Of a stretch of DNA of 64,000 nt, positions 1 to 64,000 are shown piece after piece (position 1 is the stretch's first letter; the number at the start of each line of letters is the position of its first letter). The translations under genes and the position numbers were made by a program. The notes under the pieces were generated by a model. That model ran no database searches, was not told the DNA's origin, and worked only from the letters and a program-made list of their open reading frames with translations. The DNA comes from Thermoplasmata archaeon (GTDB lineage Archaea > Thermoplasmatota > Thermoplasmata > Thermoplasmatales > GCA-001856825): assembly GCA_021816725.1 (NCBI GenBank), contig JAKAXD010000006.1, positions 1 through 64,000 on the forward strand, read 5' to 3'.

Positions 1-999
1 AGATACACTCAGGAAGAATTCAATGCATATGCAACGTACAACTGGGAAAATGCGAAGAGGATGTTCCAGTATATCAGGGATATAGACCTATTTTATGTGC
101 AGGATTTCCAGCTACTCATGACGGGAACGCTCATTGGACCTTCTGCACCCGCAGTACTCAGATGGCATATCCCCTTCGTACCCGAGAAGATGGGAACGTT
201 CGCAAGGAGAATTGTTGTGAAAGGAATGGAAAGCTTCGATGCAGTTGTTGTAAGCACTAGAAGGGACTTGGAAGGACTGATTAAGTCTGATTACAGAGGG
301 AGGGCCTACCAGCTTTATCCGTACATTGACCCGAGGGACTGGGAAACCCAGCCAAATTCTAGTGAAGTTGAAAAGTTAAGGGAAAAAATAGGTCTTAAAG
401 CAGACGAGAAACTCGTGGTCATAGTCGCCAGGATGGATAGGATAAAGTCCCAGGACGTAGGAATTAAGGCCTTTGCACTGGCGGCAAAAAAGGAGAAACT
501 CAAACTGGCATTGATAGGTAATGGAAGTTTTTCCTCCTCATCGAAAGGCGGACTGGGGTTCGGGAAGGGAAGGATGTGGAGGTCCGAGCTTGAAAAGCTT
601 GTGAAGGACTTGGGTCTCGAGGGGAAGGTTGCATTTCTAGGTCATTCGTCGAAGGAGGAGCTGAAAGCAGCATATCATCTATCATCCGTGGTTTTGCTCA
701 CCTCCAATCTAGAAGGGTTTGGAATAACTGTTCTGGAAGGTTGGACTAACAAAAAACCTGTAGTCGTGAGCAGCGGATGCGGGGTAAGTGAGCTTGTAGT
801 CAATGATTCCAACGGTTACGTATTTCAGGCCGGGGACTTCGAGACTGCAGCTGAGATGATACTGAAATCGGTTGGAAGCGCCTCTGATAGGCTGGGTGAA
901 TACGGTTACGAGAGCTCAAAGCAGTGCTGCCTAAATGTTGCTGTAGAGCGTGAAAAGAGGATATTCGAAGAGGTAGGAAAGGAGTTTAAGCTGGACTAG
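1..999 (+). CDS. Glycosyltransferase family 4/1-type (5' truncated by window edge)
   Basis: Frame stays open from base 1 (RYTQEEFNAYATYNWENAKRM...) into the listed ORF; GT-B motifs 'VVIVARMDRIKSQD', 'LTSNLEGFGITVLEGW'. Confidence 0.8.
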   Translation, partial: RYTQEEFNAYATYNWENAKRMFQYIRDIDLFYVQDFQLLMTGTLIGPSAPAVLRWHIPFVPEKMGTFARRIVVKGMESFDAVVVSTRRDLEGLIKSDYRGRAYQLYPYIDPRDWETQPNSSEVEKLREKIGLKADEKLVVIVARMDRIKSQDVGIKAFALAAKKEKLKLALIGNGSFSSSSKGGLGFGKGRMWRSELEKLVKDLGLEGKVAFLGHSSKEELKAAYHLSSVVLLTSNLEGFGITVLEGWTNKKPVVVSSGCGVSELVVNDSNGYVFQAGDFETAAEMILKSVGSASDRLGEYGYESSKQCCLNVAVEREKRIFEEVGKEFKLD

Positions 1000-1037
1000 G
1001 CCAGAGGAGCCTGACGTACTTACCTGTGCCGGGCAGG

Positions 1038-2201
1038 TCACTCCAGTGCAGCTTTGAGATCCTCAACAAGGTCTTCGTTGTCCTCTATACCAACCGACAT
1101 CCTGACCAGACCATCGGAGATTCCTGATTCCTTCCTTTCTTCTGGAGTTAGGTTTGAATGCGAGGTCTCGGCCGGCAAAGTGAAAAGCGATTCAACTCCA
1201 CCGAGGCTTGGGGCGTATGAGAATATCTTCAGCTTCTTTGACATCTTCTTTGCGGCGTCCAGTCCGCCAACAAGCTCGAATGATACCATTCCACCAAATC
1301 CCTTCAGGTTCTTCCTAGCGATGCTGTAGTAGGGACTCGTATCCAAACCTGGATAGAACACTTTTTCCACTTTTCTATGCTCGGAAAGGAACCTCGCCAC
1401 CTCCATTCCATTCTCATTATGTGCCTTCATTCTCAGCCCCAGGGTCTTCAGCCCTCTCAGTCCAAGGTAAGCCTGAATCGGATCTGGAGAGGCACCTAGA
1501 AGTCTCCTCTTTGCCCATACTGCTTCCATACTGCTCCTTTCGAAACCAGCGAGCCCAAGAAGAATGTCGCTGTGCCCCCCTATGTATTTTGTTCCACTGT
1601 GAAGGGTGAAAGCTGCACCGAGTTTTGATGGATTCTGATTGAATGGGGAGGCAAAGGTTGCGTCGACTATCAGAGGAATTCCTTCCTCTTCTGCCCTCTT
1701 TCCAAGCAGTCCAACATCACAGACACCTAGGGTAGGGTTAACGATGGATTCAGTGTAAATTCCAGAAAATTCCTTCAGATCAATCACCCCTGTGTTGAGA
1801 TCATCCAGTTTTGCCAGGTGAACTTCGATTCCCATGGACGATAAAAATCTGGTAAAAAATATGAAGGTCTCACCGTATAACTCCTTCACTGAAATCAATC
1901 TGTCTCCCTTTTTGACAAGAGAGAGGACTGTAGAAGTGATTGCACCCATTCCAGTGGAGAAAGAGAGAGCTTCTTCAACTTCGTCAAGAGATGCATATTT
2001 TTTCTCGAGAGCCTCCAGCGTTGGGTTTCCCCATCTCGTATACATGAATGGCTTATTTCTTGTGTGATCTGAATATGCATTTGGAGTGTAGTTAGGATTA
2101 TAAAATGTTGACGTCTCAAAAATTGGGGTAGTGACGTTCCCGACTTTTTCATCCCTGAACTCCCCAGACTGAACTGCCCTGGTATTGAAACCTTCCTTCA
2201 T
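1038..2201 (-). CDS. Trans-sulfuration PLP enzyme (cystathionine gamma-synthase / methionine gamma-lyase family)
   Basis: 387 aa; 'NTRAVQSGE', 'YTRWGNPTLEALEKKYASLD', PLP-lysine region 'TLHSGTKYIGGHSD'. Confidence 0.88.
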   Translation of the reverse strand: MKEGFNTRAVQSGEFRDEKVGNVTTPIFETSTFYNPNYTPNAYSDHTRNKPFMYTRWGNPTLEALEKKYASLDEVEEALSFSTGMGAITSTVLSLVKKGDRLISVKELYGETFIFFTRFLSSMGIEVHLAKLDDLNTGVIDLKEFSGIYTESIVNPTLGVCDVGLLGKRAEEEGIPLIVDATFASPFNQNPSKLGAAFTLHSGTKYIGGHSDILLGLAGFERSSMEAVWAKRRLLGASPDPIQAYLGLRGLKTLGLRMKAHNENGMEVARFLSEHRKVEKVFYPGLDTSPYYSIARKNLKGFGGMVSFELVGGLDAAKKMSKKLKIFSYAPSLGGVESLFTLPAETSHSNLTPEERKESGISDGLVRMSVGIEDNEDLVEDLKAALE

Positions 2202-2373
2202 GGTTCATGGTACTTGAGACATATATTTAATTGTGAACATTGGTTTCAAGCAGATAAATGGACGAATGAATGGCGCTGATAATGCCCTCTGCAGGTAATT
2301 TAACACTTTATTTCAGGAAGTGACTGCATATGAAGAATAAAGCAAACTTGAACCATCCATCATTCCATTCTTC

Positions 2374-2853
2374 TTACACAAATGCAGATGTGACCATCAC
2401 GGTGAAAACAATCACCAAACCAACAAGATCGATTACCATAAGCCTCCTCAGGGTAGCCATCAGCCTCTCCATCTGGTCAAATGACGATTTTTTGTACGCG
2501 TTTTCTATCTTTCTGCTCAACGGGAGCAGGACAATTAGCCCGAATGCGTAAACAATCACCGCTATTATGATCCCTGCAAATATCAGCAACCCCCACATAC
2601 CATCTGTGTTCGGAACCCCTCCTCCCGTGATACTAAGCAGGAGGAACGGACCCATTGCAATCGTCAGGGTGCTGAATATGCCCATGAAGATACCCAGCCT
2701 GGGAATGAATTTGCCAATGAACTCATACGATGCTCCCCTTGACATACTCTTAAGAGATGGTTCCAACACCATCTCGATCATTAAAGCTCCCCCTATCCAG
2801 CCTAATGCGAAGAATATGTGAAACCATGCGAATACTACAACGATAGGAAACAC
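2374..2853 (-). CDS. Small multi-TM membrane protein (CopD/DUF2269-like)
   Basis: 159 aa with about 4 hydrophobic helices; overlapping plus-strand ORFs are antisense shadows. Confidence 0.6.
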   Translation of the reverse strand: MFPIVVVFAWFHIFFALGWIGGALMIEMVLEPSLKSMSRGASYEFIGKFIPRLGIFMGIFSTLTIAMGPFLLLSITGGGVPNTDGMWGLLIFAGIIIAVIVYAFGLIVLLPLSRKIENAYKKSSFDQMERLMATLRRLMVIDLVGLVIVFTVMVTSAFV

Positions 2854-3290
2854 TTCTAATTCACCACCATCGGTACCCCTCAGCTAAATTGCCAGTCTTT
2901 GCAAATGATGTTATAGATTCAAATGCTGCAGGAGTAACTCCTGAGTCAAAGCCAGAAAGTTCATTGTAAAAACTCTGAGCGCTGTGAATGCTCACTTTTA
3001 TTTAAGCTACCTTCGGTTAAATACGTTGGTTTTACGCTTATGTCGTAAAGCCACAGTAGAAATATGGTCAATTTATTGAAAAAAGTGTCAAATCACGAAA
3101 AACAGAAACACAAGGGAGAGCTAAAGCCGGATGAATATTCTAAATGTCTCATTATTGCCTTTCATTCAACCTTAAATCGTTCTGATTTCACAAGGGGAGA
3201 GTCTAGTCCTCAATCAAAACGTCCTGGGCATTTCTGGATGGGAATTGCTGCCCTATATTCCTATTTTAGGTCTTCATATGGGTAAAAGGA

Positions 3291-5789
3291 ATGTTTCGCG
3301 CCTTCGAAAGAATTTTTATAGATGGTGAATGTTATAAATGCGTGGAACGTCAACCCATCGCCCAGCTGTTGAAGGCCCTCTCTGATAAGAGGTGCCTGGA
3401 TATACTGAATATTATATCTACTGAACCATCTTACACTGGGGAACTCGCCTCACATTTGAAGATCAAGGAATCAAGAATTTCTGAGAAAATAAAGATATTG
3501 AAGAGCGCTGGACTGATAACAGAGGAGTGGAAGAGGGAAGGAAACAAGCTTGTGAAGTATCTGAAACCCTCAATGAGAAAGATCAATATTTCACTTGATG
3601 GGGGGTTGAGTGTTGAAACCATCTCTGACAGGCCGAAGGAAATAGTTGATTATGAGCACGCGGAATACAATCCACCGTCTGTCAGGAACTTTGTGGGGAG
3701 AAAGGAGGAGTACAAATTCCTCAAGGACAACTATCACATTTTGATAACTGGCATACCTGGAATAGGAAAGTCTGCAATGGCTGCACACTTTGTGAATACC
3801 CAGAAGATGAATACGTTCTGGCACGATATCAGGGAGACGGATAACCTCAAACATTTGCTGATGAAGATTGCGATTTTCCTGCAGAGACACGGTGATGATG
3901 CACTTATCAATTCGCTTCAGGCCGAAAGGGATAGGAGGGTGCATGTCAATCTGGCCGTTACAGGAATGAGAAAGACAGGCTCGATTCTGGTGCTTGATGA
4001 TGTTGACAAATGCAAGGACGCAGAAATATTTGGACTCGTAAATGACTTTCTGAAGAGCGTGCCAGAAGTGAAGGTCATACTCGCTGCCAGGTCTAGGACA
4101 CCCTTGGTGGCTACGTCACTTAAGACCCTTTTACTGGGAGAACTTCCCCCATCCGAGGCCAAGAAACTGGTCGGAGGAGAATCCAGAGCCATGGTGAAGA
4201 GGTTGGGAGGGCATCCCTTACTTCTCAAGATCATTAGCAACCTGCCGGTCAGCATGGGGGAGGGTGCTAGAACTGTATCTCCAGATGAATATGTGATGAA
4301 CGTAATAATGCCGTCGCTTCCGAAGGGGATTGTGACAATAATACAGAGATTGTCGTTCTTTAGGGGTGCGGTAAAGAGAGAGGATGCAGAGTTCATATTT
4401 GGAAAATTTAATAGTGAAGAGTTTCATAATGCTGAAAATATAGGTCTCCTGAGAAGCAAAAGTGGAATTGTCAGCATGAACGACCTGGTCAGGGAGGCAG
4501 CATACTTAAGCGCTGACAATAAGGAGGACGTACACTGGAAACTGGCAACATTCTATATCTCAAAAAACAGTTCTGAATTCAGGATAGAAGGTTTCCACCA
4601 TCTATGGAAATCAGGAAGGAACGAAGACATCCTGAAATTTCTGGATCAATACTCAATGCAACTCATTGACTCTGGTCACATGAATAACTTTCAGAAGGAA
4701 CTTATAGAGGCGTCTGATTCGATGGCCGTATGCGAGGCCAAGGCCGCCACATTGTACTGGATAGGTAGGTCTTACAGGAATTCCAGGATGTACAAGGAAG
4801 CACTGGAATTCTTCGCAAAGGCTAGGCAATGCCCTCATTCATCAGATCTTGAGATGCATATTGCCCCGAGTGAGGCAGTTGTCCTACAGTATATGGGGAG
4901 AATTGAAGCGGCAAGGGACGTTCTTCAGGACCACCTGAAGAACCTGAAGGAAAGGGGAGGAATAGTTGAGGGTGATATCCTGAATGCTCTTGGAAGATCA
5001 CTAACTTACCTTGGCGAATTGAAGGAGGCTGAAAGGGTACTGAAAAGAAGTCTAAGGATATTCTCTAACTTTAAAGAGTCGAGGGAGTACTGGGTCTGCC
5101 TATTCCACATTGCATTCATGGAATATGTTAAAGGTAATCTCGAGGAGGCTTGGGCTGTAAATGAAAGGGCCTCATCCGGTTTCTTAAACATGAATTACCT
5201 TTACGGATACGCAGCAACACAGCAAAACAAAGCATTCATTATGGAATCCACTGGAAAATTTGAAAGTGCGATAGAAAAGTACGATGAAGCAATTGATATT
5301 CTGGAAAACCTGGGATTCAGCCAGTCAGACTTGGCTTTCACTCTAATGAAGAAAACATTGACCAGCATACGTATAGGAAGAATGGAAGAAGCTAGGAAAG
5401 ATCTGCTTAAATCAAAATATATAATATCACAGACGAAAGATGAACTTCTGAAGGGAATGCTTTCCTATGTTGAAGGAAGTTTCTTATTGAAAAGAAAGAG
5501 GTTCGAGCTAGCTGAAGCGATGCTCAGGAAGGCAATGAAATATGAAAGTGGCGATCCGATAATGTTATGGGGAGTGAGGCTGGAGCTTGCAAAGCTTCTC
5601 TCAGTGAATGGAAAAAAGAAAGATGCTGAAAAGCTCATCCTTGACCTTTTTAAGGACCTTGAGAAACGGAACTTCAACATCTTTCTTAAGGAAGCAAAGG
5701 ATACGCAGAAAGAAATCGCAGCTCATGGAAAAGCTGAATATAAATCGACTAGAAACGCTTCTCAATTGCCTGCGCTCTTCAATATATAA
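3291..5789 (+). CDS. STAND/NB-ARC-like NTPase: N-terminal ArsR-type wHTH, P-loop NTPase, C-terminal TPR array
   Basis: 832 aa; wHTH 'PIAQLLKALSDKRCLDILNIISTEPSYTGELASHLKIKESRISEKIKILKSAGLI'; Walker A 'GIPGIGKSA'; Walker B 'ILVLDDVD'; C-terminal half is TPR-like helical repeats. Confidence 0.85.
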   Translation: MFRAFERIFIDGECYKCVERQPIAQLLKALSDKRCLDILNIISTEPSYTGELASHLKIKESRISEKIKILKSAGLITEEWKREGNKLVKYLKPSMRKINISLDGGLSVETISDRPKEIVDYEHAEYNPPSVRNFVGRKEEYKFLKDNYHILITGIPGIGKSAMAAHFVNTQKMNTFWHDIRETDNLKHLLMKIAIFLQRHGDDALINSLQAERDRRVHVNLAVTGMRKTGSILVLDDVDKCKDAEIFGLVNDFLKSVPEVKVILAARSRTPLVATSLKTLLLGELPPSEAKKLVGGESRAMVKRLGGHPLLLKIISNLPVSMGEGARTVSPDEYVMNVIMPSLPKGIVTIIQRLSFFRGAVKREDAEFIFGKFNSEEFHNAENIGLLRSKSGIVSMNDLVREAAYLSADNKEDVHWKLATFYISKNSSEFRIEGFHHLWKSGRNEDILKFLDQYSMQLIDSGHMNNFQKELIEASDSMAVCEAKAATLYWIGRSYRNSRMYKEALEFFAKARQCPHSSDLEMHIAPSEAVVLQYMGRIEAARDVLQDHLKNLKERGGIVEGDILNALGRSLTYLGELKEAERVLKRSLRIFSNFKESREYWVCLFHIAFMEYVKGNLEEAWAVNERASSGFLNMNYLYGYAATQQNKAFIMESTGKFESAIEKYDEAIDILENLGFSQSDLAFTLMKKTLTSIRIGRMEEARKDLLKSKYIISQTKDELLKGMLSYVEGSFLLKRKRFELAEAMLRKAMKYESGDPIMLWGVRLELAKLLSVNGKKKDAEKLILDLFKDLEKRNFNIFLKEAKDTQKEIAAHGKAEYKSTRNASQLPALFNI

Positions 5790-5988
5790 CTCAGGTTATC
5801 CTTTTAGTATTTTAAATATTCTACTTGCTGAAGTGGGTTCTCGCCTACAGAGTTAAATTATGAGAATGAATGTTTATCCAGAAACCTGAATGGATTTATC
5901 CATTCCTGTCAATCGAATAATTATTTGTAAGTAATTGGTGGTTTAGCTCAAGTAAAATGACAAAGAATTAGTACTACTTTTTTGATAA

Positions 5989-6930
5989 TTGTTTGTGAAA
6001 TTTATAACAGTTCTACCTGAATTTATCCCTTCTTCAACCATAAGGGATACAGTCAACCAGATTATGCCTGAAATGGAGATCGTCAACTCCTTAGACTTTG
6101 AGAAAAGTGATGCAGATGTCCTGGTGGCGACGACATTCACGAAGCTAGACAGAGAGCAACTGAAGAAATTTCCAAACCTGAAATATCTCCAGATAGCCAG
6201 TACTGGATACGACAATGTAGACCTTGCCTACGCTAAAGAGAAGGGTGTCATTGTCTGCAATGTCCCGATAGCCAATAAGCAGAGCGTAGCAGAACACGTG
6301 ATAGCCTTCATTCTCATATTTCTCAAAGATATGATTTTCCTGAATAGTGAGCTGAAAGAAAGAAAGAACTGGCCCCTCCTGACAGGTTCCAGGGACCTTG
6401 AAGGAAAGACTGTGGGTATTCTGGGTATGGGAATGATAGGTATTCAACTCGCGAAGAGACTAATTGCCTTCGGGCCATCGCTCCTTTATTACGATGTCAG
6501 GAGACTTAAACCTGAGGAAGAGGAGGAGCTGGGATTGAACCATGTTTCTTTTGATGAGCTGTTGTCTAGCTCAGACATAATTTCTATACATATGCCTTTA
6601 ACTCCTATCACTAGGGGCTTGTTCAACGAGGAGACATTCTCAAAGATGAAAGACGGTGCGATATTCATAAATACTTCCAGAGGGGAGATAGTAGTTGAGA
6701 GTGCATTAATAAATGCCGTGAAGAAGAAGGCAATAAAAGCGGGAATAGACGTATATGAAAAGGAACCACCTGACTTCAATTCGGAACTGTTCAAGCTTGA
6801 CAATGTCATATGCTCTCCACACATAGCAGGTGTGACTGCTGAGAGTCAGCAACGACTACTTACAGAAACGATATCTAATGTGCTCAGATACGCTCAGGGT
6901 ATTGACCCACTTTACAGGGTGGAACTTTGA
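5989..6930 (+). CDS. D-isomer-specific 2-hydroxyacid dehydrogenase
   Basis: 313 aa; NAD-binding 'GKTVGILGMGMIGIQLAKRL', catalytic 'INTSRGEIV' and 'SPHIAGVT'. Confidence 0.9.
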   Translation: MFVKFITVLPEFIPSSTIRDTVNQIMPEMEIVNSLDFEKSDADVLVATTFTKLDREQLKKFPNLKYLQIASTGYDNVDLAYAKEKGVIVCNVPIANKQSVAEHVIAFILIFLKDMIFLNSELKERKNWPLLTGSRDLEGKTVGILGMGMIGIQLAKRLIAFGPSLLYYDVRRLKPEEEEELGLNHVSFDELLSSSDIISIHMPLTPITRGLFNEETFSKMKDGAIFINTSRGEIVVESALINAVKKKAIKAGIDVYEKEPPDFNSELFKLDNVICSPHIAGVTAESQQRLLTETISNVLRYAQGIDPLYRVEL

Positions 6931-8468
6931 GAGGACACGAGGCCTTTGCAGACTCTGTCAGAAAGCTTGATCTTCTTCCTGTCTTTGGGAACCCTGGAAC
7001 TACGGAACTCACTTCCCTTAAGGAAATTGGTGACTATGTTCTCACGCATTTCGATGGACTTTCAGTGGGCATGGCAGATGGTATTTCCCAGTATTCATTT
7101 TCCCCCCATCTAGTGAATCTCCATACTATACTTGGGCTTGGTAACTCCATGGCATACATCTACTCGGCAAAGATGAATCATTCTCCAGTCATCATAACGG
7201 CAGGACAACAGGATATGAGGCATATGATGATGGAGCCACTTCTGTCGGGCGACCTGCTAGGTTTTATTGGAAATAACGTGAAATTCAAGTACGAATTACA
7301 TAGTGCATCCGAAATTTCCGCAGTACTCAGAAGGGCAAAGGTTGAGGCAATGACCCCACCAATTGGTCCTGTAATGATATCCATACCCATGAACGTAATG
7401 GACGAAGATTCTCCTTACAAGAGCCCAGAACCTGTGAAAATGAACTACGACATTTCTAACAAAGAAGCAGTATCAGCTGTAGCTAACCTAATAAATGAGT
7501 CTAAGAATCCTGCTATCGTATTTGGATGGGAAATAGACCTATTCAATGCATTCGAAGAGGCAGAAAAAGTTTCGGAGAAGTTAGGATGTGCTGTCTTCGC
7601 AGAGCCACTTTCTCAGCGTTCTCCCTTCAATTCATCTCACAGGATGTTCGGTGGCAATCTGATGCCAGGAACCACGCTCATAAACCTAAAATTGCTTCAG
7701 AACGACCTAGTCGTCTTCATTGGCGGTGACGTGACAGTCTATCCATACCTTCCATCCCCTCTTCTTGAGGGAAAGAAGGTCGTCTTTGTTGGCCTTAACA
7801 TAGATCCTAAGATTGGAGATTTCTATATCGCCAATGTGAAATTGTTCCTTCGAGAACTTGTGGACAAGGTAACAAGGAAATGCAATTTCTCTAGACCTGC
7901 AGATTTCCAGACTGCCACAAAAATAGCGAACGAAAGGGAACGAATGGGAATCACTTACGTTATGAGCAAGGTAAAAAAATTATTCGATGATCATGTGATC
8001 GTAGATGAAGCAATTTCATCATCGACAACACTGAGGGACATTTTGGGATATTCTCCAAGAAAATATTTCTTCTCAAAGAGCGGTCAACTAGGATGGGGTT
8101 CACCGGCTGCAGCAGGCATTTCTATGAAGGAAGAGAAGGTACTGGCTATAGTTGGAGAGGGATCGTTCATGTATTCCCTCCAGATACTGTGGACGGTAAA
8201 GCGTTATAATCTGCCAGTCAAATTTCTCATCCTGAGAAATGGAGGGTACTCAATACTTAAGAGCTATTCAATCAGCTATTCTCCCGGAGTGGAAAGGAAG
8301 GACTACCTGAGTTTCGATCTGCCAACTGAGAAATTTGCAGAATCCTTTGGCATTGAGTCAATGGTTGCGGGGAAGGATCTGGAAGAACTCAAATGGCTAA
8401 AAGATGGTAATAGTCCGAGACTGCTGGTTGTCGACGTGGATAGAACTATTCCAAAACTGTTCCTATAG
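6927..8468 (+). CDS. ThDP-dependent decarboxylase, benzoylformate decarboxylase/acetolactate synthase-like
   Basis: 513 aa; 'LPVFGNPGTTELTSLKEI' N-terminus typical of BFD; C-terminal ThDP domain 'GQLGWGSPAAAGISM...VGEGSFMYSLQILWT'. TTG start overlaps the upstream stop. Confidence 0.82.
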   Translation: MRGHEAFADSVRKLDLLPVFGNPGTTELTSLKEIGDYVLTHFDGLSVGMADGISQYSFSPHLVNLHTILGLGNSMAYIYSAKMNHSPVIITAGQQDMRHMMMEPLLSGDLLGFIGNNVKFKYELHSASEISAVLRRAKVEAMTPPIGPVMISIPMNVMDEDSPYKSPEPVKMNYDISNKEAVSAVANLINESKNPAIVFGWEIDLFNAFEEAEKVSEKLGCAVFAEPLSQRSPFNSSHRMFGGNLMPGTTLINLKLLQNDLVVFIGGDVTVYPYLPSPLLEGKKVVFVGLNIDPKIGDFYIANVKLFLRELVDKVTRKCNFSRPADFQTATKIANERERMGITYVMSKVKKLFDDHVIVDEAISSSTTLRDILGYSPRKYFFSKSGQLGWGSPAAAGISMKEEKVLAIVGEGSFMYSLQILWTVKRYNLPVKFLILRNGGYSILKSYSISYSPGVERKDYLSFDLPTEKFAESFGIESMVAGKDLEELKWLKDGNSPRLLVVDVDRTIPKLFL

Positions 8469-10208
8469 GGACCAGTTTCTGATCTTCCTGTACTTAGAAA
8501 GCAAGGATTTTATCTCGTCGTCACTCGTAGCGCTCTCCTCGGGCTCTTCACCTATCCTTCTCCTTACCAGAGCTGGTAAATAATCATCTTCCTTCTTTAG
8601 ACCGAATTTATCGTTCAATTTCTTCTTTTCTTGGATTATGTTTTCTCCTATTTTCATCATTTCTTCTAGAGAGTAATCAAATCCAGTGGCGAGATTCAAA
8701 GCACTCACAACGTCTTCAGGATTGACCTTGGCATAAGAACAAATTATCGCGGAATTGTATACCTGCCTGTAATTTTGCGTATTAATAAGTGTTCTAACTC
8801 TTTCTTCTGTGTCTACGGTCCACCTGTCCCCACTCACTATGCCAATCTGCCTATTGTCAACTCCCATGTCAACCTCGAACATTTCGGCCTGGAGATGGTC
8901 AGCCCCCCTTGAGGAGGTTGCATAGCCCAGTCCCTGAAGTTTAAACGCTCTCGGATCGTGCATGGGAATCTCCAGCTTCTTCACCGTTGCGATTTCGTCC
9001 CTTGAAATACCACGAGAGGTAGCAAAGCGTTCTAGACCATTCTTCAACTCATTCCCTGCTCCCCTCGATTCTGCTATGTCTTCTATCAACTTACTGACTC
9101 CTTTGAATCCATCCTCAAAATATTTCTTGATTGCGGGGTCTGTGATCTTACGTTCCTTCACGAAATAATTCAGCGCAGAGATTATCACGCCGGTACTGAT
9201 TGTATCCATTCCCTTGTCGTTTATTAAGTCATTCCATTCTAGAATGAGATCGAAATTTGTATTTCCCAGTAGAGGCCCAAAACTTGCAACTGTTTCATAT
9301 TCTGGTCCGTCTATCTTCTTGCCGTCCTTGGTGACAGTTCTGCCGCAACCTATTACGCAATTTGCACAATGATAGCTGGTTACTGGATATAACTCATTGA
9401 ATTTCATTGAGCTGAGAGAATCGTAATCAAAATTGTGGTCATTGAAGTAGTTGGCAGGAATGTCACCCATTCCCTGACCCATGTCCATCCATATCATGCT
9501 GCCATTAGTCATCAGACCCTTAGTCAGTGGTGATTCTATCAAGTATGTAGATACCTTTCTGACAAGCTCGAAATATCCTTTCCTATCATGCAATGGTACC
9601 TGCAGGCTGCCCTTAACCGCAATTGCCTTGAGATTCTTTGAACCCATCAGAGCTCCCAGGCCAGTCCTCCCAGCTGCCCTTCCCTCATCATTCATTATGG
9701 AAGAGAACAGGACCCTGTTTTCACCTGCCTTTCCTATGCCCATTACGCTGTATTTCTTCTCCTTTCTGAGTTCTTCTCTCAATGAATAAAAATCTTTGCC
9801 CCAGAGTTCTGGTCTCTTTTGGATCTTAACATGCTCGTCTATAGTAATTACTTCTGGGACATCCGCCCTCCCCTTAACAATGATACCATCATAGCCCGCC
9901 TTCTTTAGTTCATTTCCAAAGAAACCGCCAGAATTTGCTTCCCCGAAAAAGCCTGTTTGTGGGCTCCTAGAAACAATCTCGTGTCTGCCAGAATTAGGGA
10001 AGGGAGTCCCGGTAAGTGGACCAGTAGCGAGGATCAGAGGATTGTCTGGAGAAAATGGATCAGTCAGTCCGCCTAATTTCTCATACAATCTCAGACCAAT
10101 TCCCACCCCCCCAATCCAGTTTCTCCACTCTTCATCTGGAAGTGTATCTTCCCATGTCTCATCAGTATAAAGATTGACGAACAGAAGTCTGTTCCAGTTT
10201 CCTTCCAT
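8463..10208 (-). CDS. aor: Aldehyde ferredoxin oxidoreductase (tungsto/molybdopterin)
   Basis: 581 aa; N-terminal 'ILATGPLTGTPFPNSGRHEIVSRSPQTGFFGEANSGGFFGNELKKAGYDGIIVKGRA' and 'GRTGLGALMGSKNLKAIAVKG' diagnostic for AOR; Cys motif 'HCANCVIGCGR'. Confidence 0.92.
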   Translation of the reverse strand: MEGNWNRLLFVNLYTDETWEDTLPDEEWRNWIGGVGIGLRLYEKLGGLTDPFSPDNPLILATGPLTGTPFPNSGRHEIVSRSPQTGFFGEANSGGFFGNELKKAGYDGIIVKGRADVPEVITIDEHVKIQKRPELWGKDFYSLREELRKEKKYSVMGIGKAGENRVLFSSIMNDEGRAAGRTGLGALMGSKNLKAIAVKGSLQVPLHDRKGYFELVRKVSTYLIESPLTKGLMTNGSMIWMDMGQGMGDIPANYFNDHNFDYDSLSSMKFNELYPVTSYHCANCVIGCGRTVTKDGKKIDGPEYETVASFGPLLGNTNFDLILEWNDLINDKGMDTISTGVIISALNYFVKERKITDPAIKKYFEDGFKGVSKLIEDIAESRGAGNELKNGLERFATSRGISRDEIATVKKLEIPMHDPRAFKLQGLGYATSSRGADHLQAEMFEVDMGVDNRQIGIVSGDRWTVDTEERVRTLINTQNYRQVYNSAIICSYAKVNPEDVVSALNLATGFDYSLEEMMKIGENIIQEKKKLNDKFGLKKEDDYLPALVRRRIGEEPEESATSDDEIKSLLSKYRKIRNWSL

Positions 10209-10405
10209 CCATCAGTATATTAAAAGCCTAGCTAAATACATTTCCTGGCTAACGATCTCTACCTTCAGTATGCTGGAAATCTTACTATTCAACCTGGCTT
10301 TTACCACAAATCAAATTTCTAGATACGCTGAAGATAGACAATCATACTTACTCACTGTCCGCAGATGTATTCACCCGAACTTGATTTGGAAAATCGCAAT
10401 GAGAA

Positions 10406-10418
10406 ATATATAAGTATT
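10406..10418 (+). promoter_or_regulatory. TATA box of leaderless MFS gene
   Basis: 'aaatatataag' centred about 26 nt upstream of the ATG at 10438. Confidence 0.55.
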
Positions 10419-10437
10419 CCTCATCGAATATTCAGTA

Positions 10438-11712
10438 ATGCGAGAAGAGACTCAAAATCTTCCACGCGATAATAGGAGATGGATGGTCCTGGTCGGATTT
10501 ATGCTGATCTCCATGTCTTCTCAGATTATATGGCTCAACTTCGCAGGAATTGTTTCGCCTCAGATGCAGGGTATATTCCATGTTGGTCTAGGCCCAATCA
10601 GCCTTATGTCAGGTTTATGGCCACTGGTTTTCATTCCAATTTCAATTCCAACGGGACTGATGGTTGATAGGTGGGGGTTCAAGAAAGTAGTATCTATAGG
10701 AGGGATTATACTCGTAATATTTTCCTGGTTGAGGTTACTAAGTGGCGGAAATTTCGAGATACTCTTTATATTTCAGAGCCTGGCTGCTATTGGACAACCG
10801 TTTGTATATAACGGAATATCGAAGCTTGCAGGGAACTGGTTTCCAGAAGGTGAACAGGCCCTTGCAAACGGCATAGCAACAATGGGACAGATAATAGGTA
10901 TGGTGATCGCACTCATCCTTGTTCCTCTGATGGTACCTACAGCAGTTTATTCACTTCTCCAGACCAACATAATCGTTGTCTCGCTGATCGTTACGTTCTC
11001 TGTAGCGATCTTCTTTATATTTGCGAAAGAGAATCCAGGGGTAGCACCTGAAGGCCAAGCTGTTATAGAGAAAGCGGGCTCGCAGATCAAACACTTGCTG
11101 AAGATTAAAAACATTGTCTTGCTAATGTTTATGTTCCTGATTGGAGTTGGAATATTCAGTGGGCTAATACAATGGGTGGAGGCCATTTTATTCTCAAAAG
11201 GAATCTCATCATTAGACGGCGGACTTGATGGGGCAATCATACTTATAAGCGGAATCTTCGGAATGGTCATAGTTCCGCTGCTCGCTGACAAATATTCAAA
11301 ACTGAAGCAGGTAGCCGTAGTAAACGCGATCATTGTAACGGTGATGCTATTCCTCTTCAGTCTGAGGGTAAATTTTCTGTATTACATAGTCATAGGGGCA
11401 ATCCTTGGTTTTACTCTACTCTCACTTGCTCCCATTGTCCTTCAAATATCACTGGAAACTGCTGGAAAGGAACGAGCGGGAACTGCGGCCAGCGCCATCT
11501 GGATGGCTTCCCAGGTAGGGGCTCTTCTCTTTATCCTCATCATGCCAGCTCTAAGTACATTCCAGATGAGTTTGAATTTCCTGCCGTCAGATCAATGGTT
11601 CATTTCCCTTACTTTTGTTGCAATAACAATGTTAGCAGCGGTAATTCTTGCCTTTATGCTTGATGACACCAGAAAGGTAAGAGGGGTGCAGAAAGCGGTT
11701 AAGGAAAACTAG
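10438..11712 (+). CDS. MFS transporter
   Basis: 424 aa, about 12 TM; 'GLMVDRWGFKKV' MFS loop motif. Confidence 0.88.
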   Translation: MREETQNLPRDNRRWMVLVGFMLISMSSQIIWLNFAGIVSPQMQGIFHVGLGPISLMSGLWPLVFIPISIPTGLMVDRWGFKKVVSIGGIILVIFSWLRLLSGGNFEILFIFQSLAAIGQPFVYNGISKLAGNWFPEGEQALANGIATMGQIIGMVIALILVPLMVPTAVYSLLQTNIIVVSLIVTFSVAIFFIFAKENPGVAPEGQAVIEKAGSQIKHLLKIKNIVLLMFMFLIGVGIFSGLIQWVEAILFSKGISSLDGGLDGAIILISGIFGMVIVPLLADKYSKLKQVAVVNAIIVTVMLFLFSLRVNFLYYIVIGAILGFTLLSLAPIVLQISLETAGKERAGTAASAIWMASQVGALLFILIMPALSTFQMSLNFLPSDQWFISLTFVAITMLAAVILAFMLDDTRKVRGVQKAVKEN

Positions 11713-11715
11713 GAT

Positions 11716-13278
11716 TTACCCATAAGCAACTTTCCTAGAAAGCCTAGCCATATTGCTCTCTTTCAGATTTCTCTTGTTGCTTTTATAATACGCTATGAAC
11801 TGTCCAAATTCGCGTTCGTAATACAAATTGTCATCCTTGTCTGGAAGATAATCTACAAAAGGTTCGCCAAGGCTCGATAGTTCTGAGAATCTCATCCTGT
11901 TTAAACCCACAGCAGCCATCATTGCCGCACCTACGACTGTTGAGAATCTTGGATCACTGACAACTCTTATCTTTCTCCCAAGAACGCTTGCAAATATTTT
12001 TGCTCTAGCCGGAGACAGAGCACCTCCCCCACTCATGTACAATTCCTGTATTCTCTGTCCAGTGAATCTTTCAACAGAATTGAACAACCACTTGGAATTA
12101 AGTGCAACGCCTTCCATTACGGACCTGACCATATCCCCCTTGGTATTATCCAGTGAGAGATTGTAAAAACCACCTCTAACATATGGGTCTTCTATTGGTG
12201 CCCTCTCTCCAAACAGCCACGGTAAGAATAAGAGACCATTGGAACCTGACCTGGACTCAGAAGCTAACTTCTCGATAACTGCATACTTATCCTCTCCCTT
12301 AATTTCCATAAAATTCGAGATGAATTCCATGCAGTTGCCTGAGTTCTCCTGCTCGGCCGCAATAAAATATTTTCCGGGAATTCCACTCGGCAGAGAAGCA
12401 ATGTTATGGAATATATCGGTCTTCTTAAATGGTACGTGAGAAGTTATCCAAGAAGAAGTACCGTTGTAAATGAGCGATTTGAAGTCTTCGATGCAACCCG
12501 ACCCTATCAGGGAACAAGCCATGTCTCCACAACCCGAAATAACTTTTGTTTCTCCTATCCCAAGCTTGCCTCTTATCTCGTAATTCAATGTTCCGACGAC
12601 GTCAGTAGGCTTGATCACTTCAGGAAGTTTCTCCGACGATATACCCGACATCCTCAGCAGTTTACTGTCGTAAACAACATTGTTTGCATCCCTGTTGTCA
12701 GTTGACCAAAGAAGCGCTATGTTGTCCCATGAAGCTCTAAAATTCCCAGTGAGCCTGGCGGCTATGTAGTCTTTTGGCTCCATGAATTTATAAGTCTTTT
12801 CATAAAGATCTGGAAGTTCCCTTTTTATGTATAGTATGTGGGCCAGAGAATCCTTGCCGGAGTGTGCCGGGGCACCTCCCGTTTTTCTCAGCCACCTGAC
12901 CAGCTTATCGATCCTATAGCCAGAAAGCGACGGAAAGCCTGATGTGAGCCTGTCTATTTCTTCACTGCCTCTTGTATCCATCCATATTATTGCATCTCCG
13001 AGCGCATTCCCATTCCTATCTACAGGGATAGTGCCTGACCATTGACCCGTAAGCCCTATCCCCTTTATTTCTAAACCTTTAGAATCGGCTACAAGTTCCT
13101 GAACTCCGTCCATAACAGAATCAAACCATTCTTGCGGATTCTGAACGGCACTCCCTCCTTTTTCTATCTTAAGCTGGTATTCCCTGGTTGTCTTGCCAAC
13201 TGTAACCTTGTCTATGCTCACAAGACCTAGCTTTACGGAGGACGTGCCCAGGTCTATTCCTATGAATGCATCCTTCAT
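11716..13278 (-). CDS. FGGY-family carbohydrate kinase (xylulokinase-like)
   Basis: 'MKDAFIGIDLGTSSVKLGLV' phosphate-1 motif at likely start 13278 (ORF opens at 13311); 'GLTGQWSGTIPVD', 'LYMSGGGALSPARAKIFASVLGRKI'. Confidence 0.88.
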   Translation of the reverse strand: MKDAFIGIDLGTSSVKLGLVSIDKVTVGKTTREYQLKIEKGGSAVQNPQEWFDSVMDGVQELVADSKGLEIKGIGLTGQWSGTIPVDRNGNALGDAIIWMDTRGSEEIDRLTSGFPSLSGYRIDKLVRWLRKTGGAPAHSGKDSLAHILYIKRELPDLYEKTYKFMEPKDYIAARLTGNFRASWDNIALLWSTDNRDANNVVYDSKLLRMSGISSEKLPEVIKPTDVVGTLNYEIRGKLGIGETKVISGCGDMACSLIGSGCIEDFKSLIYNGTSSWITSHVPFKKTDIFHNIASLPSGIPGKYFIAAEQENSGNCMEFISNFMEIKGEDKYAVIEKLASESRSGSNGLLFLPWLFGERAPIEDPYVRGGFYNLSLDNTKGDMVRSVMEGVALNSKWLFNSVERFTGQRIQELYMSGGGALSPARAKIFASVLGRKIRVVSDPRFSTVVGAAMMAAVGLNRMRFSELSSLGEPFVDYLPDKDDNLYYEREFGQFIAYYKSNKRNLKESNMARLSRKVAYG

Positions 13279-13288
13279 TAAGACACCA

Positions 13289-14722
13289 TCATTGACTGTA
13301 GAGCCACTCAACCACGCTCTTCAGGAATACATCAGTTGACTCCTTAGGGAGGGCTGAGGCCATCCCATAAATTGGTGCCATTGATGATGATTTCACTTTA
13401 CCGTTCCTGACATCATTTACAGAACTTTCAATATCATCTACAAACTTCTCCTTTACACCGTCAAGGGTATGTCTGTGAGTCAATGCTATGTGGAATCCTG
13501 CAGGATTTGAAAGACCATTTAGCATCCACCCCTTCTTTGTCATAGCCTCCCATATTAGATATGGATCCATTTCATCTGACAAAGTTGCTATAACCCATAA
13601 TGGGTCACCTGCTAACTTCACTCCTGAAATACTTTTAATGGATTTTTTTATGAAATCTCCGGTGTCCAGAATTTTCTTAGCCTCCTTTCGGTAACCCTCT
13701 CTCCCCAGCAATAACATGGCAGCCCACGCCGCCACGATAGGATAACCTGGTCTGCTACCCAGAAGTGTGGGTGTGAAATATATACCCCCCTGCCAGGATG
13801 CATTTGCATAGATTTGATTCCTAAAGTATTCTCCATCTCTGTACAGTACTACCGATGTACCCTTGGGGGCATATCCATATTTATGGGTATCCATTGATAT
13901 TGAAGTGACCCCTTCAACAGAGAAATCAAATTTCTTGAATCTGTAACCGGAGTCTCTGACAAATGGATCAATGAAACCACCAAGACAAGCATCTACGTGC
14001 ATCCCTACATTCTTATCTTCAGCTATCTCTGCAAGTTCCTCTATTGGATCAAACGTCCCGAATGGGAAATTTGGCACTGAACCAACAATTCCAATAGTGT
14101 TTGCATTCACTTTTTCCTTAGCCATCTCAACGTTAGCCATGAATCCTTCATCAGTGCCAATAATTACCGGTTTAATGGAGAAATACTCGCACGCCTTGAG
14201 GAATGATGGATGCGCGGTGGAAGGAAGGATTATCTCTGGTTCCACTATCCCTTTTATTTTCTTAAAGTAATCTCGATACGTTTTCATTGCAAGCAGTATA
14301 CTTTCCGTTCCGCCAGACGAGACGGCACCTCTCACACCATCTCCACCATTCATCAACGAAGAAGACATTGCAACTATTTCCCTTTCAAATTTGGGAATAC
14401 TTGGCCATATGTCAGGATGCAGTGCATTTGTCTGTGATACTATGTGGTATAATTTTTCATAAAAAGTTAACAGAGGTTCGTCGCCATAGTAGACTGCACC
14501 GGAAACCTTCCCTTGTCTCCAGGACGTATTCTCCTTTATTGCAAATTTGGATAAGATGTCGAGTAATGCCTCCTCTCCAACACCTTTCTCTGGCATCTTT
14601 GAGAGATTAGATTCTGCAGAATCGTAAGGTTTAAGCTCCGTTTGTAGTTCCTTTAACACGGAATCAAAATTTATTCCGTCCATAATGTTATGATTGATTT
14701 TTCCGTATTTTAACCTTCTCAA
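13289..14722 (-). CDS. PLP-dependent decarboxylase/aldolase fold, sphingosine-1-phosphate lyase-like
   Basis: 477 aa; 'KVSGAVYYGDEPL', 'ALHPDIWPSIPKFEREIVAM', PLP-Lys 'SISMDTHKYGYAPKGTSVVLYR'. Confidence 0.85.
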   Translation of the reverse strand: MRRLKYGKINHNIMDGINFDSVLKELQTELKPYDSAESNLSKMPEKGVGEEALLDILSKFAIKENTSWRQGKVSGAVYYGDEPLLTFYEKLYHIVSQTNALHPDIWPSIPKFEREIVAMSSSLMNGGDGVRGAVSSGGTESILLAMKTYRDYFKKIKGIVEPEIILPSTAHPSFLKACEYFSIKPVIIGTDEGFMANVEMAKEKVNANTIGIVGSVPNFPFGTFDPIEELAEIAEDKNVGMHVDACLGGFIDPFVRDSGYRFKKFDFSVEGVTSISMDTHKYGYAPKGTSVVLYRDGEYFRNQIYANASWQGGIYFTPTLLGSRPGYPIVAAWAAMLLLGREGYRKEAKKILDTGDFIKKSIKSISGVKLAGDPLWVIATLSDEMDPYLIWEAMTKKGWMLNGLSNPAGFHIALTHRHTLDGVKEKFVDDIESSVNDVRNGKVKSSSMAPIYGMASALPKESTDVFLKSVVEWLYSQ

Positions 14723-14804
14723 ACAAATGAGTCTTGGTTTCCTTTGCAGATTGTTGAGAAATTCAGTATAGGAATCCTGGTAATGTCAGGCTATGATAAG
14801 ATAG

Positions 14805-14816
14805 CTATAAATATTA
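14805..14816 (+). promoter_or_regulatory. TATA box for secreted phosphoesterase
   Basis: 'ctataaatatta' about 26 nt upstream of ATG 14837; supports 14837 rather than 14744 as start. Confidence 0.6.
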
Positions 14817-14836
14817 AACAGACCATATTTGTTTGG

Positions 14837-16261
14837 ATGAAGAAATTTGTCATTCTCGTCGTTATTATCGTCTCAATAATAGTTATCCTTCCTGCCGTCA
14901 GCGGCTCCCTTTTCCAGCCAGTTGAAAAGACTCCGATAAAGCACGTCATAAATATCTTCTTTGAAAACCATACTTTTGACAACTTCTTCGGCATATATCC
15001 GGAAAATCCATCTTCAACTCAACAACCCATTATCAATAATATTTCTAGGCCGCTCAATCTCTTGAACGACACTGCCTTAATGGGCAATCTAACGGCTATA
15101 CCGACAGGAACTTTCAGCACACCTGATCCGATAGAAGGGTATACAGCATACCACATTGACTGGAATCATGGCAAGATGAATGGCTGGCTCCAGGGGAGCG
15201 GACCAAATTCCTTGACTTACTACACATCTGCCCAGCTTGGCCCGTTATGGGATTTGGCAGAAGAGTATGGCATAGCGGAAAACTATTATGCCCCACGGAT
15301 TTCTGAGAGCGCTCCAAACACCCTTTATTACCTTGCTGGATTTTCACCGGTGTTCAACGACTATGGACCACCACCTTCCATACCCATAAATGAAACAATA
15401 TTTGGCGAGATGAGCAAATACAACATACCTTGGGGAGTATACGTGAGCGGTGACTCCAAGAGTTTTGACATGTCAAATTATATCCAGGGAATTGGATCCT
15501 TTTCAAGCAATATCAACAGCTGGAATACATTCATCCAGCAACTGAACAACGGAACTCTCCCATCAGTTAGTTATGTGTTTTCCCAAGGTGGCAACGGTTA
15601 TGACATGGGAGCACCCGGCAGTTTACTAAAGGGCGAACTCTGGCTAATCTCCTTGATTAACCACATAGAGGAAAGCCCCATATGGAGTAGTACCGCCATT
15701 TTCATAACTTGGGACGATCCAGGAGGATATTACGATCAAGTTTCTCCCCCTACGCTGGATGGCAACCAGCTAGGCATGAGACTCCCACTGATTGTTATCT
15801 CGCCTTTCTCAAAGGAGGATTATGTTTCTAACACGCTACTCACTCACTCCTCTATCCTTGCATTCATAGATTATAACTGGGGCATTCCGGCGCTCAACGG
15901 TTTTGTTTCTGACGTAAATGTTCCATTGGACTTCTTCGACTTCAATACTGCGAGAGCCCCAATGACATTCAACTTTGGCAGCGTTATTACAGTGCCTACT
16001 GATCCAAATTTTAATCTTTCCTTGAACCAAGCCGCATTGAACCTGTCCAGCACATTTCCAGTGAGCCTCCAAGAGCCTTTGGATTCGCTGCACTATGCCA
16101 GACAAGGCGCGATGAACTTCACGCTCTCATCTATTGGAGCAGGAGTTCTTGTGAAGGAGGATGTGACCCTATCCCCCTTCTATGCATCACCATACTTCCT
16201 ACTGGTTCTAATCATAGTAGCGGCCGTGATAGCTGTGTTAACGCCAAGGAGGAAGATCTGA
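14837..16261 (+). CDS. Secreted/membrane-anchored phosphoesterase family (phospholipase C / acid phosphatase)
   Basis: Signal peptide 'MKKFVILVVIIVSIIVILPAVSG'; 'IKHVINIFFENHTFDNFFGIYP' and 'TWDDPGGYYDQVSPP' are hallmarks of the PF04185 phosphoesterase family; C-terminal TM 'FLLVLIIVAAVIAVLTPRRKI'. Confidence 0.88.
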   Translation: MKKFVILVVIIVSIIVILPAVSGSLFQPVEKTPIKHVINIFFENHTFDNFFGIYPENPSSTQQPIINNISRPLNLLNDTALMGNLTAIPTGTFSTPDPIEGYTAYHIDWNHGKMNGWLQGSGPNSLTYYTSAQLGPLWDLAEEYGIAENYYAPRISESAPNTLYYLAGFSPVFNDYGPPPSIPINETIFGEMSKYNIPWGVYVSGDSKSFDMSNYIQGIGSFSSNINSWNTFIQQLNNGTLPSVSYVFSQGGNGYDMGAPGSLLKGELWLISLINHIEESPIWSSTAIFITWDDPGGYYDQVSPPTLDGNQLGMRLPLIVISPFSKEDYVSNTLLTHSSILAFIDYNWGIPALNGFVSDVNVPLDFFDFNTARAPMTFNFGSVITVPTDPNFNLSLNQAALNLSSTFPVSLQEPLDSLHYARQGAMNFTLSSIGAGVLVKEDVTLSPFYASPYFLLVLIIVAAVIAVLTPRRKI

Positions 16262-16831
16262 ATGAACGCTAGAATGGAACAAGGAAGAGGAAGTATCATC
16301 TCCGGCCTTGTCAGAGGATCGTTCCCTGCGGCTATTCTTACCACAGGTATAGTGTTCACATTTGGGTATGCCACAGGAGTGATTTTTACAATCGGAGACA
16401 CAAGACAACTGATACCGGTATTTGCGGGGATCATCACTGGGTCCATACTGTTTTCAATACTAGGTTTTGTCATTAAGACCAATAAACTGAACCTCCTGAC
16501 TCTCACCCTACTTTCAGTGCTATTCTTGGTAGTAGCATACGTTATCATGTTTCTTAACTCTCTTGTGATCGATAATACAAATTTCCTGATCATTTCGTTT
16601 CTCATGTCGTCTCCTGCGATGGCTGTGTCCCAGTTAATGGGGCTTTCATCAAAAAGTTACTCCGTTTTATCCAAAGTTAGCTTTGGTGCTGTGCAAGCAG
16701 TACTTATCATTCTACTCGTCTTCGTCTTCTCGCTTGAGTATGAACTACATGGACAAGTAAATTTGTATTTTGGACCGCTCATATTCCTGCTCCTCTCCAT
16801 CATCTATCTCGCCTTGGTGAAAGTCGTGTGA
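16262..16831 (+). CDS. Multi-TM membrane protein
   Basis: 189 aa, about 6 hydrophobic segments; begins immediately after the phosphoesterase stop. Confidence 0.65.
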   Translation: MNARMEQGRGSIISGLVRGSFPAAILTTGIVFTFGYATGVIFTIGDTRQLIPVFAGIITGSILFSILGFVIKTNKLNLLTLTLLSVLFLVVAYVIMFLNSLVIDNTNFLIISFLMSSPAMAVSQLMGLSSKSYSVLSKVSFGAVQAVLIILLVFVFSLEYELHGQVNLYFGPLIFLLLSIIYLALVKVV

Positions 16832-16956
16832 TAATTTAACCGTTCATCTTACGCATTTTCAATATGTAACGACTTCCTTCGGCAATTGGCTCTACTTCCC
16901 ATATATATTCTTAAAAAACAATTTGAATAGTCGAAGATAATCTGTTGTAGAAATAT

Positions 16957-17472
16957 ATGACGCCTCAGTGGATAGTTTTCTTTGACCTTGATGGGACCCT
17001 TTGGGATCACCTTGACATAAGTGCGACCAATCCTCCATTTAAAAGAATTTCTGATTCGTCAATCTTGGACTCTATGGGGGTGAAAATATCAATGTTACCG
17101 GGAGCAGTCGATTTTATAAGGTGGGTGCGGTCTAACAACGGCATCATCTCGACATGCAGTTGGAATGAGTATGACAAGGCCATGGATGCCTTGAAGTGCT
17201 TTGGTTTAGAGAAACTGTTTGATTTTCATAAAATATCCACCAACCCGAACAAGTTTCAGCTCATGGAACAGGTGCTAGAAGCCCTGAGTAAAGAAAATAT
17301 TTCAATTGACAAAGAAAGACTCTTTTACATTGATGATAGGGACATTCACATCAAGGATGTCAAAGAGAGATTTCCAGATATGAAATTCTTCAATATATGG
17401 AAGAACGGGCTTGATTTTGAGGATGTGAAAAGAGGAATTTCTTTCAGACTGGAAGAATCTAAGGACCATTGA
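16957..17472 (+). CDS. HAD-superfamily phosphatase, magnesium-dependent phosphatase-1-like
   Basis: 'VFFDLDGTLWDH', 'STCSWNEYDKAMDALKCFGL', 'FYIDDRDIHIKDVK'. Confidence 0.85.
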   Translation: MTPQWIVFFDLDGTLWDHLDISATNPPFKRISDSSILDSMGVKISMLPGAVDFIRWVRSNNGIISTCSWNEYDKAMDALKCFGLEKLFDFHKISTNPNKFQLMEQVLEALSKENISIDKERLFYIDDRDIHIKDVKERFPDMKFFNIWKNGLDFEDVKRGISFRLEESKDH

Positions 17473-17519
17473 AATGATGGAACGTCAAAATGTTAATATC
17501 AGACTGTTGATTGAAAGGT

Positions 17520-17942
17520 ATGGCAGAGAAGCTTCTGTTTCCATCGGAGAGCTGGATAATGGATTACTGCTCAAGGCTGTCAAATTCTACTGAATACAAC
17601 AGGCTTGGGTTGGGGTGGCATGATCCCATTCAGTTCAAGATAACCGACTTGGAAAATGTCAAGGTTGAACCTGGATTTAGATCATTTGTGCTTGACCTGA
17701 ATGATGGCAGGTGCAACGGATATCATCTTATAGATGAAGATTCAGAAAGCGCTCCTATTGTTCTTTATTCCTCATATTCTGATTGGAAGAGGATATTGGA
17801 AGGTAAGGTAAATCCAACTCAGGCGATGCTCAATGGAATTCTCAAGGTAAAGGGGAACATAGTGTTGCTTATGAAGTATGCAGCTGCTGCTACTGAAATG
17901 GTGAAAGTAGCTGGGAAAATAGATACAGAGTTCAGAGCATGA
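17520..17942 (+). CDS. SCP2 sterol-binding-domain-like protein
   Basis: C-terminal 'WKRILEGKVNPTQAMLNGILKVKGNIVLLMKYA' resembles SCP2; the track start at 17511 is TTG, an ATG lies at 17520. Confidence 0.65.
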   Translation: MAEKLLFPSESWIMDYCSRLSNSTEYNRLGLGWHDPIQFKITDLENVKVEPGFRSFVLDLNDGRCNGYHLIDEDSESAPIVLYSSYSDWKRILEGKVNPTQAMLNGILKVKGNIVLLMKYAAAATEMVKVAGKIDTEFRA

Positions 17943-18128
17943 CACATCTGAAATATCTGCAGACCTCTTACATTACCTATTCTCTATTCCTTCAAGGCCC
18001 GCCTCGGGAGATTTGATCCGCTATTATTCCCAGTGACCTCTGAGACCTGATTCCTTGTCTTGTATGGAATAAAATAATCCTGCTTTCTTGCCTCCCAAAT
18101 TTTTAATAATTTTCGAGTATCTCATTCT

Positions 18129-19307
18129 ATGAAAATGTCATTTCTCGACGAAGTCGAAGCTTATAGCAATAAAGTAATAGAAATTAGAAGAATGATCCAT
18201 CGAAATCCTGAACTTTCATATCATGAATTCGAAACTGCAAAACTCATCGCCGAACAACTGGAAAATGATGGGATAGAGACTAGGAGAGGTGTAGGTGGAA
18301 CAGGGGTATTAGGAATCCTGTACGGAAAGAATAGAGACAGGACCATAGGGTTAAGAGCAGACATGGACGCTCTCCCTGTACAAGAACAAACTGGATTACC
18401 TTTCAGTTCTAAAAATGAAAGGGTGATGCACGCTTGCGGACATGACAGTCATGTCGCGATGCTTCTCGGTGCTGCCCATGTCTTAGCACAGCATAGGGAG
18501 GAGCTTCCAAATAATGTGAAATTCATCTTTCAACCAGCTGAAGAAGATGGCGGGGAAGGAGGGGCGTTACCAATGATTAGAGATGGAGCGTTAGAGAATC
18601 CTCACGTTGACCACATTTTCGGATTACATATCGTTGGTGACGTGCCTGTTGGCATCTATGCAATCAAAACAGGTGCTATTATGGCAGCCCCTGATTCTTT
18701 CAGGATAGAAGTAGAGGGTAAAGGGGGGCACGGATCACTTCCAGACCAAACTATTGATCCAATATATGTTGGAAACCAGCTGATTTCTGCTCTTTATGGC
18801 ATCAGGTCGAGATATATGTCACAAACTAAACCGCTTGTCATTTCTGTGTGCTCAGTTCATTCTGGAACAAAAGATAACATAATTCCGGATAAGCTCTTAC
18901 TGGAGGGAACAATAAGGACTTTAGATGAAGACTTAAGAAAGGAAGTGAAATCTAAGATAGGAACTATGATCCCGTCTCTTGCAAATTCATTCGGCGCTTC
19001 TGCTAAAGTTTCCTTTATGGATAATGCTTATCCTGTTACGTACAACGATCCTGAGATAACGAAGCGGGTGATTGGTATACTTTCCAAAATAGATGGAATG
19101 AAAGTTGTCGAAATTGAGGCAGTAATGGGAGGAGAGGATGTTTCAAGATTCTTGCAAAAGGCCCCTGGAACCTATTACTTCCTTGGCACCAGAAACGATA
19201 AAGAGGGATTAATTTATTCTAACCATAACAGCAAATTCACTTCTGATGAGGACTATCTAAAATTCGGCACCCTGGCTCATGTACTGATAGCAACGAATAA
19301 CTGGTAA
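18129..19307 (+). CDS. M20-family amidohydrolase (hippurate hydrolase/aminoacylase-like)
   Basis: 'IRRMIHRNPELSYHEFETA', 'GLRADMDALPVQE', 'HACGHDSHVAMLLGAA', 'FIFQPAEEDGG'. Confidence 0.92.
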   Translation: MKMSFLDEVEAYSNKVIEIRRMIHRNPELSYHEFETAKLIAEQLENDGIETRRGVGGTGVLGILYGKNRDRTIGLRADMDALPVQEQTGLPFSSKNERVMHACGHDSHVAMLLGAAHVLAQHREELPNNVKFIFQPAEEDGGEGGALPMIRDGALENPHVDHIFGLHIVGDVPVGIYAIKTGAIMAAPDSFRIEVEGKGGHGSLPDQTIDPIYVGNQLISALYGIRSRYMSQTKPLVISVCSVHSGTKDNIIPDKLLLEGTIRTLDEDLRKEVKSKIGTMIPSLANSFGASAKVSFMDNAYPVTYNDPEITKRVIGILSKIDGMKVVEIEAVMGGEDVSRFLQKAPGTYYFLGTRNDKEGLIYSNHNSKFTSDEDYLKFGTLAHVLIATNNW

Positions 19308-19480
19308 AGCCAACTACAATTCTATTTTGCTGTAAATAAAAGCCCGATGTATTTCAAATGGATATCTGGTAAGGAATCTGGACCCTTTCTTCACATTCCA
19401 TTATTTGACTTATTTATCTAATTATAGTATCTCTTTTAGAAAACATCAAGTTTTCTTTAGTTTCTGCTCAGAATTAGGTA

Positions 19481-19552
19481 AGGGTAGGTGGGGATTCGAA
19501 CCCCAATAGTCGGGATCTGCAGTCCCGTGCATAGCCGCTCTGCCACCTACCC
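19481..19552 (-). tRNA. tRNA-Cys (GCA)
   Basis: Minus strand GGGTAGG-...-CGGGA CTGCAGA TCCCG-...-TGGGG TTCGAAT CCCCA-CCTACCC-T: full cloverleaf, anticodon GCA, U73 discriminator. Confidence 0.93.
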
Positions 19553-20626
19553 AGCTTCCTCTTTATCAACTTCAGAGTAATTGATTTTACTGAACCTCTT
19601 TGCAATGGCCCTTGCCTCTTCCCTGTTGTTCCTGACCATTTCCATGAATCTCTGCATGAAGTCTAAATTGTGGACTGTGACGAGATACTGGAATGAAGGG
19701 TCCTCATTCTTGTATAATTCCCTCAACTTCGTCCTGCTATAGTAGGTGCACGTTTCGCACGAACAACCTCTCTCAATTGGCCCAAAGTCTGAGGAATGCT
19801 TGGCGTTCTTCAAGTTCACCGGTCCGTCATTAGTCAGTGCGAATCCATGCCGTGCATTCCTCGTAGGATACGTGGAATCGAATATTCCAACCCCCAGTTC
19901 TGAATATTCCACTATTGATATCGGGTCACCTACACCCATCAGATAGATCGGATATTCCCTCGGAATGAGGGGGACAGTTTTTGTCAACACTAGGTCAGTC
20001 AGTTCCTTAGGCTCTCCTATCTTTAGCCCTCCTATTGCAAATCCATCGAACTCCAGGGAGATCATGAGTTCTGCGCTCTTCTTTCTCAGCTCATATTCAA
20101 AACCACCCTGGATAATCCCAAACCGTTTCTGCCCCGTCTGCTTCAGCATCGAAAATGTCTTCCCCCATTCATAAGTCCTCCTCACAGATATGGTGAATCT
20201 CTTCTCTTCTGCACCGTATGGGGGACAATCGTCTAGCATCATAGCTACGTCTGACTTTATCTTCGCCTGAATTTCTGAGCTCACCTTTGGAGTCACCTTG
20301 ACTGCCTTTCCTGATTTCCTATCCTTGAAAATGATACCTTCGTTGTCTACCTTTACCAGTTCCTCTCTCAGTATCTGGAAACCTCCGGAATCGGTGAAGT
20401 AGCTACCGTTGAATCCGGTATAGCCGTTGATGCCGCCAGTTCTTTCTATGATCTCCATCCCAGGTGATATCGTCAGGTGGACAGAGTTTGAAATAAGGGC
20501 TTTTATTTCCATCTTGTTGATTTTCTGCATTGGCACCGCCTTTACAAAGCCCCTTGTAGCAACGGGCAAAAATACAGGTAGTTCAATACTTCCCCGCGAT
20601 AGATTTAACTCTGCATTTAATTGCAC
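19547..20626 (-). CDS. tgt: tRNA-guanine transglycosylase, bacterial-type (no PUA domain)
   Basis: 359 aa; 'YFTDSGGFQ', 'FAIGGLKIGEPKE', 'YPIYLMGVGDP', 'DSTYPTRNARHG', Zn site 'CSCETCTYYSRTKLREL...HNLDFMQRFMEMVR'. Confidence 0.9.
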   Translation of the reverse strand: MQLNAELNLSRGSIELPVFLPVATRGFVKAVPMQKINKMEIKALISNSVHLTISPGMEIIERTGGINGYTGFNGSYFTDSGGFQILREELVKVDNEGIIFKDRKSGKAVKVTPKVSSEIQAKIKSDVAMMLDDCPPYGAEEKRFTISVRRTYEWGKTFSMLKQTGQKRFGIIQGGFEYELRKKSAELMISLEFDGFAIGGLKIGEPKELTDLVLTKTVPLIPREYPIYLMGVGDPISIVEYSELGVGIFDSTYPTRNARHGFALTNDGPVNLKNAKHSSDFGPIERGCSCETCTYYSRTKLRELYKNEDPSFQYLVTVHNLDFMQRFMEMVRNNREEARAIAKRFSKINYSEVDKEEAG

Positions 20627-20657
20627 TCAATCATTATCCACACTTGATAAAATACCT

Positions 20658-21200
20658 TTACATTTTTGACTGTTCAGAGTAGCATCTTTCGCAGTAGTAG
20701 TTCCCCGCCTTATAAATGAGATTGTCTGAGAACTCGTTGCATGAATCGCAGATGCCGTGGATTCCTTTGATTATCCCCTGGCTCTTGTTGTCCAAGATGC
20801 CCCTTGTTATTTCTATCAATCCCGGCGATATTCTTACTATGTCGTTCTCGGTCAATATCCCAACTATTTCTCTGTTCATCACCACTGGCAGTCTTCTTAT
20901 TTTCCTCTTCCACATCATTTCTGCTGCGGTTTCCAGCGGACTATCTCCCTCAACGTGAATGAGCGGTGAACTCATTATATCCTTGAGTTTCCTTTCTCCG
21001 GGAGAAAGGCCGGCTGCAGCAATTTTCGTGACTATGTCCCTCTCAGTGACAATACCAACAATTCTCCCATCTTCCTCGATGAGCAGCGAGCTGACACCCT
21101 TAAGAGCCATCATCTTTGCCCCCTCTTCAGCTGTAAGAAAGGCATCTACTTTTATTGGATTCCTTGACATCACCTCAGATACCTTTATGAAACTCATCAA
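20658..21200 (-). CDS. CBS-domain pair protein with C-terminal Zn-ribbon
   Basis: Two CBS repeats ('VSEVMSRNPIKVDAFLTAEEGAKMM', 'LKDIMSSPLIHVEGDSPLETAAEMM') and 'CDSC...YYCERC'. Confidence 0.85.
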   Translation of the reverse strand: MMSFIKVSEVMSRNPIKVDAFLTAEEGAKMMALKGVSSLLIEEDGRIVGIVTERDIVTKIAAAGLSPGERKLKDIMSSPLIHVEGDSPLETAAEMMWKRKIRRLPVVMNREIVGILTENDIVRISPGLIEITRGILDNKSQGIIKGIHGICDSCNEFSDNLIYKAGNYYCERCYSEQSKM

Positions 21201-21448
21201 CTCACCGCCAGGATATCCTTGCTTCCCTCGACTATCCTGAAAGGCCTCTTTACTTTCAGTATATTTTCAATAACTTCAATCCTTTTAGCCATGTAGATTC
21301 TAAGCTTTTGCGGATCTCCCTTTCCGATCTTCAACATCGTGTCTGCATCGCCATATAGGTAGGCCTCCATCTTTATCTTGAATGATGTATCTGAGTCAAG
21401 ACCCTTTAGGTCTACCTTCCTCATGCTTGTAATAACAACTTGTTGCAA
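21197..21448 (-). CDS. Conserved-looking small hypothetical protein
   Basis: 83 aa, start upstream of and 4-nt overlap with CBS gene (operonic). Confidence 0.5.
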   Translation of the reverse strand: MQQVVITSMRKVDLKGLDSDTSFKIKMEAYLYGDADTMLKIGKGDPQKLRIYMAKRIEVIENILKVKRPFRIVEGSKDILAVS

Positions 21449-21507
21449 TAATAGTTTTCCTAAATACTATGGAAAGATTTTATTTTAAGTTTGATTATTA
21501 AAATGAG

Positions 21508-22350
21508 ATGCTCTATCTTGGATGTTCTGGATTCCAGTATGAAGACTGGAAGGAAACATTCTACCCAAAGGGGATGGAGGAAAGCAGATACCTCCTGTAC
21601 TATTATAAATTCTTCAATTCGGTGGAGATAGATTCAACGTATTACTCTTTCCCTGGCGAGAAGACAGTGAACTCGTGGATATCAAAACTTCAAGGGAAGG
21701 AAGATTTTCTCTTTTCTTTGAAATTTCCAAGGGATGTGACCCATGATCCAGCCGGCATCACGGAGAAGTCTATAGAAACTGCAAGGGAGTTTATAAAAAA
21801 GGTCATGTCACCCATTGACCATTCGGGGAGACTGGGCTCTGGTCTGGTACAACTATCTCCGTTCCTCGATCCTATTAAAGATGAACACTTGCTAGGGAGA
21901 ATGGAGGATTTGTTCGCAGCAATATACTCAGATTACAGGATAGCAGTTGAGATCAGGAACAGGAATTTCCTTGATCCGAAGGTGTTGCCTGGTTTTATTG
22001 ATATGCTGAAGAAATTCAACGTAGCGCTAGCGAGCGTTGATTCCCCCGGCCTTCCCTATTTCTACCATCCAACGGCAAATTTCTCCTACGTAAGGTTCCA
22101 TGGACGAAACTATGACCTGTGGTATGGCAAAGGGGATCTCAAGGGGAGGCTCAACAAATACGACTACCTATATTCCCCAGAAGAACTGAGACCCTGGGTT
22201 GACAGAATAAGAGAGATGGGTGATGAAGTGTTCATTTACTTCAACAATCACGCCCAGGCAAAAGCAGCGATAAATGCATCTGAATTCCAGAAATACATGG
22301 GCATCAAGATCGTCAGAAAGGACACGCAGACAAACCTGAATGCATTTTAA
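21508..22350 (+). CDS. DUF72 family protein (TIM-barrel)
   Basis: 'LYLGCSGFQYEDWKETFYP', 'FFNSVEIDSTYYSFP', 'YVRFHGRN', 'VFIYFNNHAQAKAAINA'. Confidence 0.88.
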   Translation: MLYLGCSGFQYEDWKETFYPKGMEESRYLLYYYKFFNSVEIDSTYYSFPGEKTVNSWISKLQGKEDFLFSLKFPRDVTHDPAGITEKSIETAREFIKKVMSPIDHSGRLGSGLVQLSPFLDPIKDEHLLGRMEDLFAAIYSDYRIAVEIRNRNFLDPKVLPGFIDMLKKFNVALASVDSPGLPYFYHPTANFSYVRFHGRNYDLWYGKGDLKGRLNKYDYLYSPEELRPWVDRIREMGDEVFIYFNNHAQAKAAINASEFQKYMGIKIVRKDTQTNLNAF

Positions 22351-22373
22351 CAACTTATGATTATCCAGACGTA

Positions 22374-23972
22374 ATGAAACCGTTCCAGAAATTCGATGCA
22401 ATCGCAAGAGAGAAGATAGATTCCTATCTTGCTGCTCATTCCCTTGAGAGGAACTACAGGTCCTACAGGCCTCAGAAGGGCTTTGGTGATATGTCATTCG
22501 ATTTCCAGAGAAGTGGGCTCAATCTAAACCAAGAGGAGATAGCAGGCCTGAGCGATAAATATGTGACTTTCAAACCTGTTGGAAAGTTTGTAAATGCAAT
22601 TTATGACCGTCAGGAATTCGCAAAGGCCGCTCTTGAGGAAGGAATGAACGGCAATCTTTTCAAGTTTGATAAAAAGATGGAGAGCATTCTTGTGGAACAC
22701 ACCAGTGCTAACCCGACTGGTCCGCTCCATATAGGCAGGGTAAGGAATTCAATCATAGGCGATACGTTGTCGAGGATACTCTCAAAATACGGGTATACGG
22801 TTACCACGGAGTATTACGTAAACGACATAGGGACGCAGGTGGAAGCACTCCTGATTGGGACGGAGAAGTTCGGGAGCGAGAACTACACCGAGTCATATCG
22901 TAAGGTGTATGATGACTTTGATTCATACAAGGCAAAAGTTGAAGAATACATGGTGAGGGCTGAATCTGGGGACACTGAGTTCCTCAAGACCTCCAAGGAG
23001 AAACTTGAAATCTTCCTCAACGACGTACTGATGGACCTCAAGAAGCTCTCGATCACCTTTGACACCTTTGTCTGGGAGAGTGAGTTCATTCTTAACGGTG
23101 GTGTGAGGGATATCATTGCAAGGCTAGCTCCTCTCCTCAAGGACGATGGCGGCGCCAAGTATCTTGAATCAGGACAGGACAAGATGTACCTCATAAGAAC
23201 AAATGGCACTTCCGTATACTTCACCAGGGACATAGCCCATCACCTGAGGAAATCAACCCAGTATGACCGCTGCATCACCGTTCTGGGGGAGGACCACAAG
23301 TCATATTTCAAGAAGATAGAGTATGCAATGGAAATACTTGGCGTGCACAACGTCAGCGCCCTGTTCTATTCGTATATTTCAACCAAGGAAGGAAAAATGA
23401 GCACGAGAAGGGGTAATGTAGTCTATGTCAGGGATTTCATAGATGAAGCCATAGACAGGGCCAGAGAAGAGATCATCAAGAGGAGAAATGACCTGTCTGA
23501 AGAACAAATAAGTGAAATTGCGAACAAGATAGGTGTTGCTGCCGTAAGGTACCATATCATCAAGTATTCTCCAGACAAGCCAGTGACATTTGACTGGGAG
23601 GAGGCACTGAATTTTGATGGGGATGCTGCCCCTTTTGTAATGTATTCCTATGCAAGGGCAAGATCAATACTATCCAAGTCAGAAGAAAGCTCGGAGATCA
23701 TCTGGGAATTCGAGGAGCCTGAAAGTGAACTCATGAAGGAGATATCCCTGTACCCGGAAGTGGTGGATGATGCGATGATGCATTCCCGTCCAGACAAGAT
23801 AGCTAGATACTCGTACAATCTTGCAGGTGCATTCAATCAGTTCTACAGGGACTGCCCGGTTTTAGATAGCGGTGAAAGTCTCCAGAGAAGAATTGAGATA
23901 GTAAGGATATTCACAAGAACAATGGAAGAATTGTTTCAGATGCTTGGTATACAAGCATCCGATAAAATATAA
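22374..23972 (+). CDS. argS: Arginyl-tRNA synthetase
   Basis: 'VEHTSANPTGPLHIGRVRNSIIGD' (HIGH-like), 'YYVNDIGTQVE', 'KEGKMSTRRGNVVYV'. Confidence 0.95.
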   Translation: MKPFQKFDAIAREKIDSYLAAHSLERNYRSYRPQKGFGDMSFDFQRSGLNLNQEEIAGLSDKYVTFKPVGKFVNAIYDRQEFAKAALEEGMNGNLFKFDKKMESILVEHTSANPTGPLHIGRVRNSIIGDTLSRILSKYGYTVTTEYYVNDIGTQVEALLIGTEKFGSENYTESYRKVYDDFDSYKAKVEEYMVRAESGDTEFLKTSKEKLEIFLNDVLMDLKKLSITFDTFVWESEFILNGGVRDIIARLAPLLKDDGGAKYLESGQDKMYLIRTNGTSVYFTRDIAHHLRKSTQYDRCITVLGEDHKSYFKKIEYAMEILGVHNVSALFYSYISTKEGKMSTRRGNVVYVRDFIDEAIDRAREEIIKRRNDLSEEQISEIANKIGVAAVRYHIIKYSPDKPVTFDWEEALNFDGDAAPFVMYSYARARSILSKSEESSEIIWEFEEPESELMKEISLYPEVVDDAMMHSRPDKIARYSYNLAGAFNQFYRDCPVLDSGESLQRRIEIVRIFTRTMEELFQMLGIQASDKI

Positions 23973-23987
23973 AGGAAAAAATAAAAT

Positions 23988-26879
23988 TTAAACTTTCAGT
24001 TGCTTCTTTGGTGGTTTCTGATCCTTGGGCCTCTTTCTTCTTACCGTGACGTCATAGTATATGAACGAAAGTATTCCAATAGCAACCACTATTCCGCCGA
24101 CGAGTGCGGGAAGTTTCCAGGCGGCCTGTGCAATTGAAACTGCCTTGGTAACTGATGCGTTCGTGTTGAAGAAGGTTGGTTCATTTACTGCGTGCACTGT
24201 TATGATCATAGAGTAGGTTCCGGAATTTGGTGGCACAAATGTGATAGTTGCATTGGAAGATTGGTTAGAAGAAAGATTCGAGAACGTCTGGTTCTTGATT
24301 ACCTTACCGCCTATGTTGATTGTCACATAATATGATGATGCCGTCTCCAAACCGACATTTTTAAGGTTAAGCTTCAGTGTGGAAGAGGAACCTTCAACGT
24401 AACTCTTTGGATATGTAACGTTCATGATCTCTATTTCAGGACCAACCGCGTTAACGCTGAGGCTCTGTGTATTGGAATTTGTGTTGTTAGACTGATCCGT
24501 TGCCTTTAGCTTTATCTCAAATGTTCCATACTCCAAGAATGCAACTGTAAGGGTTGAGTTATTAGATGATGTGCTGTATACTTTGTAATCCACGTTCTGC
24601 TTCGCAACAGTTCCGTTCTGGAAGCTGAAATACCATACATATGATACTATGTGGCCCCCGTTTGGTGCTATTGTCTTAGAAGCATTTAGCGTTACATTCT
24701 GCCCCTGATTCGTGGAAGTTATCACATTGCCCGTTGTTACGTTGTATATCTGGAAAAAGACGACTGGAGGCGTTGTATCGTTGACGTGTATGGTTATGCT
24801 AACGTTGAAACTGTTTCCAACTCCATTCATTACCGTCGCATATGCATGTTGTACCGCTCCATTGAATGTAGGGGTCTGGAAGGAATAAGATACGTTTGTT
24901 CCTGTTTCTGACGTACCTGCAATGTCCCAGGTCACCGAAATGGGTATGCCCGTTGACTGGCCGTTTGGAAGGAGGTCCTTGGATTTTATGGAGTTGAAAT
25001 ATACTGTCACTGTCTGGTTCACGTAAAGCACGTACTGTGCAGATGAAGATGTTGTTTCGTTGAATCTTAACTTTCCGTTTTGCAATACTCGCAGGTTGAA
25101 TTGAGGATTCAATGAATCTCCAATTATTGTGAAATTTGTCTGGTTTGTTACGCCGCTTGAGCTCCTAACACTAAGAGATACTGGATAGGAACCGCTGGTG
25201 AAGTTGTATGAAATATTATATCCATACATCACAGAGCCTCCAATACTCCATGTGAAATTCATGCTCTGGTAGTTGTCCATCCCCAGAACTGGGTCGTAGG
25301 GGACCTTACTGGCGTTTATGTTTACCATCTTTCCAACTGGCACTAGCAGCGTGAAATTAGATGATGTGTTAGAGGAAATTGTTGACTCGAACCAGCCACT
25401 CCAGGTTGCTGATATTTGGCTCATTTTCAAGAGTGGTTTCTGCTGCGGAGCTATATTGATTGTCAGGAATCCGTTGATGCTGCTGTTTGTTATCGTGATG
25501 ACACCAGAATACCCTGAGACAGTCGCAACGCTGGAGCTGACAATGTTTGCCCTTTGATATGGCGAAGGTATGCTTAGTTGAGTGATGTATGTAAGTGCGG
25601 TTGTGTTGTTGTCATTCTCATTGAGATAAATCCTGATGCTGCTGTAGCTTTGCACTTTCACCTTGGACTGGTAGTATGAGGCTGTATAGCTAAACTTGTA
25701 TGTACCTGCAGTCTCAGAGAAAGTCGTATGAACGCCTGTTGAGTTATACGAGTAATTGTTGTACAGGACTGTGTTTGCCGTTGTGTATGGTACCGTAACA
25801 TTCAATATAGCCCAAAGCTCGTTCGTTGACAGCCCGTCCAGCATCATTTGCTGATAAAGAGAACCTGCATTCGAGTTTGGAAGGAATGGAAGAGTTGTTG
25901 CATTTGTCAGTGTTATACCGCCTGAAATGGTGACGTTCTGGAAACCTGATCCAAACGATACCATTTCCGTCTGCGTGACGATTGAAGGTGTCAGTACTAC
26001 TGTCTGGAAGAGGGACATGGTCCCCGTCGTAACAGTAGTGGTATATGGAAGATAACCTGGTGACGAAATTATGAGACTATATGTTCCGGGAGAAAGAGAT
26101 AGGTAATAATATCCATTTGTGAATTGATCTGCACCCAGTAGAACTCCACCCTGATATATTGATACCTCGACCCTGTTGATTGATGATCCGCTGGACGAAG
26201 TAACTACCCCTTGTATATTGTCAAGTGATGACACATTGGCAACCACGCTATTGTTAGTCTTGCTTGCTGATATATTCAGGGATTCAGAGTAGAAAGCCTT
26301 TGAAGTGGAATTGTACGCAATGGTAAGGGTTTGTGGACCGGGTATGCTCATGACAGCATATCCTGAGTTAGGATTTGAGGCATTGACCCTTGACGCAGTC
26401 ATTTCAAACCCATTTGGAAGAGTCAGGTAAACTGAAGTCACCTGAGCTGCTGAAATTCCTTTTACCGTAACATATACGTGGGAAGAAGCCTCTGCGTAAC
26501 CCACATTCAGCGTGCTTAGAACAGAACTTCCCGAGTATACTGTTCCGTTGCTCTTCACACTTATGGTCGCATGTGCTGAATCATAAACTATCAACGAAGA
26601 TGATACGTACTGGCTTGGAACGTAAATTATGTAGCTTCCGGGATATACCGAAAATCCTACAGTGGGGCCGGATGTGCTAGTAGCAAGAACGACTCCATTT
26701 GAACTCTCCAGTTCTACATTTACTCCAGTTGCTGGGGAGATTCCGTTCCCCAGGACCGTAAAACTAAACGACACCTTATTTACTCCTTGCACTTGGCCGA
26801 GCGCTGCTCCGAAGAGTCCTCCCATCACCATTATGGTGATGATTAACAGAGCTGCTATTTTTCCAGATTTCTTAAGCAT
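23988..26879 (-). CDS. Large secreted, C-terminally membrane-anchored surface protein with Ig/PKD/CARDB-like repeats
   Basis: 963 aa; signal peptide, many N-x-S/T sequons, 'TWSIGG...GYNISYNFTSGSYPVSLSV' PKD-like segments, C-terminal TM followed by a basic tail 'RRKRPKDQKPPKKQLKV'. Confidence 0.75.
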   Translation of the reverse strand: MLKKSGKIAALLIITIMVMGGLFGAALGQVQGVNKVSFSFTVLGNGISPATGVNVELESSNGVVLATSTSGPTVGFSVYPGSYIIYVPSQYVSSSLIVYDSAHATISVKSNGTVYSGSSVLSTLNVGYAEASSHVYVTVKGISAAQVTSVYLTLPNGFEMTASRVNASNPNSGYAVMSIPGPQTLTIAYNSTSKAFYSESLNISASKTNNSVVANVSSLDNIQGVVTSSSGSSINRVEVSIYQGGVLLGADQFTNGYYYLSLSPGTYSLIISSPGYLPYTTTVTTGTMSLFQTVVLTPSIVTQTEMVSFGSGFQNVTISGGITLTNATTLPFLPNSNAGSLYQQMMLDGLSTNELWAILNVTVPYTTANTVLYNNYSYNSTGVHTTFSETAGTYKFSYTASYYQSKVKVQSYSSIRIYLNENDNNTTALTYITQLSIPSPYQRANIVSSSVATVSGYSGVITITNSSINGFLTINIAPQQKPLLKMSQISATWSGWFESTISSNTSSNFTLLVPVGKMVNINASKVPYDPVLGMDNYQSMNFTWSIGGSVMYGYNISYNFTSGSYPVSLSVRSSSGVTNQTNFTIIGDSLNPQFNLRVLQNGKLRFNETTSSSAQYVLYVNQTVTVYFNSIKSKDLLPNGQSTGIPISVTWDIAGTSETGTNVSYSFQTPTFNGAVQHAYATVMNGVGNSFNVSITIHVNDTTPPVVFFQIYNVTTGNVITSTNQGQNVTLNASKTIAPNGGHIVSYVWYFSFQNGTVAKQNVDYKVYSTSSNNSTLTVAFLEYGTFEIKLKATDQSNNTNSNTQSLSVNAVGPEIEIMNVTYPKSYVEGSSSTLKLNLKNVGLETASSYYVTINIGGKVIKNQTFSNLSSNQSSNATITFVPPNSGTYSMIITVHAVNEPTFFNTNASVTKAVSIAQAAWKLPALVGGIVVAIGILSFIYYDVTVRRKRPKDQKPPKKQLKV

Positions 26880-27254
26880 CTTGGTATTACCCCCTAAAGA
26901 TGTCTGGTAATTATAATTACTATTAAACAGTTGTTATGATTTTTCCTTGCTGGAAAATTTATATTCAATGTTAATTATGTTTTAATTCATAAATATGTCA
27001 AAACAGTTTTAAAACGTATAATTTGCACTTTCGATAGTGCTCTGACATTTGAAATATTTCCTGGGCGATCTTTACGGAGAATATCTGTCCTCTATTTGGG
27101 ATGTCGAATGTATGAAGAAGACTTTACTGATCTTTCGAAGGAAATGGGGATGAATGACTCAATGCGAAACTCGTCTGCTTGCTTACAAGGTGAAGATTTT
27201 TCCTTCTCGTCAAATTACAGTCTGGATTGTGGAACTATGTTCCATCCAGTTGTT

Positions 27255-28202
27255 TCATGAACCCTTAAATTTTATATCCACATTCCTCTCCTCCGCTTCC
27301 ACGTAAATTCTGTCAACGAATGGAATCAATGATTTTATCGATACCTCAATCTCATCAATTGCCCTCTCAATCTCGCTAGTGCTGAGTCCGTCGTTGAAGT
27401 TGAGGTCCATGGCCAGGAGAATCTTTTCCGGACCCTCGTAGATTGCTTTAATGTCGAGTATCTTGTTCACCGATTTGTTGGACTTCAGGATTTCCTCAAT
27501 CTTCTTCTGATCCCTCGCGGATATGCCCTCGCCTATGAGGAGGTCCTTGCTCCTCTTTGAAAGGTAAAGTCCCGAAAGCATCATTATGATACCGATGACA
27601 ATCGAGGAAGATGCATCATATACATTGTTCCCTGTTACAAGGGAAAGGGAGATGCCCACGAGTGCGGTCGTCACTCCGGCAATCGCCGCGGCATCCTCTG
27701 TCAAAGCCGTCAGCAGGACTGGATCCCTAAAATCCCTCATGAAGGAGAACAGGTCGTGATACCCCTGTTTTCTGTATTTGGAGATAAATAATCCAGAAGA
27801 TATGTATAGGACGTAACCGTCAATCGCAAATGACATTGCAAGGACAACATATGCTGATATTGGTTCAGTGATCCTGTAATGCGTCGTCAGCTTTATGATA
27901 CCCTCCACGAACGTCAGCACTCCGGAAATTCCGAAGACCAAAATGGCTGCCACGAATGACCAGAAAAATTGTTCCCTTCCTCTTCCGAACGGAAACTTCG
28001 ATGCGTCCTTCTTTGTGCTCAGGTTATACCCTATCAAGAGAAGGAACTGGTTCACTGCATCTGAAGATGAATGAACTGCTTCTGCCAGCATCGCCGCGCT
28101 CCCGCTAAGACCTGCAGCAACGTATTTCAGTGCAGCTATGAATAAATCACCGAGAAACGCCCGTATTACTACGCTTCTGGTTGTGGTCCTGACTGGAGAC
28201 AT
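27255..28202 (-). CDS. Cation diffusion facilitator transporter
   Basis: 'GSAAMLAEAVHSSSDAVNQFLLLIG', 'FPFGRGREQFFWSF', 'TEDAAAIAGV', C-terminal cytoplasmic domain. Confidence 0.9.
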   Translation of the reverse strand: MSPVRTTTRSVVIRAFLGDLFIAALKYVAAGLSGSAAMLAEAVHSSSDAVNQFLLLIGYNLSTKKDASKFPFGRGREQFFWSFVAAILVFGISGVLTFVEGIIKLTTHYRITEPISAYVVLAMSFAIDGYVLYISSGLFISKYRKQGYHDLFSFMRDFRDPVLLTALTEDAAAIAGVTTALVGISLSLVTGNNVYDASSSIVIGIIMMLSGLYLSKRSKDLLIGEGISARDQKKIEEILKSNKSVNKILDIKAIYEGPEKILLAMDLNFNDGLSTSEIERAIDEIEVSIKSLIPFVDRIYVEAEERNVDIKFKGS

Positions 28203-28260
28203 CTCAATTTTCTACAATCATGCCCCGGAAGGCCATATACTTATTCCAAAAGTTTAGAGG

Positions 28261-28530
28261 TCAGGATATGAGGGAAACTTCCTCGACTTCTACTTCTCCT
28301 ACATCTTGGAAGGAACGTATCCTTTGCTCCACGCTGTCCACTAGTCCGCCCTCATCACCCATTATGACTATGAGTTTCAGGACCTTTATTCCAAATGCAA
28401 GTTCTTCTATACTGCTCTTCCCCAGTGCGTAGTTCTTGGAAAGGTCTTCTTTCAGTCCCTTTTCAATTGCCACCAAATCCTTTGTTTCATCCGACGGCAT
28501 TACCTTGAAAGATACGGCTACCTTGCCCAA
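28261..28530 (-). CDS. ef1b: Translation elongation factor aEF-1 beta
   Basis: 89 aa; 'GKVAVSFKVMPSDETKDL', 'EELAFGIKVLKLIVIMGDEGG', TTG start. Confidence 0.85.
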   Translation of the reverse strand: MGKVAVSFKVMPSDETKDLVAIEKGLKEDLSKNYALGKSSIEELAFGIKVLKLIVIMGDEGGLVDSVEQRIRSFQDVGEVEVEEVSLIS

Positions 28531-28532
28531 TT

Positions 28533-28706
28533 TTATGGCCCCCTAAAACCACATTTCGGGCACTGATATGTTACAGACAGTTCTCTGCAGTTGTTGCACC
28601 TGCTGATAGTCTCCTGACCGCAAGAGGGGCACTTGAATGTAGTCGCTCCCCTTTCCTGCAGACCAGTGCCGCAGGATGTACAGAACTCTAGTGCGTTGAC
28701 TTCCAT
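28533..28706 (-). CDS. 57-aa zinc-ribbon protein (absent from supplied ORF track)
   Basis: Translation MEVNALEFCTSCGTGLQERGATTFKCPSCGQETISRCNNCRELSVTYQCPKCGFRGP: four CxxC knuckles, like archaeal HVO_2753-type small Zn proteins. The listed ORF 28543..28755 is out of frame with it. Confidence 0.85.
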   Translation of the reverse strand: MEVNALEFCTSCGTGLQERGATTFKCPSCGQETISRCNNCRELSVTYQCPKCGFRGP

Positions 28707-28754
28707 GAGGCATGCGTATAGCTTCAGGCATAAAAAGTCTATCGGCCTTATCCA

Positions 28755-30485
28755 CTAGCTGCCCCAGAATGGGCTTGTCTTTCTTCTCAGGCTCTTGATC
28801 TCTTCCATTATCATGTTTTCGTCCACGTTCAGGTTCTCCTCCTTCAATAACCTGAAATCCCTTTCATTTATGTCTGAGTAAAGCACGTCCCCTTCCTTGA
28901 TCTGTCTTCCAACAGTAATGCCATCCATCGCTATTGCGACCTCTTCTCCCTGACTGGCTTCTTCGAGGGACTGCTCACCTGTCCTTATGCTCTTTACCGG
29001 ACCAACGCTTGAACCGTCTATTTTCATAAGCTGCGTCCTGGATCTCAATTTGCCTCCTAAAACCCTTACCCCAAAGATTGCAGGTTTGGAAATCCTGAAG
29101 ACATTCCCCTCCATTACCAATAGTTTACATGGAAATGTCATCGCCTTCCTCTTTTCCTCAACTTCCTTCTGCCTTATCTCCTCTCTTGCCTTTAACAGGT
29201 CATCCTTTATTGAATAAATCACCCTGTTTTCTATGACCTTCACGTCCTGAAAATCCTTTACGTCAACGGGTACATTGAAAGCAATTATTATCTTGTTCTC
29301 TGGTACTGCATTTGTGCTGGCTTCTGTGAAATCCCTCTTGGACACAGGACCGACCTCCGCCTTCTTGATGGGAACGTTGATCCTCCCAAGTTCATATACA
29401 AGCGCTTCCAACCCTCCAACGGTATCAGCCTTAGCAACAATCCCTTCATTGGATGGCTTGAAGGAGCTCTTTATTGCATCCTCTATAGAATTCTTGAGGG
29501 TTATTAAGTCGCCTGTGGCTTCCTTGAAAGGACTCCCGGGAATGACACCCCCCTCACCCTGGAAGAGTATCCTAATTCCGGATGCAGCCCTGACCTCTGA
29601 TACTGGCAGGAACCTGTCACGTGGATCCCTTATCTCATCCAGCGGCTTAGGTTTGAATATGCCCTTGACCTTTAAGGCCCTTATACCGTTCACTGTTCCT
29701 GTTAGAACAGTTTGTCCCCTCTTTATCACACCACTGTAAAGGATAGCGTCTGATACTTCGCCCATCCCCTTCTCCTCCCTTACCTCCAGGATCGTCCCCT
29801 CTGCCGTCTCATCCTCATTCCTCAGCTGGGACTCGAGGAATGTCTGGGCAAGTCCGGCAAGGACCATTAACAGGTCCGGCACCCCGTAGCCTGACTTGGC
29901 GGACAGAGGTACTATTGCAACGTTCCTTGTGAAGTCAGATATCCTGTCGTACCTGTCTGCACTGAACCCTTCCCTGTACATCTGCGATGACAGCTGGAAG
30001 AGCTTGTTGTCGAGTTCCTCAAGCCTAGCCTGGGCTATTGTCCTTATAGAAGGAATGAATGCGCCCTTCATACCTGAGAACCCCTCTAGAAGGTCGACCT
30101 TGTTTGCAGCTACCACAAATGGAGTTTTGAATTTCTTCAATACCTCCAGTGATTCCCTTGTCTGAGGCATTATACCTTCCCTTATATCTATAACGAGGAT
30201 AGCTATGTCAGCGATTGATCCTCCCCTTATCCTGAGACTGGAGAATGATTCGTGCCCGGGAGTGTCGATGAATAGGAGACCGGGAATCCTAAATGTCCTG
30301 CTCCCTATGATGTCCTTGCATATCTTTAGTATCTCCTGTATTGGAACTTCAGTCGCACCTATATGCTGGGTAATCCCCCCGGCTTCCCTTGATGCGACTA
30401 CTCCGCCTCTAATATTATCCAGAAGTGAAGTCTTGCCATGATCCACATGGCCGAGAACGCCCACTATAGGTTGCCTCACCCACAT
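28755..30485 (-). CDS. infB: Translation initiation factor aIF5B (IF-2 homologue)
   Basis: 'VRQPIVGVLGHVDHGKTSLLDNIRG', 'ITQHIGATEVP', 'FIDTPGHESF', 'AANKVDL'. No intein. Confidence 0.95.
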   Translation of the reverse strand: MWVRQPIVGVLGHVDHGKTSLLDNIRGGVVASREAGGITQHIGATEVPIQEILKICKDIIGSRTFRIPGLLFIDTPGHESFSSLRIRGGSIADIAILVIDIREGIMPQTRESLEVLKKFKTPFVVAANKVDLLEGFSGMKGAFIPSIRTIAQARLEELDNKLFQLSSQMYREGFSADRYDRISDFTRNVAIVPLSAKSGYGVPDLLMVLAGLAQTFLESQLRNEDETAEGTILEVREEKGMGEVSDAILYSGVIKRGQTVLTGTVNGIRALKVKGIFKPKPLDEIRDPRDRFLPVSEVRAASGIRILFQGEGGVIPGSPFKEATGDLITLKNSIEDAIKSSFKPSNEGIVAKADTVGGLEALVYELGRINVPIKKAEVGPVSKRDFTEASTNAVPENKIIIAFNVPVDVKDFQDVKVIENRVIYSIKDDLLKAREEIRQKEVEEKRKAMTFPCKLLVMEGNVFRISKPAIFGVRVLGGKLRSRTQLMKIDGSSVGPVKSIRTGEQSLEEASQGEEVAIAMDGITVGRQIKEGDVLYSDINERDFRLLKEENLNVDENMIMEEIKSLRRKTSPFWGS

Positions 30486-30491
30486 AAGCCA

Positions 30492-30932
30492 TCACAGCCA
30501 ATCTCTATCTGCCCTTTCGTAAGTTAGAATTTCTCTTTCATCGAAAAATATTGGGATCTCGTATTTAGCGGATTCCTCAGAGTCGCTTGCGTGAATGAGA
30601 TTGCAATCTATACCCGTTGAGAAATCTCCCCTTATTGTCCCGGGCTCTGCCTTTGCCCCATTGGTAGCCCCAACAAGCTTCCTCACTATCTCGATACAGT
30701 TGTTCCCTTCCACGACCATTGCCACTAAAGGCGCGGATGTGATGTAATTCAGGAGCGATTCGTAAAATGGCTTCCCCTTGTGGACTGCGTAGTGCTTCTC
30801 AGCCCTCTCCCTATCGAGCTTCATGAGCTTTAGTGCCGTGACCTTGAGACCCTTGTCTTCAAACCTGGATATGATGGCTCCCACCTTAGACCTGGCGACG
30901 CCATCTGGTTTGATCAAGACTAAAGTTCTCAA
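30492..30932 (-). CDS. ndk: Nucleoside diphosphate kinase
   Basis: 'TLVLIKPDGVARSKVG', 'NLIHASDSEESA' active-site His region. Confidence 0.95.
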   Translation of the reverse strand: MRTLVLIKPDGVARSKVGAIISRFEDKGLKVTALKLMKLDRERAEKHYAVHKGKPFYESLLNYITSAPLVAMVVEGNNCIEIVRKLVGATNGAKAEPGTIRGDFSTGIDCNLIHASDSEESAKYEIPIFFDEREILTYERADRDWL

Positions 30933-30944
30933 TTGATCTCCCCC

Positions 30945-31241
30945 TCAGATCTCTTTTGGAGGCTCTGCTGCGGCTTCAACTTCTTCCTTTGCTTCTACTT
31001 TAGGTGCTGAAGGCTTTGGCTCGGATTCCTTTGAGAACTTGATCCTCTGTGCCTTTTCCTCCCTACCTTCTTCAGTCCACCTGACTCTCCTGGGTTCCCT
31101 ATGAAGTTTTAGGAAGTTCTTTTCGCACTTTGAAGTATCAAAATACAGGACAGAGCCGTCCTTCCTGATGTACATCTTCCCCGTCCCAAATTCTATCTTT
31201 GATCCACAGAATGAGCAATACCTGGTTTCCACAACGATCAC
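30945..31241 (-). CDS. rpl24e: Ribosomal protein L24e with low-complexity C-terminal extension
   Basis: '[48 protein letters not shown]' then an E/K/P/A-rich tail. Confidence 0.93.
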
Positions 31242-31450
31242 CTCACCGATAGCTTTCTTGCTTCCCTTGCCGTCTCTCTTAGCATGAGGATGTCGCCGAC
31301 CCTTACAGGACCCATCACGTTTCTTGTGAGAACCCTTCCCTGGTCTCCTCCACCCAACACCTTTATCTTGACCTGGGTCGCTTCGCCGGCCATTCCTGTC
31401 CTACCAATAAGCTCCACGACTTCACATGGAATGGCGTCATTCTCTGGCAT
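31238..31450 (-). CDS. rps28e: Ribosomal protein S28e
   Basis: '[24 protein letters not shown]...[29 protein letters not shown]'. Confidence 0.95.
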
Positions 31451-31463
31451 TTTGAATCACTCT

Positions 31464-31832
31464 TTATTTCTTAATTTCCTTGAACTTATCAACAAGTTCT
31501 GTTAGTAATTGCTTTCCATTACCAGGTTCAACGATAGCAATAGTAGCCGAGCTCTTGAGCTTGACCTTCTGTCCAAGGTCCTCTTTCTTCTGAACGTAGA
31601 AATACGGTATTCCCTTTTCTTCGCAGAGCAACGGGATATGAAGAACAACCTCCGGTGGCTGTATGTCTTCCGCTATCACCACCATCTTCGCCTCTCCTCT
31701 TTCTACCACCTTGGTAACTTCGTTCGTTCCTTTCCTTATCTTTCCAGTTTCAGATGAAACCTCTACAAGCTGCAGTGCTTTTGTCCTAATGTCGTCAGGT
31801 GTCTGGAATCTTACATAACTAGTTTCTGCCAT
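31464..31832 (-). CDS. rpl7ae: Ribosomal protein L7Ae
   Basis: 'GTNEVTKVVERGEAKMVVIAEDIQPPEVVLHIPLLCEEKGIPYFYV'. Confidence 0.96.
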   Translation of the reverse strand: MAETSYVRFQTPDDIRTKALQLVEVSSETGKIRKGTNEVTKVVERGEAKMVVIAEDIQPPEVVLHIPLLCEEKGIPYFYVQKKEDLGQKVKLKSSATIAIVEPGNGKQLLTELVDKFKEIKK

Positions 31833-31967
31833 TATTTTACCTCCTTCACTTTATCAGTCATTGGTCTTTGGGTAGTTTATGAGAATATAAAAAGTTTGGG
31901 CGATTCAAGGGTCTACCAACTCTGATCTCTGAACTTGTCCCACTCTTAAGAGCAGTTTGTTCCGCAT

Positions 31968-32903
31968 TCAGGCACTGATCTGATATGTCTTGTTTGAGTC
32001 GAGTGAGACATTGTAGGAATTGACTCTCCCTCCGTACTGAAGGTAGATGGTGTAGTTTCCCTTCAGGAGGTTTAATGAATATTGCCCACTTCCCTGAATC
32101 GTGAAGTTGAAGTCTGCAACCAACAGAGATGCGGAAGTGGTAAGGTTTTGAACTTTTACGGTAAGGGTCAAGGGCAGTGAGTTGTAGATATTCACTACGT
32201 TTGATTTCATGTATACGTATGTACCCAATCTATTGGATACGTTGGTGAGATTGTGTGCGAATTGTGCCCAGTTAGTTATCGCACCACCCTGGCTGCTGGG
32301 AGAGCCATATTGAATGTTCGAGAAATTGAAAGAAATTCCTGGGAATGAATTGTTGAATCCATATATCTCTTCATATATTGTCAGTCCGCTGAATGTGTGG
32401 TTTCCAACCTTCTGATTAGTGCTGATTGAAAAATCGTTGCCCCCGGTAAATGCAGCAAACGTGTTCTTGTCAAACTTGAAGAAAACGTTACCATTGCTGA
32501 CATACATCGATAGTGAGTGGTTTCCAGGCGTAATCGGGAACCAGTGAGGATCAAATATGTATTTTATAGACCCATTAACTATTTCAGTATAGGAATAAGT
32601 GCTGTAAAAAACGCCTTTGAGAGATGAGATGCCGATCTGGTCGTAGCTCAGATTGCTGTCCCATATTGATAGGACGACGTAATATATGTCATCATTCAGA
32701 TTGGCAGTTCCGCCGAAATCAACGTTTGCAGAAATAGAATTTGCATACTTCAGTGATCCGTCATAGACCGCGCCAAGGTAGACATGGGTACCGGGGTCCG
32801 GCTTCTTTACATCCATGTTTTCATAATATGCATACAGTCCCAGCGCCGCTATCACCAAGATGGCTGCGACTAAAACTGTGTAGTATTTCATTGGGGATGA
32901 CAA
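31968..32903 (-). CDS. Secreted N-anchored glycoprotein-like protein, function unknown
   Basis: 311 aa; N-terminal TM 'YYTVLVAAILVIAALGLYAYY', many N-x-S/T sequons, beta-rich. Confidence 0.6.
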   Translation of the reverse strand: MSSPMKYYTVLVAAILVIAALGLYAYYENMDVKKPDPGTHVYLGAVYDGSLKYANSISANVDFGGTANLNDDIYYVVLSIWDSNLSYDQIGISSLKGVFYSTYSYTEIVNGSIKYIFDPHWFPITPGNHSLSMYVSNGNVFFKFDKNTFAAFTGGNDFSISTNQKVGNHTFSGLTIYEEIYGFNNSFPGISFNFSNIQYGSPSSQGGAITNWAQFAHNLTNVSNRLGTYVYMKSNVVNIYNSLPLTLTVKVQNLTTSASLLVADFNFTIQGSGQYSLNLLKGNYTIYLQYGGRVNSYNVSLDSNKTYQISA

Positions 32904-33003
32904 CGATAGCCGTTAAAAAAAGTTTTTCTAGCTACAACATTCCTATCTCCTTTCTCCTTGTACCTCAAGGAATGTTGATTTAGATGATGATGATACTCTC
33001 TGA

Positions 33004-33396
33004 GTGTCTGAATACGAGAATCTCCAGAAAGATATAAAGAGACTTGACCTGGGAAAGATAGATTCTGTGACCTTCCCATATGGTGAGAACACAACACACA
33101 TAACCATAGAGACTGATGAATTTACCTCCATCTGCCCAAAAACAGGCATGCCTGATTTCGGGAAGATTACCGTTCACTACCTTCCCGACAGGAAGATAGT
33201 TGAGCTGAAGTCTTTCAAGCTTTACCTTCATAAGTACAGGAACGTCGGCATATTCCAGGAGAATGCAGTGAACAAGATACTCGATGACCTTGTAAGGAGC
33301 TGCTCACCAAGATTCATGACGGTTATAGGGGAATTCAATGCAAGGGGAGGGCTCAAGACGAGGGTAGTATCGAGGTTCGAAAAAGTTAAGACTTAA
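33004..33396 (+). CDS. queF: QueF, NADPH-dependent 7-cyano-7-deazaguanine reductase (bacterial-type unimodular)
   Basis: 'FTSICPKTGMPDFGKITVHYLPDRKIVELKSFKLYLHKYRNVGIFQENAVNKILDDL...GEFNARGGL': catalytic Cys and Asp plus QueF motif E-L-K-S-F-K-L-Y. Confidence 0.93.
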   Translation: MSEYENLQKDIKRLDLGKIDSVTFPYGENTTHITIETDEFTSICPKTGMPDFGKITVHYLPDRKIVELKSFKLYLHKYRNVGIFQENAVNKILDDLVRSCSPRFMTVIGEFNARGGLKTRVVSRFEKVKT

Positions 33397-33399
33397 CCT

Positions 33400-33593
33400 T
33401 CTATCATATTCCGTTCCCTATGGAATAGCGCTTGATCGATGATAGACGCTGGACGACGGGGAACTACAGGGATTTTTGGGCCCCTTGGTGAGTTATGGCG
33501 TGTCGCCTATCTGTGAACCCAAGGCCAGAAAAAGTCCTACATCCCCGGAAAGGTCAGAGGGGATGATAATGATTCTCCTTGTTAATTCCGGGG
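33400..33593. other. Intergenic element with nested inverted repeats (candidate structured RNA)
   Basis: TCTATCAT(33400-33407)/ATGATAGA(33439-33446); CGGGG(33457-33461)/CCCCG(33543-33547) enclosing GGxxTTTTT/AAAAAxxCC and CCTTGG/CCAAGG; CCCCGGAA(33543-33550)/TTCCGGGG(33586-33593). Confidence 0.5.
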
Positions 33594-33598
33594 AACAC

Positions 33599-34837
33599 TC
33601 AGAATTTTGCCCCCCTTACGTTTACAATTCTGAAACCCAGTTCCGTGAATGTCTTCCTGATCTTCGAGAGGTCCTCGTTGCCGTATATCTTCAACTTCAC
33701 TGTGATCTTCTGCTTGCCAATCCCTATGTCATCGCCGAACAGCTCCGTATGGAGGTCCTCAACGTTCAGCCTCATCTCCGAGAACAATTCTATGGCCTTC
33801 CTCATTTCAGATGGCACGTTATTTACAATGAAACTGAGGATGAATTCCCTTCCCGTCTCCAGCAGGTTCTTCTCTATTATCTGCGACAGCAGTGGCATGT
33901 CGGCATTGCCACCGGAAATTAGTGCAACAACCTTCTTGCCCTTGACCTTTACCTTCCCTGCGATAAGTGCCGCCACCGATGCTGCTCCAGCAGGTTCTGA
34001 TACTATTTTCCCACGTTCAAGAAGGGTGAACATGGCAGAGGATATTTCCTCGTCGCTTACTGTGACAACTTTATCGACGTACTTCCTTGCAATTTTGAAC
34101 GTGAATTCCGATGGGGACTTAATGGCTATACCGTCGGCAATTGTGGCAACTGAATTCAGCTTGACAAGCTTCCCAGTTCTAAGGGAGCTTTTCATAGCTG
34201 CAGCATTCTCTGCTTCTACACCTATTACCTTCCCCCTGTACCCATTCTCCTTGAGGTATGTCGCTATCCCTCCTATCAGCCCCCCTCCTCCAACGGGGAC
34301 GATTATGTAATCAAAATCGTTCATCACCTGGAATATTTCCAGACCGACAGTTCCCTGTCCTGCCACAACATACCTGTTGTCAAAGGCGTGTGCAAAAACT
34401 TTCTTCTCGTCCTTGGCAATCTTCTTTGCCTTCTCTGTTGCCTCGTCAAAGCTATTGCCATATAGAAGAACCCTCGCCCCGTACTTCTGGGTCGCTATCA
34501 TCTTAATTGGCGGGGCAAACTGGGGCATCACGACAAGTGAGTCAAGGCCAAGCAGGGATGATGCAAGGGCAACCCCCTGGGAATGATTTCCTGCACTTGC
34601 TGCCACAACGCTCTTCCTTGTCCTGCTGAGCAGGTTGTAAGCGCCCCTTATCTTGAAGGAACCCCCTCTCTGGAGGTTCTCCAGTTTCAGGTATACCTCG
34701 GCACCGCTGAGTTCACTGATGGAACTGGATCTTTCAAGAGGGGTATTCTTTACAACACCCTTCACCCGTTCGTAGGCTTCTTCTATATCCTTCAGCGTGA
34801 CCGGTTCAAAGTAATCCTGTGATGTTACCTCTCTCAT
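33599..34837 (-). CDS. ilvA: Threonine ammonia-lyase with C-terminal ACT domain
   Basis: 412 aa; 'GSFKIRGAYN' PLP-Lys, 'GNHSQGVALAS', 'PVGGGGLIGGI', ACT-like C-terminus. Confidence 0.92.
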   Translation of the reverse strand: MREVTSQDYFEPVTLKDIEEAYERVKGVVKNTPLERSSSISELSGAEVYLKLENLQRGGSFKIRGAYNLLSRTRKSVVAASAGNHSQGVALASSLLGLDSLVVMPQFAPPIKMIATQKYGARVLLYGNSFDEATEKAKKIAKDEKKVFAHAFDNRYVVAGQGTVGLEIFQVMNDFDYIIVPVGGGGLIGGIATYLKENGYRGKVIGVEAENAAAMKSSLRTGKLVKLNSVATIADGIAIKSPSEFTFKIARKYVDKVVTVSDEEISSAMFTLLERGKIVSEPAGAASVAALIAGKVKVKGKKVVALISGGNADMPLLSQIIEKNLLETGREFILSFIVNNVPSEMRKAIELFSEMRLNVEDLHTELFGDDIGIGKQKITVKLKIYGNEDLSKIRKTFTELGFRIVNVRGAKF

Positions 34838-36467
34838 CTATATTTACTTCCTCGGAGATTGGATGTTTAGGAAGTCCCGGCATTGTCATGATCTCTCCAA
34901 GCAAAGGTACCGCAAATCCTACTCCAGTAGATAGCATGATATCCTCTATAGTTATAGTGAAGTCCTTCGGCCATCCAAGCTTGTTCTGATCGTCCGATAT
35001 GGAGTACTGTGTCTTGGCCATGCATACGTCCAGGAAATCCAGTTTCTCATCCTTCACTCTCTTCAGGACCCTCATTGCTTTCTTAGAATATTCAATTTTT
35101 GACGCGCCATAAACTTTTGATGCAATCTTATCAATTTTAGTCTTAACAGGTTCATCCCTCTCGTAGGTGAAGTTGATCTTTCTGCCTTGGGACGCTTTAT
35201 TGCTTAAGGTTTCGACTACCATCTTTGCAAAGTCCACCGTTCCTTCCCCTCCTTTAAGGTATCCCTCATTAAGGGCCATCTTGTAACCCCTCTTCTCAAT
35301 CTCACCCCTGAGATAGCTGATCTCCTCTTCACTGTCATCCTTGAACCTGTTTAGCGTTACTATCAGGGGTAAGCCGTACTTTTCTATGTTGGATATGTGG
35401 AATAGCATGTTATCTATTCCATTCTTGAGGAACTCTATCCCTCCTTTTTCTGAAGGCTTCATCCCACCGTGGTGTTTCAATGCCTTTATTGATACCACCA
35501 GTATCACAAGATCAAGGTCGTAACCTGCCCTCCTGAGGACAACATCTACGAATTTCTGTGCACCGAGATCTGAACCGAAACCAGCTTCCGTTATCACGTA
35601 GTCCGCAAGTTTTAGTGCAATCTTGTCGGCAAGGACGCTGTTATGGCCGTGTGCAATATTTCCGAAGGGGCCTATGTGGACGAATCCCGGAACGCCCTCT
35701 GTCGTCTGGACAAGGTTTGGCTTTATTGTGTTCTTCAGTAGGGCAGCCATTGCTCCCTGTGCCTTCAGGTCTCCGGCTGTCAACCTCTTCCCTTCCTTCG
35801 TGTAGCCGACGGTGATATTCGACAGCATTTCCTTCAACATCTCATAATTCTCTGCAAATCCCATAATGGCCATTATCTCTGATGCAGGGGTTATCAAGAA
35901 ACTGTCCTCCACAAGTGCTCCTCCCTGGTCCCCAAGGCCGACCACTATCTGCCTTAGTGAGCGGTCATTCATATCTATGGTCCTCTTCCACGTTATTTTC
36001 TTCAGATCAAATCCCAGCTCGTTTCCCTGGAATATGTGGTTATTCACGATAGCAGAAAGCAGGTTGTGGGCAGCCGTTATTGCAGGAAAATCGCCGGTAA
36101 AATTTAGATTTATTTCATCCGCTGGAAGCAACTGACACTTACCGCCACCAGTCCCGCCTCCTTTTATTCCAAAGTTTGGACCTAGCGATGGTTCTCTTAT
36201 GGTTACCATCGCTTTTTTGCCGATTTTTCTAAGTCCCTGGGAAAGTCCTATCGTAGTAGTTGTCTTTCCCTCTCCGGCCGATGTCGGGCTTATTGCAGTT
36301 ACAAGTATCATCTTGCCGTTCGGTTTACCTGACAACCTGTCAAGAACGCTGGGATTTACCTTGGCCATATACTTTCCATACAGTTCCAATTCGTCATCTG
36401 TTATTCCTAACTCTTTTGCTATTTCAGTTATGTATTTCATTAGATCACTCTCCTTGATTAATTCCAC
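34806..36467 (-). CDS. fhs: Formate-tetrahydrofolate ligase
   Basis: 553 aa; 'TAISPTSAGEGKTTTTIGLSQGL', 'EPSLGPNFGIKGGGTGGG', 'NLNFTGDFPAITAAHNLLSA'. Confidence 0.95.
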   Translation of the reverse strand: MELIKESDLMKYITEIAKELGITDDELELYGKYMAKVNPSVLDRLSGKPNGKMILVTAISPTSAGEGKTTTTIGLSQGLRKIGKKAMVTIREPSLGPNFGIKGGGTGGGKCQLLPADEINLNFTGDFPAITAAHNLLSAIVNNHIFQGNELGFDLKKITWKRTIDMNDRSLRQIVVGLGDQGGALVEDSFLITPASEIMAIMGFAENYEMLKEMLSNITVGYTKEGKRLTAGDLKAQGAMAALLKNTIKPNLVQTTEGVPGFVHIGPFGNIAHGHNSVLADKIALKLADYVITEAGFGSDLGAQKFVDVVLRRAGYDLDLVILVVSIKALKHHGGMKPSEKGGIEFLKNGIDNMLFHISNIEKYGLPLIVTLNRFKDDSEEEISYLRGEIEKRGYKMALNEGYLKGGEGTVDFAKMVVETLSNKASQGRKINFTYERDEPVKTKIDKIASKVYGASKIEYSKKAMRVLKRVKDEKLDFLDVCMAKTQYSISDDQNKLGWPKDFTITIEDIMLSTGVGFAVPLLGEIMTMPGLPKHPISEEVNIDERGNITGLL

Positions 36468-37969
36468 ATATTTTTGAGTATTTCTTCAGTCTTCTTTTTC
36501 GTCTCTTCTGATAGGCCCGCCATTTTGGCCTTGAATTCTTCTACGAACGAAATGTCTTTTATGAGACCAAGATTAATTTTCACGTTCTGCATTGAGCCGT
36601 ACACAGAAGAAGAAATGAAAAGTGCGGCGCAGTATACGTCAGATACGGCATTCTTGTTCCCCTTTTCTATCAGAACAGGCAGATAATCTAACATTGAAGC
36701 CGCAAGCTCCCCGGTCCTGTATGGCACCCTTGTCGCATCCTTCAATCTCGCCTGTATCATTCTTGTCCTCTCCTCCTTCTCCTCTGGAGTTCCCTTCGGC
36801 ATAGAGAGAGATTTTGATAGATTATCGTATGCTCTGGTATCATTTTCGGACTGGTTGTAAAGCTGCCACGTTGTTTCTTTGGCTTCCTTTTGTATTGTCT
36901 TCATCCTCTCCGAAACTTCTTCATACCCTTTCTTACCGATTGTGAGCCCTGCCACCATAGCCACAAGTGCTGCCCCCATTGAGCCAACAAGACCGCTTGC
37001 AGATCCGCCGCCTGGTGCAGGCTTGTCGCTCGCAAGTTCTTCTATGTAATGCTTTATACTGTCATTGGAGAATATCTCCAGCAGCTTCTTCTCAAGAATC
37101 TGATTTTCTGAAAAGTCCCTGTTCATAAGGTAGAATCTGTAAATCTCCTCGAGAGCTTTTAACGGGACCATGCCGACCAATTCGGTTCTACTGACAGGTA
37201 TTCCCCTAGACTCTGCCTCCCTCTTCACATATTCAAATACTTCTGGGACAGGAGTCTCCGTGTGGTTCACCAGGTTCATTGAAACCTGTGTTTCCTTTGT
37301 CTCAGCCAGGTTAAAACCAAGTGCCCTTACGTTCCGTAGCCCGCCAGATCTTTCCCTAGTCCTCTTTGCCATCTCCTTCGTTGACTTAAGGTCGTCCGTC
37401 CGAAGATCTACGTTGAATGCTATCAGGAATTCCCTAGCACCTATTATTGTAGCGCCTGCCTTTCCAAGCCTCTTTGGACCGAAATCTGGGAAATATTTTT
37501 CGTTCGTGGTTATTGCTTCTTTCAGTTGCTCGTACTGGAATTTCTCGCTCCTTATATCAGGTAGCTCCTTCCTGGATGGAGTGCTTGCAGCGTTCGCATA
37601 CAGGAATACGGGTATCCCGAGTTCATTTCCCACCCTTTCTGCCAGCCTCCTAGAGAGTTCAATGCAATATTCCATTGTTGTCCCGAGAATAGGCACGAAG
37701 GGCACCACGTCCGTGGCGCCAAATCTTGGATGTTCTCCTTTATGGGAATCAAGATCGATGAGCTCACTTGCCCTTTTTATCGACTCGAACATCGCATTGA
37801 CCATAGAATCCCCGTCACCGACAACAGTTACAACTGACCTGTTGTGGTCCGCATTCATCTCTACGTCGATCACGTCCACTGGATACTTCTTCATTGAGTC
37901 AATTATTGACTCAACCTTGGCCCTGTCCTTTCCCTCACTGAAATTTGGTACACATTCCACATAGTTCAT
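36458..37969 (-). CDS. ftcD: Bifunctional glutamate formimidoyltransferase / formimidoyl-THF cyclodeaminase
   Basis: 'YVECVPNFSEGKD', 'HPRFGATDVVPFVP' (transferase) and C-terminal 'SDKPAPGGGSASGLVGSMGAALVAMVAGLT' (cyclodeaminase). Confidence 0.93.
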   Translation of the reverse strand: MNYVECVPNFSEGKDRAKVESIIDSMKKYPVDVIDVEMNADHNRSVVTVVGDGDSMVNAMFESIKRASELIDLDSHKGEHPRFGATDVVPFVPILGTTMEYCIELSRRLAERVGNELGIPVFLYANAASTPSRKELPDIRSEKFQYEQLKEAITTNEKYFPDFGPKRLGKAGATIIGAREFLIAFNVDLRTDDLKSTKEMAKRTRERSGGLRNVRALGFNLAETKETQVSMNLVNHTETPVPEVFEYVKREAESRGIPVSRTELVGMVPLKALEEIYRFYLMNRDFSENQILEKKLLEIFSNDSIKHYIEELASDKPAPGGGSASGLVGSMGAALVAMVAGLTIGKKGYEEVSERMKTIQKEAKETTWQLYNQSENDTRAYDNLSKSLSMPKGTPEEKEERTRMIQARLKDATRVPYRTGELAASMLDYLPVLIEKGNKNAVSDVYCAALFISSSVYGSMQNVKINLGLIKDISFVEEFKAKMAGLSEETKKKTEEILKNMWN

Positions 37970-37985
37970 AAAGCTCCCTTCTAGA

Positions 37986-39164
37986 TCAAATCAGTCTCAT
38001 TCTCTTTCCGACTTCTTCAAATTTGTCACCCGCATACTTCAGGTCCTCCCTCGAGTGGACTGCGGATGGCATCAGCCTTATCCTTGCGGTTCCCTTTGCA
38101 ACAGTAGGATAGACAATGGGAGAAGCGAACACACCTTCGTCGTAAAGTGATTTGCTAAGTTCCACTGTCTCCTTCTCACCCCCTATTATAACTGGTGTTA
38201 TTGGGGTCTTGCTTTTTCCAGTGTTGAACCCAAGATTATTGAGCTTCTCCTTTAGGAAATCTGAGTTGTTCCAGAGTTTCTTGAGGAGTGAGTCGTCCTT
38301 CTCCATTATTTCTATGCTCTTCATGACAGCTGCTACTTCACCTGGATTCAATGCTGAGCTGAAAAGGAAAGGCCTGGCCTTTTGTTTAAGATAATCTATC
38401 AGCTCATTCCTTCCTGCCACGAACCCTCCCATGACGCCAACAGCCTTCGAGAATGTCCCCATCTCGACGTCAACCTTGTCCCCTATCTTGAAATGATCAA
38501 CGATCCCCCTTCCATGGTCACCAAGAACACCTTCACCATGTGCATCATCCACATAGACCATAGAATCATATTTCTCTCCCAGCTCTGCCTCTTCTTTCAG
38601 CGGTGCTATATCACCATCCATGCTGAAAACTCCGTCCGTAACTATTAGCGCCCTCTTCCCAGTGGAGCGTTCAGTTTTCAGCTTCTCCTCGAGATCAGGG
38701 GGGGATACGTGGGAGAATACTACTCTCTTTGCAGAGCTAAGCCTGACGCCATCTATTATACTGGCATGGTTAAGTTCCTCGCTGAATACTAAGTCGTCTT
38801 TCCCTACAAGCGCTGGAATAGTTCCCAGGTTGGCAAGCAGGCCGCCCTGGTATACAAGTGATGACTCCATGTGCTTGAATTGTGCAATCTTTTCCTCAAG
38901 CTTAATGTGGATTTCCATTGTACCGGCAATACTCCTCACAGCTCCAGCACCTACGCCGTATGCGTCTATTGCATCGTGCATTGCCTTCTTTACTTCAGGG
39001 TTGTTTGCAAGTCCCAGATAATTATTGGAACACAGGTTCAGCAGTTTTCTTCCATCGATCTTGACCCACGCTCCCTGTGATGTCTGTAATGTCCTTATGG
39101 GAACGTACCGACCGGACTCTTTCAAAAGGTTTATCTCTTCGTTCACCCAGTCCATTTTCCCCAT
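37986..39164 (-). CDS. kbl: Glycine C-acetyltransferase (2-amino-3-ketobutyrate CoA ligase)
   Basis: 392 aa; 'LNLCSNNYLGLANNPEV', 'VYVDDAHGEGVLGDHGRGIVDH', PLP 'GTFSKAVGVMGG'. Confidence 0.9.
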   Translation of the reverse strand: MGKMDWVNEEINLLKESGRYVPIRTLQTSQGAWVKIDGRKLLNLCSNNYLGLANNPEVKKAMHDAIDAYGVGAGAVRSIAGTMEIHIKLEEKIAQFKHMESSLVYQGGLLANLGTIPALVGKDDLVFSEELNHASIIDGVRLSSAKRVVFSHVSPPDLEEKLKTERSTGKRALIVTDGVFSMDGDIAPLKEEAELGEKYDSMVYVDDAHGEGVLGDHGRGIVDHFKIGDKVDVEMGTFSKAVGVMGGFVAGRNELIDYLKQKARPFLFSSALNPGEVAAVMKSIEIMEKDDSLLKKLWNNSDFLKEKLNNLGFNTGKSKTPITPVIIGGEKETVELSKSLYDEGVFASPIVYPTVAKGTARIRLMPSAVHSREDLKYAGDKFEEVGKRMRLI

Positions 39165-39334
39165 GCCCCGAGATGTTATCAGCAGTCATATACTTTGCTT
39201 TACTACACGCTGCTGATGTTTAGATAATCAGTAAGAATTAGTGTTCCCTTGAAATTTTGGATATGGTAAAATCGCCTTCGATGCGAAAAAATCTTTGCGA
39301 AATATTTTTTATTTCCGCATAACTGTTTGTACGA

Positions 39335-40273
39335 ATGACATTCGAAAAGATCATGGTCACGGGTGCAAGTGGCCAAATAGGCAGTGAGCTCGTACCATTT
39401 CTGTCTGAAGTTTTCGGAAAAGAGAGAATTATACCATCGGACGTGAGGCCTAACTCAACCGATCCGAGATTTATCGCCCTTGACGTCACTGACAGGACCT
39501 CCGTTGACAGGGCAATGGACAAATACAAGATTGATACTGTTTTCCATCTCGCAGCCATTCTCTCAGCAAACGGCGAGAAGAACCCGGAACTGGCTTACAA
39601 GGTCAACATTTCAGGGATGTACAACATCCTGGAGTCAGCAGTAAGGAACAAGGTGAAACTGGTACTGACACCAAGTTCTATAGGCGTGTTCGGACCTGAC
39701 ACACCGAAGGAAAACGTTCCCATCGAGACTATAGCCAGGCCAGTCACAATGTATGGAATAACAAAGCTGCTGGCAGAACATCTGGGTAATTACTATCATG
39801 CTAGATTCGGCCTCAACGCACGTGGACTAAGATTCCCTGGACTGATAAGCTACAAGACTGCACCTGGTGGAGGCACTACCGATTATTCGATAGAAATGAT
39901 CATTGAAGCAGCCAAGGGAAAAAATTACAAATGCTTTCTAAGGGAGAACTCGAAACTTCCGATGATGTATATGCCTGACGCGCTTGATTCACTATTGAAA
40001 CTTGCAGAAGCAGAAGATTCCAGACTGAAGCATCGGACAGATTTTAACGTGGCTTCCTTCTCTGTGACACCGAAGGAGCTCGAAACGGAACTGAAGAAAT
40101 ACTTTCCTAGATTCCAGGCGACTTATGAGCCTGACTTCAGGCAGTCCATTGCAGATTCATGGCCTGGATCGCTAGACGCATCCGCTGCCGTAACCGAATG
40201 GGACTTTCATCCAAACTACAATCTGAGGGCAACAGTGGAGGATATGATTATCCATCTAAAGACAAGTAAGTAA
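39335..40273 (+). CDS. tdh: L-threonine dehydrogenase, SDR/epimerase type
   Basis: 'KIMVTGASGQIGSELVPFL', 'VFHLAAILSANGEKNP', 'YGITKLLAEHLGNYY', 'RGLRFPGLISYKTAPGGGTTDYS'. Confidence 0.9.
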   Translation: MTFEKIMVTGASGQIGSELVPFLSEVFGKERIIPSDVRPNSTDPRFIALDVTDRTSVDRAMDKYKIDTVFHLAAILSANGEKNPELAYKVNISGMYNILESAVRNKVKLVLTPSSIGVFGPDTPKENVPIETIARPVTMYGITKLLAEHLGNYYHARFGLNARGLRFPGLISYKTAPGGGTTDYSIEMIIEAAKGKNYKCFLRENSKLPMMYMPDALDSLLKLAEAEDSRLKHRTDFNVASFSVTPKELETELKKYFPRFQATYEPDFRQSIADSWPGSLDASAAVTEWDFHPNYNLRATVEDMIIHLKTSK

Positions 40274-40364
40274 TTATGTTCCCTTAAGAAAGATAACCAC
40301 CCTTTGGTATTGCTATTGAACTTCAACGCTCAAATGTTTTAAGTATTTAGTTAATCTTTGAATC

Positions 40365-41273
40365 GTGCAAATGGAGAATGAGATAGTACAGGTATACGAC
40401 CTGGAAAAACTACAGGAAGAAACGCCATTTCTGATATTTGTTCCAGGCGATTTGGAGATCAGGAATGTAACATACCGCACAGAGGGAAGAAAGTGGGCGA
40501 CATTGCGGTATGAATGCATAATAGATGGAGAGAAGATCAGAGTGAAGGAATTCTTCCTGGACTGGTTCTATCCAGGATTTCCCAAGAGTCTTATGGAATC
40601 TTTCGTCTCCTCATATTCTATGGTCGATAGTATACCAATGAAGGACTGGGTAATTTTCACTGGCAAGAACTACAAGGGTAAGGAGGCAGCCTCTTCTTTT
40701 TCTCTTGGAACACAGATAGAAGTGGAGGGGGAGTCAAGGAAGAATGTCAGCAAACTTAGTGAAAGAATGTTTGCTCCCTTCCCAGATGAAAGATTCAAAA
40801 GATTTCCATTTTATAGACGATCATTCTTCGCAAATAAGGGAGAGCCTGAATGGTTTGAGGAGAGGAGGATAAGTAATCTTGACTGGAAAACACCGAAGAG
40901 TGACTTTTGCGTGGGAGACCTCTGCATGGACTCAGTAGGTATCTTCAAAAAAGACGGCAGCATCATAGAAACAATTTTTGCGTTCTCTGAAGATTATTAC
41001 AGGAGGGCTTCGTGGGTAGATATAGCCAGGCCTACTGAACATGCTGAACACTTGATATACGACTTAAGGCACAGTGGCAATTTCTTTGAAGAATTCGAAA
41101 AGGGGGAACCGACATTTGCATTCAGGAAGGAGCAGGGACCTGCAATAGCCAGGTCCAAATTTGGAGAATATGTTGTCACTGTGTCCTTATCTCCCCTGTT
41201 CAGTTTTTCTGAGGCCAAAGGTATAGTGAATGAATTGATGGGCACCGTCGAAGACCAGAAAAGGTTTATTTGA
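40365..41273 (+). CDS. Hypothetical protein, no recognised family
   Basis: 302 aa with uniform codon-like composition; no motif recognised. Confidence 0.6.
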   Translation: MQMENEIVQVYDLEKLQEETPFLIFVPGDLEIRNVTYRTEGRKWATLRYECIIDGEKIRVKEFFLDWFYPGFPKSLMESFVSSYSMVDSIPMKDWVIFTGKNYKGKEAASSFSLGTQIEVEGESRKNVSKLSERMFAPFPDERFKRFPFYRRSFFANKGEPEWFEERRISNLDWKTPKSDFCVGDLCMDSVGIFKKDGSIIETIFAFSEDYYRRASWVDIARPTEHAEHLIYDLRHSGNFFEEFEKGEPTFAFRKEQGPAIARSKFGEYVVTVSLSPLFSFSEAKGIVNELMGTVEDQKRFI

Positions 41274-41293
41274 AATTTTGAATAGGGTAATCG

Positions 41294-41728
41294 ATGATTT
41301 TAGATAAGCCGGCAATGATAAAGGACCTCCTGGAAAAGAGCAAGACTATTGCAGTAGTTGGAATGTCCCCAAATCCTGAAAGGGATTCCAATAAGGTCGG
41401 GAAATACCTGATTGATATCGGGTACAACGTGATTCCAGTAAATCCAACTGTCCAGGAAATATACGGGAAAAAAACATACCCTTCCATCCTAGACATACCC
41501 AAGGACGTGAAAATTGACATAGTGGACGTATTCAGAAATCCGGAAGCTTCTAAGGAGGTTGTACTCCAGGCACCGAGTTTGCATCCAAAGGCCGTTTGGC
41601 TCCAGCTCGGAGCTGAAAGCCCGGATGTCATAAAGACAGCATTATCAGAAAACCTCGATGTAGTCTACGGAATCTGCATAATGGAGACGCATAAAAAAGT
41701 ATCAAATGATGAGTTCTTTAGTATTTAA
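41294..41728 (+). CDS. CoA-binding domain protein (YccU-like Rossmann)
   Basis: 'IAVVGMSPNPERDSNKVGKYLIDIGYNVIPVNPTVQEIYGKKTYPSILDIP'. Confidence 0.88.
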   Translation: MILDKPAMIKDLLEKSKTIAVVGMSPNPERDSNKVGKYLIDIGYNVIPVNPTVQEIYGKKTYPSILDIPKDVKIDIVDVFRNPEASKEVVLQAPSLHPKAVWLQLGAESPDVIKTALSENLDVVYGICIMETHKKVSNDEFFSI

Positions 41729-41819
41729 AGAGCAGAGTTTATATTCGATATTTTCTATAAGATATTTTGAATAAAATCTATATTCCTCACGCCAGCCGTA
41801 ATATTAAAAATAGCATTAA

Positions 41820-41833
41820 CTTTATATATTAAA
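41820..41833 (+). promoter_or_regulatory. TATA box of HTa gene
   Basis: 'tttatatattaaa' about 24 nt upstream of the ATG at 41850 (leaderless arrangement). Confidence 0.6.
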
Positions 41834-41849
41834 TGTAGATATTCTCAAT

Positions 41850-42119
41850 ATGGTCGGAATAAACGAGATTGCCAGAGACATCGCCAAGAGTTCCGGCGTA
41901 TCTGTCAGAAGCGCTGAGTCAGTAATAAGGGGAACCTTCAAGGCTATTGTGACGAACATAAACAAAGGACAGAAGGTTAGAATTGCAGGATTCGGAATCT
42001 TCTCGAGGAAGCAAACAAAGGCAAGGAACGCTAAGAATCCTAGGACAAAGCAGATCATAAGGGTTCCCGCAAAGAACAAAGTACACTTCAGTGCATCTTC
42101 AAAGATAAAATACAAGTAA
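41850..42119 (+). CDS. HTa, HU-family histone-like DNA-binding protein
   Basis: 89 aa; 'VRSAESVIRGTFKAIVTNINKGQKVRIAGFGIFSRKQTKARNAKNPRTKQIIRVPAKNKVHFSASSKIK' matches the HU/IHF signature. Confidence 0.95.
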   Translation: MVGINEIARDIAKSSGVSVRSAESVIRGTFKAIVTNINKGQKVRIAGFGIFSRKQTKARNAKNPRTKQIIRVPAKNKVHFSASSKIKYK

Positions 42120-42127
42120 ACTTCTAT

Positions 42128-42165
42128 TAATTTTTCTTCTTTTATTTTCTCCCCTTCTAATCATT
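42128..42165 (+). terminator. T/pyrimidine-rich putative terminator after HTa gene
   Basis: 'atttttcttcttttattttctccccttct' directly downstream of the stop. Confidence 0.35.
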
Positions 42166-42359
42166 CTCAAAAATTAAATATCAGAACATTATCCAATTTT
42201 GTAGTCCAATTTCGTGAATAGAACATAAGATTTCTTTAAAAGGCGGTGCGTATTGCCTGCTTGAGAATAGCTTGTTTTCTGAATAATATTCCTTTCAGCA
42301 AGTGCCACTTTTGACCCTTTAAATCTGAAAATGAATGGAGTTGGACTCGAGGTGTTTTT

Positions 42360-42509
42360 ATGAAAATAGAAGCGAATGTGACATGTTTTTGTCTCGGAAC
42401 TGGAATGAAATTTTGCATAAACAACTTCGGAAAATTGGATGAGAACACAATGGATGCCGAAACGCAACTGGCCTTCCTCGTTTTTGATGAAACCAAGGGG
42501 GGAAACTGA
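42360..42509 (+). CDS. Small 49-aa ORF, first gene of candidate HerA-nuclease unit (absent from ORF track)
   Basis: MKIEANVTCFCLGTGMKFCINNFGKLDENTMDAETQLAFLVFDETKGGN; stop/start overlap TGATG with the next gene. Confidence 0.5.
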   Translation: MKIEANVTCFCLGTGMKFCINNFGKLDENTMDAETQLAFLVFDETKGGN

Positions 42510-43066
42510 TGTCTTCGTATTGGAAAATTTATGTCAGGGACAGGGAGAATCTAAGGTTTCTTCTCAATATCCTTCTGACCAATAGAGAAACAGAGCTTAT
42601 GATCAGGAGGAATGACTCACTGTCAGTGTTTGTTGGCTACAGCCACAAGGAGGCCGAAATTGTCCAGTATATCAGGGAGGAGCTTGGCAACAAGATTGAG
42701 AATGTTCTTCTCAGCAAACAATGGAGGGAAAATGTGTTCTTGTTCAATAAGCCGAGGTTCATGTTTGATTCAATTTTTCCTTTTTTGGTTGAAACTTCAT
42801 CCTTTTTGATGAAAGGTGACGAATTACACGTGAGGGTAGAAAGGTACTCAACATTAAATCCTCTGAGAAGGAGGTATTTGGGCCCAAAGGCAGGAAAGGT
42901 GCTGTACAGGGTAAGACTTTTTTCGCCAATCCTCTTGAGGGCCTATACGAACAGGGATGGAAAGCAGTGCCTCACGTTTGAGAGAAGAAATCCCTTGATA
43001 CTCACAAGCTACGAGCTTTCATCGCTCATAAATGGGAGTGGAGACCATGGACTACTGGCCGTATGA
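42509..43066 (+). CDS. Uncharacterised 185-aa protein preceding HerA-like ATPase
   Basis: Coupled to flanking ORFs by overlaps on both sides; no known motif recognised. Confidence 0.65.
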   Translation: MSSYWKIYVRDRENLRFLLNILLTNRETELMIRRNDSLSVFVGYSHKEAEIVQYIREELGNKIENVLLSKQWRENVFLFNKPRFMFDSIFPFLVETSSFLMKGDELHVRVERYSTLNPLRRRYLGPKAGKVLYRVRLFSPILLRAYTNRDGKQCLTFERRNPLILTSYELSSLINGSGDHGLLAV

Positions 43067-44696
43067 AAACGGCATACCCTTCCCCCTCGTAGAGAAAAGA
43101 ATATGCTTCCCTAGGGAATTCCTTGAAAACCACTCCCTTGTCCTCGGGAAAACTGGAACAGGAAAGTCAAACTTGCTCGCACAACTGATTAGGATGTACG
43201 AGGAAGAGGGTAAAACGGTGTTGGTCTTTGATCCTCATGGTGAACTTTGGAAATACGGTAGCCCAAATTCATCCATTATAACCCTTTCACCTTTCCCCGG
43301 CCAGGAAATGGGATACCTTCGGTTCAACATGATGTCAGTCCTACCCTATCAGAGCGAAGGTGAACGATTGATAAACGAAGAACTTGTAGTGCAGACTCTA
43401 AAGGATATATTCTCCACAGAATCTGCTTTTTCGATAGGTACATGGGGACCAAGGATAGAGCTGATATTCACAGTACTTACCAGACTGCTGCTGAAGTACA
43501 AAATCAATCCTACGATCCAGGACCTATCTGATCTGCTCCTTAATTATTACAAAAGAAAGGACTTTTCATCTTCACTTGAACCTGAGGAAAAGGCCCAATT
43601 CTATTCAATATTCAGCCAGGGACCGGAGTTCATATCATCGAGCGTTAACAAGATTGTCCCTCTTCTGACAAACGAGGTATCTAGGAAGTTATTCGCATCA
43701 AGAGAGGATTTTTATGATCTTTCGAAACTGAAGAAAACCCTTTACGTAGAACTATCTGGAGAATTTTCTCCAAGTTCCCTTGCCAGGCCATTTTCGATAA
43801 TGCTGCTATATAAGATCTGGAACAACGTAATTCTTCGACGAATGAAAGATGTAGTCCTGGTCATGGATGAATTCCAGACTTTCTCCCCTCACATATCGCA
43901 GCGACTGGTAACTGAGGGAAGAAAGTTTTCCCTTTGGGCAGTCATGGCCACACAATCACTCTCATCCCTTGATCAACCGCTTGCCTCAGCAATACGGACA
44001 AATGCCCACAACTTCTTCCTATTTCAACTCTCTAACGAAGATGCTTCATCATTTAGATACGGTGGAAAGCCCTTGAGGAATCCTGAATTTCACAGATTCA
44101 ATTGCCTTGTACCTAGGAGCGAAAGTACATTTTACGGAATGACTAGATTGGCCTCTCCGAGCAAAGAATTCTCTATTTCAAGGGAATTCTATGATTTCGC
44201 GGGTGATGAGGAGAAGCTCGACAGGGAATTTCCGGAAAAGATGGACCCGGTTCGTCTGAGCAACTTGGTATCTTTGGGTCTGGCAACGATTGTTGATGGA
44301 AAGGTGCATATGGAGGAGGAATACTTTGAAAAGATAGGCTCAAGGCACAAGAAAGGGAGCGAGTCGATGTTCCACAGATACCTCGTTACAAGATCGTATT
44401 TCTTCTTCAGGAACAAGGGGTATGAAGTTTACGAAGGAATAGAGTACGACGGCCGTCATCCAGACCTTGTTATAGTGAAGGATGAGGAGAGAATTGCGGT
44501 AGAATGCGAATATTCCGATCTTCATAATAAATCGAGAATAAATGAGAAGATGAAATTCTACAGCCGTGTCATATTTTCTGCTTTCAGGGATAAGAAGGAA
44601 GAGTTCCCTCCTGAGACCAATCTACTATTGATTCCGCCGATTGGAGATCATTCCGAGCCAGAATACCTGGGGGATAGGAATGTAATTGACCTATGA
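43032..44696 (+). CDS. HerA/VirB4-like DNA-pumping ATPase with C-terminal PD-(D/E)XK-like nuclease domain
   Basis: Walker A 'LGKTGTGKSN', Walker B 'VVLVMDEFQTF', 'MATQS'; C-terminal 'YDGRHPDLVIVKDEERIAVECEYS' fits D-x(n)-E-x-E nuclease spacing. Confidence 0.8.
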   Translation: MGVETMDYWPYENGIPFPLVEKRICFPREFLENHSLVLGKTGTGKSNLLAQLIRMYEEEGKTVLVFDPHGELWKYGSPNSSIITLSPFPGQEMGYLRFNMMSVLPYQSEGERLINEELVVQTLKDIFSTESAFSIGTWGPRIELIFTVLTRLLLKYKINPTIQDLSDLLLNYYKRKDFSSSLEPEEKAQFYSIFSQGPEFISSSVNKIVPLLTNEVSRKLFASREDFYDLSKLKKTLYVELSGEFSPSSLARPFSIMLLYKIWNNVILRRMKDVVLVMDEFQTFSPHISQRLVTEGRKFSLWAVMATQSLSSLDQPLASAIRTNAHNFFLFQLSNEDASSFRYGGKPLRNPEFHRFNCLVPRSESTFYGMTRLASPSKEFSISREFYDFAGDEEKLDREFPEKMDPVRLSNLVSLGLATIVDGKVHMEEEYFEKIGSRHKKGSESMFHRYLVTRSYFFFRNKGYEVYEGIEYDGRHPDLVIVKDEERIAVECEYSDLHNKSRINEKMKFYSRVIFSAFRDKKEEFPPETNLLLIPPIGDHSEPEYLGDRNVIDL

Positions 44697-44820
44697 TCAA
44701 GAGAAGGGATGGAAGCAATTATTTCTAAATTTACCTATTTTATTGCAATCTCTTCCCCAAATCGAATACCGTCATTGCTACAGGGACCAGAAAGGATTTC
44801 AGTGTGGAAGTTGATATACC

Positions 44821-45291
44821 ATGGTGGAAATATTCATCGATGGGAATTATTCAAATATCAGGTTCTCTGCCGCCCACTTCATTCCTGGTGACTGGAAGTG
44901 CTCGCGTATCCACGGTCACGACTATTCCATATCCGTGAGGATAACAGGCTCACTTGACGATAAAACATATTTCCTAGACTTCTCAAAGGCTAAATCCAAG
45001 CTAAAGGAAATAGCTGACCATCTTGACCACAGAGTGCTAATTCCTGAGAAGAGGAATGGGATATCCATAGGCAGAAGGGAAGGAAATCTGATTGTTAGAA
45101 TTGAAGGAAAGACTTACAGTTTCCCCGAGGAAGAGGCAAGGATTGTTCCAGTCAAGGATACCACAGCAGAATGTCTGAGTGAATACGTTCTCGGAAGATT
45201 CATTGATTCCCTTGATCAGGAAGTTGAAGGGGTGGATATAGAGGTACACGAGGGACCTGGACAGTATGCAAAATCAAGCTGGAAAAAATAG
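44821..45291 (+). CDS. queD: QueD, 6-carboxy-5,6,7,8-tetrahydropterin synthase
   Basis: 'NIRFSAAHFIPG...CSRIHGHDYSISVRITG' Zn/His motif, 'LDFSKAKSKLKEIADHLDHRVL', C-terminal 'EVHEGPGQYA'. Confidence 0.88.
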   Translation: MVEIFIDGNYSNIRFSAAHFIPGDWKCSRIHGHDYSISVRITGSLDDKTYFLDFSKAKSKLKEIADHLDHRVLIPEKRNGISIGRREGNLIVRIEGKTYSFPEEEARIVPVKDTTAECLSEYVLGRFIDSLDQEVEGVDIEVHEGPGQYAKSSWKK

Positions 45292-45994
45292 GGCCGTCAG
45301 CCTTCTTTCAGGTGGCCTGGACAGTTCCACTCTCCTCTCTTACGTCCTATCCAAAGGATATGAAGTTATAGCACTGTCATTTGACTACGGACAACGACAC
45401 ACAAGGGAGCTGGATTCTGCTAGGAAAATAGCAAGTTACTATGGCGTGAAACACAAGATTATGAAACTGGATTTGAGGGCGATTGGTGGAAGTGCCCTTA
45501 CAGGGGATATTGAAGTTCCAGACGTTCCTATGGAAGACATTGGTAAGGAAATACCGGTAACGTACGTCCCGGCCAGGAATACTATACTTCTTTCTATAGC
45601 ACTTGGTCTTGCGGAGGTGACTGACTCATCCAAGATATTCATAGGCGCCAATGCCCTGGATTACTCAGGTTACCCTGACTGCCGGCCGGAGTATTTCGAT
45701 TCCATCAACAAAACATTCAATTTGGCAACGAAGAAAACTGTGGAAGGTGGTAGCATCGAGGTTGAGGCCCCCTTGTTGCGATATTCTAAAGCAGATATAG
45801 TCAGGCTTGCAAACAGGCTCAAAACGCCTCTAGAACTGACCTGGTCATGCTACAACGGGAAGGAAAGGGCTTGCGGCGTATGTGATTCCTGCAAACTCAG
45901 GTTGAAGGGTTTCATGGAAGCAGGGCTGGAAGATCCGGTTGAGTATGAATCCTACCCTGATTTTTATTCCGATTATATCAAAAACAGAAGATAG
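45266..45994 (+). CDS. queC: QueC, 7-cyano-7-deazaguanine (preQ0) synthase
   Basis: 'AVSLLSGGLDSSTLLSYV' PP-loop, 'FDYGQRHTREL', 'VPARNTILLSIAL', 'SCYNGKERACGVCDSCKLRLKGF'. Confidence 0.95.
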   Translation: MQNQAGKNRAVSLLSGGLDSSTLLSYVLSKGYEVIALSFDYGQRHTRELDSARKIASYYGVKHKIMKLDLRAIGGSALTGDIEVPDVPMEDIGKEIPVTYVPARNTILLSIALGLAEVTDSSKIFIGANALDYSGYPDCRPEYFDSINKTFNLATKKTVEGGSIEVEAPLLRYSKADIVRLANRLKTPLELTWSCYNGKERACGVCDSCKLRLKGFMEAGLEDPVEYESYPDFYSDYIKNRR

Positions 45995-46070
45995 TTTACG
46001 ATGGTCTTGATAGCAAGGTCAATGAATTATTACAGGGAAAAACAATTTAACAGATTAATACTGGGGTAGT

Positions 46071-46466
46071 GTGATAAAGGACCTTGAGATCACTTCAATA
46101 GAAGGCAGAAGGTATGCCCCTATAGACACAAGACCGCAGGAAGTCAGGATAGATCAAAACTTGACAATTGTTGACGTAAGGAAGGAAAACGAGTTTTCAA
46201 GGATCATCTACAAATTCACATCTTCATTTTCAACTCTTGGAGCAATTTCACTTGAGGGTTCTCTTCTTTACCAAGGTGGAGAAGAGATAGAGGTAAAATG
46301 GAAAAAGGATAAATCACTTCCAGACCCTGTCGCAAACGAGGTGCAAACTGCAATTTTCTCGTCTTCTGTAATTGAGACAATACTGATAGCGAGGGACCTT
46401 AGACTGCCACCGCCTATTCCCATGCCTACCATACAAAAGAAGAAAGATGTAGTAGGATTTGGATGA
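46071..46466 (+). CDS. Hypothetical, SecB-like fold candidate
   Basis: 131 aa; beta-rich N-terminus, then helix and terminal 'ARDLRLPPPIPMPTI' resembling the SecB-like terminal pattern 'GxPPLxLxPV'. Confidence 0.5.
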   Translation: MIKDLEITSIEGRRYAPIDTRPQEVRIDQNLTIVDVRKENEFSRIIYKFTSSFSTLGAISLEGSLLYQGGEEIEVKWKKDKSLPDPVANEVQTAIFSSSVIETILIARDLRLPPPIPMPTIQKKKDVVGFG

Positions 46467-46519
46467 TATTTTAGTTATACCAGAGCACGAGGCAATATTC
46501 CCTTAAATGTCCTCAGCAC

Positions 46520-46825
46520 TCAGTACTCTCTCCAACGATGGCCACAGTGAGTGCAGGTGTAAAATCTCGTTTCTGGTTCGTCTGCAGCTCTAGTCTGTAA
46601 AGCTTCCCAATAAACGCCAAATTCGTGGCACTTTGGACATTGAACTGTCTTGTCTATCGGTAGGTTTATCTCTTCCTTCTCTACTACAATAGTTTCCTTC
46701 TTTTTGCCCTTCTCCACTATGCCTTTCTTCTCTTCTTCTTTGATAGGGAGTGAATTTCCACATTTCCTGCATACCCAAACTTCCCCCTTTGGGAACATCA
46801 TCGACCCACACTTAGGACAGAACAC
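46520..46825 (-). CDS. tfs: Transcription factor S (TFIIS/RPB9-like)
   Basis: N-ribbon 'FCPKCGSMMFPKGEVWVCRKCG' and C-ribbon 'VQCPKCHEFGVYWEALQTRAADEPETRFYTCTHCGHRWREY' with DE loop; GTG start. Confidence 0.95.
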   Translation of the reverse strand: MFCPKCGSMMFPKGEVWVCRKCGNSLPIKEEEKKGIVEKGKKKETIVVEKEEINLPIDKTVQCPKCHEFGVYWEALQTRAADEPETRFYTCTHCGHRWREY

Positions 46826-46871
46826 TAATTCCCAAAGTTATATTAAATAAATACATTTTCCTGCGACGAGA

Positions 46872-47759
46872 GTTCCGTACATTAAAATCCAGCAATCAAA
46901 GGCAAACGAGGAGATTGAAAGGTTAAGAAGGAGCGATCAGCTACTGAAACAGTTCAAGATAAGGAGGGAAGGCAGCTGGGTCCTGGTACCCATCAAGAAA
47001 TCCGAACTGGAGGGCGAGTTTGAAGAGAACTCGAAGAAGAAAATGGAACACGTGGGAAGCTTCGAGAAAATATCTGATTTCTTCGTCATAAAGGAGAGGG
47101 AAGGATGGGAAAAGGTACTTGACGAGATAAAGGAAAAGCAGGATCCCAGAGCAATATTCCTGGATAAGGGAGTTGAAGGACAGTTGCGTATTAGGAAGCT
47201 TGAACTGATTCACGGCAAGGGGGAGCCAACTGGTATCATCAAGGAAAATGGTCTACGGTACATGGTCGATCTGCAAAGGGCATACTTCTCTCCTAGGCTG
47301 GCAGGGTTGAGGAGGGAAATCACGGATAACTGTCTAAATTCTTCTGACTCAGAACTAGTAGTCGACATGTATGCAGGAATTGGACCAATTTCAATACCTC
47401 TACTGAAAGGAGGGAAGAAAGTGCTTTCAATAGACTTAAATCCAAGCGCTGTAGAGCTTCTTTCCAAAAACATGAGGCTAAACAAAGTCAGAGGGGAGTT
47501 GTTGATCGCAGATTCTAACAGAATATTCGACTGCCTTGACGGTGTAGGTGAGGTAATAATGAATAATCCTACTCAACCTCTGTCAGTGACAAATAGCATA
47601 ATCGGAATGATGGAATCCGGTACAGTCATCCATGTAACATACATATCTAACAGGACTGATAAGATAGAATTTGACGGCGCCAACGTTCTTGAAAGAAAGA
47701 TTGTTCACGGTTATTCGCCCTCATCCTCACTTTTTTATTTTAGAATGCGAAAGAAGTAA
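46872..47759 (+). CDS. trm5: tRNA (guanine37-N1)-methyltransferase Trm5-like; start codon non-canonical or internal
   Basis: Listed ORF (47043) has 'VDLQRAYFSPRLAGLRREI', 'VVDMYAGIGPISIPL', 'MNNPTQPL'; frame is open back to stop at 46848 and encodes Trm5-like N-terminus '(V)PYIKIQQSKANEEIERLRRSDQLLKQFKIRREGSWVLVPIKKSE' with no ATG/GTG/TTG. Confidence 0.82.
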   Translation, partial: VPYIKIQQSKANEEIERLRRSDQLLKQFKIRREGSWVLVPIKKSELEGEFEENSKKKMEHVGSFEKISDFFVIKEREGWEKVLDEIKEKQDPRAIFLDKGVEGQLRIRKLELIHGKGEPTGIIKENGLRYMVDLQRAYFSPRLAGLRREITDNCLNSSDSELVVDMYAGIGPISIPLLKGGKKVLSIDLNPSAVELLSKNMRLNKVRGELLIADSNRIFDCLDGVGEVIMNNPTQPLSVTNSIIGMMESGTVIHVTYISNRTDKIEFDGANVLERKIVHGYSPSSSLFYFRMRKK

Positions 47760-47785
47760 ACAATTTATTCCTTTTAACCATCTAC

Positions 47786-48577
47786 TTGACGATGCCAAAG
47801 CAGGGATTCTTCAATTCTGTCCTTTCGGGAATAAGGGAACGGTATGAACAGAGCCTCCTTGAGGACATAAGAAAGGACCCTCTGCCGAAGCATATTGCCG
47901 TTATAATGGACGGTAACAGAAGGTTTGCAAGACAGCTGAAGGTATCTGACGACGAAGGCCATCTTCTTGGAAAGGAGAGGTTGGAGGAATTTCTAGACTG
48001 GGCCTACGATATTGGTATAAAAATTGTGACTGTCTATGCCTTTTCTACAGAGAATTTCAAGAGGGAGGCATCGGAGATTGAATATCTCATGAATTTATAT
48101 GCGAACAGCTTCAACGACCTTATCAGTGATGAAAGAATAATAAAGAACAGGATCAGGGTGAAACTGATTGGCAAGACCGAGCTTCTACCTGAAACGCTCA
48201 GGGAAGCTGCACGAAGGGCCGAGGAATATACAAAAGACTTTGACAAGTACCTCCTCAATGTAGCAATTGCTTACGGGGGAAGGGAGGAGATTCTAGATGC
48301 TATCAAGAACATATCAAAGGAAGTAATGAAGGGGAAAATAAACCCTGACAGTATTGACGAAAAGCTAATTGAGAAATATCTCTACACCGGTGAAATAGAA
48401 GACCCGGATTTGGTAATAAGAACATCGGGAGAAGAGAGAGTCAGCAATTTTCTGCTATGGCAGTCCGCGTATTCCGAGCTTTATTTTACAGATGTATACT
48501 GGCCTGACATAACAAAACTTGACCTTCTCAAGGCCGTCAGGGATTACCAGAAGAGACAGAGGAGGTACGGAAGATAG
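47786..48577 (+). CDS. uppS: cis-Prenyltransferase (undecaprenyl/polyprenyl diphosphate synthase)
   Basis: 'HIAVIMDGNRRFARQ', 'VTVYAFSTENFKR', 'DPDLVIRTSGEERVSNFLLWQSAYSELYF'. ATG at 47792 more likely than TTG. Confidence 0.93.
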   Translation: MTMPKQGFFNSVLSGIRERYEQSLLEDIRKDPLPKHIAVIMDGNRRFARQLKVSDDEGHLLGKERLEEFLDWAYDIGIKIVTVYAFSTENFKREASEIEYLMNLYANSFNDLISDERIIKNRIRVKLIGKTELLPETLREAARRAEEYTKDFDKYLLNVAIAYGGREEILDAIKNISKEVMKGKINPDSIDEKLIEKYLYTGEIEDPDLVIRTSGEERVSNFLLWQSAYSELYFTDVYWPDITKLDLLKAVRDYQKRQRRYGR

Positions 48578-49848
48578 TGCCTATTATCGGTATAGATGAT
48601 ACTGACTCCAAGACGGAGATGTGCACGACCTACCTCACAATTGAGATATTGAAAAACTCAAATCTTGATCTTGTCGGATACCCGAATCTCGTCAGACTTA
48701 ATCCGAACATACCGCTTAAGACTAGAGGAAATGCTGCTATTTCCATGACGCTGGGAAGGGGAGAGGGTGACAGGACCGTAATCGGTAAAATAGGGGATGA
48801 GCCCATATTCTCGTATGAATGGTATACGGAAGAAAAAATGGACATTGACGTCATGTCCCTGATAGAAAGATTTTCTCCAAAGGACGAGGATACAAACCCT
48901 GCCCTAGTGATAGGAAGTGAGAGGAACGACGAGAACTTTTACTGGGATGCCGTGAGGGAATATGTGGACTATGAGAATGTGATTGGCAGGATAAAGGGGG
49001 AATTCATGACTGTGAATGGACAGATTGGGTTAGTTGGGGCCAATGCTGCCATCTCCTGGCCTGGAATAAATAATACATTTGAATTGATCGCATATCTTGG
49101 AAAAGAGAGTTGGGGAGGAGATCATTTTGTCGATGATGCAAGTTCTATGAGGATAGAGCAATCATATCCAGACACTTTCGACAGCTTCGACTTCAATAAC
49201 GATTATAATGCCATCAGGCCCACAACGAAGACTCCCGTGCTGTTCGGGATAAGGGGCATAAACCCTGCCGGACTGATTAAATACGGAAGTGATGTGAAAA
49301 GCGAGCCTTATCACTCCTACATTGTTTACCGCACTAACCAGGGAACAGACGATCATCTGGTGGAGAGGAGTATTGGCGAGTCAAAACTTTACAATTCCTC
49401 GATAATACGGGGATTCGTCTCTTCAGAACCTTTATGGGCAAGGGGGGGAATACTTAGTTTTGATATCACAAACAAAGGAGAAAATATCAGGGTTGTGGCA
49501 ATGGAACCAACTAAGGAATTCAGGAACACTCTTTCTAAACTGAGGAAGGGGGACGAGGTCAGGGTATACGGGGGAATCACTAAGGCAGGAATCATAAATG
49601 TTGAGAAGATACAACTCATATCCGTTTCATCTGTCATAGAGATAAGGCCACCCATCTGCCCAAACTGCGGAACTAGAATGGAAAGCGTTGGCAAAAATGG
49701 TGGTTTCAGGTGCAGAAAGTGCGGTGCTCGCAGCAAAACAGGTGAAGTAAAGAAGGAGGAGAGGGAGATATCCCCTGGTTTCTATGAAGCGCCAATCATA
49801 GCCAGAAGGCATCTTGCCAGACCACTAAAATTGGGAATTGTAAAATGA
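48577..49848 (+). CDS. tiaS: tRNA(Ile2) 2-agmatinylcytidine synthetase TiaS
   Basis: 'IIGIDDTDSKTEMCTTYLT', 'WGGDHFVDDASSMRIEQSYPDTFDSFDFNN', C-terminal Zn ribbon 'CPNCGTRMESVGKNGGFRCRKCG'. Confidence 0.92.
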   Translation: MPIIGIDDTDSKTEMCTTYLTIEILKNSNLDLVGYPNLVRLNPNIPLKTRGNAAISMTLGRGEGDRTVIGKIGDEPIFSYEWYTEEKMDIDVMSLIERFSPKDEDTNPALVIGSERNDENFYWDAVREYVDYENVIGRIKGEFMTVNGQIGLVGANAAISWPGINNTFELIAYLGKESWGGDHFVDDASSMRIEQSYPDTFDSFDFNNDYNAIRPTTKTPVLFGIRGINPAGLIKYGSDVKSEPYHSYIVYRTNQGTDDHLVERSIGESKLYNSSIIRGFVSSEPLWARGGILSFDITNKGENIRVVAMEPTKEFRNTLSKLRKGDEVRVYGGITKAGIINVEKIQLISVSSVIEIRPPICPNCGTRMESVGKNGGFRCRKCGARSKTGEVKKEEREISPGFYEAPIIARRHLARPLKLGIVK

Positions 49849-50330
49849 TATGCGTAACAGGAACACCGGGAGTTGGAAAGTCCACAGTCAAGAATGAATT
49901 AATAAAACGTGGGTTCAAGGCCTTGGAATTTGACTCACTGATAGGGGATTGTATTGTTGAAGAAGTAGAGGGGGAGAGGATTGTGGATGAAGAGTGTCTT
50001 CGTGAAATCAATGCAGACGGCATATACTTCGGGCACTTGTCCCACTTTTCCAAATGCAGAAAGGTTGTAGTAATGAGGGCGCATTTAGCTGATATAGAGG
50101 CCAGACTCAAGGAAAGGGGGTACAGCAAATCAAAGATCATGGACAACCTTGAAAGCGAGGCCATTGACCTGATAGGCTTTGAGGCCGAGGGACTTCATCC
50201 AGACAGCACGTTCGAGGTTCTTAACTCCAACGTGAAAGAGACAGCGGACTTCATAGAAAATGTAATTAAAGGAAGAGAACCTAAGAGCCTGAAGATAGAC
50301 CTTATGGAGGAGATACTGGATTGGTATTAG
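49845..50330 (+). CDS. AK6/Fap7-type adenylate kinase
   Basis: 'ICVTGTPGVGKSTVKNELIKRGF', 'RAHLADIEARLKERGYSKSKIMDNLESEAID'. Confidence 0.88.
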   Translation: MICVTGTPGVGKSTVKNELIKRGFKALEFDSLIGDCIVEEVEGERIVDEECLREINADGIYFGHLSHFSKCRKVVVMRAHLADIEARLKERGYSKSKIMDNLESEAIDLIGFEAEGLHPDSTFEVLNSNVKETADFIENVIKGREPKSLKIDLMEEILDWY

Positions 50331-50929
50331 ATAAAGCTAGAAGCAGATCGGGTTTCCTATTGAACGGTGTTGCTTCAAGACTTGGAAATGTCAATCCAAA
50401 TTCAATAACAATCATTTCATTCTTTCTTGCAATCTTGTTTGCCCTTACCTACTACCTCGGACATGCGGGGATTATTTATCTTGTGGCTGCTCTGGTGCTA
50501 ATCATTGGGTCTTCATATCTTGATGCCCTTGACGGTGCGGTTGCAAGAAAATTCAAAAAGGAGTCAAAGAAGGGGGATTTCTTGGATCACCTCCTTGACA
50601 GGTATTCTGATTTTGTAATCCTCTTTGGAATGGCAGTAAGCTCATTTGGGAACCTATACTTTGGAATCTTAGCCATAGCAGGAACCTTCCTGAGCAGTTA
50701 CGTGGGGACCCAATCCCAGGCTGTCGGACTTAATCGATTGTATGGAGGATTTCCCGGAAGGGCTGACAGACTCGTCATCATTATGATTGTGACAGTTTTG
50801 CAAATCTTCACTTTCAAAATTGAGTTGTTTGGTTTCTACATTACGTCCTGGGCTCTAATATTCCTGGGAGTCATGGGATTTATCAACTCTGTTTACAGGG
50901 CTAGACTTGCCTACACGTCTATCCCCTAG
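50321..50929 (+). CDS. CDP-alcohol phosphatidyltransferase (archaetidylinositol-phosphate synthase-like)
   Basis: 'DALDGAVARKFKKESKKGDFLDHLLDRYSD' (DxxDGxxAR...GxxxDxxxD). Confidence 0.9.
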   Translation: MVLDKARSRSGFLLNGVASRLGNVNPNSITIISFFLAILFALTYYLGHAGIIYLVAALVLIIGSSYLDALDGAVARKFKKESKKGDFLDHLLDRYSDFVILFGMAVSSFGNLYFGILAIAGTFLSSYVGTQSQAVGLNRLYGGFPGRADRLVIIMIVTVLQIFTFKIELFGFYITSWALIFLGVMGFINSVYRARLAYTSIP

Positions 50930-51916
50930 ATTCCTTATTCTATAGAAACTCAGGGGGTGTGATATCTTCCCAGAACTACATAGAGGGTCCCTCTCCTTGT
51001 AGCAGAGTCCAAGGGAACCCAGTGTCTGGCATGATGGAACGCTATACTCCCTTCCCCTCCCAGTTCCAGTTATGTGTTCAATCTGGTACTTCGTTATCTT
51101 TTCTGCAAAATCCGGAACCTCCCCAAAGTACTTCAATATCTCGTCATTTGGAAGCCCTATCCGGTGGAGGAACGTGACGAGAAAGAAACGACCTGCATGG
51201 GAAACGTTTGCTCCCTTCTTCATCTGGTCTATTATTTCGGCAAGACAGGGGGGGAATGATTTCTCGTTGAGAGGACCCAGGTTTGCCCTCTCCTGCCTGA
51301 TTTCCCTTCCCCTGGAAATGACCTCGCTCACGTAGGGTTTGAGCAGGTTGTCTACTTCGGCGGGAAATTCTACCACCTCATTTACCTCCTGCATGTACTT
51401 TCTGTAGAAGGCTTCCCTTATTATTTTTGAAAGGACGTGCTTTGATGCTACAACGTACCCGTTCTTTAACTCCTGATTGCACAACTTCAGCTCCTTGTCA
51501 TTGAATACTACTGCATTCTTTAGGAAGGAAGATATCGGAATTAGGAACTTTTCTTCCTCCCTTTCAATATCAACATTGAGCTCATGTGCTATGGATTTCA
51601 GGGTTCTGGGGTCGGACTCCCTCTCTAGGTTATCGTAAAGTGCATTTCTCTCTCTGATGGCATATCTGGCTGATATGAAATAATCCCTTATGTAAGTGAG
51701 GATGATCTTCGTGATTATGTAACTCTTTACCCTCTCTTCTCCGTTTATAGGGAAAGATGCATCCTCCCCGTTGATGATACTGTAAAGCAGATCTGCAGAT
51801 TTATGAATGAAATATTCGTTTTCCTCAAGGAACTCCTTTAGCGATATTCCCTCGCCAAAGTATTGTATCAATCCCCTCCTTAGAAATGGATATTTTTCTA
51901 TGATGTCTTCCTTCAT
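50855..51916 (-). CDS. priL: DNA primase large subunit
   Basis: Fe-S domain Cys pattern 'PPCL...SVPSCQTLGSLGLCYKERDPLC'; likely start 'MKEDIIEKYPFLRRG' at 51916 (ORF opens at 51958). Confidence 0.88.
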   Translation of the reverse strand: MKEDIIEKYPFLRRGLIQYFGEGISLKEFLEENEYFIHKSADLLYSIINGEDASFPINGEERVKSYIITKIILTYIRDYFISARYAIRERNALYDNLERESDPRTLKSIAHELNVDIEREEEKFLIPISSFLKNAVVFNDKELKLCNQELKNGYVVASKHVLSKIIREAFYRKYMQEVNEVVEFPAEVDNLLKPYVSEVISRGREIRQERANLGPLNEKSFPPCLAEIIDQMKKGANVSHAGRFFLVTFLHRIGLPNDEILKYFGEVPDFAEKITKYQIEHITGTGRGREYSVPSCQTLGSLGLCYKERDPLCSSGKISHPLSFYRIRNLGDRRVGKSSPVNRVDKSHDSQEY

Positions 51917-52989
51917 ACGATTTGAAGTTCTCTTGAGGCTGACGTGATGATCTGGCACCCGCCCTTCGTAACGATGACGTCGTCCTCTATCCTTACCCCT
52001 CCCCTTTTAGGTACGTAGACACCAGGCTCTACGGTCACGACCATATTTTCCTTGAGGAAGAAATCAGATTGAGGACCCAAAGCTGGATGGTCATGGACAT
52101 TGAGCCCTACTCCGTGTCCGAGGCTATGTATGAATTTCCCCTTAAACTTTGAAGAATCTATGACTTTTCTGGAAGCTGCGTCTACTACTTTTCCGTTCTC
52201 CCCGCTCTTGATGGCCTTAAAACCTGCATCCTGAGAACTAAATACGACCTCATACATTTCCTGCATCTCCTTATCGGGCTTTCCGAAGAAGTAAGTCCTT
52301 GTCATGTCTGAACAGTATCTTTGATATTTAGCTCCGAAGTCAACCAGTACCACATCACCCTTTTTCAGCTTCCTGCTTCCTCCAGAAAAATGAGGTTCGG
52401 CAGCATCAGGTCCAAATGCCGCTATGGTGTCAAAGCTCGTAGAGGATGCGCCGTTCTTCATCATTTCGTAATTGACCTTTGCAGCGAGTTCCCCTTCAGT
52501 CATTCCTTCCTTCAGCATCCCTGGAATTTCGTCCCCAACGACGGAAACTATTCTCGCTGCCTCCTTCAATTTTGTTATTTCCCTATCAGATTTCACCTGT
52601 CTGAGACTAGATATTGAATCACCCACATCAATGAATTCCTTGTCGGGAAGCTTTTCCTTGAGAGATAAGAAATCAGCATATGACAGCCCGGAATAATTTA
52701 TGCCAATGAATGTGGTACTCTTAGTGACTTCCTTCAACAGTTCATCCTTCTGTTTCCCGGAGGAAAATACCTCCACGTCTAGGTCTTCAGATTTAGCGGT
52801 CTCGGCCTCTAGTTGACTTGTGATGACCTTAAGGTTCTTGCGTGTGAGGAAAACGTATGAACTTTCAAATAACCCCCTCGCTAGCTGGGTAAAATAGAAG
52901 AATGATGGGTCGTTCGAAGTCTCCCCTCCATTGTAAATGAGGACCCCTTCGATGTTCTGGTTCAGGTCAAAAAGCTTTTCAACGTCCAT
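51913..52989 (-). CDS. pepQ: Xaa-Pro aminopeptidase/prolidase (M24)
   Basis: 'VLVDFGAKYQRYCSDMTRTYFFG', 'HSLGHGVGLNVHD', 'VVTVEPGVYVPKRGGVRIEDDVIVT'. Confidence 0.93.
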   Translation of the reverse strand: MDVEKLFDLNQNIEGVLIYNGGETSNDPSFFYFTQLARGLFESSYVFLTRKNLKVITSQLEAETAKSEDLDVEVFSSGKQKDELLKEVTKSTTFIGINYSGLSYADFLSLKEKLPDKEFIDVGDSISSLRQVKSDREITKLKEAARIVSVVGDEIPGMLKEGMTEGELAAKVNYEMMKNGASSTSFDTIAAFGPDAAEPHFSGGSRKLKKGDVVLVDFGAKYQRYCSDMTRTYFFGKPDKEMQEMYEVVFSSQDAGFKAIKSGENGKVVDAASRKVIDSSKFKGKFIHSLGHGVGLNVHDHPALGPQSDFFLKENMVVTVEPGVYVPKRGGVRIEDDVIVTKGGCQIITSASRELQIV

Positions 52990-53047
52990 GGTTCATAAGT
53001 CCTTATAGATTAATCAAGCTTTCTCCGCCCGCCGTACCATCAAAGGT

Positions 53048-53608
53048 TCACTCCTTAAAAGTAACGGCAAATACTTCGCCCAGATCTGGGGATACTATGT
53101 GCCCGACATTGTATTTTGAAAAAGAAAAAACTTCCTCTTTACCTGGAAGATGCCATGGACTCGTTCTCACCGAGTCAATTGTAGTGAACGGATCATACTT
53201 TATCTTTGCATAACTCATCCCGATAGCATCCCTACCGAGAAAAAGGGATGGACGCTGCGCATACGAGAGGTGGAGGAGGTAGATCAAGTGTTCCCTGAAC
53301 TCCAATAGCTTAGAGAATGAGTAGTTCTGGAACTTCCTCATCTCATCATCATAAAGGACTATCTTGGAATGCCTTCTTTCAATTCTATTCAAAATGCCCT
53401 GGCTTTGGATTACGTTCTCCGCAAATTCGACTCCCATTGGGAATATGAGAACGAGGAAATTGTTCATTGACTCTACCAGCTCATTTTCATCCTGACCCGA
53501 CATCTCTGGAAGAAAACAAAGGTACATATCTTTGTCCGGGAAAGCACTGTAGGCGACAGGGTCCTTGAGTGCTAATTCCCTTGCCCTTCGACCTACAGGC
53601 TTGAGCAT
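53048..53608 (-). CDS. Hypothetical protein
   Basis: 186 aa; located just downstream of the HD-domain gene on the same strand. Confidence 0.55.
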   Translation of the reverse strand: MLKPVGRRARELALKDPVAYSAFPDKDMYLCFLPEMSGQDENELVESMNNFLVLIFPMGVEFAENVIQSQGILNRIERRHSKIVLYDDEMRKFQNYSFSKLLEFREHLIYLLHLSYAQRPSLFLGRDAIGMSYAKIKYDPFTTIDSVRTSPWHLPGKEEVFSFSKYNVGHIVSPDLGEVFAVTFKE

Positions 53609-53640
53609 ACGTGTAAATGATGATATGCTATAATTCTTTG

Positions 53641-54744
53641 CTATAGATACTGAATCTTCCGTATTTTCAGAGCGTCCTTGATCTTCAACTCCTCTTCCTT
53701 TTTGAATATTATAAGGCCCATACCCTCGAGTTCTCTCTCCAGGAACTGCATTATTAAAGAGAAGTCTGTTATGGGCCTAATTTCTTCTTCTGTCAGGACA
53801 TTGAGCACTTCATTCTTGAACGGTGACTTGAAGTACTGAGAAGATACGAGATTCCCATCAAGTTCCTGCTTCAACTCATTGAACTCTCTTTCACCTTGCC
53901 TCACGATAAGTCCTTTTGGTATCTTCCTGTGCTTAAGCGAATCGTAGATTTTTAAATCATTTTTCTTTAGTTCAGCCATGAAATCACAATCATTCCACTG
54001 TACAAACTCATCATAATCCGGATTCATAGAAAATAGCGCATCGTTTGCCAGAGAAGATGCTATAAGGGCAGTCTTATGCCTGTAGACAGTTCTATACATC
54101 AGCATTCTTGCGACCATCAAACCCTCTACAGATGGAAGCCCCTTTACCTCGACGCACAGTTCGTTTCTGTAGATAGACAGGACCCTCATTATCCTCGGTA
54201 TGTCCACCGCTCCAAGGGCAACACCAGTGTAGTATGAGTCCCTGGCAAGATAATCTATCTGATCCACGTCCCCGTTCCCTGATATTATCCTGCTGAGTAC
54301 TCCGGCCTCTCCTTTTAATATCTTCAATACGCGATTCTTATGGCCCCCTAGTGAGTCGCTAATTTCGTTCCTTGGAGTTTTTCCTTCTATTATGTCTACC
54401 GTTACCCCAAGATGTTCCTTTCCATAGATCTTCATCATAGAGCCTTCTAGTGAATGCGAGAAAGGGGAGTGTCCTATGTCGTGAAGAAGCCCTGCAAGAG
54501 ACACATCAACAACATCTTCTTCCTCCAAGCCCAATCTTGTTGAAACTTCCCTGGCCAGGTAGTAAGTTCCAAGAGAATGCTCAAATCTCGAGTGTGTGGC
54601 GCCGGGGAATACGAGGTACGTGAAACCCAGTTGTTTGACCATATTCATCCGCTGGAATTCATTTGTAGAAACTATATTGGAGACCGTTTCATCCAAGTCG
54701 ATTGAACCATATATAGAGTCGTGGATTGTTTTAATATTGCGCAA
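53641..54744 (-). CDS. HD-domain phosphohydrolase (dGTPase/SAMHD1-like)
   Basis: 'HSRFEHSLGTYYLAREVS', 'LLHDIGHSPFSHSLE', 'GNGDVDQIDYLARDSYYTGVALG'. Confidence 0.92.
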   Translation of the reverse strand: MRNIKTIHDSIYGSIDLDETVSNIVSTNEFQRMNMVKQLGFTYLVFPGATHSRFEHSLGTYYLAREVSTRLGLEEEDVVDVSLAGLLHDIGHSPFSHSLEGSMMKIYGKEHLGVTVDIIEGKTPRNEISDSLGGHKNRVLKILKGEAGVLSRIISGNGDVDQIDYLARDSYYTGVALGAVDIPRIMRVLSIYRNELCVEVKGLPSVEGLMVARMLMYRTVYRHKTALIASSLANDALFSMNPDYDEFVQWNDCDFMAELKKNDLKIYDSLKHRKIPKGLIVRQGEREFNELKQELDGNLVSSQYFKSPFKNEVLNVLTEEEIRPITDFSLIMQFLERELEGMGLIIFKKEEELKIKDALKIRKIQYL

Positions 54745-54942
54745 TTTTCCTCAATTTTAATGATTCTTTGATTATTAAGTTATTCGTGATGCAGATATAC
54801 CGGTGGAACATCACTCCAATCACAGTGGATTGTCCAGTTGATGAATTATCCAGGAGAGATTCTGAATTGCAGATAAATCGGGCTCATCAAAATTTGAAGC
54901 CCACTTGCCCTTATCCTTTGGTGATTAGCTCAAATTTCTTAT

Positions 54943-55252
54943 AATGCCGGGCCACCGACATCAAAGGGCGATAGATAGATACGGTGACCTTCTCTATTCT
55001 CCGCTCCGTGCCCCCATCGGCATCCGCGGTCCACGTAACCGTTGCTCCCTTCCGGTCCTGGCGGATTCCCGTGATAACGCATGCCCCTCTCCCCTCCGGG
55101 AAAGATGCATACAACCTGGATCTGATGGGACAGAGTTTCGCCGAACGTCAAAGGCTCGCACCTTCAAGGTTGCCTTCTATATCGGCTGTCGCCCCCGCGT
55201 ATAGACGGTTTCGAGTAACAGGAGACGCCTACCCTCCCGGCCAGCCCGGCAT
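54943..55252 (-). ncRNA. ffs: Archaeal SRP RNA (7S RNA)
   Basis: Minus strand ATGCCGGGC...GCCCGGCAT terminal helix; 5' domain 'GGCGTCTCCTGTTACTCGAAACCGTC'; S-domain helix 8 'GCCAGGACCGGAAGGGAGCAAC'; high GC relative to surroundings; about 310 nt; TATA-like 'tttatctt' upstream. Confidence 0.93.
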
Positions 55253-55332
55253 GTTGCTTATCAACTTTTTAAGATAAACTTATCGTTCAGACATTTCTCT
55301 AGCCATTCTTTCCTTCACATATCCTATTGATT

Positions 55333-55590
55333 TCAGGAATTCAATGGGAACTGATGGAGTCTTTCTATTTCCATTAGTACCAACCTGATTCCAGTGACAT
55401 ATTGGTTCAGTATTCCGGAACATTTGCCATGACCGAAAACCTGCAAATAGCTGATGATTTCTATCTTTTCCTCCATAATATTCATTACGCAAAAATGGGA
55501 GATATATTTCTCAGTCTGCCTGAAGCTTAGCTGTCTTATCACTTCGTTAATTCGTACAAGTGCTTCTCCAACATTCCTGAGTTCAAGCAC
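55333..55590 (-). CDS. Small hypothetical protein (frame uncertain at C-terminus)
   Basis: 85 aa helical ORF; a second overlapping frame (55280..55492) also looks protein-like. Confidence 0.35.
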   Translation of the reverse strand: MLELRNVGEALVRINEVIRQLSFRQTEKYISHFCVMNIMEEKIEIISYLQVFGHGKCSGILNQYVTGIRLVLMEIERLHQFPLNS

Positions 55591-55630
55591 GATAATTCCT
55601 CATGAAGCGTGACATTGGTCACCATTAATT

Positions 55631-56350
55631 TCACTCCCTCCATCTAATGAATTTTCTCCCAAGGAAGGTCAGTATTACTGTTTCTATTAGGAGTATGAAT
55701 ATCATCGAAACCTGGAAAGGTTCTAGCCCCACTATTCCCTGGATGAGAACTGCAGCTGGTGTTACCGGAGATATAGACAGGATGTAAATTACACCTTGCG
55801 GCAGGAAGGTATAAGGGTAGAAGGTAGGAGGAAGGACAGTCATTATTATCGAAAGTATTGCCGTTATCCCCCAGACATTTCTTATGTGCTTGAGCAGTCC
55901 TGCTATTATGAACGAGAGATTTGATATTGTAAGCGTAAGAAGCACCAAAACTGCTATTATCTGTAAGGCAGAAGAAAGCATAAACACCTTAAAATACGCT
56001 CCTAGTACGGCGTAAAGGGCAATGCCTGGAAGGGAGAATACTAGATAGCTTAAGGAAAGTGCAAACATGTAATCCTGAGATGTTATTCTTGTAGCAACAA
56101 AGAGGTCCTGTATCCTTATCTGGATCCTGAAGAACGCTGCGTCCGCAGCTCCGTTTATGCTGTTCGCTGCAACTATTGCTATTGGTCCGCCTGCTATTGC
56201 ATAGGCTATTAGGGTTCCGTGGGTGAAAATCGTAACCATAAACAGAAGGGTGAGAGGAAGGGAAAGGGAAGCGACAAGGTAAGACGGCCCCCTCAATATA
56301 ATGTAGAATCCATAGTACCAGGCAAAATAGAGAATGAACTTAGGATTCAA
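55631..56350 (-). CDS. ABC-2 type transporter permease
   Basis: 239 aa, about 6 TM, directly downstream of ABC ATPase. Confidence 0.8.
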   Translation of the reverse strand: MNPKFILYFAWYYGFYIILRGPSYLVASLSLPLTLLFMVTIFTHGTLIAYAIAGGPIAIVAANSINGAADAAFFRIQIRIQDLFVATRITSQDYMFALSLSYLVFSLPGIALYAVLGAYFKVFMLSSALQIIAVLVLLTLTISNLSFIIAGLLKHIRNVWGITAILSIIMTVLPPTFYPYTFLPQGVIYILSISPVTPAAVLIQGIVGLEPFQVSMIFILLIETVILTFLGRKFIRWRE

Positions 56351-57179
56351 GCATTACCCCCTTGGAGAGAAAGATGTCGTCCAAATTTATCCTCTTGATA
56401 TCGTACCCCTTTGCTATGAACTCGTCGACCCTTTCCTTTTCTATGTATTTTATTGCAACATTTGCAATCTTTATGTCATATTCCTCTCCGTCCATCTTCT
56501 CTGCCCTCATCTTGCCACCGAATGAAGACAGAAGATTTCCTATAGCGCCATGAGTAATTATGTTCCCTTGATCTATCACCACTACCTCGTTGGAAAGTTC
56601 CTGCGCCTCCTCCATGTAGTGAGTCGTGAGTATGATCTTGGACGATAACCGCTTTATTGCAGACCAGACTTCTATTCTTGAAAGCGGGTCCAAGCCTGTG
56701 GTTGGCTCATCTAGAAATATCACTGGTGCCTTTGCCGCCAGTGCCATAGCAACGAAAACCTTTCTCTTCATCCCTCCCGAGAGTGTGTCTGATGGAGCAT
56801 TTCTATAGTCATACAGCTCAAGCTCATCCAGGGCATGCTTAGATTCCTCCTTTGCCTGAGATGCTGTGAACCCCCTTGCCATAAGGTATAACTGCATCTG
56901 CTCAAGGGGTGAAAGTATTCCAATTAACTGTGATTCCTGCGGGATACTGCTGATTATCTCCCTGACCTTCTTTGTCTCTTTGAGGATGTCAAGTCCCTCT
57001 ATCGTCGCTGTTCCTTTGGTTGGGAACAATTGAGTGGATAGTATCCTTATAAGGGTTGTTTTCCCAGCACCATTTCTTCCTATAACTGTGGTTACCCTTT
57101 CCCTTAGCGACGCAGTTATTCCCTTAAGGGCATAGGTATGCCTGTCATACCTCTTTGTCACTTCTTGAATTTCAATCAT
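56340..57179 (-). CDS. ABC transporter ATP-binding protein
   Basis: 'VIGRNGAGKTTLIRIL', 'DTLSGGMKRKVFVAMAL', 'VIFLDEPTTGLDPLSR'. Confidence 0.93.
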   Translation of the reverse strand: MIEIQEVTKRYDRHTYALKGITASLRERVTTVIGRNGAGKTTLIRILSTQLFPTKGTATIEGLDILKETKKVREIISSIPQESQLIGILSPLEQMQLYLMARGFTASQAKEESKHALDELELYDYRNAPSDTLSGGMKRKVFVAMALAAKAPVIFLDEPTTGLDPLSRIEVWSAIKRLSSKIILTTHYMEEAQELSNEVVVIDQGNIITHGAIGNLLSSFGGKMRAEKMDGEEYDIKIANVAIKYIEKERVDEFIAKGYDIKRINLDDIFLSKGVMLES

Positions 57180-57644
57180 CTAGGCTCTCAATTTTACAGA
57201 TAATTCTTCCTTGAATATCCCCAAGCTCAGCGTGGTCCCAACTGCCCTTATTCCCCTTATTGCCCCGACCTTTTCGACTTCGAAGTCCTTAAGCTCGTTA
57301 CTGTCCCTTACCTTGATCTTGAGCAGGAGGTCGCTATCTCCGGAAGTGTGATGAACATCCAGAACTTCGTCAAACCTTGAAAGCTCCTTCGCAATCCTGT
57401 CAAGCTCCTTTATGTCGCTTATTGAAATTGTTACAAATGCAGTCAGCTTATAATCGAGCTTGTCGTGGTCGATCAGCGGAACCATCTTCTTTATAATTTC
57501 CCTGTCCTTCATTCTCTTGACCCTCTGGAATACCGTTGTAGGGGGGGACTTGACTTTCCTGGATATCTCGTTGTAACCTATTGTCGCATCCTCCCTAAGA
57601 ACGTTAAGAATTCTTATGTCCAGAGAATCATACTCGCCTTTCAT
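57180..57644 (-). CDS. Lrp/AsnC family transcriptional regulator
   Basis: 'LDIRILNVLREDATIGYNEISRKVKSPPTTVFQRVKRMKDREII' + RAM-like C-terminus. Confidence 0.9.
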   Translation of the reverse strand: MKGEYDSLDIRILNVLREDATIGYNEISRKVKSPPTTVFQRVKRMKDREIIKKMVPLIDHDKLDYKLTAFVTISISDIKELDRIAKELSRFDEVLDVHHTSGDSDLLLKIKVRDSNELKDFEVEKVGAIRGIRAVGTTLSLGIFKEELSVKLRA

Positions 57645-57726
57645 TATAGTCCATTTTCAAAAGGTATTTAGAAATTTTGTGTGTATCCCTAAATCGAATG
57701 TTTATTAGGCACGGAATCTATCAGGC

Positions 57727-58401
57727 TTGACGATCATGGGAGAGCTGTCTGCTTCTATACTTGCAGCTGATCTACTGAACCTGGAAAGGGACATAGAGTT
57801 AGCCATTAAGTCTGGAGTAACATGGATTCATCTTGATATAATGGACGGTCACTTCGTCCCAAACCTAACTATGGGCATACCGTTCGGAGAAGCAATCAAG
57901 AAGAGATTCAGTGTAAAGGTGGAAAGCCACATGATGGTAGATAATCCTGACGTACTTCTTGATCAGTATTGCTCCTTCTCCCAACTGGTTACGATCCACT
58001 ATGAGGCTCCTGTTCAGACATTCAGGGTTCTAAAGGAGATTGAGAAGAGGGGTTCCATGCCTGGACTGGCCATAAATCCTAAGACCCAGCTCTCGAATAT
58101 AGAGGCACTACTGCCATATGTGAGATATGTACTGGTAATGACCGTTGAACCAGGTTTCTCCGGGCAGGGAATGATAGAGGAAGCTGCAGATAAGATACCT
58201 CTTCTTGTAGATTACAGAAGGAGAGAAAATCTTGATTTCCTCATCGGAGTTGATGGGGGCATAAAGAGGGAAAACATATCAAGGATTGCAAAGATGGGAC
58301 CAGACATCATAGTAAGTGCATCAGCGATATTCCGAGGGAGTATCGAGGAAAACGTTAAATCCCTAAAAAGTTGTATGAAGGAGAACGAAAATGGACACTG
58401 A
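57727..58401 (+). CDS. rpe: Ribulose-phosphate 3-epimerase
   Basis: 'LSASILAADLLNLERDIE', 'WIHLDIMDGHFVPNLTMG', 'VMTVEPGFSGQGMIE', 'IGVDGGIKRENI'. Confidence 0.93.
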   Translation: MTIMGELSASILAADLLNLERDIELAIKSGVTWIHLDIMDGHFVPNLTMGIPFGEAIKKRFSVKVESHMMVDNPDVLLDQYCSFSQLVTIHYEAPVQTFRVLKEIEKRGSMPGLAINPKTQLSNIEALLPYVRYVLVMTVEPGFSGQGMIEEAADKIPLLVDYRRRENLDFLIGVDGGIKRENISRIAKMGPDIIVSASAIFRGSIEENVKSLKSCMKENENGH

Positions 58402-59122
58402 AATCGTTGAGAAGGCAAGGGAGCTTGAGGACAATGGAGACTTAAAGGAGTGCATAAAATATATTGATGAAAACATAGGCTCCATACGGGATGCTCTGTT
58501 TAAAACTGACATCCTCAAAATAAAGTCGGAATGCTTTCTCTATCAAGAGACTCCAGATCCTGAAATGGCGAAAAAATCTGCAGAGGAAGCTCTGAAGATT
58601 TCAACGGAAAAGAATGACATGAAGAGAATTGCGGAAACTAACCTTCTTCTATCCCAGATACTTGTACTTGAAGACAACACTAAGGCGATAGAGTATGGGA
58701 GGAAGGCGCTTGAACTTTACCAGAAAATTAATGACAAGGGAGAATACATCTATTCTCTTATTTCCCTCGCAACCATACTGGAGGATTTCAAGGAGGCATC
58801 TTCCCTTTTCGAGAAGGCTATACAGGAGGCGGAAAGTTCCAATAATATTGACATGTTGGCACAGGCCTCAGTTAACTATGCCTATCTGCTTGTTGAACAA
58901 AAAGGCGGCGATGAACCTCTCAAGGTCCTGGAAAGGGTCATAAAAAGGATAATAGGGGAGGCAGCGAAACTGAAGAGGAAGGAGGAGAGGATAAGAGCAG
59001 TCAATAACTATTCTGAAATTTTTGATGCAGCATCTGATATAGCTATGGAGCTTGACCAGTATGACCTTGCTACAAAGTACGCATCCTACCTGAACAAGGA
59101 CCCGCAAGAATCAGCAAAATGA
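58391..59122 (+). CDS. TPR-repeat protein
   Basis: 243 aa of helical tandem repeats ('KAIEYGRKALELYQKINDKGEYIYSLISLATILEDF'). Confidence 0.7.
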   Translation: MDTEIVEKARELEDNGDLKECIKYIDENIGSIRDALFKTDILKIKSECFLYQETPDPEMAKKSAEEALKISTEKNDMKRIAETNLLLSQILVLEDNTKAIEYGRKALELYQKINDKGEYIYSLISLATILEDFKEASSLFEKAIQEAESSNNIDMLAQASVNYAYLLVEQKGGDEPLKVLERVIKRIIGEAAKLKRKEERIRAVNNYSEIFDAASDIAMELDQYDLATKYASYLNKDPQESAK

Positions 59123-59587
59123 TCAAGAAGCTACCAAAAATCTTTCGACGTCCACCCGGTTCAGCCTTGCAACAACAAGTGCTGCCACTTTTGTGCTTAA
59201 GAATGGGTTTTTCTCCCTCATCTTATTGATTTCTGATATCACATCCCTCTTGCTTTTGCCTGTCTTTTCCGTGATGAGGGTAATAACCAAATCTGTGGCA
59301 TCCTCTCCATCTTTTTGATTAACAATTGCATTGAAATCAGGTTTATAATCCAGGCTCAACTCTATTCCGTTGATTGAACAGGTAATTGAATAGAGGTCCC
59401 CTGACTGCCTCAGGCATCTCATATCCATGGCTATTCTTAAAAATTCCCTGACCTGATCAGGCGTAAGGAACCTCGTCTTAATTGAAAGAATTGTCAAAAT
59501 TTCTGTTTCAGAAAACTCGTACTTCCCAGTAGTTTTCTTAAGGTATAGCAGGAGCTTCCTTATCTCTTCCACCATCGAAACCTCCAA
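59123..59587 (-). CDS. DUF2240-like archaeal protein
   Basis: 154 aa; winged-helix-like 'FSETEILTILSIKTRFLTPDQVREFLRIAMDMRCLRQSGDLYSIT'. Confidence 0.55.
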   Translation of the reverse strand: MEVSMVEEIRKLLLYLKKTTGKYEFSETEILTILSIKTRFLTPDQVREFLRIAMDMRCLRQSGDLYSITCSINGIELSLDYKPDFNAIVNQKDGEDATDLVITLITEKTGKSKRDVISEINKMREKNPFLSTKVAALVVARLNRVDVERFLVAS

Positions 59588-60032
59588 TCGGAACGATTAT
59601 ATTGCATGCGTCACAGCTTTGTCTAGTTGTATACAATGTTGCATTTCCATTGAACATCAATGAATCAGAGTAAACTCTGCTTCCACCATTTGAGAAGAAG
59701 AAATCAGCTATTTCCCTGTTATCCCTTACATAAAGTATGAGTGAATCTGTATAGAACAGTGCTGACCTCAGTTTATCCTTGTGGATAGATTCAGAAATTG
59801 TAACCATGGCCGCACCTCCAGTTATAGAATCGGCGACATCATCTACTCTAGAAATTTCCGCATCAAGGTACAGTTCATAGATCCCGGAAAGATCGTCGTA
59901 TCTCCTGAAATTGAGTTCTCTCCCCTTCTTGTAGTCTTCGTCAATGAGCCATAATGGTCCTGATTCATACTTCTCCAGGGCTCCCTCTTCCACTATCCTC
60001 CTCCTTCTCAATGTGACTGAAGGGATTATCAT
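59538..60032 (-). CDS. HisA-related (COG1411-like) truncated barrel protein
   Basis: 164 aa; 'PLWLIDEDYKKGRELNFRRYDDLSGIYELYLDAEISRVDDVADSITGGAAMVTISESI' resembles proFAR isomerase-related strand/loop pattern. Confidence 0.45.
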   Translation of the reverse strand: MIIPSVTLRRRRIVEEGALEKYESGPLWLIDEDYKKGRELNFRRYDDLSGIYELYLDAEISRVDDVADSITGGAAMVTISESIHKDKLRSALFYTDSLILYVRDNREIADFFFSNGGSRVYSDSLMFNGNATLYTTRQSCDACNIIVPIGGFDGGRDKEAPAIP

Positions 60033-61126
60033 CTTCGTTCTCTAGATGTGTTAGCCATGAGGAGATTAAAAATATTATCCCGAACTAGCGCTATGGAACC
60101 AGACTGATTGAATGAGCTGACGGTATAATTTTCCTCCTCTGTCAGGTGTATACCAATGGGTGCTGTCAGCTCTGTGTGATATGCAACCATCGCGGAGGAG
60201 TTGCCGTTGTCTGTCCACTCAACAATTGAGTTTGGATACTTTACCATGAAACCCCTTCCAAGGTCTTGTCCACCCACTTCAACTGTCAAATCTATATTCA
60301 CATAGCTTCCAGAGCTGTTCGACAATGGAATGTAAGTTTGGACCCACGCATGCTCCCCCAAGCTCACCTGACTCCCGCTTTCCTGGATCAATAGGCCATA
60401 CTGTGTCCAGGATGGAATACCTATGCTCCTACTCATTGACTCAAAGAGGTACGAAAGCTCTTCACAATCTCCTTCCTTGATCTGGTAAACCTGTTGCGCA
60501 GAAAGAGGGACATTCCCCAGGTTGTAAGTGATGTTGTAACTGTAGTTCCCGACTATATAGTTGTAGATTGATCTTAACATTTCGGCGACGGTAGTATCGT
60601 TTGAAGTGATCTTCAAGGTTAGATTCCTGAAAATAGAGGGGTTGATTACCTCTAAATTTGTCCCGCTAGCGTTGAAGTACTCAGGATGATCATATTCCGA
60701 CTTGAGTAATTCGGGGATTTGAGATGGTACCCCCGTTGAGTTTTCGATGTTCTGCCAGCTTTTGCCATATGAGGTGATGTTATAATTGATATCTATGTAA
60801 GAATTCCCTGCATCTACAGAGAACTTCCAGTATGTCCTGTTATCTGAAGAATCTGTTGTTACACTCACATCATGGGAGTGAGAATTCGAAACCAGGCTCT
60901 GCTGAAGCGCATCATTTACAGTAGGGGTCAGGTAGAATGTGAAAGATTCGCTCGAAGCAAAGGTAAAGTTTCTTGAGAAACTCGTCGTTAAAACTGATGG
61001 AACCTGATACGATCCAGGGGGAGTCACTCCATTAAAAATGGCTGGGTTTTCCACAAAATAGTATACGGTAGTGATGGCCAAAATAACCACTATCGCAACA
61101 GCAATCCCCTTAATCGCGCCGCTCAT
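60029..61126 (-). CDS. Membrane-anchored transglutaminase-like protein
   Basis: 'GDCEELSYLFESMSRSIGIPSW', 'SLGEHAWVQTYIP', 'VNIDLTVEVGG' (C/H/D triad); N-terminal TM anchor. Confidence 0.82.
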   Translation of the reverse strand: MSGAIKGIAVAIVVILAITTVYYFVENPAIFNGVTPPGSYQVPSVLTTSFSRNFTFASSESFTFYLTPTVNDALQQSLVSNSHSHDVSVTTDSSDNRTYWKFSVDAGNSYIDINYNITSYGKSWQNIENSTGVPSQIPELLKSEYDHPEYFNASGTNLEVINPSIFRNLTLKITSNDTTVAEMLRSIYNYIVGNYSYNITYNLGNVPLSAQQVYQIKEGDCEELSYLFESMSRSIGIPSWTQYGLLIQESGSQVSLGEHAWVQTYIPLSNSSGSYVNIDLTVEVGGQDLGRGFMVKYPNSIVEWTDNGNSSAMVAYHTELTAPIGIHLTEEENYTVSSFNQSGSIALVRDNIFNLLMANTSRERR

Positions 61127-61759
61127 TCAAGCTGTACCTATTTTATGGTGGATAAATCTGATATATAACATTATTGTCAACGCTATTTCTGGGATGATAG
61201 TTATAAATGCATAAGAACTTTTGATATACTCTACGTATATTGATGAAGAGAATAACATCTGGACCAAGAAGGCAGAAATGAAATACAGCAAACCTCTGTT
61301 CCTGGAAACACCAATGGAGAGGACTGTACTGGAGACCACGTTTGTGAAGAAAGCGAAGAACGCAACAAGGGCAATGAAAAAGTAATTCAAATATGACGAG
61401 CTAGTGACTATGGCAACTGCAAAAGAAACTGGGAAGGAGAATGCGCCGCCAAGGGACGTTGAGAGTTGGATGAGATCCTTCCTGATTCTGTATTTTCCAG
61501 TAATTATCGCCAGCTGCTCACCTGCCGATAGGAGTGGAAGAAAGAGCATTATTGAAATGAACATGAGGTCGATATATTGATCCAAAGCGAAGAATGAATA
61601 AAGAAACATAACAATGTATACTATACCAAGTAGCACTCCAAACAGGAGGAACCGTGCGAAGAGAGATTCATCTACTATCTTGTCTATCCTGTTCCAGTTC
61701 AGGTAAAAGAGGGGAGTGAAAATAGCCAAAGGAATGAGAATGGCAGGATAGAAATTCAT
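61127..61759 (-). CDS. Multi-TM membrane protein
   Basis: 210 aa, about 6-7 TM; adjacent to transglutaminase gene. Confidence 0.65.
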   Translation of the reverse strand: MNFYPAILIPLAIFTPLFYLNWNRIDKIVDESLFARFLLFGVLLGIVYIVMFLYSFFALDQYIDLMFISIMLFLPLLSAGEQLAIITGKYRIRKDLIQLSTSLGGAFSFPVSFAVAIVTSSSYLNYFFIALVAFFAFFTNVVSSTVLSIGVSRNRGLLYFISAFLVQMLFSSSIYVEYIKSSYAFITIIPEIALTIMLYIRFIHHKIGTA

Positions 61760-61803
61760 TCTTTAAGGTGATAAGATAAATAGTAATTATAATTTCTGAC
61801 TTA

Positions 61804-62139
61804 GTGAAGATGGCCATAGCAGTCAGGAAGGACCTCGATATGGGCAAGGGCAAGATTGCAGCACAGGTGGCTCATGCCGCTGTGGAATGCTCAATGAACA
61901 ATTCTGAAAAGAGGAACAAGTGGATCTCCGAAGGGCAGAAGAAAATAGTCGTCTGGGTAAAGGACGAGGCGCAACTGCAGGAATTGATCAGGAAGGCAAG
62001 GTCTACAGGCATAAACTGCTGCCCGATCAGGGATGCAGGACTCACTCAGCTAGAGCCTGATACCCTCACATGTTCAGGTTTTGGACCTGACGAGGACTCC
62101 GTTATAGATTCCATTACGGGCAGCTTCAAGCTCGTTTGA
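61804..62139 (+). CDS. pth2: Peptidyl-tRNA hydrolase, Pth2 type
   Basis: 'AVRKDLDMGKGKIAAQVAHAAV', 'CCPIRDAGLTQLEPDTLTCSGFGPD'. Confidence 0.95.
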   Translation: MKMAIAVRKDLDMGKGKIAAQVAHAAVECSMNNSEKRNKWISEGQKKIVVWVKDEAQLQELIRKARSTGINCCPIRDAGLTQLEPDTLTCSGFGPDEDSVIDSITGSFKLV

Positions 62140-62573
62140 TTATTCAACGATATCAGACAGATTTATATCAGCTATCTGACTGGCTGCTTATGGTAAACCA
62201 GCCGTATGGGACAGGCCAGGATCAGATTCCATTTGATGTGCCAGAGAAATCAACGATTAAGGATATGCTGACTATATCGTGGGTCTTGGCATTGATTGTA
62301 GGCATCATCCTTCTTATAACAGGAATCTTTTCATTTGGGATAACTGCCATTTTCGGTGTTATCGACATCGTTGTATTTTATGAGTGCAGGGAGATCATCA
62401 GGCTTACCGATAGACGGCAATTATCTGCAGCCAAGGAGAAAACGCTGATTTGGATGATAGTAGGATTGATATTCGGTTTTATCATAGTAGGAATATTCAT
62501 GCTGATAGCTTACATAAAATTCGATGACCTGATGAGGGCCTACCAGAATATGACCAAGCAGCCTAATCAGTAA
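62136..62573 (+). CDS. Small membrane protein
   Basis: 145 aa with three hydrophobic segments; 4-nt overlap with pth2. Confidence 0.6.
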   Translation: MIIQRYQTDLYQLSDWLLMVNQPYGTGQDQIPFDVPEKSTIKDMLTISWVLALIVGIILLITGIFSFGITAIFGVIDIVVFYECREIIRLTDRRQLSAAKEKTLIWMIVGLIFGFIIVGIFMLIAYIKFDDLMRAYQNMTKQPNQ

Positions 62574-63335
62574 CTACTCGAGCCAGTCAGTACCAACTGA
62601 TCTGAAGCCAACCTTTGGAATATAGAAGTTATTTCTCTTGTGCGCGTTGCTCTTTACTAGAGCATAGATCCTCCTTACCTCCTGAATGTTGCATCCAGCC
62701 ACCTTGCATTGTTCAGGTACCTTCAGATACTCAAGACATTCAAGGATCCTGTCAAGCTTTTCGTAAGAAATTCCCAGTTCGCCCTCATCAGTCTGACCTT
62801 CCCACAGGTCAGCACTGGGAGGCTTTTTAAGCAACCATTCAGGGAAGTTATACTTCCTGGCTATCGCATATATCTGGGTTTTGTATAGGTCTCCCAAGAT
62901 TTGAAAATCTGATCCTCCGTCCCCGAACTTTGTGAAATATCCTGTAAGAAGCTCACTCTTATTGGATGTCCCTGCGACCAGTCCTTTATATTCGTTGGCC
63001 TTATAATATAGGAAAACCATCCTCAACCTTGACTTAACGTTACCTAGCAGTTTATTATCATTAGTCACGTTTTTGAAGGGTGCCAATGAGCCACTGAGAT
63101 CTATAGTCTCATATGGCAAATCCAAGAACTCTGAAACCCTTTTGACATCTTTGTCTTCCCTTCCGAAAGGAAGAGAGTAGAGGTGAATCTTCTTTTTGTT
63201 GATGTTCCTTCTTAGAATATAAGCCACCATTGTGGAGTCAATTCCTCCTGAAACTCCGACGACCACGTCTTTCTTCCCAATAAACTCCTTCGTGAAAACG
63301 TCAAGAACTTCAGTCGCTCCCTCAAGAAGATCCAT
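62574..63335 (-). CDS. nadE: NH3-dependent NAD+ synthetase
   Basis: 'VVVGVSGGIDSTMVAYIL', 'VAGTSNKSELLTGYFTKFGDGGSDFQILGDLYKTQIYAIA', 'PPSADLWEGQTDEGELGISYEKLD'. Confidence 0.95.
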   Translation of the reverse strand: MDLLEGATEVLDVFTKEFIGKKDVVVGVSGGIDSTMVAYILRRNINKKKIHLYSLPFGREDKDVKRVSEFLDLPYETIDLSGSLAPFKNVTNDNKLLGNVKSRLRMVFLYYKANEYKGLVAGTSNKSELLTGYFTKFGDGGSDFQILGDLYKTQIYAIARKYNFPEWLLKKPPSADLWEGQTDEGELGISYEKLDRILECLEYLKVPEQCKVAGCNIQEVRRIYALVKSNAHKRNNFYIPKVGFRSVGTDWLE

Positions 63336-63390
63336 CGTGATTGGAAACGTGGAAATAATAATAAACCTTGTGTATTTGTGGTTGAGTAAA

Positions 63391-63487
63391 GCCGGGGTGG
63401 CCCAGACCGGTAAGGCGCAAGCCTGGAAAAAATTTACGGAAAGCTTGTTCTCGCAAGAGATCGGGAGTTCAAATCTCCCCCCCGGCG
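63391..63487 (+). tRNA. tRNA-Ser (GGA), class II, with about 13-nt intron in anticodon loop
   Basis: GCCGGGG...CCCCGGC acceptor, G73; anticodon stem CAAGC/GCTTG separated by 20 nt 'CTGGAAAAAATTTACGGAAA' (7-nt loop CTGGAAA + 13-nt intron); long variable arm TTCTCGCAAGAGATC; T arm GGGAG TTCAAAT CTCCC. Confidence 0.9.
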
Positions 63488-63560
63488 CTTACTGATATTC
63501 TAGCTCATATTCTTGCGATGAAAACAAAATATAAACACTCCCTGCGGCTCTATCAATGGA

Positions 63561-64000
63561 GTGGATGAAATTTTGAAGAAGTGCATCGTCGCAGGTGTCT
63601 TGATAATAAATAGGGAAGGGGACAAGGTACTACTCGTCAAGCACAGGAAACTTGGGGTATGGATATATCCCGGCGGTCACTTAGAGGATGGAGAGAATCC
63701 GCTAGAGTGTGCAATCAGAGAATCGAAGGAGGAAACCAGTTCGACCTTCAAAATATTATCTGCTGATGAATTCTCCATATCAGAAGAAGGAGCGAAAAGT
63801 CTCCCCCAACCTCTCATAATAATGGATGAAATCGTACCTTACTCCAACGGGCCGCACGAACACTTCGATCTGATTTACATTGGTATGGCTGAGAACATGG
63901 AATTTCGGTCGAATGATGAGTCATCGGACTGCAGATGGTTCAACCAAGGTGAGATTGATAGCCTGGAGACCTTCGACAACGTAAAAAAAATAATTGGAAA
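63561..64000 (+). CDS. NUDIX hydrolase (3' truncated by window edge; absent from ORF track)
   Basis: 'KKCIVAGVLIINREGDKVLLVKHRKLGVWIYPGGHLEDGENPLECAIRESKEETSSTF': Nudix box; GTG 63561 or TTG 63573 start. Confidence 0.88.
   Translation, partial: MDEILKKCIVAGVLIINREGDKVLLVKHRKLGVWIYPGGHLEDGENPLECAIRESKEETSSTFKILSADEFSISEEGAKSLPQPLIIMDEIVPYSNGPHEHFDLIYIGMAENMEFRSNDESSDCRWFNQGEIDSLETFDNVKKIIG

Follow-up and report, generated by a model that had tools for sequence, protein, structure and literature searches.

The 64,000-nucleotide stretch of DNA analysed here (the window) very probably carries some of the genes of a complete, chromosomally encoded de novo pathway to queuosine (Q), a wobble-base modification of tRNA, in the acid-loving I-plasma family of the Thermoplasmatales, beside a predicted archaeosine branch; we put the probability of this reading at about 0.85. 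The source genome is a 1.31-Mb MAG, 78.8% complete, that belongs to this family, labelled f1 below. We infer that the enzymes are active, and that Q is present in tRNA, from the genes, family membership, catalytic residues, conservation, and co-occurrence. Four pathway genes lie in the window, all at the coordinates given by an earlier, sequence-only reading of this DNA:

19547..20626, minus strand: tgt, queuosine-type tRNA-guanine(34) transglycosylase, 359 aa (TIGR00430, PDB match, kept residues)
33004..33396, plus strand: queF, one-domain (type II) NADPH-dependent preQ0 reductase, 130 aa (TIGR03139, aligned motifs)
44821..45291, plus strand: queD, 6-carboxytetrahydropterin synthase, 156 aa (Pfam PTPS, TIGR03367 below cut-off, Cys/zinc-His motif)
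45266..45994, plus strand: queC, 7-cyano-7-deazaguanine (preQ0) synthase, 242 aa (TIGR00364, Pfam QueC)

In the proposed scheme, QueD, QueE, and QueC would supply preQ0, which two branches would then use. In the archaeosine branch, ArcTGT would insert preQ0 at G15 and ArcS, with a partner, would convert it to archaeosine. In the other branch, QueF would turn preQ0 into preQ1, Tgt would exchange G34 of GUN-anticodon tRNAs for preQ1, QueA would add the epoxycyclopentanediol from SAM, and the cobalamin-dependent QueG would convert epoxyqueuosine to queuosine.

Pathway genes in the window

The four genes are far beyond chance, because QueF is found in 14 of 15 f1 genomes and the window Tgt shares 95% identity with its counterpart in Thermoplasmatales archaeon I-plasma (contig ATMD01000004.1), an independent assembly. 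The pathway genes are scattered across the genome rather than gathered in a single operon; queD and queC overlap by 26 bp. QueC passes TIGR00364 (224.8 bits; cut-off, 150.3) and scores 254 bits with the Pfam QueC model, and a domain search shows no GAT domain in it, in keeping with the earlier description of an unfused QueC. QueD is clearly a member of the PTPS/QueD family (Pfam PTPS, 74.3 bits), with a Cys and zinc-His motif (FSAAHF...KCSRIHGHDY), and its TIGR03367 score of 63.9 bits lies under the equivalog cut-off of 89.25.

The window Tgt passes the model for tRNA guanosine(34) transglycosylase (TIGR00430, 332 bits; cut-off, 306.75) and fails that for ArcTGT (TIGR00432, 116 bits; cut-off, 350), which bears out its first assignment to the G34 queuosine type. 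Its best PDB match is the Thermotoga maritima Tgt (2ash, 257.6 bits), with only 59 bits for the ArcTGT 1iq8, and it is about 39% identical to bacterial Tgts. It has the TGT catalytic domain in common with ArcTGT, represented by the Pyrococcus horikoshii enzyme (1iq8) and by the paralogue in its own genome, but it has neither a C2 nor a PUA domain and is only 26% identical to that paralogue. DpdA, which acts in DNA insertion, was considered as an identity for this protein and rejected on its score (25 bits; cut-off, 200).

Residues D102, S103, D156, C158, Q203, G230, L231, and D280 (Zymomonas mobilis numbering) are kept in all 11 f1 Tgts, as are the zinc ligands C318, C320, C323, and H349. The sole departure among the residues checked is at position 232, part of the Leu231/Ala232 peptide switch, where an invariant Lys is found in 11/11 f1 sequences; this position is mostly Ser in other Thermoplasmata and Ala or Ser in bacteria. 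In the Z. mobilis enzyme, the Ala232 side chain makes no substrate contact, and A232S cuts kcat about 100-fold (PMC3660597).

Tgt and a tRNA-Cys gene overlap by 6 nt, with the tgt stop codon falling within the 5' end of the tRNA gene (GGG-TAG-G; window positions 19481-19552). Among 10 relative loci, 8 show the same direct succession of tgt and tRNA-Cys, and the remaining two end <60 bp from tgt.

The window QueF passes TIGR03139, the QueF-II preQ1 synthase model, with 140 bits (cut-off, 86.9). Cys44 and Asp51 are invariant in an alignment of 11 sequences, and ELKSFKLY aligns with ESKSLKLY of the Bacillus subtilis QueF (4f8b), its best solved relative, as the E-x-K-S-x-K NADPH motif. These results uphold the earlier view of a reductase-type QueF with catalytic Cys/Asp and the ELKSFKLY motif. 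The crenarchaeal QueF-Like archaeosine synthase (5jyx/5k0p), which adds ammonia to preQ0-tRNA (PMC5485725), shares the QueF superfamily fold and the catalytic Cys and Asp with the window protein. The latter has the NADPH motif and scores as a reductase, and it is closer to reductase QueF than to QueF-Like: its profile gave 131.9 bits with 4f8b and 39.9 bits with 5jyx.

Archaeosine genes and predicted tRNA substrates

An ArcTGT of 598 aa with C2 and PUA domains is encoded elsewhere in the source genome (contig C17; TIGR00432, 423 bits against a cut-off of 350). The same genome encodes an ArcS-like protein of 487 aa that is matched best by two ArcS models, though below their cut-offs (253.6 bits against 600). 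With these two proteins in the genome, archaeosine at position 15 and Q at position 34 are both predicted. The earlier proposal had been preQ1 or Q "rather than, or alongside, archaeosine"; the second half of that phrase is supported, and the first is not.

Among the tRNA genes, tRNA-Asn(GUU) and an intron-bearing tRNA-Tyr(GUA) have U33-G34-U35, and tRNA-Asn also has G15. Neither tRNA-Asp nor tRNA-His is among the tRNA genes found in this 78.8% complete assembly.

The extra Tgt and QueF might serve archaeosine alone, with QueF amidinating as QueF-Like does and this second Tgt acting on another D-loop site such as G13. QueF-Like is indeed a QueF homologue, and Thermoplasma acidophilum tRNA-Leu carries archaeosine at both 13 and 15 (PMC5485725; PMC6313347), but the T. 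acidophilum ArcTGT itself serves both of these sites (PMC6313347). Moreover, the window QueF carries the motif that binds NADPH and resembles reductase QueF much more closely than QueF-Like, an ArcTGT and an ArcS-like protein are already present in the genome, and Tgt co-occurs with QueA and with QueG or QueH. We know of no role for QueA, QueG, or QueH in archaeosine synthesis, and we regard an archaeosine-only function as very unlikely.

QueE, QueG, and QueA

As had been noted, queE, queA, and queG or queH all lie outside the window. QueE and QueG are found elsewhere in the source genome. QueG (contig C7, 15543-16568; 341 aa) passes TIGR00276 with 238 bits (cut-off, 200), and QueG is above this cut-off in all eight sampled f1 genomes. 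The catalytic residues named in PMC4646009 are kept in 8/8 f1 QueGs: the DYH motif, the Asp130 equivalent, and the eight cysteines, in two sets, of the 4Fe-4S clusters. I-plasma has been reported to lack cobalamin synthesis (PMC3750248), so the f1 QueG would need imported cobalamin. QueE (contig C25, 5865-6497) is matched by its best QueE model at 226 bits, below the equivalog cut-off.

Two f22 proteins that score 196 to 199 bits, just below the QueG cut-off, were rejected as QueG (genomes G170 and G289) because they no longer have the D-Y-H motif. Their sequences suggest a distinct iron-sulphur protein related to QueG (loci L136 and L137).

A family search did not find queA in the 78.8% complete source assembly, whereas the gene is present in 7/7 f1 relatives of the 300-genome sample described below. 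The I-plasma QueA passes TIGR00113 (287 bits; cut-off, 267) and is encoded at positions 9152-10153 of the I-plasma stretch L138, after genes that, from a reading of their ORFs, are moaE-, moaA-, thiF-, and prefoldin-like. Contig C26 of the source assembly is 96.4% identical to this region and ends at L138 position 8886, 266 bp before queA. Since this contig stops so short of the gene and all seven relatives carry it, we assign queA provisionally to the source genome as well, and its absence would most simply be an assembly gap rather than a loss.

The source genome, then, has QueC, QueD, QueE, QueF, Tgt, and QueG, with QueA absent from the assembly, and a search of I-plasma for QueE, QueF, Tgt, QueA, and QueG found all five. 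Judged by these family assignments, the predicted pathway QueC/QueD/QueE/QueF/Tgt/QueA/QueG is complete at the level of the lineage. The expectation of preQ1 or Q at G34 in an archaeon is supported by the G34-type Tgt together with the reductase-type QueF, and QueE and QueG point past preQ1. Because QueE and QueG are in the source genome and queA in seven relatives, the end product is probably queuosine, beyond preQ1 alone. A pathway ending at preQ1 (or oQ) at G34 would agree with the position of QueA and QueG outside the window and with the missing QueA of the source assembly; it is quite unlikely given a QueG above its equivalog cut-off in that genome, QueA in seven sampled f1 relatives, and a queA locus just beyond the end of C26.

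Distribution among Thermoplasmata

We searched 300 Thermoplasmata genomes family by family and found, over the respective cut-offs, Q-type Tgt in 49, QueF in 35, QueH in 42, and QueG in 8; a high-scoring canonical QueA is present in 48. Q-type Tgt, QueA, and QueH or QueG co-occur across this sample. A full QueA is found in 46 of the 49 Tgt genomes, the exceptions being the contig-end gap of the source genome and two genomes whose queA is truncated by the end of a contig; conversely, 46 of the 48 QueA genomes and 32 of the 35 QueF genomes have Tgt. At the level of families, Tgt is present in 5/5 families that have QueF (Fisher P = 0.002); the genome-level P values for co-occurrence are far smaller but ignore kinship. 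All eight QueG genomes belong to f1, which alone has QueG, and the remaining Tgt-bearing families have QueH. QueH and QueG are found together in none of the 300 genomes.

Families f4, f17, f18, f20, and f27 have Tgt and QueA, and nearly all have QueH, without QueF, so that their preQ1 would have to come from salvage or from a different preQ0 reductase. QueA-like paralogues scoring 150 to 250 bits are also encoded in Thermoplasmata families that have no Q-type Tgt, QueF, or QueH; in the four genomes viewed (loci L228, L229, L230, and L231), the gene before the paralogue looks like one for a short-chain dehydrogenase.

Phylogeny and origin

The Tgt tree comprises 73 sequences, among them 15 bacterial, 17 DPANN, and 11 f1 sequences, each set forming one supported group. 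The f1 group has a long branch and clusters with f2 and f4, two families of its own order (support, 96/92). The ArcTGT branch is extremely long, and the root of Tgt relative to ArcTGT is not placeable. In the QueF tree, the f1 sequences fall among Thermoplasmata QueFs (group support, 94/87). In the QueA tree, f1 forms a single supported group separate from the other rows, and in the QueG tree it again forms a single supported group, with no clear bacterial sister among six bacterial references.

Judged by the tree, the Thermoplasmata Tgts make up a lineage of archaea that falls outside the clade of sampled bacteria. Since the bacterial sampling was small, the f1 genes may still go back to an old transfer. 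Bacterial contamination, or a very recent bacterial transfer into the bin, might be suspected of gene families best known from bacteria, but we hold it to be extremely improbable. The genes have archaeal surroundings in which neighbours are conserved, as with tgt, which abuts tRNA-Cys in 8/10 relative loci; the 95% identity is to an independent assembly; and in their trees the f1 Tgt, QueA, and QueG are each set off from the sampled bacteria as a group with full support.

A QueA from an f10 MAG (locus L070, genome G121) groups with Bacillales; that genome has no Q-type Tgt over the cut-off, and the gene is possibly a bin contaminant.

For the f1 lineage itself, we lean slightly toward a fuller picture in which single tRNAs (Asn and Tyr at least) would carry two different 7-deazaguanines, archaeosine at position 15 and queuosine at position 34, both fed by a common pool of preQ0. 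In this picture the final step would run on scavenged cobalamin, and Tgt would be a long-standing lineage of archaea and not have come in recently from bacteria.

Relation to known systems

Compared with the bacterial de novo pathway of Escherichia coli and B. subtilis (QueD/QueE/QueC/QueF/Tgt/QueA/QueG), f1 has a member of the same family for each step from QueD on. As in that pathway, QueG is a cobalamin enzyme, and the f1 QueF is of the one-domain B. subtilis type. The differences are an archaeal host in which ArcTGT and an ArcS-like protein are encoded too, the scattered genes, and Lys232 of Tgt.

Textbooks restrict Q to bacteria and eukaryotes, and a review likewise assigns Q to these two and to archaea only preQ0 and archaeosine (PMC7694415). 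PMC8204110, however, described QueA, QueH, and Tgt from 34 genomes of archaea, DPANN and Methanosarcinales among them, so f1 is not the first prediction of Q in archaea. It shares with those sets Q-type Tgt, QueA, and a predicted Q34, but has QueG in place of QueH, plus QueF and a route to preQ0. The Tgt pockets differ as well: f1 keeps Cys158 and Ser103, whereas most of the 17 sampled DPANN Tgts (loci L101-L122) have Met158 and Cys103, and Leu231 replaced by Val, in the preQ1 pocket. These changes hint at another base substrate for the DPANN enzymes.

What is new, as far as gene content can tell, is a QueF- and QueG-complete version of the predicted pathway in Thermoplasmatales, beside archaeosine genes. 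Our literature search, which covered few subscription papers, returned no report of QueG or of the full pathway in Thermoplasmatales and no measurement of Q in any archaeon. The choice between QueG and QueH presents a clean split between families of one archaeal class, and the QueF- and QueG-complete pathway beside archaeosine genes means that mass spectrometry can look for archaeal Q directly, in tRNA of acid-mine-drainage biofilm or enrichments.
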